Shown: positions 1 through 38,469 of the stretch, in pieces
How positions within the stretch are numbered: the stretch's first letter is position 1
Layout of the letters: every line of letters begins with the position of its first letter
NCBI GenBank assembly: GCA_946411515.1
Contig: CAMKEH010000012.1
Span: 1-38,469, forward strand
Direction of reading: 5' to 3'
DNA from: an uncultured Clostridium sp.
Lineage (GTDB): Bacteria; Bacillota; Clostridia; TANB77; CAG-508
Length of the DNA stretch: 38,469 nucleotides
Program-made: the position numbers and the translations under genes
The notes under the pieces: model-generated
Database searches by the model: none
What the model saw: the letters and a program-made list of their open reading frames with translations, nothing else
Told to the model about the DNA's origin: nothing

Positions 1-43
1 ATTTGGTATTTCCTTTTTATTTTTTAGTGTGACATATCTATTG

Positions 44-79
44 TAAACTAATATTATCATATTTTAGTTTATATTTTTT
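44..79 (+). terminator. weak AT-rich hairpin with T tract
   Basis: An 8-bp perfect inverted repeat (TAAACTAA at 44-51, TTAGTTTA at 64-71) is followed on the plus strand by a T-rich run to 79. It would end a gene lying before the window and overlaps the 3' end of the leftward gene at 69. The stem has only two G/C pairs, so this is weak. Confidence 0.3.
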
Positions 80-536
80 CTCCTTTTGTATTTAATATTT
101 CGTAATAATTTTTTACTACTTTATCTATTTTGTCTGATATTTCTTCGAAATCATAGCAATCTATTATTTGAATTTTATTATCATTAATTAAATATTTTTC
201 TAAATTTTTATTTGTGTCTTCTATATATTTTTCTCTTCCTTTTATAAAAATTATTACATCTTCTTTATTTTTTATATTTTCATTTATTTCTTCTAGTTTA
301 TTTATATTATCATTATTCCAATTTAAATTTAATATTTTATTTTTCTTTTCCTCTTTTAAATTTATATTTGATATTAATTTATTTACTGTATCTTCTAAAT
401 TATTTTCTGTTAAGATAAATATTTTTTTATTTTGTTCTATGTTTTTATCAATATAAGGTAAACTTATCATTTCAAAATGATAATCACTTGTATAAAAAGT
501 GCATAATTTTTCTTTTGTTTTTTGGTTTGAATTCAT
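69..536 (-). CDS. small MEDS-like domain protein of unknown function
   Basis: This encodes 155 residues with no signal peptide or membrane segment. The N-terminal part (about 10-50: LCTFYTSDYHFEMISLPYI, then a KKIFILTENN stretch) resembles the start of MEDS/DcmR-type sensory domains, which are P-loop-like folds without a clear Walker A. The remainder is Lys/Glu/Asn-rich with alternating beta and alpha character. It is transcribed alone, divergently from spoIIR, from a strong promoter (608-636) whose -10 lies in a perfect palindrome, so repressor control is likely. The ATG at 536 has a modest GAAGGGA-type ribosome site. The family assignment is tentative; a cytosolic sensory or sporulation-linked protein is one possibility. 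Confidence 0.6.
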   Translation of the reverse strand: MNSNQKTKEKLCTFYTSDYHFEMISLPYIDKNIEQNKKIFILTENNLEDTVNKLISNINLKEEKKNKILNLNWNNDNINKLEEINENIKNKEDVIIFIKGREKYIEDTNKNLEKYLINDNKIQIIDCYDFEEISDKIDKVVKNYYEILNTKGEKI

Positions 537-601
537 TTAATTTCATTCCCTTCAAATTTATTAAATCATACGGATTCTCGAATTTGCCTTCTATTATCGA
601 C

Positions 602-636
602 TGGTAAATTTTACCATTTCTTTACAAATATGTCAA
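602..636 (-). promoter_or_regulatory. sigma-A promoter with palindromic operator for the MEDS-like gene
   Basis: Read on the minus strand: TTGACA (636-631), a 17-base spacer ending in TGG (extended -10), then TAAAAT (613-608). The -10 is embedded in the perfect palindrome TGGTAAA-T-TTTACCA (602-616), a typical operator placement for a dimeric repressor. Confidence 0.7.
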
Positions 637-676
637 TAATATTTCAAATAAAATTCATCGACATTTTTCGTGATTT

Positions 677-706
677 GTATAAATTCTTTCAAAATTGGTA
701 ATAATT
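677..706 (+). promoter_or_regulatory. sigma-F/G-type forespore promoter upstream of spoIIR
   Basis: GTATA (677-681), a 15-base spacer, then GGTAATAATT (697-706). This agrees with the sigma-F consensus GYRTA / GGNRANAHTR at every fixed position but the last. It lies about 45 bases before the spoIIR start. In Bacillus subtilis spoIIR is transcribed by sigma-F, so both position and sequence fit. Confidence 0.65.
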
Positions 707-750
707 AAATCAAAGAATATTTTAGTAAAAAAGTTTTTTGGAGGTAACTT

Positions 751-1416
751 ATGAAAAAAATATTAAATTTATTTAAAAATCCCAAAGTAAAAATGATAAT
801 AATTCTTTCTTTTTTACTTTTTATATATACTTCTATTTGTGCTTTATCCTATGCATCAAATATTTCTAACAACATTTCTAATACAGTTTTTAGATTACAT
901 GTTATAGCAAATAGTGATAGTAAAGAAGATCAAGATTTAAAATATAAGGTTCGCGATGATTTAATTAAGTATATGAATACTATTTGTAAAGATTGTAAGT
1001 CAAAAGAAGAAGCAATTGAATTAGTAACTCTTTATAAAGATACTTTTAAGCAAATTGCCTTAAAAAGAATAACAGATGAAGGTTTTAATTATAACGTTAA
1101 TATAGAAATTGGAAATTTTGATTTTCCAACTAAAAATTATGGTGATATTTCTCTACCTGCAGGTTTTTATGATGCATTAAAAGTGGAAATTGGAGATGCT
1201 AAAGGCCAAAATTGGTGGTGCGTAATGTTTCCTCCTCTTTGTTTTGTAGATATATCTTCAGGGATTGTTCCTGAAGAGTCAAAAAAATATTTAAAAAATA
1301 ATATGTCTGAAGAAGAATTTGCATTAGTTTCCGACAATTCTGACTCAAGTATTAAATTTAAATTTAAATTATTAGAATTCTTTAACCAGAATGGTTTAAC
1401 CACAGCAAAAAAATAG
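751..1416 (+). CDS. spoIIR: stage II sporulation protein R
   Basis: SpoIIR is the forespore-made signalling protein that is secreted into the intermembrane space and triggers SpoIIGA to process pro-sigma-E in the mother cell. The 221 residues start with a basic tip and one hydrophobic segment (about 15-33, signal anchor). They carry the family hallmarks FRLHVIANSDS near residue 47 and the WWCVMFPPLCFVD block near residue 154. Length is normal for the family. The ATG has a strong GGAGGT site ending 6 bases before it. A sigma-F-like promoter lies upstream and a terminator follows at 1453, so the gene is probably monocistronic. The identification is secure. Confidence 0.95.
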   Translation: MKKILNLFKNPKVKMIIILSFLLFIYTSICALSYASNISNNISNTVFRLHVIANSDSKEDQDLKYKVRDDLIKYMNTICKDCKSKEEAIELVTLYKDTFKQIALKRITDEGFNYNVNIEIGNFDFPTKNYGDISLPAGFYDALKVEIGDAKGQNWWCVMFPPLCFVDISSGIVPEESKKYLKNNMSEEEFALVSDNSDSSIKFKFKLLEFFNQNGLTTAKK

Positions 1417-1452
1417 TTGCAATAGTTTAAACTTTATGTTATATTAATTATT

Positions 1453-1482
1453 AATAGAGTGTATTTACACTCTATTTTATTT
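1453..1482 (+). terminator. intrinsic terminator after spoIIR
   Basis: Stem AATAGAGTGTA (1453-1463) pairs with TACACTCTATT (1466-1476) and is followed by a T-rich tail. It separates spoIIR from murA. Confidence 0.8.
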
Positions 1483-1532
1483 TGAAAATAGAGTTAAATT
1501 AAATTTAAACTATATTTATGGGGGTAATTTAT

Positions 1533-2792
1533 TTGGAAAAATTAGTAGTTACAGGACCAACTCCTTTAAAAGGTGAAGTAGTAATAAATGGTGCAAAAAA
1601 TGCAGCGGTAGCAATTCTACCTGCAACCCTTTTAATAGATGGTATATGTACAATTGAAAACTTACCTAATATAAGTGATATAAAAATATCTTGTGAAATA
1701 TTAGAAAAATTAGGAGCAAAAATAACTTGGAACAATAAAAATAGTATTACTATTGATACAACTAATATTACAACTACAAAAGCTCCTTTAGACTTAACTA
1801 GTAAATTTAGAGCATCTTACTACATAATAGGAGCTATGCTTGGAAGAATGGGTGAAATAGAAGTTGGTATGCCTGGTGGTTGTAAATTAGGAGCAAGACC
1901 TATTGATCAACATATAAAAGGCTTTGAATCACTAGGAGCAAATGTTACAGTTGAAAAAGGCACTATTTATGCAAAATGCAAAAAATTAAAAGGATCTCCT
2001 ATTTATATGGATATTGTGTCTGTTGGAGCGACAATTAATGTAATGCTTGCAAGCGTTTTAGCAAAAGGAACTACAATTATTGATAATGCTGCAAAAGAGC
2101 CTCACATTGTTGATGTTGCAAACTTTTTAAATACAATGGGAGCAGATATCAGAGGGGCTGGAACAGATGTAATTAAGATAAATGGTGTAGAAAAATTATC
2201 TGGAAATGCTACATATTCTGTTGTTCCTGATCAAATTGAAGCAGGTACATTTATGCTTGCAGGTATTGCTACCCGTGGAGATATAACTTTAAAAAATTGT
2301 ATCCCTGAACATTTAGATTCAATTACAGCAAAAATTATTGAAGTTGGAGGAAATGTAGCGTGCACAGGTGATGCAATAAGAGTTTGGTGCACTAAAAGAC
2401 CAAATAAAGCAAATATTAAAACTTTACCTCATCCTGGATTTCCTACAGATTTACAACCTCAAATGGGAGTTGTATTATCTTTGGCAAATGGAACTAGTAC
2501 AATAACAGAAAGTATTTGGGATTCTAGATTCCAATATACTGCTGAATTAAATAAAATGGGAGCTCAAATTACGGCTCAAGGCCAAAAAGCTTTTTTTGAA
2601 GGTGTAAAAAAATTATATGGTGCTCCTGTATATTCTACAGATTTAAGAGCAGGTGCTGCACTTGTAATAGCAGGAACTGCTGCTGAAGGAACAACTGAAA
2701 TATACAATTTAGAACATATCGATAGAGGATATGAAAATATTGAAGAAAAGTTCAGAAAACTTGGAGCAAAAATTGAAAGAATAAATGAATAG
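1533..2792 (+). CDS. murA: UDP-N-acetylglucosamine 1-carboxyvinyltransferase
   Basis: MurA transfers enolpyruvate from phosphoenolpyruvate to UDP-GlcNAc, the first committed step of peptidoglycan synthesis, in the cytosol. I place the start at TTG 1533. The ATG at 1518 overlaps the GGGGGT ribosome site (1520-1525), which is ideally spaced for TTG, and the protein then begins MEKLVVTGPTPLKGEV as MurA proteins usually do. With this start the substrate-binding Lys-Asn pair falls at residues 22-23 (NGAKNA), and the catalytic, fosfomycin-reactive cysteine is C117 in GGCKLGARPID. The length of 419 residues is normal. It probably forms a transcript with the downstream metallo-hydrolase gene (30-base gap). 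Confidence 0.95.
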   Translation: MEKLVVTGPTPLKGEVVINGAKNAAVAILPATLLIDGICTIENLPNISDIKISCEILEKLGAKITWNNKNSITIDTTNITTTKAPLDLTSKFRASYYIIGAMLGRMGEIEVGMPGGCKLGARPIDQHIKGFESLGANVTVEKGTIYAKCKKLKGSPIYMDIVSVGATINVMLASVLAKGTTIIDNAAKEPHIVDVANFLNTMGADIRGAGTDVIKINGVEKLSGNATYSVVPDQIEAGTFMLAGIATRGDITLKNCIPEHLDSITAKIIEVGGNVACTGDAIRVWCTKRPNKANIKTLPHPGFPTDLQPQMGVVLSLANGTSTITESIWDSRFQYTAELNKMGAQITAQGQKAFFEGVKKLYGAPVYSTDLRAGAALVIAGTAAEGTTEIYNLEHIDRGYENIEEKFRKLGAKIERINE

Positions 2793-2822
2793 AAATTAGA
2801 ACCAAAGAAAGAAGAAAAAATT

Positions 2823-3611
2823 ATGCTAAATTTTTGTAGTTTATATAGTGGAAGTAGTGGGAATAGTCTTTTTGTTGAAACTGAAAATATAAAATTATTA
2901 GTTGATGCTGGTGTCAGCTGTAAGAAAATTGAAAATGCGCTGCAAGATATAAATATTGATCCATCTTCTATTGATGGAATTTTGGTAACACATGAACACA
3001 CTGATCACATTCAAGGATTAGGTACTTTATCTAAAAAATTTGATTTACCTGTATTTGTAAATCAAAAAACATTAGATGCCATGCCTAAACAAAGAGATAA
3101 AATGTCAAGTAAAAATATTAAAATATTTAATATAAATGAGAATTTTGAAATTGGGGATTTAAAAATTCACCCTTTTTCTATTCCTCACGATGCTGCAGAT
3201 CCATGTGGATTTAATATTTTGAGTGATAATAAAAAATTGAGTATTGCAACAGATATTGGTCATATGACAAATGATATATTAAAAAACCTAGAAGAAAGTT
3301 TATTTATTATGTTAGAATCAAATTATGATCCAGAAGTTCTTAAAGCTTCTCCATATCCTTTCTCATTAAAATCTAGAATAGCTGGTCCTACAGGTCACTT
3401 ACCAAATGAAATAGCCGGAAAAACTATTTCACATTTATTAAAATCAGGATTAAAAACAGCAATGTTAGGTCATTTAAGTAAAGAAAGTAATTTCCCAGAG
3501 CTTGCTTATCAGACAGTTATAGATGAACTAATATCAAATAATTATGATGAAAATAGTTTATCAATTAGTGTTGCATCAAGAGATGCTCATAGTAAATTAA
3601 TCAAATTATAA
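2823..3611 (+). CDS. walJ: metallo-beta-lactamase fold hydrolase, WalJ/YycJ type
   Basis: This is a 262-residue cytosolic metallo-hydrolase. The metal-binding motif is HEHTDH (H57, H59, D61, H62), with the further conserved ATDIGH and LGHLSKESN segments. The opening FCSLYSGSSGNSLFVE is characteristic of the YycJ/WalJ branch. These are thought to be single-strand DNA 5' exonucleases that help coordinate replication and cell division; that role comes from homologues. In Bacillus yycJ lies close to rlmH, and the two are adjacent here, but the WalRK and HtrA genes are absent from this locus. A terminator follows at 3614. The symbol is given by similarity. Confidence 0.85.
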   Translation: MLNFCSLYSGSSGNSLFVETENIKLLVDAGVSCKKIENALQDINIDPSSIDGILVTHEHTDHIQGLGTLSKKFDLPVFVNQKTLDAMPKQRDKMSSKNIKIFNINENFEIGDLKIHPFSIPHDAADPCGFNILSDNKKLSIATDIGHMTNDILKNLEESLFIMLESNYDPEVLKASPYPFSLKSRIAGPTGHLPNEIAGKTISHLLKSGLKTAMLGHLSKESNFPELAYQTVIDELISNNYDENSLSISVASRDAHSKLIKL

Positions 3612-3613
3612 TT

Positions 3614-3644
3614 CCAATTTAGTTTTTTACTAGATTGGTTTTTT
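3614..3644 (+). terminator. intrinsic terminator between walJ and rlmH
   Basis: Stem CCAATTTAGT (3614-3623), loop TTTTT, stem ACTAGATTGG (3629-3638, one G-U pair), then six T. The rlmH ribosome site (AAAAGGAGG, 3645-3653) begins directly after the T tract, so rlmH depends on read-through or on an internal promoter. Confidence 0.75.
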
Positions 3645-3657
3645 AAAAGGAGGATAT

Positions 3658-4137
3658 ATGTTAAATATTAATATCATTTGTATTGGAAAAATTAAAGAAA
3701 AATATTTAAAAGATGCTATAGATGAATATAGTAAAAGATTATCAAAATATTGCAAACTTTTTATTACTGAACTTCCTGATGAAAAAATTCCTGATAAATT
3801 ATATCCTAGCTTAGAGCAAGCAATAAAAGAAAAAGAATGCAATAATATTATAAATCATATAAAAAAAGATTCTTTTATAATTGCTCTTGATCTAAAAGGT
3901 AAAGAGTTTACTTCTGAAGATTTTTCTAAAAAAATAGAAGATATTTCGATGCAAAATAGTAATGTTACTTTTATAATTGGCGGTTCATTGGGCTTAACAA
4001 ATGATTTATTAAATTTATGCAACTTAAAAATATGTTTTTCAAAAATGACTTTTCCTCACCAATTAATAAGAGTATTCTTATTAGAACAAATATTTAGAGC
4101 TTTTAAAATACAAAATAATGAAACTTATCATAGATAA
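3658..4137 (+). CDS. rlmH: 23S rRNA (pseudouridine1915-N3)-methyltransferase RlmH
   Basis: RlmH is a SPOUT-class S-adenosylmethionine methyltransferase that modifies pseudouridine 1915 in helix 69 of 23S rRNA on assembled 70S ribosomes. The 159 residues match the usual length. They show the start MLNINIICIGKIKEKYL, the cofactor-knot segment FIIGGSLGL, and the C-terminal block KMTFPHQLIRVFLLEQIFRA ending in ETYHR, which is highly conserved in the family. AAGGAGG lies 5 bases before the ATG. The stop codon lies inside the following terminator hairpin. Confidence 0.95.
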   Translation: MLNINIICIGKIKEKYLKDAIDEYSKRLSKYCKLFITELPDEKIPDKLYPSLEQAIKEKECNNIINHIKKDSFIIALDLKGKEFTSEDFSKKIEDISMQNSNVTFIIGGSLGLTNDLLNLCNLKICFSKMTFPHQLIRVFLLEQIFRAFKIQNNETYHR

Positions 4138-4158
4138 TTGATAAGTTTTATTTTTTTA
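4122..4158 (+). terminator. intrinsic terminator overlapping the end of rlmH
   Basis: AACTTATCA (4122-4130) pairs with TGATAAGTT (4139-4147), followed by TTATTTTTTT. The rlmH stop codon (4135-4137) lies in the loop. The leftward small gene ends at 4148, immediately beside the hairpin. Confidence 0.8.
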
Positions 4159-4261
4159 TATCTATTTTTTCTATTTCTTTTAATAATTTGCTTGATAATA
4201 TTTCAATTACAATTTTTCTGACTAAAATAAAAACTAAAATAAATAATATGATTTCCATCAT
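4148..4261 (-). CDS. very small membrane peptide (37 residues)
   Basis: The reading frame begins MMEIILFILVFILVRKIVIE and ends in a Lys/Glu-rich tail (KEIEKIDIKK). It holds one hydrophobic span (about 4-14) followed by a positively charged cytosolic-type stretch. The ATG codons at 4261 and 4258 are consecutive; an AAAGG site lies about 10 bases upstream. A perfect consensus sigma-A promoter (4296-4324) sits directly before it, which is the best argument that it is real. No family is recognised. It could be a stress or sporulation-linked small membrane protein, or a short leader on an RNA. Confidence 0.55.
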   Translation of the reverse strand: MMEIILFILVFILVRKIVIEILSSKLLKEIEKIDIKK

Positions 4262-4295
4262 TGGTAAAAACCTTTCTTTGACAAAATTTTCTCAT

Positions 4296-4324
4296 ATTAT
4301 ATATTGATTGTAAATATTTGTCAA
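4296..4324 (-). promoter_or_regulatory. consensus sigma-A promoter
   Basis: On the minus strand, TTGACA (4324-4319), exactly 17 bases, then TATAAT (4301-4296). Both hexamers and the spacing match the consensus perfectly. It starts transcription just after the spmB stop codon, toward the 37-residue peptide. Confidence 0.85.
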
Positions 4325-4328
4325 TAAA

Positions 4329-4856
4329 TCAGAAAATAAATTTATAAACTAATACACTTGTAATTATTCCTACTACATCAGCACATAGAGCTGCAAGTAG
4401 TATATATCTTGTTTTTTTTACTTTTATACAGCTTGTATAAATTGCAATTGTATAAATAGTAGTTTCTGTTGAACCCATAATTGTAGAAGCCATTTTTCCT
4501 ATAGAGCTATCTACTCCAAAATTTTTCATAATATCTGTGGCAACTGCAATAGAGCTACTTCCCGAAATAGGTCTTAGAATAGCAAGTGGCATTAATTCAC
4601 TTGGAAAATGTATAAAATTAAGAAAAGGATTTACAATATGAATTATCATATCTAAAATTCCAGAACTTCTTAAAGCTCCAATTGCAACAAATAGTCCAAT
4701 TAATGTCGGAAATATTTTAAATGTAGTTTCAATTCCTTCTTTTGCTCCATCTAGAAATACATCAAATACATTTTTTCTTTCTTTTACTCCATAAGTGACA
4801 ATTAGCAAAATAATTAATGGCATTGCTAAATTAGAAATAAAACTAATTATCTTCAT
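4329..4856 (-). CDS. spmB: spore maturation protein B
   Basis: SpmB is a polytopic membrane protein which, with SpmA, is needed for full dehydration of the spore core; the molecular activity is unknown. The 175 residues contain four to five hydrophobic segments and the family block LMPLAILRPISGSSSIAVATDIMKNFG, followed by GKMASTIMGSTETTIYTIA, which is diagnostic of the nucleoside-recognition (Gate) fold shared by SpmA and SpmB. The start ATG overlaps the spmA stop codon (ATGA), so the two are translationally coupled. Length is normal. Confidence 0.93.
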   Translation of the reverse strand: MKIISFISNLAMPLIILLIVTYGVKERKNVFDVFLDGAKEGIETTFKIFPTLIGLFVAIGALRSSGILDMIIHIVNPFLNFIHFPSELMPLAILRPISGSSSIAVATDIMKNFGVDSSIGKMASTIMGSTETTIYTIAIYTSCIKVKKTRYILLAALCADVVGIITSVLVYKFIF

Positions 4857-5461
4857 TTTGTAACTCCCCTATTAGTAATTTTAATAAGAATTTTAGTTAC
4901 TATCACTCCTGTTATAGCAGCAAAAATAGTAGCTATCCAAACAGGAAAAACAATTTCTGTTGGATTACTAGAATCTAAAGAATTCCTAATAGCAATAACA
5001 GTTGTAGGTATTATCTGAATAGAAGCCGTATTTATAACAATGAACATCATCATTGAATCTGTTAATTTTTCTTTATCTTTATTTTCTTTTTGCATAGAAT
5101 TCATTGCTTTTAATCCCAATGGTGTTGATGCATTTCCTAATCCTAAAATATTTGCAACCATATTCATAGATATTTCTTTTTGTATTTTTAAATTATTTTT
5201 TAATTCTGGAAATAAAAATTTTATTATTGGTTTCAAAAAATCGCTTATAGTATCTATTAATTTTGTACTACTAGCAATGTTCATTATTCCATTCCAAAGG
5301 CAAATTGTTCCTAATAAATTTATTGATAATTCAATTGCATCTGTAGTACTTCTAAAAATAGATGAATTCAAATTTTCTAAATTACCAGAAAATATAGCAA
5401 AAGAAAATGATATTATTATAAAAACTGGCCAAACTATATTTAACAAACTAATCACCAACAC
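4853..5461 (-). CDS. spmA: spore maturation protein A
   Basis: SpmA is the partner of SpmB in spore core dehydration. The 202 residues have multiple hydrophobic segments and the Gate-domain motifs LGTICLWNGIMNIA and NMVANILGLGNASTPLGLKAM, typical of SpmA. The start is a GTG at 5461; an in-frame TAG a few codons upstream rules out a longer protein. No clear Shine-Dalgarno precedes it, so the exact start is less certain. On the minus strand CATATAAT (5531-5524) resembles a sigma-E -10 and overlaps the -10 of the divergent abrB-type gene. Confidence 0.92.
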   Translation of the reverse strand: MLVISLLNIVWPVFIIISFSFAIFSGNLENLNSSIFRSTTDAIELSINLLGTICLWNGIMNIASSTKLIDTISDFLKPIIKFLFPELKNNLKIQKEISMNMVANILGLGNASTPLGLKAMNSMQKENKDKEKLTDSMMMFIVINTASIQIIPTTVIAIRNSLDSSNPTEIVFPVWIATIFAAITGVIVTKILIKITNRGVTK

Positions 5462-5499
5462 AATTTTATTCTAGATATTAAATTTTATTACAATTATAA

Positions 5500-5528
5500 T
5501 TGACCTGTATTTTAAAATGTGATATTAT
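5500..5528 (+). promoter_or_regulatory. sigma-A promoter of the abrB-type gene
   Basis: TTGACC (5500-5505), 17 bases, TATTAT (5523-5528). It lies 47 bases before the start codon, with the strong ribosome site AAGGGGGAAAG between. Confidence 0.75.
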
Positions 5529-5575
5529 ATGTCTATAGATAGGATTGAATTATAACTTTTAAGGGGGAAAGAATT

Positions 5576-5830
5576 ATGAAATCAACTGGAATAGTAAGAA
5601 GAATGGATGAACTTGGAAGAGTTGTTATTCCAATAGAAATAAGAAATCAATTTAATATAGTAGAAAAAGATCCAATAGAAATATTTGTGGATGGTTCTTC
5701 TATTGTACTAAAAAAATTTGAACCAAATTGTATCTTCTGCGGAGGTACTAAAAATTTAATAGAATACAAGAATAAATTAATTTGTGAAAATTGTTCAAAA
5801 AAAATTAGCGATTCAATGCCAAGTAAATAG
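5576..5830 (+). CDS. abrB: AbrB-family transition-state regulator with C-terminal zinc ribbon
   Basis: The first 50 residues form a SpoVT-AbrB DNA-binding domain (MKSTGIVRRMDELGRVVIPI at 1-20, then EIRNQFNI), nearly the signature of Bacillus AbrB, a swapped-hairpin dimer that represses post-exponential genes. The C-terminus differs from Bacillus AbrB: two CxxC pairs (C52/C55 and C70/C73) form a probable zinc ribbon, as seen in several clostridial AbrB paralogues. It has its own promoter and a terminator at 5833, so it is monocistronic. It is divergent from spmA and convergent with rsmI. The symbol reflects family membership; clostridia often have several paralogues. Confidence 0.88.
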   Translation: MKSTGIVRRMDELGRVVIPIEIRNQFNIVEKDPIEIFVDGSSIVLKKFEPNCIFCGGTKNLIEYKNKLICENCSKKISDSMPSK

Positions 5831-5832
5831 TT

Positions 5833-5862
5833 AAAATCCCCTATATAAAGGGGATTTTATTT
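5833..5862. terminator. bidirectional terminator between abrB and rsmI
   Basis: AAAATCCCC (5833-5841), an 8-base loop, GGGGATTTT (5850-5858), T-rich on the plus strand and flanked by A on the left, so it can serve both converging genes. Confidence 0.85.
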
Positions 5863-6692
5863 TAATCTATAAACTTTTTATAAATTTCATTTTTATTTAC
5901 ATTTCTATCTTTTGCAATTTTCTTAATTATTTCTTTTTTTTCTAATCCTTGATTTTCATAAAATTTGTAGTGTTCTTCCAATGATAAATTATTTAAATCG
6001 TTTTCTTTTTCAATATTATTTTTTTCTATAATTATTATCATTTCACCTTTTAAATTATCTACTAATTCTAATAATTCTTTTACACTTCCTCTAATGTATT
6101 CTTCATGAATTTTTGTTATTTCTCTTGCTAAAACTATTTTTCTTTCATCCAATATTTCATTTAAATCATTTAATGTGGTTTTTAATTTATGTGGTGCTTC
6201 ATATAAAATAATTGTTTTATTTGAATTTTTTATTTCTTCTAGTTTAATTTTTCTTGTTTTTTTATTTAATGGTAAAAATCCAAAAAAAGTGAATTCACTA
6301 GTATCTATTCCTGAAACAATTAATGCATTTATCATTGCACAAGCTCCTGGAATTGGAACTATCTTTATATTTTCTTCTATACATTTTTTAATTATTTCTT
6401 CTCCTGGATCACAAATACCAGGCGTTCCTGCATCTGAAACTAATGCAATATTTTTTCCTTCTTTTAGTTCTTTTATTAAAGTATCTACTCTTACTTCTTC
6501 ATTATGCCTGTGATAACTAATCATAGGCTTAGATATATTTAAATGATTTAATAACTTCAAAGTATGTCTAGTATCTTCGGCTGCTATTAAATCCGCTTCC
6601 TTTAATATTCTTATAGCTCTCAATGTTATATCTTCCAAGTTACCAATAGGTGTTGCAACTATATATAATATTCCCTTTTCATTTTCTTCCAT
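5862..6692 (-). CDS. rsmI: 16S rRNA (cytidine1402-2'-O)-methyltransferase RsmI
   Basis: RsmI uses S-adenosylmethionine to methylate the 2'-O of C1402 in the 16S decoding centre. The 276 residues contain the tetrapyrrole-methylase-like motifs YIVATPIGNLEDITLRAI (near 10), AAEDTRHTLKLL, VSDAGTPGICDPG and PIPGACAMINALIVSG, in the right order. It lies 11 bases after the yabB-type gene, forming a two-gene operon. The yabB-rsmI pair facing abrB resembles the Bacillus yabB-yabC-abrB region. Its C-terminal region (after about 220) is Asn/Lys/Glu-rich and contains the usual HTH-like tail. Confidence 0.95.
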   Translation of the reverse strand: MEENEKGILYIVATPIGNLEDITLRAIRILKEADLIAAEDTRHTLKLLNHLNISKPMISYHRHNEEVRVDTLIKELKEGKNIALVSDAGTPGICDPGEEIIKKCIEENIKIVPIPGACAMINALIVSGIDTSEFTFFGFLPLNKKTRKIKLEEIKNSNKTIILYEAPHKLKTTLNDLNEILDERKIVLAREITKIHEEYIRGSVKELLELVDNLKGEMIIIIEKNNIEKENDLNNLSLEEHYKFYENQGLEKKEIIKKIAKDRNVNKNEIYKKFID

Positions 6693-6703
6693 ATGCTTAT
6701 CTC

Positions 6704-7447
6704 CTATATTTTATTATAAATTTTTAAAATTTCATTTGTATAATTTCCATCTTTATCATAGATATATAAATTTTTTTCTACTTTTAAAAATGGTCTTGCA
6801 TTCTTTATTCCTTTTATCAAAACTAATTTAGGTTCTTTATATTCATTTGAATACACCATTCTTAGCACTTTTGGTTCTATTTTATTTTGTCTCATTAAAC
6901 TTAAAATATCTACCAATCTTTCTGGCCTATGAACCATATAGAATTCGCCTTTATCTTTTAATAGATCTTTAGCTACCTTTATAAAATCTTCTAAATTAGC
7001 AGTTATTTCATGTCTAGAAATTATTTTTTTAGTGTTTTCATTTATTACTCCTGTGTTTTTCTTTTTATATGGTGGATTAGAAACAATAACATCAAAACTT
7101 TGATTTTTAAAAATATTTTTTAAATTTAAAATATTTTCATTTACAACTTCAAATTTATCTTCTAAATTATTTAATTTACTACTTCTTTTTGCCATGTCCG
7201 CAACTTCTTCTTGTATTTCTACCCCTATTACTTTTTCCAAATCTGTTTTACCACATAAAAGAATTGGAATAATTCCTGTTCCTGTTCCTAAATCTATTAC
7301 TTTTGTTCCTTTTTTTATGCCTTTTGCAAAATCAGATAAAAGAACACTATCTATCCCAAAGCAAAACCCTTCTTCATCTTGTATTATTTTTAAACCTTTA
7401 TATTCTAAATCATCTATTCTTTCATTTTCTTTTAATTCTATTTTCAT
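6704..7447 (-). CDS. tRNA1(Val) (adenine37-N6)-methyltransferase-like protein, YabB/TrmN6 family
   Basis: This is a 247-residue Rossmann-fold methyltransferase. Motif I is VIDLGTGTGIIPILL (about 45-60), the acidic cofactor residue lies in VIGVEIQEEVA, and motif IV is NPPYKK, which marks N6-adenine or related amino-group methylation. The family modifies adenine in the tRNA anticodon loop in Escherichia coli (TrmN6/YfiC); the Bacillus YabB substrate is less certain. It is first in the operon with rsmI. The ATG at 7447 follows a TAGAGGAAAAT ribosome site. Confidence 0.88.
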   Translation of the reverse strand: MKIELKENERIDDLEYKGLKIIQDEEGFCFGIDSVLLSDFAKGIKKGTKVIDLGTGTGIIPILLCGKTDLEKVIGVEIQEEVADMAKRSSKLNNLEDKFEVVNENILNLKNIFKNQSFDVIVSNPPYKKKNTGVINENTKKIISRHEITANLEDFIKVAKDLLKDKGEFYMVHRPERLVDILSLMRQNKIEPKVLRMVYSNEYKEPKLVLIKGIKNARPFLKVEKNLYIYDKDGNYTNEILKIYNKI

Positions 7448-7533
7448 ATTTTCCTCTACAAAATTTAAACATTTTTTATTGCTTTACATATTATATAATA
7501 AATTTACTAAAAAAGCAAAATAGAGGTGTTATT

Positions 7534-7698
7534 ATGCTTTCAGGCAAAAACAAAAGAGGTGATAAAAAAACACCTTCAAAAAAATCTTTTAGTACTTATA
7601 AGAAAAATACTATTCAGTCTTTAAGCGATGTAGAATACTTTTTAAATAATTTAAAGGATTTAAAACGATTCATAAAAATATATAAGTTACTTAAATAA
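7534..7698 (+). CDS. small basic protein of unknown function (54 residues)
   Basis: The start is ATG 7534, preceded by AGAGGTG 6 bases upstream. A longer in-frame reading back to 7303 would run through the divergent methyltransferase and is rejected. The N-terminal half is Lys/Ser/Thr-rich and probably disordered; the C-terminal half (SLSDVEYFLNNLKDLKRFI) is a likely amphipathic helix. A TATAAT (7494-7499) lies upstream, but no good -35 is seen. No family is recognised. A clear terminator is lacking downstream. Confidence 0.65.
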   Translation: MLSGKNKRGDKKTPSKKSFSTYKKNTIQSLSDVEYFLNNLKDLKRFIKIYKLLK

Positions 7699-7848
7699 AT
7701 CTACCTTCCATCTCCTGATTGGTTAATATTATTTATGTTTCTACTTTCATTAGTTTGTATGCAACTTTGCTAGTTTATGTCACTTCCTCCTTTGTTGTAT
7801 TATAAGAAAGAAATATTTAGAATTTTTATATTTTACTTTCACACCTTA

Positions 7849-7876
7849 ATTATACCATATTTGAAGTTTTTTTCAA
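7849..7876 (-). promoter_or_regulatory. leftward extended -10 promoter without an obvious gene
   Basis: On the minus strand TTGAAA (7876-7871), 16 bases ending in TGG, TATAAT (7854-7849). The predicted transcript starts near 7842 and contains an AAAGGAGG ribosome-like site (about 7785-7792) followed by no usable open frame, then runs antisense to the 54-residue gene. It may make a small or antisense RNA. Confidence 0.45.
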
Positions 7877-7888
7877 CTTTTGCATTTT

Positions 7889-7913
7889 AAAAAGCTAGTA
7901 TCTTACTAGCTTT
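7889..7913 (-). terminator. terminator of the GerMN-domain gene
   Basis: Perfect 10-bp stem AAAGCTAGTA (7891-7900) and TACTAGCTTT (7904-7913) with a 3-base loop; on the minus strand it runs into TTTTT. It lies 24 bases beyond the stop codon. Confidence 0.7.
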
Positions 7914-7936
7914 CAAAAACATTTTAGTTATTATAT

Positions 7937-8488
7937 TTATAATTGCTTATTAGTTGTATAGGCTTCATTAAAATCTTCAGTTTCATTACCATTAATTAAT
8001 ATTTTAACTTTATTTACTTCTGTTAATTGAGTTAAAGTGTTTACCAAACTATTAATTAAATTATTTTTTAAATTTTTATCATCTTTATTATAATTTAAAA
8101 TTTCTTCTGAAAAATCTAAAACTACACAATCATCATCCATATAACTTTTATTAATTTTCGTATTTTCTGGAATAATTCTTTCATTTTTATCATTCTTTGG
8201 TCCTTCTATTAATAATTGTACTAATTTGTCATATGGATTATTTATTATCTCTTTAATATCTACTAATCTTGCTTCAGGTGTTAACTCTTTTGTTTCTTTT
8301 GATTCAAAATATAAACTTACAATTGTTTGTCTTAATTGTTCTTCTGATATTTCTTCTTGAGGTATGTATTCTTCTGTTATATTTTCTTCTTCCTTTTTGC
8401 CTTTTACATATTTTATTACAAAATATCCTCCTATCAATATAACAATTAGCAAACTAGTAAAAATAATAACAATTTTCTTATTTTTCAC
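7937..8488 (-). CDS. membrane-anchored GerMN-domain protein
   Basis: This encodes 183 residues: a short basic tip, one hydrophobic segment (about 6-26), an acidic linker (EEENITEEYIPQEEISEE), then a GerMN domain (about 55-178) recognised by the pattern TIVSLYFESKET / LIEGPKNDKNERIIPENTKI / CVVLDFSEEIL / LTQLTEVNKVKILINGNE. GerMN domains occur in GerM of spores and in LpqB-like lipoproteins, outside the cytoplasm, often in sporulation or cell-envelope contexts. There is no lipobox, so it is anchored by its helix. The start is GTG 8488, chosen for the AAAGGAGG site 7 bases upstream. It is transcribed alone, divergently from the large activase gene. Confidence 0.82.
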   Translation of the reverse strand: MKNKKIVIIFTSLLIVILIGGYFVIKYVKGKKEEENITEEYIPQEEISEEQLRQTIVSLYFESKETKELTPEARLVDIKEIINNPYDKLVQLLIEGPKNDKNERIIPENTKINKSYMDDDCVVLDFSEEILNYNKDDKNLKNNLINSLVNTLTQLTEVNKVKILINGNETEDFNEAYTTNKQL

Positions 8489-8628
8489 AATTTTTCCTCC
8501 TTTATATAGTATTTACTATCAATAATATTATTTGTTTGTCCAAATTATTCATTTACTTTTGTTTAAATGTTTGCTTTTATGTTTTTTTAATTAGATTTAT
8601 GCAAGAATATATTTCAAGAATTTTCCAT

Positions 8629-8655
8629 TTGACAAAATGCCTTTTTCCGTATAAA
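8629..8655 (+). promoter_or_regulatory. putative promoter of the fused activase gene
   Basis: TTGACA (8629-8634) and TATAAA (8650-8655) with a 15-base spacer, shorter than ideal. A second TATAAT near 8692 has no good -35. The start codon is at 8720, with an AAAAAAGGAG ribosome site. Confidence 0.5.
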
Positions 8656-8719
8656 ATTAAGGGTGTTAAAAGTATAAATTATAACTAAAATATAATATAT
8701 TAAAAAAGGAGATTTTATC

Positions 8720-11700
8720 ATGAACGAAATATTACATGTTGGCCTAGATGTAGGTTCTACTACAGTTAAAATTATTGTCATGGATAAAAATACAAATACA
8801 ATATATAAAGATTATCAAAGACATTTTTCAGATACTAAAAATACTGTATGTAAAGTATTGGAAGAATTATTATTAAAATATCCATCTAATACATTTACTA
8901 TTGCCCTTACTGGTTCTGGTGCAATGTCTGCTGCAAAATTTTTAGGTGTAGATTTTATTCAAGAAGTTGTTTCTTGTAAAAGAGCTGTTGAAAAATATAT
9001 TCCTAAAACAGATGTTGTAATAGAACTTGGCGGTGAAGATGCAAAAATAATTTATTTTGACCAATCTATAGAACAACGTATGAACGGTACTTGTGCCGGT
9101 GGTACTGGGGCCTTCTTAGATCAAATGGCATCTTTATTACATACAGATACAAATGGATTAAATGAACTTGCAAAAAACTATAAGACAATTTATCCTATAG
9201 CATCTCGTTGTGGTGTTTTTGCAAAAACTGATGTACAGCCTTTAATAAATGAAGGTGCTGCAAAAGAAGATATTGCTGCTTCAATTTTACAAGCAGTTGT
9301 TAATCAAACAATAAGCGGTTTAGCCTGTGGTAGACCAATTAGAGGAAATGTTGCTTTCTTAGGGGGTCCTTTAACTTATATACCTGAATTACGTACTAGA
9401 TTTATTGAAACTTTAAATTTAAAAGATGATGAAATAATAGTTCCTGAAGAAGCTCATCTTTTAGTTGCAAAAGGAGCAGCTTTAGATTCTATTTCTTCAA
9501 AAGAAATCACTCCTGATGAATTAGCTAAAAAAATAGAAGATTTAAAAAAATCTCATGATAATACTACTCAGCCTTTAGATCCTTTATTTAAAGATGAAGC
9601 TGAATACAATATATTTAAAGAGAGACATGATAAAGATAAAGTTACAAAAAAAGAATTAAATGGCTTTGAAGGAGATTGTTTCTTGGGAATAGATGCAGGT
9701 TCAACAACAACAAAACTTGTATTAATTGATAATGAAGGAAATCTATTATATTCTTTATATGGAAGTAATGAAGGAAATCCACTAAAAAGTGTTATGAATA
9801 TGCTTAAAAAATTATATAAAGAACTTCCAGAAAAAGCAACATTAAGGTTTAGTGGAGTTACAGGATATGGTGAAAAGCTAATCCAGACAGCCCTAAATGT
9901 TGACTTAAATGAAATAGAAACAATTGCACATTACACAGCTGCAAAACAATTTCAACCTAAAGTTACAAGTATAGTTGACATCGGTGGACAAGATATGAAA
10001 TATATCAGAATGAAAAATGGTTCTATTGATAATATTATGCTTAATGAAGCTTGTTCTTCTGGTTGTGGTTCATTTATTGAAACTTTTGCTAAAAGTTTAA
10101 ATATAGAAATTTCTGATTTCGTAGAAGAAGCTATTAAATCTAAGACACCTGTTGATTTAGGTTCTAGATGTACAGTTTTCATGAATTCTAAAATTAAACA
10201 AGCACAAAAAGAAGGATATTCTGTTGGAGATATCTCTAGTGGTTTATCATATTCTGTTATAAAAAATGCTATTCAAAAAGTTATGAAAGTAAGAGATGTT
10301 GAAACTCTAGGAGATCATATAGTAGTACAAGGAGGTACTTTTTATAATGATGCTGTCTTAAGAGCTTTTGAACTAATAGTTGGAAAAAATGTTGTTAGAC
10401 CAGATATTGCAGGTTTAATGGGAGCTTATGGTATGGCTTTACTTTCTAAAGAGCAATATGAAGCAAATTTAGATATGGAATATAGATCAACAATACTAAA
10501 AAATGATGAATTAGATAAATTAGAAATTAAAGTTACTCACACTCGTTGTAATAATTGTGAAAACCATTGTAAATTAACAATAAATAAATTTAGTAATGGA
10601 CAAATTCACGTTTCTGGAAACCGTTGTGAAAAAGGTGCGGGAATTATAACAAAATCAAAAGAATTACCAAACTTGATACAATATAAATATCAAAGATTAT
10701 TTGATTATACTCCTTTAGAAGAAAAAGATGCACCAAGAGGAACAATAGGAATCCCTAGAGTTTTAAATATGTATGAAGATTATCCATTCTGGTTTACATT
10801 TTTAACCAACTTAGGATTTAGAGTTATTATATCAGAAAAAACAACAAGAAAAACATATGAAAAAGGTATGGAATCTATGCCTTCTGAGTCAGTGTGTTAT
10901 CCTGCCAAACTATCTCATGGACATATAGAAAGTTTGATAGAGCAAGGAATTAAAACAATATTTTATCCTTGTATACCATATTCTAGAAAAGAATATGAAA
11001 AAGCTGATAACCACTATAATTGTCCTATAGTAATTTCTTATTCAGAAGTACTAAAAAATAATGTTGAAAATTTAAAAAATCCTGAAATTAAATTTATAAA
11101 TCCTTTCTTACCTTTTGAAAGAAAGAATTTAGTAAAAAAAGTTTTGGAATTAGATGAATTTAAAGAGTATAACTTTACAAAATCGGAATTAAATGAAGCA
11201 GCTAAGAGAGCTGAGGAAGAATATCAAAAATGTAAAAATGATATAAGAACAAAAGGAGCTGAAGCAGTTAAATATATTGAAGAAAATAATTTAAAAGGAA
11301 TTGTACTAGCTGGTCGTCCATATCATGTGGACCCAGAAATAAATCATGGTATTGATACATTAATTACTTCTCTAGGTTTATGTGTTTTAACAGAAGATAG
11401 TGTGTCTGATAAGACAGAAGCAAAAAGGCCTATAAGAGTTGTAGATCAATGGGTATATCATGCAAGACTATATGCTGCAGCAGATTTTGTTGGAAAACAT
11501 GACTGTCTAGAATTAGTTCAACTAAATTCATTCGGCTGTGGTGTCGATGCTGTTACAACAGATCAAGTAGAAGAAATACTATCAAGCTTTAATAAAATGT
11601 ATACATTAATAAAAATAGATGAAGTAAACAATTTAGGTGCTGTACGTATCCGTATACGTTCTCTTATTGCTAGTATGAAAAAACGTGAACAAGAAAAATT

Positions 11701-13048
11701 AGAAGAAGCAAATGGTGAATACGGAGTTAATAAAAAAATATTTACTAAAGACATGAGAAAAGATTATACAATTCTAATGCCTCAAATGGCACCTATTCAC
11801 TTTGAATTATTAGAAGCTGCTGTTCAAGCTTCTGGATATAATGTTGAACTTTTAAGAGAATGTACACAAAAAACAGTTGAAACTGGTTTAAAATATGTTA
11901 ATAATGATGCATGCTATCCATCAATTTTAACAACTGGGCAATTTATAGAAGCTCTTCAATCTGGTAAATATGATGTAAATAAAACAGCAATTATAATGTC
12001 TCAAACAGGTGGTGGTTGTAGAGCAACAAACTACATAGGATTTATTAGGAAAGCTTTAAAAGATGCCGGATTCTCACAAGTACCAGTAATTTCATTTAAT
12101 ATTGTTGGAATGGAAAAAATGCCTGGATTTAAGTTAACAATACCTATGGCAGAAAGATTATTAAAAATGGTTGTTTACGGCGATTTACTTCAAAAAATGC
12201 TTACTAAAAATAGAGCATATGAAGTGAATAAAGGTGAAACACAAGCACTATTTGAAAAATGGTTAGAAAAATGCAAAAAATTACTTGAAAAATCATCAAA
12301 TAAGGAATTTAAACAAAGTATTTATGATATAGTAAATGATTTTGAAAAAATTGAATTAGATACTTCTGTTAAAAAGCCAAAAGTCGGAATAGTTGGAGAA
12401 GTTTTAATCAAATATCATCCATTTGGAAATAACTATGTTGCAAATGTATTAGAAAGAGAAGGAGCTGAAGTAGTACTTCCAGACTTTATGGGATTTGTAA
12501 AATTTATGTGTACTCATAAAATTACATTTAATAATTTACTAAATATTAATAAAACATCTTCAAAATTAATGAAAACTGCAATTAAGTTAATTGATATTTT
12601 AGAAAAAGATGTTAAAATTGCTTTAGCAAATTCTAAAAAGGATTACTTACAACCTTGTGATATTTGGCATTTAGAAGATAAAGTAAAAGATGTTTTATCA
12701 ATTGGTAATCAAACAGGTGAAGGTTGGTTCTTAACTGCAGAAATGATTGAATATATCGAAAATGATATTCCAAATATTATATGTGTTCAACCATTTGCTT
12801 GTCTTCCAAACCACGTTGTTGGTAAAGGAGTTATAAAGACAATAAGAAGCATGTACCCTAGTGCAAATATTTCTCCTGTAGATTACGATCCTGGTGCCAG
12901 TGAAACTAACCAAACTAATAGGATTAAACTTTTAATGACAGTAGCTAAAGATAATTTACAAACCAAGCAAAATGAAAAAATAGCACTAGATAAGGAAAAT
13001 GCTTCTAATAGTAAAAAGAATTTTTCAAATTCTAATTCAAAAAATTAG
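8720..13048 (+). CDS. fused BadF/HgdC-type ATPase activator and 2-hydroxyacyl-CoA dehydratase-like iron-sulfur protein
   Basis: This encodes 1442 cytosolic residues. Two ASKHA ATPase domains come first: GLDVGSTTVK at about 8 with NGTCAGGTGAF near 122, and GIDAGSTTTK near 323 with EACSSGCGSF near 443. The cysteines in the GxCAGGTG and CSSGCG segments match the [4Fe-4S] ligands of HgdC/BadF activators. A cysteine cluster CNNCENHC follows near 609, with NRCEKGAG at about 634. The remainder (about 670-1410: CYPAKLSHGH, LAGRPYHVDPEINHG, TGGGCRATNY, CVQPFACLPNHV) matches the DUF2229 and dehydratase D-component-like families. Such fusions are common in Clostridia. They are thought to use ATP-driven electron transfer onto an iron-sulfur reductase module, but the substrate is unknown. 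No CoA-transferase or dehydratase subunits neighbour it. Confidence 0.88.
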   Translation: MNEILHVGLDVGSTTVKIIVMDKNTNTIYKDYQRHFSDTKNTVCKVLEELLLKYPSNTFTIALTGSGAMSAAKFLGVDFIQEVVSCKRAVEKYIPKTDVVIELGGEDAKIIYFDQSIEQRMNGTCAGGTGAFLDQMASLLHTDTNGLNELAKNYKTIYPIASRCGVFAKTDVQPLINEGAAKEDIAASILQAVVNQTISGLACGRPIRGNVAFLGGPLTYIPELRTRFIETLNLKDDEIIVPEEAHLLVAKGAALDSISSKEITPDELAKKIEDLKKSHDNTTQPLDPLFKDEAEYNIFKERHDKDKVTKKELNGFEGDCFLGIDAGSTTTKLVLIDNEGNLLYSLYGSNEGNPLKSVMNMLKKLYKELPEKATLRFSGVTGYGEKLIQTALNVDLNEIETIAHYTAAKQFQPKVTSIVDIGGQDMKYIRMKNGSIDNIMLNEACSSGCGSFIETFAKSLNIEISDFVEEAIKSKTPVDLGSRCTVFMNSKIKQAQKEGYSVGDISSGLSYSVIKNAIQKVMKVRDVETLGDHIVVQGGTFYNDAVLRAFELIVGKNVVRPDIAGLMGAYGMALLSKEQYEANLDMEYRSTILKNDELDKLEIKVTHTRCNNCENHCKLTINKFSNGQIHVSGNRCEKGAGIITKSKELPNLIQYKYQRLFDYTPLEEKDAPRGTIGIPRVLNMYEDYPFWFTFLTNLGFRVIISEKTTRKTYEKGMESMPSESVCYPAKLSHGHIESLIEQGIKTIFYPCIPYSRKEYEKADNHYNCPIVISYSEVLKNNVENLKNPEIKFINPFLPFERKNLVKKVLELDEFKEYNFTKSELNEAAKRAEEEYQKCKNDIRTKGAEAVKYIEENNLKGIVLAGRPYHVDPEINHGIDTLITSLGLCVLTEDSVSDKTEAKRPIRVVDQWVYHARLYAAADFVGKHDCLELVQLNSFGCGVDAVTTDQVEEILSSFNKMYTLIKIDEVNNLGAVRIRIRSLIASMKKREQEKLEEANGEYGVNKKIFTKDMRKDYTILMPQMAPIHFELLEAAVQASGYNVELLRECTQKTVETGLKYVNNDACYPSILTTGQFIEALQSGKYDVNKTAIIMSQTGGGCRATNYIGFIRKALKDAGFSQVPVISFNIVGMEKMPGFKLTIPMAERLLKMVVYGDLLQKMLTKNRAYEVNKGETQALFEKWLEKCKKLLEKSSNKEFKQSIYDIVNDFEKIELDTSVKKPKVGIVGEVLIKYHPFGNNYVANVLEREGAEVVLPDFMGFVKFMCTHKITFNNLLNINKTSSKLMKTAIKLIDILEKDVKIALANSKKDYLQPCDIWHLEDKVKDVLSIGNQTGEGWFLTAEMIEYIENDIPNIICVQPFACLPNHVVGKGVIKTIRSMYPSANISPVDYDPGASETNQTNRIKLLMTVAKDNLQTKQNEKIALDKENASNSKKNFSNSNSKN

Positions 13049-13109
13049 ATAGTTAATAAATGTAATTTTTGACAGTGTAAGCATATTTAGTATTAACTTT
13101 AACTTAAAT

Positions 13110-13141
13110 AAAAAATGGATTTTATTAAAAATCCATTTTTT
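13110..13141. terminator. bidirectional terminator
   Basis: A 14-bp perfect stem, AAAAAATGGATTTT (13110-13123) with AAAATCCATTTTTT (13128-13141), loop ATTA. A and T tracts on both sides let it terminate both the activase gene and the converging gene ending at 13155. Confidence 0.88.
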
Positions 13142-13154
13142 ATTTACACTATTT

Positions 13155-13907
13155 TCATCGTTCTGTATCACTTTGATCTAAATCTACTTCTACATCCATT
13201 ATATTAGAACTATTTTCATCCTGTGTTTTGTTTTCATTTTCATTTTCATTTATTTCCAATTTGTCATCTTTTACTTTTATTTTTTCTCTAAAATCACTAT
13301 TTTTCTGCCTTCTTTCATTTTCTTGTTTTTTTAATTCTTGAGCTTGATCTATTAGTCCCATTTTTTCTAATTCATAACATTTATATTGAATCCAATTACC
13401 TCTCAAAAATTCATCATTTGCAATATCCGAATTATCTACTCCTTCTTGAATAGCGCCTACAATATTATCTTTTAAATTATATTGAAAAATTTCATCATCC
13501 TTTTTTCTTATCGTATTCAGCTCTTGATTTACAAATTCTATATCTTGTTCATCTAATGATTTTTTTGAAGAAAAAATGCTTCTTATTTTTAATCCTATCT
13601 TACTAAAAAAATTTAACTTTTGCAGTGATGTTTTTTCACTTATATTATACTTTTTTCTTAAAAAATCAGTTATTGATTTAAAACTATTTAATATTTCTGT
13701 TTCTTTTTGTATTAATTGTAATACCATAGATGACCATAAATCATTTTCTTGACCTAACTCATTTGTTATTTCATTAATTTTATTATTTAAAGTTATTCCT
13801 GAATTAGGCAATTCATAATTTTCAATTCCAATCGATTTTAATGTCTCTGATAAGTCACTTCTTGCCTCTTCACTCTTTTCAATTATTTGATATAATTCTT
13901 CTTCCAT
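13155..13907 (-). CDS. acidic coiled-coil-rich protein of unknown function
   Basis: This is a 250-residue soluble protein with no signal or membrane segment. It is predicted to be mostly helical: an N-terminal helical region (1-30), a middle with a basic patch (KIGLKIRSIFSSKK, about 103-116), then a helical region with EFLRGNWIQYKCYELEKMG. The tail from about 205 is low-complexity, rich in Asn, Glu and Asp (ENENENENKTQDEN), and ends in a very acidic stretch. The ATG at 13907 has a TAGGAGA site. It is divergent from the J-domain gene, which may hint at a client or co-regulated role, but nothing in the sequence proves this. I do not recognise the family. Confidence 0.7.
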   Translation of the reverse strand: MEEELYQIIEKSEEARSDLSETLKSIGIENYELPNSGITLNNKINEITNELGQENDLWSSMVLQLIQKETEILNSFKSITDFLRKKYNISEKTSLQKLNFFSKIGLKIRSIFSSKKSLDEQDIEFVNQELNTIRKKDDEIFQYNLKDNIVGAIQEGVDNSDIANDEFLRGNWIQYKCYELEKMGLIDQAQELKKQENERRQKNSDFREKIKVKDDKLEINENENENKTQDENSSNIMDVEVDLDQSDTER

Positions 13908-14010
13908 TTTTTTATTTCTCCTATAATATGTTTATAATACTTAATTTATATAAATTTTATAAACATTCTCTTTTGTTTTTGTTTTTCAAATTTTTTCTTA
14001 TTTTATCTAA

Positions 14011-14039
14011 ATTTTATCATAAAATATAATATTGTTCAA
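14011..14039 (-). promoter_or_regulatory. extended -10 promoter of the acidic protein gene
   Basis: On the minus strand TTGAAC (14039-14034), 17 bases ending in TGA, TAAAAT (14016-14011). The predicted leader is about 95 bases. Confidence 0.55.
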
Positions 14040-14111
14040 TAAATTCATTAATTAAATTTAAATATTTATTTACTCTAATAATAAAATGAAACAAATTATA
14101 ACTATCATATG

Positions 14112-14140
14112 TTGTCTCATTTTATTTTTTATGGTATATT
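14112..14140 (+). promoter_or_regulatory. extended -10 promoter of the J-domain gene
   Basis: TTGTCT (14112-14117), 17 bases ending in TGG, TATATT (14135-14140), giving a start about 12 bases before the start codon at 14159, with AGAGG as ribosome site; the leader is very short. Confidence 0.55.
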
Positions 14141-14158
14141 AATTATAGAGGTATTGTT

Positions 14159-14689
14159 ATGGGAAAAAATTATTATGAAATATTGGAAGTTGATAAAAAT
14201 GCTTCTTATGAAATTATTAGAAAAGCATATAATACACTAGCTAAAAAATATCATCCGGATTTACAACCAGATGATAAAAAACATATTGCAGAAGAGAAGA
14301 TAAAATTAATTAATGAAGCTTATGAAATTATAGGGAACGAATCTTCTAGAAAACAATATGATGATTCTTTGAAGCAAAATTTTGTATCTATAGATGAATA
14401 TAATGCTATTTGCTTAGAAAATGAAAATTTGAGAAATATTATTAATAATTTACAAAATAAAAATTTATCACAAAATGATTACTATACTAAAAGAATTATT
14501 CGTCCTCCAAAGGTTCCTTCAAACCAGCAACAAAGTAATAATTACAATAAAAATGATTTTCATTTTAAAAATAATTTTAGTAATTCATTTAAAAATTTAA
14601 TTGCTTTATTTATTACAATTGTTCTTTTATGCATTCTTTGGAATATTCCTTTGGTTCAAAGTATAATAAAAAATATCCTTTCGTTTTAA
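14159..14689 (+). CDS. membrane-anchored J-domain (DnaJ-like) protein
   Basis: Residues 3-70 form a J domain: [20 protein letters not shown], the essential HPD at 32-34, then [19 protein letters not shown] Asn/Gln-rich linker (about 80-140) follows, with a short coiled-coil-like piece ([15 protein letters not shown]). One hydrophobic helix (about 146-168) ends the protein, so the J domain faces the cytosol on a C-terminal anchor. It lacks the Gly/Phe, zinc-finger and C-terminal substrate domains of true DnaJ. It should recruit and stimulate DnaK at the membrane; the client is unknown. A terminator overlaps its last codons. Confidence 0.85.
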
Positions 14690-14703
14690 AAAGGATATTT
14701 TTT
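14668..14703. terminator. bidirectional terminator after the J-domain gene
   Basis: AAAAAATATCCTT (14668-14680) pairs with AAGGATATTTTTT (14691-14703). The J-domain stop codon lies in the loop. The A and T tracts allow use from either side, so it also serves the leftward operon ending at 14758. Confidence 0.85.
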
Positions 14704-14757
14704 ATTTGTTTTAATTATTAAAATTATTTTTATTATTAATTTTATTTTTGTTATTTT

Positions 14758-15705
14758 TTATTTATTAAAAATATATATTGTATACATACTCCAAAAAATA
14801 GTACTATAAATTACAAGTAATAATGCTATAAATTTAAATATTTTATAAGCTATATGGTTACTTTTATTATAAATATTTTTTATATCAGTTATTTTTAGCT
14901 TTTTTCTTGCATTATTAGCTATAATAATATTATTTCCATTTTCCGCAACAAATTTATAGTATTCATCACAATTTTCTTTTCTTCTTTCCTGAACTAATCC
15001 TCTATAATATGCAGCTTTAACTTTATAAAATATTTTTTTCTTTTTTTCTAATTCATTACATAATTCATCTGTTTTTTGGAAATTTTTTTCATTAATTGCA
15101 CGTTTTAGATTTATATTTAATCTCGCTTCTTTCTTATATTTACCTGGAATAAATTTTATTATTTTTTCTAGATTTGCACATTCTTTATTGCATTCTTTTA
15201 TATTTTCTTGTAAAAATAAAATTTCCATTTTATTTTGTATTATTTGACTTTGTAATATCAAGTCCTTTCTTTTTGAGTCTACATATTTTATAAATTTCTT
15301 CGCTTCTTCAAAATCCCCTAACAAAATATATCCATATGCAATATTATTTAATGAATATTTATACATTCTTTCATTACATAGTATTTTTTTAGCGTTATAA
15401 ATGTTTAAATTAATATATGCTTCCGGCAAAATAGTTTTTTCAATAGTTTCTTTCATAACTCTATCGGTATACCTTTTTTGAGTTAAGGCTAAATCAAGTG
15501 ACAAAATCAAATATAACACTGTTATAAGTATCAATCCCATAGTACTTATTACATGTATCATTAAAAGTATATATGATATTGTTAATAAAAAATATATTAT
15601 ATAAAATATTCTATCTGAATTTTTTACACTTTTCAATATTTTTATTGCTTCTTCATTTTCTAAATATTCCACTTTATTAATTAATTCTTTATTATTTTTT
15701 TTCAT
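14758..15705 (-). CDS. membrane protein of unknown function with TPR-like middle
   Basis: The 315 residues begin with a charged helix (1-30), then two hydrophobic spans (about 32-50 and 54-72). A long helical cytosolic region (about 75-280) follows, containing TPR-like pieces such as SLNNIAYGYILLGDFEEAKKFI and KAAYYRGLVQERRKENCDEYYKF. A third hydrophobic span (about 290-310) lies near the C-terminus. It is last in an operon with an ABC permease and ATPase, 66 bases after the permease gene, with an AGAGGAA ribosome site. It may be an accessory of that exporter. No family name is certain. Confidence 0.75.
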   Translation of the reverse strand: MKKNNKELINKVEYLENEEAIKILKSVKNSDRIFYIIYFLLTISYILLMIHVISTMGLILITVLYLILSLDLALTQKRYTDRVMKETIEKTILPEAYINLNIYNAKKILCNERMYKYSLNNIAYGYILLGDFEEAKKFIKYVDSKRKDLILQSQIIQNKMEILFLQENIKECNKECANLEKIIKFIPGKYKKEARLNINLKRAINEKNFQKTDELCNELEKKKKIFYKVKAAYYRGLVQERRKENCDEYYKFVAENGNNIIIANNARKKLKITDIKNIYNKSNHIAYKIFKFIALLLVIYSTIFWSMYTIYIFNK

Positions 15706-15771
15706 TTAGTTCCTCTTTCTTTTTTATATTTTTTATTTTTATATTTTATATTATCACTTTTTTATTATTTT

Positions 15772-17463
15772 TTAAATTATTTTTTTAAATAATTTATTTT
15801 GTTTAATTTTTACAATAATATTTAAACCTAATATAATTATTATAAATATTATTCCTGTAAATAATACTGCCTTATCAACATTTATACTTTCAAAAATATT
15901 ACTAAAATAAACTAATAATAGTATAATAATTGCTGTAAATCCATATTGAAATATTTTATTATTATTTTGTTTTAATACATCATATTCTGTATCCCATTCC
16001 AATTTTGGATTTAACAAATCTATTATTAACATTGTATAGCTATTTATTATATTTAATAAAAATCCTAATATAAAAATACTTATTATATGTTTTATTTCTA
16101 TTGATGATATAGCAAAATGAGCTATTAATGTTATTATTAAAACGGAAAAACTATTAATAAAAATTTGAGGCAATCCCTTATATATAAATTGTTTATAATA
16201 ACTAATAGGAATATATTTAACAAATATTGCATTTTTTCCTTCTCTTGAAAATCCCGTTAGTGATGCTGTTGACATCATAAATAAAAATTGCATAACTCCA
16301 ATTATAAGATATACACCTGTTATATCAAATGATATATCTCCCACTTGATTTTTAAATTCTTCACTAGCAATTATTTCTTTAACTGTTGGCAATAAAATAA
16401 TTACCATTATTGCAATAGTTATAGTAAAAATTAATACAGGATATACACATTGTATAAAAAACATTGGATTCCTAAATAAATTTTTAAATTCCTTAGAAAT
16501 ATATGCCTTAGAAATACTTTTTTTCTTACATTTTTTAATTAAATTTGTTTTTTTATTTTTTTTATTAATTAAATAATTTGTATTTTTTAAAATATCTTTC
16601 AAATATGTTATTTTTCCTATAAAAATAAATAATATAAAAGCAATAACATCAATAAAAATTATTTTAATTATATCAAATATAGATAAAAAATTTGATTTAT
16701 TTAATGCATCTATACTTGGATTTATTACTAAAAAATATTTATTTGATTCTTTTACCCTTTTACTAAGCTCTGATACTTTTTGTACAAATTGATCTTGAGT
16801 AAAATTTTCTCCATTATTATTTATAAAAATATTTCCTATTAGCTTATATTCTACAAAAAATAATATAGAAATTAATGCTAACGTTATTATAATCTGAAAT
16901 ACATCTTTGTTTCTTATAAATCGAGATATTTTCATAACAAACATCATAATAATGCTTATTAATAAAGCAAAGAATATAGGAAAAATAATAAATATTAATA
17001 TTGTGTATATATAAAATAATATTGACGCATTTGTATATATTCCATAAACTATTATAGGAATTCCTCCAAATATGATTTCAGATATATATATTTTATATAT
17101 TAAAGCAATAAACTTCGATATTAACAATTCCTTTGGTTTTATTGGTAGTGGTAAAATATATTCTAAATCTTTTGAAAAGTAAAATATATTTGTACACACC
17201 AATATAGCCTGAAACATTACTATTATTGATAGTACTAAAAAATAAATATTTATAAAACTTTCTGCTTGTCCTTTTTGTACTAAAAATTTAATTCCACTAT
17301 TACTTATATATAATATTCCAACAAATAAAAATACCATCATCCATAAAAAAATAGATTTTTTATTTATTCTATTATCACTATTAATTATATCTAAATTTTG
17401 GTATGAATCTTTTAAAAAAATATTAGCTAATTTAAATATTTTTTTTAATTCTTTTTTAATCAT
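15772..17463 (-). CDS. ABC transporter permease (putative ABC-2-like exporter)
   Basis: This is a 563-residue polytopic membrane protein with about 12 hydrophobic spans in two similar halves. It has a cytosolic amphipathic N-terminus, a motif-like DLEYILPLPIKPKELLISK after the third span, and a corresponding FSREGKNAIFVKYIPISYYKQ in the second half. These loops match the coupling regions of the large ABC exporter permeases found in Clostridia and Bacilli. It overlaps the ATPase gene by 8 bases, which strongly implies one complex. The substrate cannot be told; bacteriocin-like peptides or lipids are possibilities. Confidence 0.85.
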   Translation of the reverse strand: MIKKELKKIFKLANIFLKDSYQNLDIINSDNRINKKSIFLWMMVFLFVGILYISNSGIKFLVQKGQAESFINIYFLVLSIIVMFQAILVCTNIFYFSKDLEYILPLPIKPKELLISKFIALIYKIYISEIIFGGIPIIVYGIYTNASILFYIYTILIFIIFPIFFALLISIIMMFVMKISRFIRNKDVFQIIITLALISILFFVEYKLIGNIFINNNGENFTQDQFVQKVSELSKRVKESNKYFLVINPSIDALNKSNFLSIFDIIKIIFIDVIAFILFIFIGKITYLKDILKNTNYLINKKNKKTNLIKKCKKKSISKAYISKEFKNLFRNPMFFIQCVYPVLIFTITIAIMVIILLPTVKEIIASEEFKNQVGDISFDITGVYLIIGVMQFLFMMSTASLTGFSREGKNAIFVKYIPISYYKQFIYKGLPQIFINSFSVLIITLIAHFAISSIEIKHIISIFILGFLLNIINSYTMLIIDLLNPKLEWDTEYDVLKQNNNKIFQYGFTAIIILLLVYFSNIFESINVDKAVLFTGIIFIIIILGLNIIVKIKQNKLFKKII

Positions 17464-18181
17464 TATCTGTTATCTCCATAAATATTTCTTCTAATGAACC
17501 ATCTTTTTTGAATTCTTCTTTCATCTCTTCATGTGTACCCGTAAATAGAATCTTCCCTTTGTCTATTATTGCTACTCTATCACATAGCTTTTCTGCAACT
17601 TCTAGTATATGTGTTGAAAAAAATACGGTTCTATTTTTACTTGCATATTCTCTTAATATTTTTTTTAAATCATATGATGATTTTGGATCTAATCCTGTCA
17701 TAGGCTCATCTAAAATTAAATTTTGCGGATTATGTAATAAAACACTCATTATTATTATTTTTTGTCTCATTCCATGTGAATAACTTTGAATTTTATTGTT
17801 TAACGCTTTTTCCATTTCAAATAGTTTTGATAATTTTTCTATTTTTTCTATTCTTTCACTTTCTGATATTTCATATATATCTGATATAAAATTCAAATAT
17901 TCTATACCTTTCAATTTTAAGAACATATCTGGATTATCAGGAACAAATCCTATTTTCTTTTTTGCTTCTATTGGTTTATTTATAATACTATTACCATCAA
18001 TTAAAATATCTCCTTTATCAATTCCTAATATTCCTGTTATCATTTTAATTGTTGTCGTTTTACCCGCACCATTTGGACCAATAAATCCAAAAATTTCTCC
18101 ATTTTTAATTTTCAAACTTAAATTATCAATAACTTTTTTTTCTTTATTATATGCTTTTGAAATATTTTTTATTTCTATCAT
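17456..18181 (-). CDS. ABC transporter ATP-binding protein
   Basis: The 241 residues contain a Walker A at 35-42 (GPNGAGKT), a Q-loop region, a signature of the form SHGMRQK at 135-141 (SGGQ variant), a Walker B with LILDEPMTGLDP at about 155-166, and the switch histidine H191 in STHILE. The architecture matches the CcmA/NatA-type ATPases of ABC-2 exporters. It is first in the operon with the permease and the TPR-like membrane protein. The ATG has a CGGAGGAAT site. The promoter lies inside the upstream operon's terminator. Confidence 0.93.
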   Translation of the reverse strand: MIEIKNISKAYNKEKKVIDNLSLKIKNGEIFGFIGPNGAGKTTTIKMITGILGIDKGDILIDGNSIINKPIEAKKKIGFVPDNPDMFLKLKGIEYLNFISDIYEISESERIEKIEKLSKLFEMEKALNNKIQSYSHGMRQKIIIMSVLLHNPQNLILDEPMTGLDPKSSYDLKKILREYASKNRTVFFSTHILEVAEKLCDRVAIIDKGKILFTGTHEEMKEEFKKDGSLEEIFMEITDND

Positions 18182-18208
18182 AATTCCTCCGAAATTTACT
18201 TTTTTCTA

Positions 18209-18237
18209 ATTATATATAAAAGGGCTGCTTTTTGCAA
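18209..18237 (-). promoter_or_regulatory. promoter of the ABC operon, embedded in a terminator
   Basis: On the minus strand TTGCAA (18237-18232), exactly 17 bases, TATAAT (18214-18209). The -35 lies in the loop and right arm of the terminator that ends the secretion operon. The predicted leader is about 20 bases. Confidence 0.65.
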
Positions 18238-18245
18238 CCCTTTTT
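18218..18245 (-). terminator. terminator of the secretion operon
   Basis: On the minus strand AAAAAGGGTTGC (down to 18234), loop AAAAA, GCAGCCCTTTT (18228-18218): seven G/C-rich core pairs with one G-U. It lies directly after the stop codon at 18248. Confidence 0.8.
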
Positions 18246-18247
18246 AT

Positions 18248-19558
18248 TTATTCGTCTATACTAAATGACATTACAAAATCTGATTCTTCTTTTAACTGCA
18301 TAACAATGTTAAATTTCCTATATGGTGCGTCTTTACCTTGAGGAATTTCTTCTCCTTCTTCATCTTTTTTTATTATTCTTACTTTATATGTATAGATATT
18401 TCCTTCTCTTTCAAATTCATCACATTTAACTTCATTTTTTCTATATATATTCTTTTGTAAGAATTCTTTCAATGCATCTTCATTATTAAAATAATTATTC
18501 TTAAATGAATCTGATAATTTTGAATATACATATTTATAATCTTCATTATTTATTGCGGCTATTACTTTACCTATATTTAATACTACTTTTTCTTGATCAT
18601 TTGCTTTGCTATATTTTCCTTTAAATTCTGGTAAATCAATTGTATATAAATCTAAAACTACTTTATAATCAAGAACTTTGTTTATATAAAATACGTAATA
18701 ATTTCCTCTTTGATCTTCACACATATATTCATTATTTTTAACAGAATATGCTTTAAGTATAATTTTATTAATCATATCTTTATTATTTTCTACAAATGTT
18801 GTAAAATTTTCAAATGAACCAAATCTTTTATTTTTGTATTCTTCATTTAAATTATTATAAGCTTCTTGAGTTTTAGATAGCATCATTCTCTTATACATAT
18901 ACAAATATTCTTGACATATATATTCTTCTGTAATTTCTTTTTCTTTATATTTATTATACCTATTTGGCTCTATTTCTAAATCTTTTGTTGTTAATTCAAT
19001 TTCATCTATAGATTTCACATTAGTTACAGGTTCTATTGAATAGGTATTATTTTTATTATCTACATTTAATATAAAATATACATTTTCTTTATATTCATTT
19101 GATTGAGTTTGAGTAAATCCATATATTGAGTATTTAACAGTATTTTTACATTCAATCATATTTATTTTTATTGGAATAAATGTTAATTTTTCTTCTAATT
19201 TATTAACATATTCATATACATTATCCTTTTTTATTGAATTTTTTTCAATAAAATCTGTACTCAATAAATTATATATCTTTTCTTCTATTATAGACTGGTC
19301 TATTCTTTCTCCACCTGTAAAATAAATCACATTATTTACGTTTATTTGTTCTATAAAATTCTGTATATAGCCTTGAACTGTAAAAAGTTGTGTGTTATTT
19401 TCTATTGGTTTAATTATATTGGTTGAAGATTGATTTTTTGATTCTTCTCCCTCATCTATAATCATATCTTTTTGATTTTTATTTAAAATTATAAATATTC
19501 CCAATATTAATATTACTACTATACTTATACATATTAATATAATTATTCTTTTTTTCAT
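18248..19558 (-). CDS. membrane-anchored protein with NTF2-like repeats, secretion-operon component
   Basis: The start is ATG 19558, preceded by AAAGGA at good distance; the frame is open further upstream but those codons lie in the previous gene. The 436 residues carry one N-terminal hydrophobic span (about 3-25), a Ser/Asn/Glu linker, then an extracellular part of at least two or three similar alpha+beta units, for example EAYNNLNEEYKNKRFGSFEN and DYKYVYSKLSDSFKNNYFNN, each followed by strands. This pattern fits NTF2-like folds, as in VirB8 and TcpC of type IV secretion systems. Its place at the end of the operon supports a structural role at the cell surface. The assignment is by pattern, not by strong motif. 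Confidence 0.75.
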   Translation of the reverse strand: MKKRIIILICISIVVILILGIFIILNKNQKDMIIDEGEESKNQSSTNIIKPIENNTQLFTVQGYIQNFIEQINVNNVIYFTGGERIDQSIIEEKIYNLLSTDFIEKNSIKKDNVYEYVNKLEEKLTFIPIKINMIECKNTVKYSIYGFTQTQSNEYKENVYFILNVDNKNNTYSIEPVTNVKSIDEIELTTKDLEIEPNRYNKYKEKEITEEYICQEYLYMYKRMMLSKTQEAYNNLNEEYKNKRFGSFENFTTFVENNKDMINKIILKAYSVKNNEYMCEDQRGNYYVFYINKVLDYKVVLDLYTIDLPEFKGKYSKANDQEKVVLNIGKVIAAINNEDYKYVYSKLSDSFKNNYFNNEDALKEFLQKNIYRKNEVKCDEFEREGNIYTYKVRIIKKDEEGEEIPQGKDAPYRKFNIVMQLKEESDFVMSFSIDE

Positions 19559-19586
19559 TTTTAACATTCCTTTACAATAAAGTAAT

Positions 19587-22500
19587 TTACTTATGATACT
19601 TATCATAATATTCTCTTGAAGAACCTTGTCTTCTCTCAACACGAGCTATACTTGGTCTTTCATATACTCTACAAAATATTTCAGTTGCTTTGTCTACATC
19701 TGTTAATTGTTTGAACTCATCAAGTGTCATTGCTTCTGGCCACCAGCACCACTCACCAGTGCCATAATAATATGGAGAAAGACCTGTATATGTGTCAAAT
19801 GTTTCAGGCAATTGATTTAATAGATACTCTAATTGGCATTGTAAATCAGTCCAGTCTTTACCTTTTGAGGCAGCATATTCTTGCATAGATGCAAAGTTTC
19901 CTGTTGATTTTTCAAAACAAGCTATACCTCCACTTGCAGGCTCATCACATGTTGGATCTAAATAAGATTCGTTATATAAATTTCCCATAATCCCAGCTGT
20001 TGCTTCGTCTGTAAATCCTTCCTTTACAAAAAAGTTCCATACTTGTTCTTCTATTGAATCACCTGACAATATTGTACCTGAGCTTGATGCTTGCTTCATA
20101 CTTTTTTCTGGATCAAATAAGTCTAATAATGCTTTTTCATCTTCTTCTGAAATTCCATAATCTGATCCTTCATATACATATTGGAATAACATTTTTATTA
20201 CATCTACTAAATCCGCTATTGAAGCTGTCTTTTCCATTGATTCAAAAAGCCATCCACTTACTCCATGCAAATTTGTTTTTGCTTCTGCATTATATGATAG
20301 TATCTTTACAAAACTATTTTCTTTTGCTGTTTTATCTGTTTTCCATCTTGTATTTCCTGGTGTCTCTTCAAGTGTTGATGTTGTTGTCTCTTCAGTTATT
20401 GTTTCTTCTTGTTCTGTTTTTTTGGTTTCTGTTCTTATTGTTATACTTTCTATATCCACTTTATAGGTTTTTGCTAATTTCTTATCATCCCCATTTTTTG
20501 TTATTTTATTGTATAAATCTTCATCTGTTTTTAATTTTTTATCTACTGCATCAACTGCATCTGATAATATCTTTTTATATCCTGTTTTAGATACTTCTTT
20601 TGCATATTTTACCATCAAATAATTCTCTTCATTAAATACTGCTTCTATATTTTTTCTTGAATACTCATCCTTTCTTGTTATCATATTTATTACATTACTT
20701 TGTACGTCTTTCTTTGATAAGAATTCTCCTAAATCTGTATTATCATAATATTCTGTCACTTTTTCTTGTAATGCTTGATATTTATATTCTATCTTTGCAT
20801 TTTCTGACTCTACTTCTTCTCTTGATTCTTCTATTTGACGATCTATAATCTCATCCATGTCTTCATCTATTGTTTTTTCTATTAATTCCGATTCATCTTT
20901 ACTTACTGGCTCGTGATCTCCTACATATCTATCTCCTCTTTTTAAATAACTATCTTCTCCTATTTTTTCATCCTCTAATTCAACTGTTTCTTCTTCTGTT
21001 TTAGTGTCTTTTTTTATTTTATAATTGTTATTATAAACAGCTGCCCATGAATCTGCATATATTACTTTTAATGAAGGTGTATCTGTTTTTAATGTATCTA
21101 CTTCTGTTACTTCAAATTTATAAATTAGTGTTACTATTTTTTCTCCATTACCAGCACTAGATTCACTACCAGTTCCCTGATTTGTTGTTATACTAATTGT
21201 GTCTTCAATATTATATGTTTGTTCATATGTTGATACTTTAGTATTTGTTGCATCAAAACATCCTATTACTATATCTGTATCTATTACTAGTTTTGCTAAA
21301 TCATTTGCAAATTCATCATTATGTCCATATACAAGCATTGACCACATTAAATTAAATGGCATCAAATAATTTGATACTTGGTTTAAATAATCTATCTTTT
21401 TTGTTGTTAATTTTGAGTATGGTGTTTGTTTAGGTGTATATTGAGGTCCTTCTATTTCTCCTACTGTAACTCCTTCTTGCACTTCTCCTACATTTGTTTG
21501 ATTTGGTCCATCTACTGATACTTCCATAGTTTCCCATCCAGCTACTACTATATTGTTTGAAGAATCCATTGTGAAATAATTTAGTGCATCTTTATCTGAA
21601 TTACTTATCATATCTGTAAATTCATCATATGGCATATATGCTAAATACATTCCTTCATCTTCATCATTTTTATCTTTCGGATTTGTTAAATATCCTGATG
21701 CAAATGCTTCTGTTTCTTCATCTGAGTATCTCTTTATCTTTATACAGCCTTGTACTTCATTGTCATCTAAGAAAAAGTCATCTGCTATATCTTCTGCTGC
21801 CCTTAAATCTGGATATTGTGTTACTATTACTGCTTTTATCATATTTTTTAAGTACTCATGTTGATGTTTTGAGCTTAAATAATTTTCTAAATGATATCCC
21901 CTTTCTTGCAATTGATATAATAAATTTTCAACTTCCGCATCTAAATCTATATTAATCTTATATCCAAATCCATCTTCTCTTTCAATAATGTTTTTACTCA
22001 TATCTATTTTACTTGCACCAGTTCCAAATGTTATATGTTCTTGTATACATTTTATTATATCTTCATACCATACTTCTAATCCATCACTATTTAAATGTAT
22101 TTTTCCTCCTCCTTGTGAAGTGTCATTAGGATTTGCTGCATATTCATTTTTTAAATATCCTCTTCCTACCTCTGATACTATATTTGTTGTTGGATTTATA
22201 AATGTTGCTCCTTCTTTTCCTTCACAATACTCTCTCATATGATTATTATAATCATCTACTTTTGAATTAAAATTTGGATCTACTGTATATCCATCACATA
22301 TATGTGGTGTTTGCAATACAAATATTTCTTTTCCTGAATAATCTTCTACTAGTTTATCTACCAATTCTTGAGTATCTTCCCAACTTGATCTATTTAATCC
22401 ATTTAAACCAAATTCTACTACTATACAACTTGCATCATTTGGTATTCTCATATCTGTATATGTGCTTAATACCCAATTTGCATTTTTTCCTCCTTGTGCA

Positions 22501-24068
22501 TAGAAATATGAACTTGGGCTTTTTGCTTTTCCTGATCCATTTAGTCCTACCATCCATGAATCTCCGATATAGAAGATTTTATCTTCTGTTAATGTCTTTG
22601 TTCCTGTGCTTCCATCTCCTGTATAATCTACAGCACTTCCATCATCTGTTGCAAAATATATTTCACCTTTATCTAAAGCTCCATATACAAAATCTGTAGA
22701 AAGCCATCCTGTTGACATTCCGTCCCATCCATTAGCATATGTATCAGGATTTGATACATATACTTGTGATTTATCTTTACTTATATCTAATATTGCTAAA
22801 TAATGTCCTCTTGCACTATATCCCCAATCATGGAAAACTGCTACACTTCCATTTGATAAAGCATTTTTAAAGTCATCTATTGATGATACTGAACTTGCTT
22901 GTATGCTTTGTCCTGTAAAATCACTTATAAATGCATCTATATATGTTACACCACCATTTTCATTTAATTTATCTGCCATATCTTGCATTGTTAAATTTTT
23001 ATATCCACTTCCTACAATTCCTGTTGCTACAGTTGAACACTCTTGATTCCAATAAGTTCCATATACTTCAGGATAGTTATAATTTGTATTTTGTTTGAAT
23101 TCTCTAAATTGTCTTCCTGTTGTTCCACTTGTAAATATTGATTCATATCCCCCATTAGATGGATCACAAACTTGTACACTTGCTTCTCCACTACCACTTG
23201 AAGATGTTGATTTACTATCCGATTTTTTATCACTAGATTTTTTGCTTCCTGAACCACTTGCTAATGCATTACCATCAGATTTAACTAATAAAACATAATA
23301 TCCACTATGACTATTTACATATCCACTTATAGTATTTTCATTTCTTCCATCTGTATATCCTGGATCAGATAATATCATATTTCCTTGAGAATCTTCTCCT
23401 AAATAAGCTACAAAGTGATTATCTACCCCTGCTATTATTGGTCTTCCAGCATCAAAATTATCTTTTATATGTTGAGTTGTACTACTAGAAACAGCTTCTA
23501 CTTCTGACTCTATTCCATATTTTTCTTCTAATACTGTCGCAATTATTTGCATACTAGTATAATCATAATTCATATCGTGAAATGAGTTTACAACATCTCC
23601 TGGATCTGCATCAATTCCATATCCACTTAATATTATTGCACCACATGAAGGTCCACATCCAGCACTTGCTATGGTTTGACCCCAATAAGGATTACCAGCA
23701 TAAGACCCTTGCCATTGCCTATAATTTCTAAATTTTCTTGTTGTTCCATTAGGATAATTTACTGTTGTTGTACTCTCCCATCCATCTCCTGTTTCACTAT
23801 CATCTGTTATTGGATCTATTCCATTACCAGTACTAGTTCCACCTTCGGTACTTCCACCAAAACTATTTACTACATATTTTGAAATTATTGCATCTGCAAA
23901 TGCCGGAACTATTGCTGGATATAATTGTTCTTCTTCTTCCATATCATCTTCTGCAAAACTTATTATTGGGATATAAGAAATCATAATAACAATAATTATA
24001 GAAATTATTAACAATTTTTTTAAAATTTGATTTACATTTTCTTGTTTCATTTTTTGTTTTATCAACAT
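19587..24068 (-). CDS. secreted multidomain cell-wall hydrolase: two C39-like peptidase domains, SGNH hydrolase, tail-lysozyme-like domain
   Basis: The 1493 residues begin with a signal peptide or anchor (about 16-40, ending near SFAED). Domain 1 (about 115-265) is C39-like: C138 in GCGPSC, H218 in DNHFVAYLG, D235 in LSDPGY. After a Ser/Lys linker, domain 2 (about 315-475) is a second such fold: C344 in QECSTVATG, H422 in GHYLAIL, N440 in SNPDTY. Domain 3 (about 495-685) is an SGNH hydrolase: S504 in IGDSW, N556 in GLNG, H658 in IHLNSDG, but with Gly655 where the usual Asp of DxxH stands. The middle (about 690-1320) is unassigned, with acidic coiled-coil-like parts. The C-terminus (about 1328-1490) resembles phage tail lysozyme, with E1357 in GNLYNES as likely acid. 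Within this operon it plausibly opens peptidoglycan, as CwlT does in ICEBs1. Confidence 0.85.
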   Translation of the reverse strand: MLIKQKMKQENVNQILKKLLIISIIIVIMISYIPIISFAEDDMEEEEQLYPAIVPAFADAIISKYVVNSFGGSTEGGTSTGNGIDPITDDSETGDGWESTTTVNYPNGTTRKFRNYRQWQGSYAGNPYWGQTIASAGCGPSCGAIILSGYGIDADPGDVVNSFHDMNYDYTSMQIIATVLEEKYGIESEVEAVSSSTTQHIKDNFDAGRPIIAGVDNHFVAYLGEDSQGNMILSDPGYTDGRNENTISGYVNSHSGYYVLLVKSDGNALASGSGSKKSSDKKSDSKSTSSSGSGEASVQVCDPSNGGYESIFTSGTTGRQFREFKQNTNYNYPEVYGTYWNQECSTVATGIVGSGYKNLTMQDMADKLNENGGVTYIDAFISDFTGQSIQASSVSSIDDFKNALSNGSVAVFHDWGYSARGHYLAILDISKDKSQVYVSNPDTYANGWDGMSTGWLSTDFVYGALDKGEIYFATDDGSAVDYTGDGSTGTKTLTEDKIFYIGDSWMVGLNGSGKAKSPSSYFYAQGGKNANWVLSTYTDMRIPNDASCIVVEFGLNGLNRSSWEDTQELVDKLVEDYSGKEIFVLQTPHICDGYTVDPNFNSKVDDYNNHMREYCEGKEGATFINPTTNIVSEVGRGYLKNEYAANPNDTSQGGGKIHLNSDGLEVWYEDIIKCIQEHITFGTGASKIDMSKNIIEREDGFGYKINIDLDAEVENLLYQLQERGYHLENYLSSKHQHEYLKNMIKAVIVTQYPDLRAAEDIADDFFLDDNEVQGCIKIKRYSDEETEAFASGYLTNPKDKNDEDEGMYLAYMPYDEFTDMISNSDKDALNYFTMDSSNNIVVAGWETMEVSVDGPNQTNVGEVQEGVTVGEIEGPQYTPKQTPYSKLTTKKIDYLNQVSNYLMPFNLMWSMLVYGHNDEFANDLAKLVIDTDIVIGCFDATNTKVSTYEQTYNIEDTISITTNQGTGSESSAGNGEKIVTLIYKFEVTEVDTLKTDTPSLKVIYADSWAAVYNNNYKIKKDTKTEEETVELEDEKIGEDSYLKRGDRYVGDHEPVSKDESELIEKTIDEDMDEIIDRQIEESREEVESENAKIEYKYQALQEKVTEYYDNTDLGEFLSKKDVQSNVINMITRKDEYSRKNIEAVFNEENYLMVKYAKEVSKTGYKKILSDAVDAVDKKLKTDEDLYNKITKNGDDKKLAKTYKVDIESITIRTETKKTEQEETITEETTTSTLEETPGNTRWKTDKTAKENSFVKILSYNAEAKTNLHGVSGWLFESMEKTASIADLVDVIKMLFQYVYEGSDYGISEEDEKALLDLFDPEKSMKQASSSGTILSGDSIEEQVWNFFVKEGFTDEATAGIMGNLYNESYLDPTCDEPASGGIACFEKSTGNFASMQEYAASKGKDWTDLQCQLEYLLNQLPETFDTYTGLSPYYYGTGEWCWWPEAMTLDEFKQLTDVDKATEIFCRVYERPSIARVERRQGSSREYYDKYHK

Positions 24069-24104
24069 TATATTATTCTCCCTTTTTTATTAAATACTAA
24101 AATT

Positions 24105-24311
24105 TTAATTAGTTGTATTGCCACCTAAAGCCTTATACTCTTTTTTATGATCTTTAAAAGATGAATCTGATGAATTAGCTAAATAAACTTCTCTAAGAGA
24201 AAATGTTAAAAATATAGATGATATAGAAATAGCTAGAGCTATTACTATAAAGGCTATAGCAACTGGCCTAATTATAGATTTACTAATACTTTTCTTGTTT
24301 GTTTCTTCCAT
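24105..24311 (-). CDS. small single-span membrane protein of the secretion operon
   Basis: The 68 residues comprise a basic N-terminus (about 1-16), one long hydrophobic span (about 17-39) and a polar C-terminus with YLANSSDSSFKDHKKEY that probably lies outside. The AAAGGAG ribosome site lies about 7 bases before the ATG. It sits between the NTF2-like protein (14-base gap) and the wall hydrolase (36-base gap), all on one strand. The family is not recognised; small membrane subunits are usual in type IV secretion loci. Confidence 0.7.
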   Translation of the reverse strand: MEETNKKSISKSIIRPVAIAFIVIALAISISSIFLTFSLREVYLANSSDSSFKDHKKEYKALGGNTTN

Positions 24312-24325
24312 ATTGGTTCTCCTTT

Positions 24326-25258
24326 TTATATATTTATAGACATATTTTTCATCGTTATATTACCATAATTTTGAGGATCATAATTTAATACGACTTCTGA
24401 AAAAGTTAATCTTTTTATTGTTCTATCCTTTATATAAGGATTATCAAATTTTATCTGTATGTTTTTTGAATGTTTTTGATATATTATTAAATCATTTTTT
24501 ATTATTTCATTACTATATGCATAGTGCTTAATATTATTAGTATCTTTTAAATATATTTTTTTAGTATCTAATAATTGATCTAATAAAATATCACCACCTG
24601 TATTATTTGTAACTTTTATATTGTATTTTTCATAATCCATATATTTAACTCTAGATATAACTTCAGTTTTAATATTATCTTCTTCTATACTTTTATTTAA
24701 AGCCTGTGTTCCTATAAATTTATTAATATTTAATTTTTTTTCACCATTTTCTTCTACTATTGTAATATAATCTAATTTACTAGAATTACTTACTGGTTTT
24801 CCAGTTGCTAATAAATCTTCTGTAAATCTAACCATATATGTATTATCTAACCAATTTTCTATTGTGTATTTCTTTTCTTCTCCACCAAATATTTGTGTAA
24901 AATAGTAATCTCTAAAATCATCTATTGTAGAATATAATTCATTTTTACAATCTTCTGAAAGTAGTTTGTATGCTTCTTCTATATTTTTACTATTTCCGAA
25001 TTTTACAAATTCTTCTATTTTATTATTAACTTTTTTTATTTCACTTTTAGACACGCTTCCACCTGTTACAGCAGATGATTCAGATTTTATTGTTCCATTT
25101 GATTCATTATATATATTACTTTTTACATGATTAGATTTATATCCAATTCCTCCTATATAATTTAACATATTAACAGCTATAATTACAGCAATTAATATTA
25201 ATACTCCTAATATGATTTTTTTCCTTTGTTTTCTAATAAATCTCATTATATTATGCAT
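24326..25258 (-). CDS. membrane-anchored NTF2-like protein, possible VirB8/TcpC-like component
   Basis: The 310 residues have a basic N-terminus (MRFIRKQRKK), one hydrophobic span (about 15-35), a Ser/Asn linker to about 65, then an extracellular domain (about 70-185) of NTF2-like type: KKVNNKIEEFVKFGNSKNIEEAY, LLSEDCKNELYSTIDDFRDYYF, then strands. A second, beta-rich domain (about 195-310) contains YNIKVTNNTGGDILLD and resembles a surface beta-sandwich. One span plus an NTF2-like fold is the layout of VirB8 and TcpC, the bitopic scaffold of type IV systems. GGAGG lies 6 bases before the ATG; it follows the third VirB6 gene by 18 bases. Confidence 0.72.
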   Translation of the reverse strand: MHNIMRFIRKQRKKIILGVLILIAVIIAVNMLNYIGGIGYKSNHVKSNIYNESNGTIKSESSAVTGGSVSKSEIKKVNNKIEEFVKFGNSKNIEEAYKLLSEDCKNELYSTIDDFRDYYFTQIFGGEEKKYTIENWLDNTYMVRFTEDLLATGKPVSNSSKLDYITIVEENGEKKLNINKFIGTQALNKSIEEDNIKTEVISRVKYMDYEKYNIKVTNNTGGDILLDQLLDTKKIYLKDTNNIKHYAYSNEIIKNDLIIYQKHSKNIQIKFDNPYIKDRTIKRLTFSEVVLNYDPQNYGNITMKNMSINI

Positions 25259-25276
25259 ACTGATCCTCCAAAAAAT

Positions 25277-28200
25277 TTATTTTAAATTTTTAGCATAGTC
25301 ATTTGTTCCTTCTATAAGTCTAGCTGCTTGTTTTCTTGCATCTTTTTTATTGTATCCATTTTTCTCTAGTCTGTCTACTAAATCTTTAGTAAATTGTTTC
25401 CTTTCATCTCGATCTAGGGAATCTGCCCCTTTCCCATTTAATTTGCCTCCATTTACTAAATTTCCTAATACTTTTGCTTCCGCTTTCGAATAGCTTCCTC
25501 CTCCTTCAACACTTGTCATATACGCTGCCATTGCTTTATCAAAACTATCTATTCCTCTTACGTCTGCATATTCTTTTATATCATTCGATTTCTCTTTTGC
25601 ATCTTTCCAGCTTAAATTATACTTATCTTGTACTTTTTGTATATTTCTAGAATTTTGCTCAAATTCTTGCTTCTTCCATTTTTCATGTTCTCTTTTTGCA
25701 TACTCTTCTTCTCCATAATAGCCTATCTTTGCTTGTTTTAATGGTTCTCCATATTGCTCTTTTAATTTATCTGCCGTCTTATCTACTCCTGCTTTTCCTA
25801 ATGAATATCCTCCTATTGCTCCTGCTCCCATATATTGTGCTGCTTTTTTCATATCTCCTGTTGTTATTCCTATTATTCCTCCTGCTGCTGCCATTGTTCC
25901 TGCTGTTGCTATTCCTCCTGCTGTTCTTATTGCCCTTCTTGCTAATCCTCCTTTTAATTTCTTATTTGCTGTATATCTTCTTCGTATTCCTTCTCCATGT
26001 GTGATTAAGCCTCTTCTTATTGCTCTTCTTGCTCTAGGGAATTTTATATCATTTCTATTTTTATTATCTTTTGCTTTATCATTAATTTCTTTTTTATCTT
26101 TACTTTCTTTTGTAGCATCTATATTAGTTGAACTTGTTGTTCCTCCTGTAAAGTCTGCTCCCATATCTCCTGCTGTTTGTACTGTATAATCGCTTTCTTT
26201 TTCTTTGCCACCTTCTTCTTTTCCTTCATTTACTGTTTTTACATTGCTTCCTTCTTCTTCATTTTCTGCATTTAATCCTTTATATGGATCTTCTCCTTTA
26301 TATGTTGTTATCTTTCCTTTATCTTCTTCTCCTTGTCCTGCTCCTCCTGTTCCTAGTTTTGATCTATGTTGTGGTCTATGCATTATTTTATTAAGTCCTT
26401 GCATCAATAATGCTGCTCCTGCTGCTCCTTCAAACATTCCTGGTGTTTGTGCTCTATCAAATCTAAAGAATCTTCTTAGTATTTTTTCTGCTGGTACTAA
26501 AAATCCTATTGCTACTACTGCATAAAATATATTGTTAGCTGCAAATTTCATAGCCATTCCTACTAATATCGTATATAGTATTAAATGCATTGGTTGCATC
26601 AATAAATTAAATATATATTCTTTTATCCACATATCAAATGCTTGTGCTTTTCCATCACTTATTTTATCTATCGGATATGTTATAGCCACCATTGGTGCTA
26701 TCAATGTTAAAAAAGCCATATATATTACCCTTTTTAAATATGTAAAACAAAACATTATTGTATATAAAACAAGTACTACGTATATTATATTATATCCTGC
26801 TCTTGCTACTTTTGATTGAGTTTCATTTTGTCCTATGTCTTGTCCTAATATCCTTGCTTGTACTATAAAATCATTTGCTGGCCAAACCATAGTCGTAGAA
26901 TTTTCACCGTTATCAAATCTGTTATAAAAAGGACTATTTTTTCCTTTATTTTCAGATGTTCCCTTTCCATCATCAACTAGCACCTTATATGCTTTAGAAA
27001 CTTTTTCTGAATCTTCTAGTATAAAAAATTGTACACCTGCAGCATTAAATTCTTCTACTGCTCCTGGAGCCTCTTGTCCACCAGTCCTATCAAATGATGA
27101 TGCTTGAGTTGTAATATGGTTTAATTCTCCATCTCCTAATGCATCTGATTCTGAACCATATCCTTTTAATGTAATACTGCTTATGCCTTCAATTATAAGT
27201 TCATTTATACTAACAGAAAATGACATTATATAGTGCATTAAAAATACTAACGCTAGTGCAACAACCCAATCAATTAACATTTGCTTATATTTAGCTTTAT
27301 CCCCTGCTACACTTGTCAAAGTTATTCTTATTCCTATATATACTAATATTGAAAGAAGTGATACTAATGCTATATTTCTCAATGCTAAATACCAACTAGA
27401 TACTGTAGGACGTAAAATATATGCTGGTGAATAAGTATAATCCTTATATGATTCATTTGGTGTTCTAAGATTAGATACATAATATGTTTTTTTAGGATAG
27501 GTAGTATATCCAAAATATGCTGAATACTCTTCATCTCCATTTTTCCATTCATATTTACTCATACGAACTGCAGTTTCATCAGCACTACCTCCTGAAAGAG
27601 GAGTATTACTCTTCACATAAATTGAATAATCTCCATCTGCATATGATCCAGCAGAATCATAATTTGTATAAGGATTACCCGTGACATTATATTTACTTTT
27701 AAATTCATTAAATTGACTTTCATTCATTTTCTGTGCAGTGTTTCCTTTTGAATCCTTATAATCAGTTCCTATATTTAGAGATGCATATGTTCTAATTTCT
27801 TTTTCTTTTGGTGGCTCTGGATTAAAAAAGTTAACATCAAAAGCTAATACTTCATTTTTTAAAATTGATTCTAATGTTAATTCATATTCTGGTAAATAAA
27901 ATCCTGATTCACCAAAATGAACTTTACTAACTGCAAAATAAACTATAGAAGCTGTCACTCCAATTTTCACAACTGCAGCTAATGCAGATGCAACTACTAC
28001 TAAAGCAGAACCACCTGAAACTATTGTAGCAACAACTGCTGCAGTTGCAATTAAAATTGCAAAAGCTATTGTTAATATTTTTCCCCAAGCTGTACTACCT
28101 TCAATCCATGCACCAGAAGAATCTACATCTAAAAAAGTTTTTTGAGCTATTTCCATTATTCCGTCACCTAATTTAGCAAATAAATTTGTTATTGGTTCTA

Positions 28201-28321
28201 TTAATACTCCATCATCTGCTGCATATACTTTTGCTGTATTTACAAAAAAATTAAACAATAGTATGACTAATAATATTACTACAATTTTTTGCAATACATT
28301 TTTATTCTGAAATATTTTCAT
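25277..28321 (-). CDS. VirB6/TrbL-like channel protein, third copy
   Basis: The 1014 residues begin with a signal-like hydrophobic segment (10-30), then hydrophobic spans at about 82-102 and 105-132, and a conserved block GFYLPEYELTLESI with FDVNFFNP. A predicted external loop (about 168-300) follows, then two spans (about 310-333, 350-375), a second variable loop (about 385-500), four spans (about 510-612) and a long charged, Gly-rich C-terminal tail (615-1014). VirB6/TrbL proteins form the inner-membrane channel of type IV secretion systems, and TcpH is the long-tailed Gram-positive version. AAGGAGG precedes the ATG. Its 3' half is nearly identical to that of the neighbouring copy. Confidence 0.85.
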   Translation of the reverse strand: MKIFQNKNVLQKIVVILLVILLFNFFVNTAKVYAADDGVLIEPITNLFAKLGDGIMEIAQKTFLDVDSSGAWIEGSTAWGKILTIAFAILIATAAVVATIVSGGSALVVVASALAAVVKIGVTASIVYFAVSKVHFGESGFYLPEYELTLESILKNEVLAFDVNFFNPEPPKEKEIRTYASLNIGTDYKDSKGNTAQKMNESQFNEFKSKYNVTGNPYTNYDSAGSYADGDYSIYVKSNTPLSGGSADETAVRMSKYEWKNGDEEYSAYFGYTTYPKKTYYVSNLRTPNESYKDYTYSPAYILRPTVSSWYLALRNIALVSLLSILVYIGIRITLTSVAGDKAKYKQMLIDWVVALALVFLMHYIMSFSVSINELIIEGISSITLKGYGSESDALGDGELNHITTQASSFDRTGGQEAPGAVEEFNAAGVQFFILEDSEKVSKAYKVLVDDGKGTSENKGKNSPFYNRFDNGENSTTMVWPANDFIVQARILGQDIGQNETQSKVARAGYNIIYVVLVLYTIMFCFTYLKRVIYMAFLTLIAPMVAITYPIDKISDGKAQAFDMWIKEYIFNLLMQPMHLILYTILVGMAMKFAANNIFYAVVAIGFLVPAEKILRRFFRFDRAQTPGMFEGAAGAALLMQGLNKIMHRPQHRSKLGTGGAGQGEEDKGKITTYKGEDPYKGLNAENEEEGSNVKTVNEGKEEGGKEKESDYTVQTAGDMGADFTGGTTSSTNIDATKESKDKKEINDKAKDNKNRNDIKFPRARRAIRRGLITHGEGIRRRYTANKKLKGGLARRAIRTAGGIATAGTMAAAGGIIGITTGDMKKAAQYMGAGAIGGYSLGKAGVDKTADKLKEQYGEPLKQAKIGYYGEEEYAKREHEKWKKQEFEQNSRNIQKVQDKYNLSWKDAKEKSNDIKEYADVRGIDSFDKAMAAYMTSVEGGGSYSKAEAKVLGNLVNGGKLNGKGADSLDRDERKQFTKDLVDRLEKNGYNKKDARKQAARLIEGTNDYAKNLK
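25325..26339. repeat. about 1-kb direct repeat, copy in third virB6 gene
   Basis: Read by eye, this stretch matches 28432-29446 with no difference and no gap (constant offset 3107). Outside it, similarity continues to about 26819 with roughly ten substitutions, and leftward to 25277 with a few. It encodes the C-terminal tail of the VirB6-like proteins. Confidence 0.85.
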
Positions 28322-28383
28322 ATTATTAATCCTCCTTACTATTGTCTAATTCTAAAATTTAATTAAAATATTGTTATAAATTT

Positions 28384-31300
28384 TTATTTTAAATTTTTAG
28401 CATATTCATTTGTTCCTTCTATAAGCCTTGATGCTTGTTTTCTTGCATCTTTTTTATTGTATCCATTTTTCTCTAGTCTGTCTACTAAATCTTTAGTAAA
28501 TTGTTTCCTTTCATCTCGATCTAGGGAATCTGCCCCTTTCCCATTTAATTTGCCTCCATTTACTAAATTTCCTAATACTTTTGCTTCCGCTTTCGAATAG
28601 CTTCCTCCTCCTTCAACACTTGTCATATACGCTGCCATTGCTTTATCAAAACTATCTATTCCTCTTACGTCTGCATATTCTTTTATATCATTCGATTTCT
28701 CTTTTGCATCTTTCCAGCTTAAATTATACTTATCTTGTACTTTTTGTATATTTCTAGAATTTTGCTCAAATTCTTGCTTCTTCCATTTTTCATGTTCTCT
28801 TTTTGCATACTCTTCTTCTCCATAATAGCCTATCTTTGCTTGTTTTAATGGTTCTCCATATTGCTCTTTTAATTTATCTGCCGTCTTATCTACTCCTGCT
28901 TTTCCTAATGAATATCCTCCTATTGCTCCTGCTCCCATATATTGTGCTGCTTTTTTCATATCTCCTGTTGTTATTCCTATTATTCCTCCTGCTGCTGCCA
29001 TTGTTCCTGCTGTTGCTATTCCTCCTGCTGTTCTTATTGCCCTTCTTGCTAATCCTCCTTTTAATTTCTTATTTGCTGTATATCTTCTTCGTATTCCTTC
29101 TCCATGTGTGATTAAGCCTCTTCTTATTGCTCTTCTTGCTCTAGGGAATTTTATATCATTTCTATTTTTATTATCTTTTGCTTTATCATTAATTTCTTTT
29201 TTATCTTTACTTTCTTTTGTAGCATCTATATTAGTTGAACTTGTTGTTCCTCCTGTAAAGTCTGCTCCCATATCTCCTGCTGTTTGTACTGTATAATCGC
29301 TTTCTTTTTCTTTGCCACCTTCTTCTTTTCCTTCATTTACTGTTTTTACATTGCTTCCTTCTTCTTCATTTTCTGCATTTAATCCTTTATATGGATCTTC
29401 TCCTTTATATGTTGTTATCTTTCCTTTATCTTCTTCTCCTTGTCCTTCTCCTCCTGATCCTAGTTTTGATCTGTGTTGTGGTCTATGCATTATTTTATTA
29501 AGTCCTTGCATCAATAATGCCGCTCCTGCTGCTCCTTCAAATATTCCTGGTGTTTGTGCTCTATCAAATCTAAAGAATCTTCTTAGTATCTTTTCTGCTG
29601 GCACTAAAAATCCTATTGCTACTACTGCATAAAATATATTGTTAGCTGCAAATTTCATAGCCATTCCTACTAATATCGTATATAGTATTAAATGCATTGG
29701 TTGCATCAATAAATTAAATATATATTCTTTTATCCACATATCAAATGCTTGTGCTTTTCCATCACTTATTTTATCTATCGGATATGTTATAGCCACCATT
29801 GGTGCTATCAATGTTAAAAAAGCCATATATATTACCCTTTTTAAATATGTAAAACAAAACATTATTGTATATAAAACAAGTACTATATATATTATATTAT
29901 ATCCCGCTCTTGCTACTTTTGATTGAGTTTCATCTTCTCCTATATCTTGTCCTAATATTCTTGCTTGTACCATAAAATCATTTGCTGGCCATACCATAAC
30001 TGTTTTATCCTCATTAAACCTATTATAAAAAGAACTATTTGATCCCTTATTATCAGATGAATTTGATGAATCTCCATCATCCACCAATGCTTTATATGCC
30101 TTTGTTACTTTATCCTTATCATCTAGTATAAAAAATTGTACTCCTGCTGCCTGGAATTCTTTAGCTGCTTCTGTACTTTGAACACCTTTATATTCATCCT
30201 TAACATAATCAGCTTCCTGTGTCGTAAGTGGCTCTGAAAAATCTACGCTTCCAACCTTTTTATCTGCATTTCCTACTACATCTGATTCTGAACCATAGCC
30301 TTTTAATGTGATACTACTTATTCCCTGAATTATAAGCTCATTTATACTAACTGCAAATGACATTATATAGTGCATTAAAAATACTAATACAATTGCAATA
30401 ACCCAATCCGCCAGCATTTGCTTATATTTAGCCTTGTCTCCTGCTACACTTGTTAAAGTTATTCTTATTCCTATATACACTAATATTGAAAGCAATGCTA
30501 CTAATGCTATATTTCTTAATGTTAAATACCAACTAGATACTGTTGGTTGTAATATATCTGCTGGAGAATAAGAATACTCTACATCGTCTCCTGCTGTTGT
30601 TTCACGTAAATCTGATATATAATAGTAATCACCTAAAGAGGATTTATATCCATAATATGCAGTATATGTTTTATTATTACTACTCCATGTATACTTATGC
30701 ATAATAACAGAATCTGATGCTCCTGAAGCTACATTACCGCTTATTATAAATTTATCTCCTTCATGCATCTTTGATCCTTTATGTTCATTACTATAGTTTG
30801 CAAAAGTACCCCCGACATTATATTTTTCTTTAAAATCATTATATTGTGATTGGTTAAGTTCTCTTGCAACAACTTTTAATGTATTATCCTTATATTCTTT
30901 TCCAAGGGAAGATATATCTATCTTTTTTCCCGTAGTTCTATCTTTTTCCTCAGGCTCTTTTGGATTAAAAAAGTTGACATCAAAAGCTAATACTTCATTT
31001 TTAAAAATTGATTCTAAAGTTAATTCGTATTCTGGTAAATAGAATCCATGGCTCCCAAAATGCATAGTACTTACTGTAAAATAAGCTATTGCTGTTGCTG
31101 CCCCAATTTTTACTACTGCTCCTACAATAGAAGCTACTACAACTAATGCACTACCTCCTGAAACTATTGTAGCCGCAACAGCTAAAGTTGCAATTAGAAG
31201 ACCAGCAGCTATAGTTAAAACTTTTAACCATGTATTACTGCTGTCTTCAACCCAAGCTCCAGAAGATTCCATGCCTAAAAAAGTTCTTTGTGCGATGTCC

Positions 31301-31467
31301 ATTATTCCATCACCTAAATTTGCAAATAAGCTTGTAATAGGCTCTAATAAAACATCATCATTATCAGCATGTACAATAGGAGTGTTTATAACAAATTTAA
31401 ACAATAGTATAATTAATAATATAATTACAATTTTTTGCCATATGTTTTTATTCTGAAATATTTTCAC
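28384..31467 (-). CDS. VirB6/TrbL-like channel protein, second copy
   Basis: I choose the GTG at 31467: it follows AAGGAGGATTAAT and gives a protein beginning like the third copy (xKIFQNKN). An upstream in-frame ATG would lie inside the previous gene. The 1027 residues share the layout of the third copy: signal-like segment, two spans, GFYLPEYELT block, first variable loop, two spans, second variable loop, four spans, long C-terminal tail. The tail and last span cluster are almost identical to the third copy. The loops are clearly different (for example it contains KKIDISSLGKEYKDNT), and the N-terminal part is moderately diverged. Its start is immediately after the stop of the first copy (31469), implying coupled translation. 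Confidence 0.85.
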   Translation of the reverse strand: MKIFQNKNIWQKIVIILLIILLFKFVINTPIVHADNDDVLLEPITSLFANLGDGIMDIAQRTFLGMESSGAWVEDSSNTWLKVLTIAAGLLIATLAVAATIVSGGSALVVVASIVGAVVKIGAATAIAYFTVSTMHFGSHGFYLPEYELTLESIFKNEVLAFDVNFFNPKEPEEKDRTTGKKIDISSLGKEYKDNTLKVVARELNQSQYNDFKEKYNVGGTFANYSNEHKGSKMHEGDKFIISGNVASGASDSVIMHKYTWSSNNKTYTAYYGYKSSLGDYYYISDLRETTAGDDVEYSYSPADILQPTVSSWYLTLRNIALVALLSILVYIGIRITLTSVAGDKAKYKQMLADWVIAIVLVFLMHYIMSFAVSINELIIQGISSITLKGYGSESDVVGNADKKVGSVDFSEPLTTQEADYVKDEYKGVQSTEAAKEFQAAGVQFFILDDKDKVTKAYKALVDDGDSSNSSDNKGSNSSFYNRFNEDKTVMVWPANDFMVQARILGQDIGEDETQSKVARAGYNIIYIVLVLYTIMFCFTYLKRVIYMAFLTLIAPMVAITYPIDKISDGKAQAFDMWIKEYIFNLLMQPMHLILYTILVGMAMKFAANNIFYAVVAIGFLVPAEKILRRFFRFDRAQTPGIFEGAAGAALLMQGLNKIMHRPQHRSKLGSGGEGQGEEDKGKITTYKGEDPYKGLNAENEEEGSNVKTVNEGKEEGGKEKESDYTVQTAGDMGADFTGGTTSSTNIDATKESKDKKEINDKAKDNKNRNDIKFPRARRAIRRGLITHGEGIRRRYTANKKLKGGLARRAIRTAGGIATAGTMAAAGGIIGITTGDMKKAAQYMGAGAIGGYSLGKAGVDKTADKLKEQYGEPLKQAKIGYYGEEEYAKREHEKWKKQEFEQNSRNIQKVQDKYNLSWKDAKEKSNDIKEYADVRGIDSFDKAMAAYMTSVEGGGSYSKAEAKVLGNLVNGGKLNGKGADSLDRDERKQFTKDLVDRLEKNGYNKKDARKQASRLIEGTNEYAKNLK
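28432..29446. repeat. about 1-kb direct repeat, copy in second virB6 gene
   Basis: This is the partner of 25325-26339, apparently identical over its whole length while flanking parts of the two genes differ. It points to recent duplication or gene conversion, and it is a likely site for homologous recombination that would fuse the two genes. Confidence 0.85.
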
Positions 31468-31468
31468 A

Positions 31469-34400
31469 TTAATCCTCCTTACTATTGTTTGTACTTTCAT
31501 TTTCATTACCTAAATCATTCTTTATTTGACTGAATTTAACTGTTCCGTTCATTAATTTTTCTGCTTTCATATTAGCTGTTGTAGAACTTATTCCTGGCTG
31601 ATTGCTTATCAATTTATCTTTTAAATCTTGATGTCTTCCTTCCCTTTCTTTACGAGATAATTGCTCTGAATTTTTTCCTCCAAACGTTACATTATGTAAA
31701 TATCCTGCTAAGATTGCTTCTTCTTCTGAAAATCCTTCATCATCTTTTAGTTTTTTCACTGCCATTGCATCTTGCAGAGATTTTATTCCTTTTTTATCTG
31801 TATATTTTGCTATTTCTTTTGCTATTCTCTTAGCATCTTCCTTACTTACTGAAAAATAATTTTGAATTTTTATGATGTTTGCATTATTTTTTTCAAAAGT
31901 TTGCTCTTTCCATTTTTCATGATTTCTTTTTGCATACTCTTTTTCTCCATGATATCCAATTTTTGCCTCCTTGATGGCATCTTTATATTGTTCTTCTAGT
32001 TTTGCTGTGGCTTTAGTTACTCCTGCTTTTCCTAATGAATATCCTCCTATTGCTCCTGTTCCCATATATTTTGCGACTTTGGAAGGATCTCCTGATGATA
32101 ATCCAGCTATTCCTCCTGCTGCTGCCAATGTTCCTGCTGCTGCTATTCCTCCTGCCATTCTTATTCCTCTTTTTAAGGCTCCGCCATTTAGTTGTTTGTT
32201 CATTGTATATCTTCTTTTTATTCCATCTCCATAAGCACTCATTCCTCTTGCTAAAGCTCTTCTAAATTTCATGCTTCTCGTAATTTTTCTTAAATTCTTT
32301 TCTTGTTCTTTTCGAGTTTTTGCTAAACGTTTTTGATTTTCAGCATCATCTATACTTAATTTTAATCCGTTTTCTGATCCACTAACTCTTCCTTCAAAAT
32401 TAACTGCTGAAGTATTTACACCACTGATTTGATTGTCAATAGTATATCCTTCAGGCTCTCTTGCATGATCTATATTATCTTGAGTATTGGTATTACCATT
32501 AGTTGCATTAATATTTATATTTGGCTCTCCGCCTGCTATTAATAGAGCATTAAAAGGATCTTCTCCACTATAAGAAGCTTCTCTTATTTTTCCTTCGTCT
32601 TCTTCTGCATTTCTATTTTGTCCATCATCTAACCTATTTGAAGATGGTTTTAGATTCATTATTTTATTTAATCCTGTCATTAATAGTGCTGCTCCTGCTG
32701 CTCCTTCGAACACTCCTGGTGTTTGTGCTTTTTGATCAAATCCAAAGAATCTTCTTAGTATCTTTTCTGCTGGCACTAAAAATCCTATTGCTACTACTGC
32801 ATAAAATATATTGTTAGCTGCGAATTTTATAGCTGATGTTACTAAAATTGTATATAAAATTAAGTGTACTGGCTGTATTAATAAATTAAATATATATTCT
32901 CTTAACCACATATTAAATGCTTGTGCTTTTCCGTCTCCTATCTTATCTATAGGATATGTTATAGCAACTAATGGTGCAATAACAGTTAAAAATGCCATAT
33001 AAACGATTCTTTTTAAATATATAAAGCAGAATATTACTGTATAAATTACTAATACAACATATATAATTTTATATCCTGATTTAACAACTGCTTCTTGATT
33101 TTTATTTTTTGATAAATCTTTTTCTTCTGTTGATGTTATATCTTCATCTTTAAATATTGTTCCTTGTCCTAACATTCTTGCTTGTGTCATATAATCATAT
33201 GCTGGCCAATATAATGCTACTACATTTCCATCGTCGTCTAATTCAAATCTGTTTGTATATCTACTATATTCACCGGATTTTTTATCTTTATCATTCTCAT
33301 CTGATCCTACCAAAACTTGGTATGCCTTTTTTGCACCATCAGTAATTCTAAATAAATGTACAGCTTGCCTATCTATGTTATTTGGATTTCCATCATCTTT
33401 TCCTGCATCGTAATCAGTAGCTGATTTTGTTTCAACATCTTTTACCTTATTGCTTGTAAATTCATCAATTGTTCCTGCAGAAGCTGGACCTATAGATGAA
33501 ATTGCTTCTATTATTTTTTCATTTATTGCAACAGAAAAAGACATTATATAATGCATTAAAAATACTAATGCAAGCGCAACTGTCCAATCCACTAGCATTT
33601 GTTTATATTTTGCTTTATCACTTGCAACACTAGCTAAAGTTATTCTTATTCCTACATATACCAGTATTGAAAGAAGTGCTACCAAAGCTATATTTCTTAA
33701 TGTCAAATACCAACTTGAGATTGTTGGTCTTAATATAAACGCTGGAGAATCTTTTTTATTAACTGTAGTTGTTTCAGTAGCATCATCACCTAATCTTGTT
33801 GTAGGACTTGTCCAACCATTAATATATGTACGACTAATATCCATTTCTAATTTATGCTCGCCATATCTATATCTCCAAGTTTCAATTGTTTTATATGTAC
33901 CTACATAAACTCCTGTTCTTTCATCTTTTGAATAATCATCTGAAGGGTTTTCATTATCAATATGCCATTCTGTTTTATCCGGATTAGATGTGTCGTATAC
34001 TACAGGGTATTCACTATCGGGTTCTTTTCCTGCATATTTATCATAATCATCATCAAGATATTGTTCGACAAATTCTCTCCTTTTTTCCTGATTTAATTCG
34101 CTATTTTTACCGCCACCAAAAGAATTTCTTTCATTGTATTTTCCTTCTTCTTCGCTATATTCCTTTATTGTAATTGTCACAGTGACATCATTATCTGTAA
34201 AATTTGATATTGTTGTTGAAGTGATTTCTGGATCTTTTGGATTAAAGAAGTTTACATCAAATGCTATTATTTCATTTCTAAAAATAGCATCTGGCGTTAA
34301 TTGATATTCTGGTAAATAGAAACCACTTGATCCTAAGTGCAAATTATTTACAGCATAAAATGCAACTGCTGCTCCTGCAGCTATCTTTATTACCGCGCTT

Positions 34401-34591
34401 GCTGCTGCAAGAATTATTGTTAATGCCGCTCCTCCTGAAGCCACTGTAGCTGCAACAGCTACTACAGCAGCAGCTATTGCAACAACCGCTATTAAAATAT
34501 TGTACCATATCTTAGTATTATCTTCCACCCACGCTCCTGAAGTATCCATCTTTAAGAATGTTTTTTGTAGGATTTCCATTACACCGGTCAC
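31469..34591 (-). CDS. VirB6/TrbL-like channel protein, first copy, main frame after a 5' frameshift
   Basis: This frame holds 1040 residues from a GTG at 34591, but that GTG is not a natural start: it has no ribosome site, and the missing N-terminus is encoded just upstream in another frame. The layout matches the other two copies (two spans, GFYLPEYQLTPDAI block, variable loop of about 150 residues, PTISSWYLTLRNIALV span, second loop, four spans, long tail). It is clearly more diverged from them than they are from each other, including in the tail, which ends NENESTNNSKED. It is first of the three genes, 15 bases after the VirB4 ATPase gene. Functional only if the frameshift is an assembly error or is bypassed. 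Confidence 0.8.
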   Translation of the reverse strand: MTGVMEILQKTFLKMDTSGAWVEDNTKIWYNILIAVVAIAAAVVAVAATVASGGAALTIILAAASAVIKIAAGAAVAFYAVNNLHLGSSGFYLPEYQLTPDAIFRNEIIAFDVNFFNPKDPEITSTTISNFTDNDVTVTITIKEYSEEEGKYNERNSFGGGKNSELNQEKRREFVEQYLDDDYDKYAGKEPDSEYPVVYDTSNPDKTEWHIDNENPSDDYSKDERTGVYVGTYKTIETWRYRYGEHKLEMDISRTYINGWTSPTTRLGDDATETTTVNKKDSPAFILRPTISSWYLTLRNIALVALLSILVYVGIRITLASVASDKAKYKQMLVDWTVALALVFLMHYIMSFSVAINEKIIEAISSIGPASAGTIDEFTSNKVKDVETKSATDYDAGKDDGNPNNIDRQAVHLFRITDGAKKAYQVLVGSDENDKDKKSGEYSRYTNRFELDDDGNVVALYWPAYDYMTQARMLGQGTIFKDEDITSTEEKDLSKNKNQEAVVKSGYKIIYVVLVIYTVIFCFIYLKRIVYMAFLTVIAPLVAITYPIDKIGDGKAQAFNMWLREYIFNLLIQPVHLILYTILVTSAIKFAANNIFYAVVAIGFLVPAEKILRRFFGFDQKAQTPGVFEGAAGAALLMTGLNKIMNLKPSSNRLDDGQNRNAEEDEGKIREASYSGEDPFNALLIAGGEPNININATNGNTNTQDNIDHAREPEGYTIDNQISGVNTSAVNFEGRVSGSENGLKLSIDDAENQKRLAKTRKEQEKNLRKITRSMKFRRALARGMSAYGDGIKRRYTMNKQLNGGALKRGIRMAGGIAAAGTLAAAGGIAGLSSGDPSKVAKYMGTGAIGGYSLGKAGVTKATAKLEEQYKDAIKEAKIGYHGEKEYAKRNHEKWKEQTFEKNNANIIKIQNYFSVSKEDAKRIAKEIAKYTDKKGIKSLQDAMAVKKLKDDEGFSEEEAILAGYLHNVTFGGKNSEQLSRKEREGRHQDLKDKLISNQPGISSTTANMKAEKLMNGTVKFSQIKNDLGNENESTNNSKED

Positions 34592-34742
34592 CTATTCTTG
34601 CAAATAATCCTGTAATTGGATCTAATGCTACGGATAATACACTTGCTTGTACAGGCTTTACAAAAACAAATTGAAATAACATTATTATCAAAAATATAAT
34701 TATTAAGTTACGCTTTATTTTCTTATTCTGAAAAAATCTCAT
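34518..34742 (-). pseudogene. N-terminal fragment of the first virB6-like gene, upstream of a frameshift
   Basis: The ATG at 34742 has AAGGAG 5 bases upstream and encodes MRFFQNKKIKRN, a hydrophobic signal-like segment and DPITGLFARIGD, all matching the starts of the other two copies. After GD the frame departs into an unrelated sequence and stops at 34518. Removing one G from the CCGG at 34584-34587 restores a frame reading GDGVMEILQKTF, as in the paralogues (GDGIMEIAQKTF). The natural gene therefore spans 31469-34742, about 1090 residues. Confidence 0.85.
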
Positions 34743-34757
34743 TGTTTCTCCTTAATT

Positions 34758-36716
34758 TTATTTCTGTTTTTTTGCTAATTGATTTAAATTTGTTTCAACA
34801 AATTCAAATTCTTTTCTAGTTGGCATTATTTTTAAAATTGCCGTATCTGCTCCAACTTTTAATAACCCCTCTCCTTTTTGGCATGTAATTAAAAAGTTTG
34901 CTTCACCTTCAGAAAGTTTAAATACTTCTTTTAAGTATTGGATTTCTGATTTATCTTGTGCTAAAAATAGTTTTGTATCTGATGATGTAAGAACAGCTTG
35001 TGCTTCTGGTTTTTCATAAAAATCTTGGAATCTTTGTGAAATTATTGCAAGAGAAACATTTCTTTTTCTTGCACGTCTTGCCATTTTATTTAAGAAATCT
35101 ACGGCTTCCTGGTATGGAAGTAACATCCAAGCTTCATCTACTAAAACTCTTTTTTGCCTAGCTTTTGATTTATCTTCACTATTCTTTTTTACAAATTTTT
35201 CCCAAATCCAAGAAAGTAATATTTGTTGAGCAAGTGGCCTTGCAAATCTTTCTTCTAGTTGAGATATATCTATATTTATAAAAGGTGCTCCTTCTAACAA
35301 TTCAAAGGTTGATTGTCCATCAAAATAAGCCATTTGTCCATCATATTCTCTTATGTATTGTTTCATAACTTTTAACAAATAACTATAATGATATTGATAA
35401 TCTGAGTTCTTATTGTCTTGTGCTTTTTTTAGAATTCTTCTAAACCAACTTCCTATTGTTGGCATTTTTTTCTTATTTCTTGCAAAGACATTTCCATTGT
35501 TTATTCCTGATGCTGATGATTCATATAAACTTTCCGGATTACTATTTATTCCTCTTGCTGCATACTCCTCAGCAACAGATTCTGCTATAATTTGTTTAGT
35601 AAGCTCGTTTACTTCATCACTTTTTGTACTTCCTCTTGCCATTGTAAGTAAAGCCTGCGTAACGTCTTCTACCTTATTTTCAACATTTAAAACTGTTCTT
35701 TCTTTTCCTGTAATTTCATCTTTTATGTTTTCTGCTTCTATATCAAAAACATTAATTATTGTTTTAGACGTAGGACTTATTACAACATTTATTCCCCCTA
35801 AACTTTCAGCAACTATTCTATATTCACCTTCAGCATCTAATGCTAAACTTTCAATTCCCATAAGAACAGAAGACCTTGACACTAAAGTCTTCATTGTAAC
35901 AGATTTACCTGCACCGGATTTAGCAAATATAACCATATTATAATTAGTAAGTGAGTGATGAAAATTGTCAAACAATATTGGCGTTCCTGTTTGTTTATTA
36001 AATCCTAGTGGTACACCTGTGGGATGTCCTATTTCTGAAGTTGTAAATGGAAATACTGTTCCCATTGAATTTCTATCAAATGTATGTAATTTTTTTACTT
36101 TATCATTCATTAATGGTAAATTTGATTGAAAAGCTTCTTCTTGCATTCCCCATGCTGTTTTTATTCCTACTAATGTTTTTGACATTTCTCCTGCTAATAA
36201 TTTTGTATATCTATCCAATTCTTCTAAATTATATGAAAACAATGTAGCTACTATAGAAGCCTCATATAATTTATTGAATCCTGCTGCTATTTCATCTCTC
36301 AATTCTTCAGCTTCTAATCTTTTCTGAGCTATAACACTCTCTCTGTTTATATTTCCCTTGTCAGATGCTACTATTCTTTCTGTTTCCAATTCATTAATTA
36401 CTCTATTTAATTCATTTTGAGATCTTTCTTCTTTTATTGGATTTATAAAAACAGATGTATTTATATCTCCGAAAAGATACATGTCTCTAAATAATTCTGG
36501 AAATGTACACATTCTTGGTAATGATGATACAAAGAAACTTCTAGCATATCTTTTAGTATTTGATATAATTTCTAAATGATCAATATTAGAAGTATCTATT
36601 CCTGATGGAGCAATTAATTCTTTTATACTTTTTTTCTTTAATAGCTGATATTCTTCTTCTCTTGATTGATTATATTGTTTTTCTAGTTCTTCTTGTTTTG
36701 CTTTCTTTTTCGCCAT
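34758..36716 (-). CDS. virB4: VirB4/TraE-type ATPase of a type IV secretion system
   Basis: VirB4 ATPases energise assembly and transport in type IV secretion. The start is ATG 36716 (MAKKKAKQEE), 8 bases after GGAGG; ATGs further up overlap or precede that site. The 652 residues contain a helical N-terminal domain, Walker A in FAKSGAGKSVT (Lys271 by this numbering), the segment LALDAEGEYR after it, Walker B in RVLVDEAWMLLP (Asp527-Glu528), the ARRARKRNVSLAIISQRFQD block and a C-terminal KGEGLLKVG segment, all typical of VirB4. It lacks the usual N-terminal region, which is supplied by the separate gene upstream. The symbol is by family. Confidence 0.92.
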   Translation of the reverse strand: MAKKKAKQEELEKQYNQSREEEYQLLKKKSIKELIAPSGIDTSNIDHLEIISNTKRYARSFFVSSLPRMCTFPELFRDMYLFGDINTSVFINPIKEERSQNELNRVINELETERIVASDKGNINRESVIAQKRLEAEELRDEIAAGFNKLYEASIVATLFSYNLEELDRYTKLLAGEMSKTLVGIKTAWGMQEEAFQSNLPLMNDKVKKLHTFDRNSMGTVFPFTTSEIGHPTGVPLGFNKQTGTPILFDNFHHSLTNYNMVIFAKSGAGKSVTMKTLVSRSSVLMGIESLALDAEGEYRIVAESLGGINVVISPTSKTIINVFDIEAENIKDEITGKERTVLNVENKVEDVTQALLTMARGSTKSDEVNELTKQIIAESVAEEYAARGINSNPESLYESSASGINNGNVFARNKKKMPTIGSWFRRILKKAQDNKNSDYQYHYSYLLKVMKQYIREYDGQMAYFDGQSTFELLEGAPFINIDISQLEERFARPLAQQILLSWIWEKFVKKNSEDKSKARQKRVLVDEAWMLLPYQEAVDFLNKMARRARKRNVSLAIISQRFQDFYEKPEAQAVLTSSDTKLFLAQDKSEIQYLKEVFKLSEGEANFLITCQKGEGLLKVGADTAILKIMPTRKEFEFVETNLNQLAKKQK

Positions 36717-36769
36717 CTCCATTACCTCCTTTTTGTTTTTCTTTTGTGCCTTCATTATCAATTATTTGT

Positions 36770-37900
36770 TTAGCTTTTCCGTGTTACTTCATCTCCAAAA
36801 TAATCTTCATTTTCATCTATTATGATTTTAGCCATGTCACTAATTAATTTATCCAAATCTCTTTCCTTTTCTTTAGCTTCTTTTGCTTTTTCATTTTCTT
36901 CAGCAGCCATAAATATTGCACTATTCGCTTTCCTTAGTGCTTCTTCTTCGATTTTTTTATCTAGTGCTTTTATCTTTTTATCAAAAACATCTGGGGCCGT
37001 AGAATAAAGATCTTCATATCCTGCATTTAACATTTTATTTAAATCATATATATCAGTTTCATCTCTATTATAAGCATTATATAAAAGTTCTGTTAATTCT
37101 GTTGAATTTAATATTTTGCCATTTACTCCACAAACATATAATGCACTTATAATAGATTGAGATTTTGTATACAATTCAGAAAAAGCTATACTTTTAATTT
37201 CTTCTTTATCAAAATCTTTACTGTCAAGGTCTTCTGGATAATAAGATATTATTATATAATATTGTTTAGTTAATATATTTCTATTAAAACTCATTTGTTC
37301 AGTGTTTTTAATGATATCTAGACCATATTCATATAAATTTCTTTGTTTTACTACTTCTAGATAATATTTCTTTAATTCTTCCTCAGAATATTTTTTTGAG
37401 TTTTCTTTTTGCCTATATTCCATTTCTGTTTTTGATAATCTGCTTTGAATCTCTTTTATTTTGTTTTTATATGAAACTATACTGCTTCCAAGATTAACAG
37501 TTCTTGTTTGTATATAAATTTGAATCGGATGTCTTAACGTATTTAAAAATTGTAAAAAGCCTTGTTCAACACTAGTTTTTTCTATTCCTGACATCAAATC
37601 ATAGTTTATTCCTTGGCATTCTATTACCATTAAATAATTTTTCTTTTCTTTTTTTATAATCATATTATCTTCAATTCTATCAAATTCAAGAAAAGAAAAT
37701 ACAGATTCTTTAGTATACTCTTTAGTTTTTTCATTACTATTTTTTCTTTTTTTATTGTCAGAAATTTTATTAATTTCTTTTGTTGTTACTTTTTTATTTT
37801 TTTTCTCTTTGAATTTTAACATTACAAAAATTGTTAATAAAACTATTAATACAATAATCATAAAAGCTAAAATAGCAGATAACATACCTACATTATTCAT
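36770..37900 (-). CDS. membrane-anchored VirB4 N-terminal-like protein
   Basis: The 376 residues have one hydrophobic span (about 6-28), a Lys-rich linker to about 62, then a domain (about 63-290) resembling the N-terminal TraC/VirB4 region: ESVFSFLEFDRIEDNMIIKKEKKNYLMVIECQGINYDL, then LQFLNTLRHPIQIYIQTRTV and FNRNILTKQYYIIISYY. There is no Walker A. The C-terminus is a charged coiled-coil-like helix (AEENEKAKEAKEKERDLDK). It lies between the PrgI-like gene (8-base overlap) and the VirB4 ATPase gene (53-base gap). The split suggests that VirB4 works here as a membrane-tethered N-subunit plus a soluble motor. Confidence 0.82.
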   Translation of the reverse strand: MNNVGMLSAILAFMIIVLIVLLTIFVMLKFKEKKNKKVTTKEINKISDNKKRKNSNEKTKEYTKESVFSFLEFDRIEDNMIIKKEKKNYLMVIECQGINYDLMSGIEKTSVEQGFLQFLNTLRHPIQIYIQTRTVNLGSSIVSYKNKIKEIQSRLSKTEMEYRQKENSKKYSEEELKKYYLEVVKQRNLYEYGLDIIKNTEQMSFNRNILTKQYYIIISYYPEDLDSKDFDKEEIKSIAFSELYTKSQSIISALYVCGVNGKILNSTELTELLYNAYNRDETDIYDLNKMLNAGYEDLYSTAPDVFDKKIKALDKKIEEEALRKANSAIFMAAEENEKAKEAKEKERDLDKLISDMAKIIIDENEDYFGDEVTRKS

Positions 37901-38261
37901 CTTTTGTTTCCTCCTTATTATCCTTTATAGTTATAGATTTATAAATATATATTCTATTCTTCTTTCTCTTAAACATTACCCATCTTTTAATTATATCGTC
38001 TATATTTTCTCCTCCTGTTTTTTTGGTTATTTCGAAACTTTTAAGATCTGGGACTTTAAATGTAGCTATTGAAAACCCTACTATTCCAAATATTATAGCT
38101 ATTATTATTCCTACCATAGTCCATCCAATTAAATTCATTATAAAATAAAATATTAACCCTACACCCACGCCAACTGCTGTATATATAATAGCTTTTGTGG
38201 AAAATATATATAATATTCTTCCCTCTCCTTTATAGTTTCTTGGTATATAATATGATTGCAT
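37893..38261 (-). CDS. PrgI-family conjugation/type IV secretion protein
   Basis: The start is ATG 38261, 7 bases after AAAGGAG; an earlier in-frame ATG at 38294 lacks a ribosome site. The 122 residues begin MQSYYIPRNYKGEGRILYIFS, a typical PrgI opening. Two hydrophobic spans (about 24-45 and 48-68), FKVPDLKSFEITKKTGGENIDDIIKRW, and a Lys-rich tail follow. PrgI-family proteins are small two-span (VirB3-like) inner-membrane parts of Gram-positive conjugation systems, usually encoded just before VirB4, as here. Confidence 0.85.
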   Translation of the reverse strand: MQSYYIPRNYKGEGRILYIFSTKAIIYTAVGVGVGLIFYFIMNLIGWTMVGIIIAIIFGIVGFSIATFKVPDLKSFEITKKTGGENIDDIIKRWVMFKRKKNRIYIYKSITIKDNKEETKDE

Positions 38262-38308
38262 TGTTTTTCTCCTTTCATTCATATTTGAACCCATTTCGAC
38301 TTAATATT

Positions 38309-38337
38309 ATTATAGCAGATTTTGTGCATAATTGTAA
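38309..38337 (-). promoter_or_regulatory. promoter of the secretion operon
   Basis: On the minus strand TTACAA (38337-38332), exactly 17 bases ending in TGC (extended -10), TATAAT (38314-38309). A second TGCTATAAT further upstream (about 38340-38348) has no good -35. All genes down to 18248 follow on the same strand with short gaps and no obvious internal terminator. Confidence 0.7.
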
Positions 38338-38420
38338 CATTATAGCAAAAAAAATATAAATTTAATATAATTGTAATATTTTTGTAATATTTTATTAATA
38401 TTTTATTTTTTACCAATAAT

Positions 38421-38463
38421 AACCACCCGTGAAACGGGTGGTTTTCACATGCCCTATAAGGGC
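38421..38463. mobile_element. two GC-rich hairpins resembling an IS200/IS605-type element end
   Basis: AACCACCCGT (38421-38430), loop GAA, ACGGGTGGTT (38434-38443) is a perfect 10-bp hairpin. It is followed by CACAT and a second hairpin, GCCCT-ATA-AGGGC (38451-38463). The G/C content contrasts sharply with the surrounding AT-rich DNA. Subterminal hairpins of this form are typical of IS200/IS605 ends, which TnpA recognises. No transposase gene is seen before the window ends. It could instead be a plain terminator for a plus-strand transcript. Confidence 0.45.
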
Positions 38464-38469
38464 AAATAA

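Follow-up and report, generated by a model that had tools for sequence, protein, structure and literature searches.

What does a type IV secretion operon do on the chromosome of a gut clostridium when no gene for nicking DNA lies beside it? The question is raised by the window analysed here, that is, the whole 38,469-nt stretch of contig CAMKEH010000012.1 from an uncultured Clostridium sp. Its minus strand (18248-38294) carries genes for PrgI/VirB3, for VirB4 in two parts, for three VirB6-like proteins and a wall hydrolase resembling VirB1, and for two membrane proteins that share a domain, with -56 to +166 nt between adjacent open reading frames (ORFs); the ORFs were called mechanically and their start positions may be wrong. 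The original prediction had described a single-strand machine operon, perhaps a dedicated apparatus or a domesticated conjugation module, and its named ORFs are indeed all present on that strand. By its VirB4, VirB3/PrgI, VirB6 and VirB1 components the operon is, as judged from sequence, a monoderm type IV secretion system (T4SS) of the MPF_FATA-like kind. The explanation that we favour, and to which we give about an even chance, is that it would be a domesticated, contact-dependent, protein-exporting chromosomal T4SS of one order of uncultured gut Clostridia. No dedicated DNA-nicking enzyme was found beside the operon, and the machine therefore probably touches or injects other cells instead of spreading its own DNA.

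Named loci were taken as the best 80 of 448 confirmed loci (hereafter the 80 best loci), and near relatives dominate the locus counts because only these 80 were used. The first machine gene (37893..38294; minus strand, as are all features below) encodes a PrgI/VirB3-like membrane protein with two hydrophobic segments. Its Pfam PrgI match is weak (E 8.6e-5, below cut-off), but orthologues in 76 of the 80 best loci bear out the predicted identity, and the PrgI model passes its cut-off at the equivalent position in a plasmid cousin. The VirB4 N-terminal half is a TrsD-like protein of its own (36770..37900; 376 aa, one N-terminal membrane helix), assigned by a profile match to NCBIfam VirB4_plasma (E 9e-7, model positions 49-404 of 894, below cut-off); its predicted structure is of low confidence (pLDDT 69, pTM 0.37). 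The ATPase half (34758..36761) carries a TraG P-loop over the cut-off (E 4e-15), matches NCBIfam VirB4-type models at E 7e-59 (conju_CD1110) to 2e-25, all under their own cut-offs, and has a sole PDB relative at E 0.001, the VirB4-like 4ag5 (E 1.4e-29). A PDB profile search with the N-terminal half and the two domain-sharing proteins returned nothing useful. That the predicted split of VirB4 might be an artefact was rejected, as the halves are separate ORFs in 79 of the 80 best loci, with no fusions.

The three VirB6-like proteins, likewise anticipated, have 7-8 hydrophobic segments on a crude scale and were recognised by position together with matches below cut-off. Copy 1 (31469..34591) is polytopic, matches TrbL_4 (E 1e-3) and pLS20_p028 (E 1.8e-7), and is apparently frameshifted near its start, either in reality or through an assembly error. 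That is, its signal-peptide-like start lies in another frame, in an ORF at 34518..34742 which has tblastn matches in 16 of the 80 best loci, directly after the VirB4 ATPase gene among the matches listed. Copy 2 (28384..31506) matches pLS20_p028 weakly (E 3.3e-4), and copy 3 (25277..28321), with no Pfam family, repeats copy 2 at 97-100% identity over alignment columns 601-1100. Copy 3 is either a recent tandem duplicate or gene-converted, and the number of copies differs between relatives among the 80 best loci.

The giant secreted wall hydrolase (19587..24068; VirB1-like) was correctly foreseen. It combines a C39-like peptidase (Peptidase_C39_2, E 6e-10), a GDSL-like domain (Lipase_GDSL_2, E 6e-7, below cut-off) and a C-terminal lysozyme (Phage_lysozyme2, E 7e-25), and was found in 59 of the 80 best loci. 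Two membrane proteins had been called NTF2-like, a label that stands only in part. The first, a single-pass protein of 310 aa (24326..25258) with no convincing Pfam family, has homologues in 66 of the 80 best loci; the second, from the last operon gene (18248..19642), has homologues in 60 and matches DUF4864 weakly (E 3e-4, below cut-off), as do 4 of 24 aligned members at E 0.01. A domain stretch is shared by the two (hhalign probability 91%), a match between these two proteins only, and both are perhaps VirB8-like. The predicted small membrane protein exists as a 68-aa ORF (24105..24311), for which tblastn at E 1e-3 gave no match in any of the 80 best loci.

Both predicted ends of the transcription unit held up. 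Transcription would start from an extended -10 promoter (GTTACA-18-TG-TATAAT) at 38309..38338, originally placed at 38309-38337. Promoter-like matches are common in the region (144 in 18000-37999 against 123.5 expected), and the claim therefore rests on the comparison of relatives with shuffled sequence: a TGnTATAAT-like box precedes PrgI in 59 of 59 distinct relatives and in 2 of 59 shuffled sequences (one shuffle each). This comparison used 59 of the 70 pilin-PrgI gaps, 11 being dropped by length. The putative intrinsic terminator at the operon end (18218..18245) went unreported by a consensus terminator scan; the fold of 18212-18250 has -16.3 kcal/mol (z -5.4). Flanking ABC genes sit past this terminator, outside the machine operon. 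Sporulation genes are present in the window, and Rfam gave no match in it at gathering thresholds.

The contig ends at 38469, directly upstream of the operon, so the region that holds a pilin array in relatives falls beyond the break. In these relatives VirB2-type pilin genes lie in tandem just upstream, 2-4 of them in all 60 of the 80 best loci with enough upstream sequence; the tandem pilins share a median identity of 41% (159 pairs), and three of four tested pass the PF18895 cut-off. A search of the genome from which the window comes found no pilin, which was not assembled there. A terminator-like hairpin does survive at 38421..38443 (fold of 38415-38450, -17.8 kcal/mol, z -4.2), at the position where a terminator follows the last pilin gene in relatives. 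In the same 59 gaps, a post-pilin hairpin with T tract at or below -8 kcal/mol was seen in 30 relatives and in 0 of 59 shuffled sequences.

In its distribution the system is unlike an integrated mobile element. At E 1e-100, VirB4 is present in single copy in 86 of 115 genomes of the order (at least 95% complete) and in 26 of 32 genera; in 80 of the 86 its reading frame is open over 637 aa or more. The remaining 29 genomes, several nearly complete, have no such VirB4, and the system is therefore dispensable. Outside the order, a sample of 391 genomes of the class yielded nothing closer than distant relatives, in 8 genomes and with scores of 375 bits or less. Where the flanks sufficed for assignment (22 of the 80 best loci were left out), 56 of 58 loci occupy two fixed chromosomal sites, one of them beside parAB, near dnaA. 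In other families parAB was near the operon in none of 7 loci on the mapped stretches, some with short flanks. VirB4 and GyrB distances agree across the 23 genomes having both (from 27 VirB4 and 28 GyrB rows, some proteins partial; Mantel r 0.91, 0 of 2000 permutations). Within the genus, whose assemblies span 1.3-2.2 Mb, agreement is weak (14 genomes, r 0.26, 126 of 2000 permutations), so the locus may have been exchanged to some extent among members of the genus. As part of the favoured explanation, we take the operon to have been inherited vertically between families. The fixed sites, the single copy across the order and the GyrB agreement across families side with the predicted domesticated module, and an integrative element was rejected on the first two.

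Under the favoured explanation, a Bacillota conjugation module of pilin, PrgI, split VirB4, VirB6 and wall hydrolase would be the ancestor, fixed close to the replication origin in many members. The pilins, made from a separate expression unit, may assemble into a short pilus or channel, with a membrane motor and pore made of PrgI, the split VirB4 and VirB6, and the hydrolase would open the wall. Contact with neighbouring cells might then lead to protein export and perhaps to adhesion, with substrates possibly brought by a TrwB-like coupling protein; the analysis identified neither a substrate nor an effector or immunity gene. The VirB4 ATPase half has a median identity of 82%, about the housekeeping level (ParA, ParB and MnmG 85-87%, RsmG 63%; 18-27 loci of one context). 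VirB6 (40-41%), the two domain-sharing proteins (32-36%) and the hydrolase (28%) diverge fast, and we propose that these parts and the pilins do so because they are exposed to other cells.

The closest likeness is to the T4SS of Patescibacteria. In the available parts of two reports (Quinonero-Coronel 2025, PMC12102498; Wang 2023, PMC10633639), that system is chromosomal, lies near dnaA/dnaN/rnpA in most classes and has no relaxase in most clusters. It includes PrgI, a TrsD protein resembling the VirB4 N-terminus beside VirB4 and tandem, divergent VirB2-like pilin arrays, and its coupling protein lies mostly away from virB4. Compared by gene content and by these descriptions, both systems are chromosomal and have PrgI, a split VirB4, tandem pilins and a distant coupling protein; here too the operon proteins include no relaxase, and tandem VirB2-like pilins lie by virB4 in relatives. 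The clostridial operon differs in also containing a large wall hydrolase and two membrane proteins with a domain in common, and its host in being a lineage with sporulation genes, the genus assembly sizes given above and no epibiont sign here. That it is the Bacillota counterpart of the Patescibacteria contact system, possibly near the donor lineage, a second and independent domestication at the origin that introduces protein or DNA into adjacent gut bacteria, seems unlikely on balance.

A saccharibacterium cannot grow as an epibiont without a similar T4SS that has pilins and no relaxase, according to the part of that study available (PMC10633639). The Clostridia thus offer a second lineage, possibly one easier to grow, for finding out what such monoderm machines do, and comparing the two would distinguish features peculiar to epibionts from those of the machine itself. 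In most sampled members of this order of ordinary-sized gut Clostridia, a pilin-bearing T4SS would be inherited chromosomal equipment, and finding a VirB4 match in a gut genome does not by itself prove that a mobile element is present. The open-licence PMC literature yielded no prior description of this system in Clostridia. In the sections available of a 2025 review (PMC12857230), VirB2 and VirB5 are not found in Gram-positive T4SSs, Patescibacteria excepted, and the Streptococcus suis 89K T4SS, a Gram-positive VirB1/3/4/6/8/VirD4 set, is a reported protein exporter; it differs in sitting on a pathogenicity island.

Large Bacillota plasmids (pSC2, pGspE55-1, pMU3262, pBH-BAT-167 and two others) carry a similar split-VirB4 module. 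Leaving pLS20 apart, genes in the PrgI position, of VirB4N size, for VirB4C and of VirB6 size follow in the same order in all six loci. PrgI is named in three, a hydrolase is annotated next in five, the sixth being cut short, and a preceding pilin was Pfam-tested on pGspE55-1 only. The clostridial system falls with all six in one clade (support 98/97); it differs in that these modules are plasmid-borne and their VirB4 is at best about 31% identical, and pGspE55-1 carries Tad-pilus genes as well, together with a coupling protein and a Replic_Relax protein. Bacillus subtilis pLS20 gives its name to the best, weak VirB6-like family match (NCBIfam pLS20_p028, copy 1), and differs in its mobL relaxase gene (annotated MobP2), its conjugative typing and a VirB4-like row very distant in the tree.

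On the coupling protein the original prediction is not supported. It had seen no VirD4-type coupling protein, the window lacking one because the contig stops at 38469, had suggested a search within 50 kb, and had listed such a gene among the findings that would count against it. A TrwB-type coupling protein is encoded in the same genome, outside the operon and across the origin (contig C14, 28234-29799); in G012 and G014 its gene and the operon are 29 and 34 kb apart, again with the origin between them. In other families it is elsewhere (about 289 kb away in G025). It occurs in 31 of 36 relatives, with stops in the matched stretch in 6 of the 31. Of the findings listed as counting against the prediction, this one turned up within 50 kb, and a relaxase, an integrase and, in an unsystematic look, att sites did not.

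This is also compatible with DNA transfer, and chromosomal DNA might be exchanged between related cells through TrwB-type coupling without a classical relaxase, as in archaeal Ced or Hfr-like transfer, for which the origin position would be favourable. The weak VirB4/GyrB congruence within the genus could stem from such exchange, ComEC is present in all 36 relatives, and the plasmid pGspE55-1 carries both a coupling and a Replic_Relax protein. Against this, the coupling protein is absent from 2 of the 27 genomes that have this VirB4 and present in 6 of the 9 that do not; in other families parAB was not seen around the operon on the stretches mapped and the coupling gene can lie far off, and T2SSE-type ATPases with ComEC give an ordinary uptake route. 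Nor is there a co-inherited relaxase among three families searched, none of which tracks the distribution of the operon: PF03432 is found in 14 of 36 relatives (11 of 27 with this VirB4, 3 of 9 without), PF13814 in 27 (23 over cut-off; 21 of 27 and 6 of 9) and PF18555 in 4. The PF13814 counts show that this family is not tied to VirB4, and Replic_Relax was rejected as a hidden relaxase. The prediction of no relaxase is upheld: Pfam found none among the operon proteins, and no match over cut-off to the three families lies on the same contig within 50 kb of VirB4, many contigs being short. Relaxase-type matches lie at 59 kb in G025 and, for a PF13814 match below cut-off, at 15 kb in G030. DNA exchange is a rather improbable alternative. 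PF13814 matches occur once per genome, mostly in frames of about 311-351 aa; in four loci their neighbours, recognised by eye without a profile, are a pseudouridine synthase and an S1-domain protein.

A pilus serving adhesion or biofilm only, as a contact organelle without export, would account for the tandem pilins, often followed by a terminator, and for the fast divergence of exposed parts. By analogy, the VirB3-VirB4-VirB6 inner-membrane set with its large hydrolase would seem to exceed what such a pilus needs, and this reading is distinctly unlikely. A DNA-uptake machine like Helicobacter ComB would suit a VirB-type set without relaxase and the ubiquitous ComEC. T2SSE-family ATPases are over cut-off in 34 of 36 relatives, most PilB-like in strength, and a type IV pilus uptake route therefore probably exists; on these counts a competence replacement was rejected, and the ComB-like reading is very unlikely. 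An ordinary or decayed integrative conjugative element, to which the homology to conjugation proteins, the related split-VirB4 modules on plasmids and in G017 and G003, and PF03432 relaxases in the same genome (C10 and C28) might point, is largely refuted and hardly credible given the two sites, the order-wide single copy with mostly open frames, the coupling gene outside the operon, the identity below 60% of all 1861 plasmid records and of at most 27% to phages among the matches listed (20 of 30).

The predicted lack of an integrase likewise stands among the profile-scanned genes, namely the nine left-hand window genes and those of contig C14. Small genes on C14 were labelled PrgI-like and VirB6-like by position and size, the latter without a Pfam match. 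The modules of G017 and G003, both of the same genus, lie elsewhere in these genomes, near PF02534 coupling proteins.

The window is one complete contig, C12, from a metagenome-assembled genome of 1.55 Mb in 65 contigs (~90% complete), and its left part consists of chromosomal genes: profile scanning of nine left-hand genes identified SpoIIR, an EPSP-synthase/MurA-type enzyme, a CoA-activase-like giant, a DnaJ-domain protein and an ABC transporter pair (15772-18181, past the operon terminator). ORFs of similar size, possible counterparts of the ABC pair, follow the operon in many relatives. Between the left-hand genes and the operon lies a hairpin terminator, which was detected by folding and is absent from the consensus scan output. 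The operon itself is made up of ten minus-strand genes (38294 to 18248), most of them with little or no intergenic space, encoding PrgI, a two-piece VirB4, three VirB6-like proteins, a possibly VirB8-like membrane protein of 310 aa (24326-25258), a giant wall hydrolase and a small membrane ORF for which no counterpart was found in relatives; profile comparison indicated that the last protein (18248-19642) has a domain in common with the possibly VirB8-like one. The gene set of the type IV secretion system (T4SS)-like operon claimed by the original prediction is therefore borne out, whereas its NTF2-like label holds only within limits; several of the family matches are weak or under curated cut-offs, gene position providing added support. 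The C-terminal halves of two of the three VirB6 copies (25277-31506) are almost identical, which may reflect ongoing duplication or gene conversion, or an assembly effect.

VirB4 of the operon type (>600 bits) is present in 27 of 36 relatives, with a short fragment besides in genome G024. Within the order, matches at E 1e-100 were obtained in 86 of 115 genomes (each at least 95% complete) and 26 of 32 genera; 84 of the 86 positive genomes have a single match, G035 and G487 have two partial matches each on separate contigs, and in 80 the reading frame stays open for 637 aa or more. Full-strength matches were confined to the order in an evenly drawn sample of 391 genomes of the class, the best match after them scoring 375 bits (G166). 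Across 23 genomes, VirB4 and GyrB distances were strongly correlated (r = 0.91, 0 of 2000 permutations), and the genus and families f3, f4 and f5 were monophyletic in both trees. This agreement argues that the VirB4 of the operon has been inherited vertically between families. Within the genus (14 genomes) the two sets of distances agreed only weakly (r = 0.26, 126 of 2000 permutations); exchange of the locus, or else a weak signal, may be involved there.

The place of the operon was read from the best 80 of 448 confirmed VirB4 loci, whose genomes were for the most part submitted under the names uncultured Clostridia, Clostridium or Eubacteriales (one relative, UBA3678, is listed by NCBI under Clostridia, unclassified Eubacteriales). 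It lies next to parB in 28 of these 80 loci, is preceded by an M16 peptidase pair (a Pfam identification in one locus, BLAST matches in the others) in another 28, and occupies other places in two; 22 have too little flank for assignment. In relatives with long contigs it is transcribed away from the origin and neighbours parB-parA-rsmG-mnmG-mnmE-jag-yidC-rnpA and dnaA, and parAB was not seen in the fetched stretches around seven loci of four other families (G023, G025, G026, G029, G030, G032 and G034). The origin genes of the window's own genome are on contig C14, which starts 133 bases past parB; synteny with relatives suggests that C14 and the window's contig, C12, adjoin.

Directly upstream of PrgI, VirB2-type pilin genes were found in 71 of the best 80 of 448 loci, with 2-4 per locus in the 60 that have enough flank and a median pilin-pilin identity of 41% (159 pairs). 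Three of four pilins tested passed the cut-off of PF18895, and two also that of PF04956 (best E 1.6e-11). Among relatives drawn from the same 80 loci, a terminator-like hairpin (-8 kcal/mol or lower) separates the last pilin from PrgI in 30 of 59, versus 0 of 59 shuffled sequences, and an extended -10 box follows the hairpin position in 59 of 59, versus 2 of 59. The window has the same arrangement, with a hairpin at 38421-38443 and an extended -10 promoter at 38309-38338. This layout predicts two transcription units, that is, the pilins and a machine operon with its own start. No pilins were found upon searching the window's own assembly; since the contig stops 26 bases past the hairpin, they would be expected to sit in the assembly gap beyond its end.

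The split of VirB4 is ancestral: each of the best 80 of 448 loci has the ATPase half and all but one (79) have the N-terminal half, always as separate, mostly overlapping or near-contiguous ORFs with zero fusions. A comparable pair, TrsD + VirB4, is reported from the pGO1 subclass and Patescibacteria in the relevant passages of PMC12102498, and the split by itself is therefore not new. Median identities to the window proteins, over the same set of loci, fall from 82% for VirB4-C (80 loci) through 58% for PrgI (76), 54% for VirB4-N (79), 40-41% over about one third of the length for VirB6 (76-78), 36% for the 310-aa protein (65) and 32% for the last gene (59) to 28% over one sixth of the wall hydrolase (61). 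For comparison, ParA, ParB and MnmG reach 85-87%, and RsmG 63%, against C14 (18-27 loci of the parB context). The VirB4 ATPase is conserved in the manner of a housekeeping gene, with the exposed parts diverging.

Plasmid matches to VirB4 (1861 records) are every one below 60% identity, the best, at ~31%, being on large plasmids of Paenibacillus, Geobacillus, Thermoanaerobacterium and similar hosts. The order PrgI-position gene, VirB4N-size gene, VirB4C, VirB6-size gene occurs in all six plasmid loci read besides pLS20, and a hydrolase is annotated next after the VirB6-size gene in five, the sixth locus being incomplete; only pGspE55-1 has a Pfam-confirmed pilin. A VirB4 tree of 36 rows, several of them long-branched and with pLS20 unplaced, places the clostridial system, a long-stemmed clade with 100/100 support, within a 98/97 clade that also includes these six plasmids and split-VirB4 elements scattered through the same genus and class. 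In two such elements (G017 and G003; L240, L242), a PF02534 coupling protein lies ~9 and 11 kb away from VirB4 and surface proteins with SpaA or thioester domains are encoded nearby, and no relaxase was identified among their ten scanned proteins; their difference from the operon is of the kind that a mobile and a settled form should show. The six large Bacillota plasmids with the T4SS module (among them NZ_AP022558.1, NC_014628.2, NC_017998.1) are all typed non-mobilizable. A coupling protein, a Replic_Relax protein and Tad-pilus genes are also present on pGspE55-1, so that a conjugation type may have escaped the typing.

The failure to find a linked relaxase among the three families searched, the fast-changing surface, the pilins and a saccharibacterial parallel lead us to give roughly even chances to a putative contact-dependent, protein-exporting T4SS. 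The T4SS of a saccharibacterium is described as essential for epibiotic growth and without recognizable coupling and relaxase proteins in the pertinent passages of PMC10633639. Each single part of the operon is already known, and passages of PMC12102498 describe the same combination in Patescibacteria: a chromosomal T4SS throughout the lineage, with arrays of pilins, a position close to the origin and no linked relaxase. No description of such a T4SS in Clostridia was found in the open-licence literature.

DNA exchange is the main rival, because a coupling protein is widespread among relatives. On C14, past gyrA, lie a small gene and a membrane protein that we labelled PrgI-like and VirB6-like (the latter with no Pfam match), a pilin-like protein (PF18895, E 1.5e-7) and the TrwB-type coupling protein (28234-29799; E 9e-11). 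Strong matches to the latter occur in 31 of 36 relatives (exceptions G011, G013, G023, G027 and G031), with stops inside the matched stretch in six (G001, G005, G008, G010, G012 and G014). VirB4 and the coupling protein occur together in 25 relatives, VirB4 alone in two, the coupling protein alone in six and neither in three, so there is no strict partnership. Nor are relaxases of the three families searched tied to the operon: PF03432 is present in 14 of 36 relatives (11 of 27 with the operon VirB4, 3 of 9 without), a weak PF13814 match in 27 (21 of 27 and 6 of 9) and MobL (PF18555) in four. On the contigs that carry VirB4, many contigs being short, no match over cut-off came within 50 kb of it; the nearest was at 59 kb (G025), a PF13814 match under cut-off lay at 15 kb in G030, and PF03432 genes in G017 share the coupling protein's contig at a distance of at least 21 kb. 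That the locus is an ordinary integrative element, or that the machine takes up DNA or serves adhesion only, is less likely.

The weak PF13814 (Replic_Relax) gene occurs once per genome in those 27 relatives and in none of 14 control genomes; in the window's own genome it is on C11 near 32980. In the four loci read (L216-L219) it adjoins, by eye, pseudouridine-synthase-like and S1-domain-like genes. A second split VirB4, a separate clade in the 36-row tree, lies between gyrB and gyrA on C14 (L055: 15947-16510, 17391-19019). After its counterpart in G025, from another family of the order (L175: 5731-11755), come a ParA/CpaE-like protein, a CpaF/TadA-like ATPase and a weak T2SSF protein, so that this VirB4 looks as if combined with a Tad pilus.
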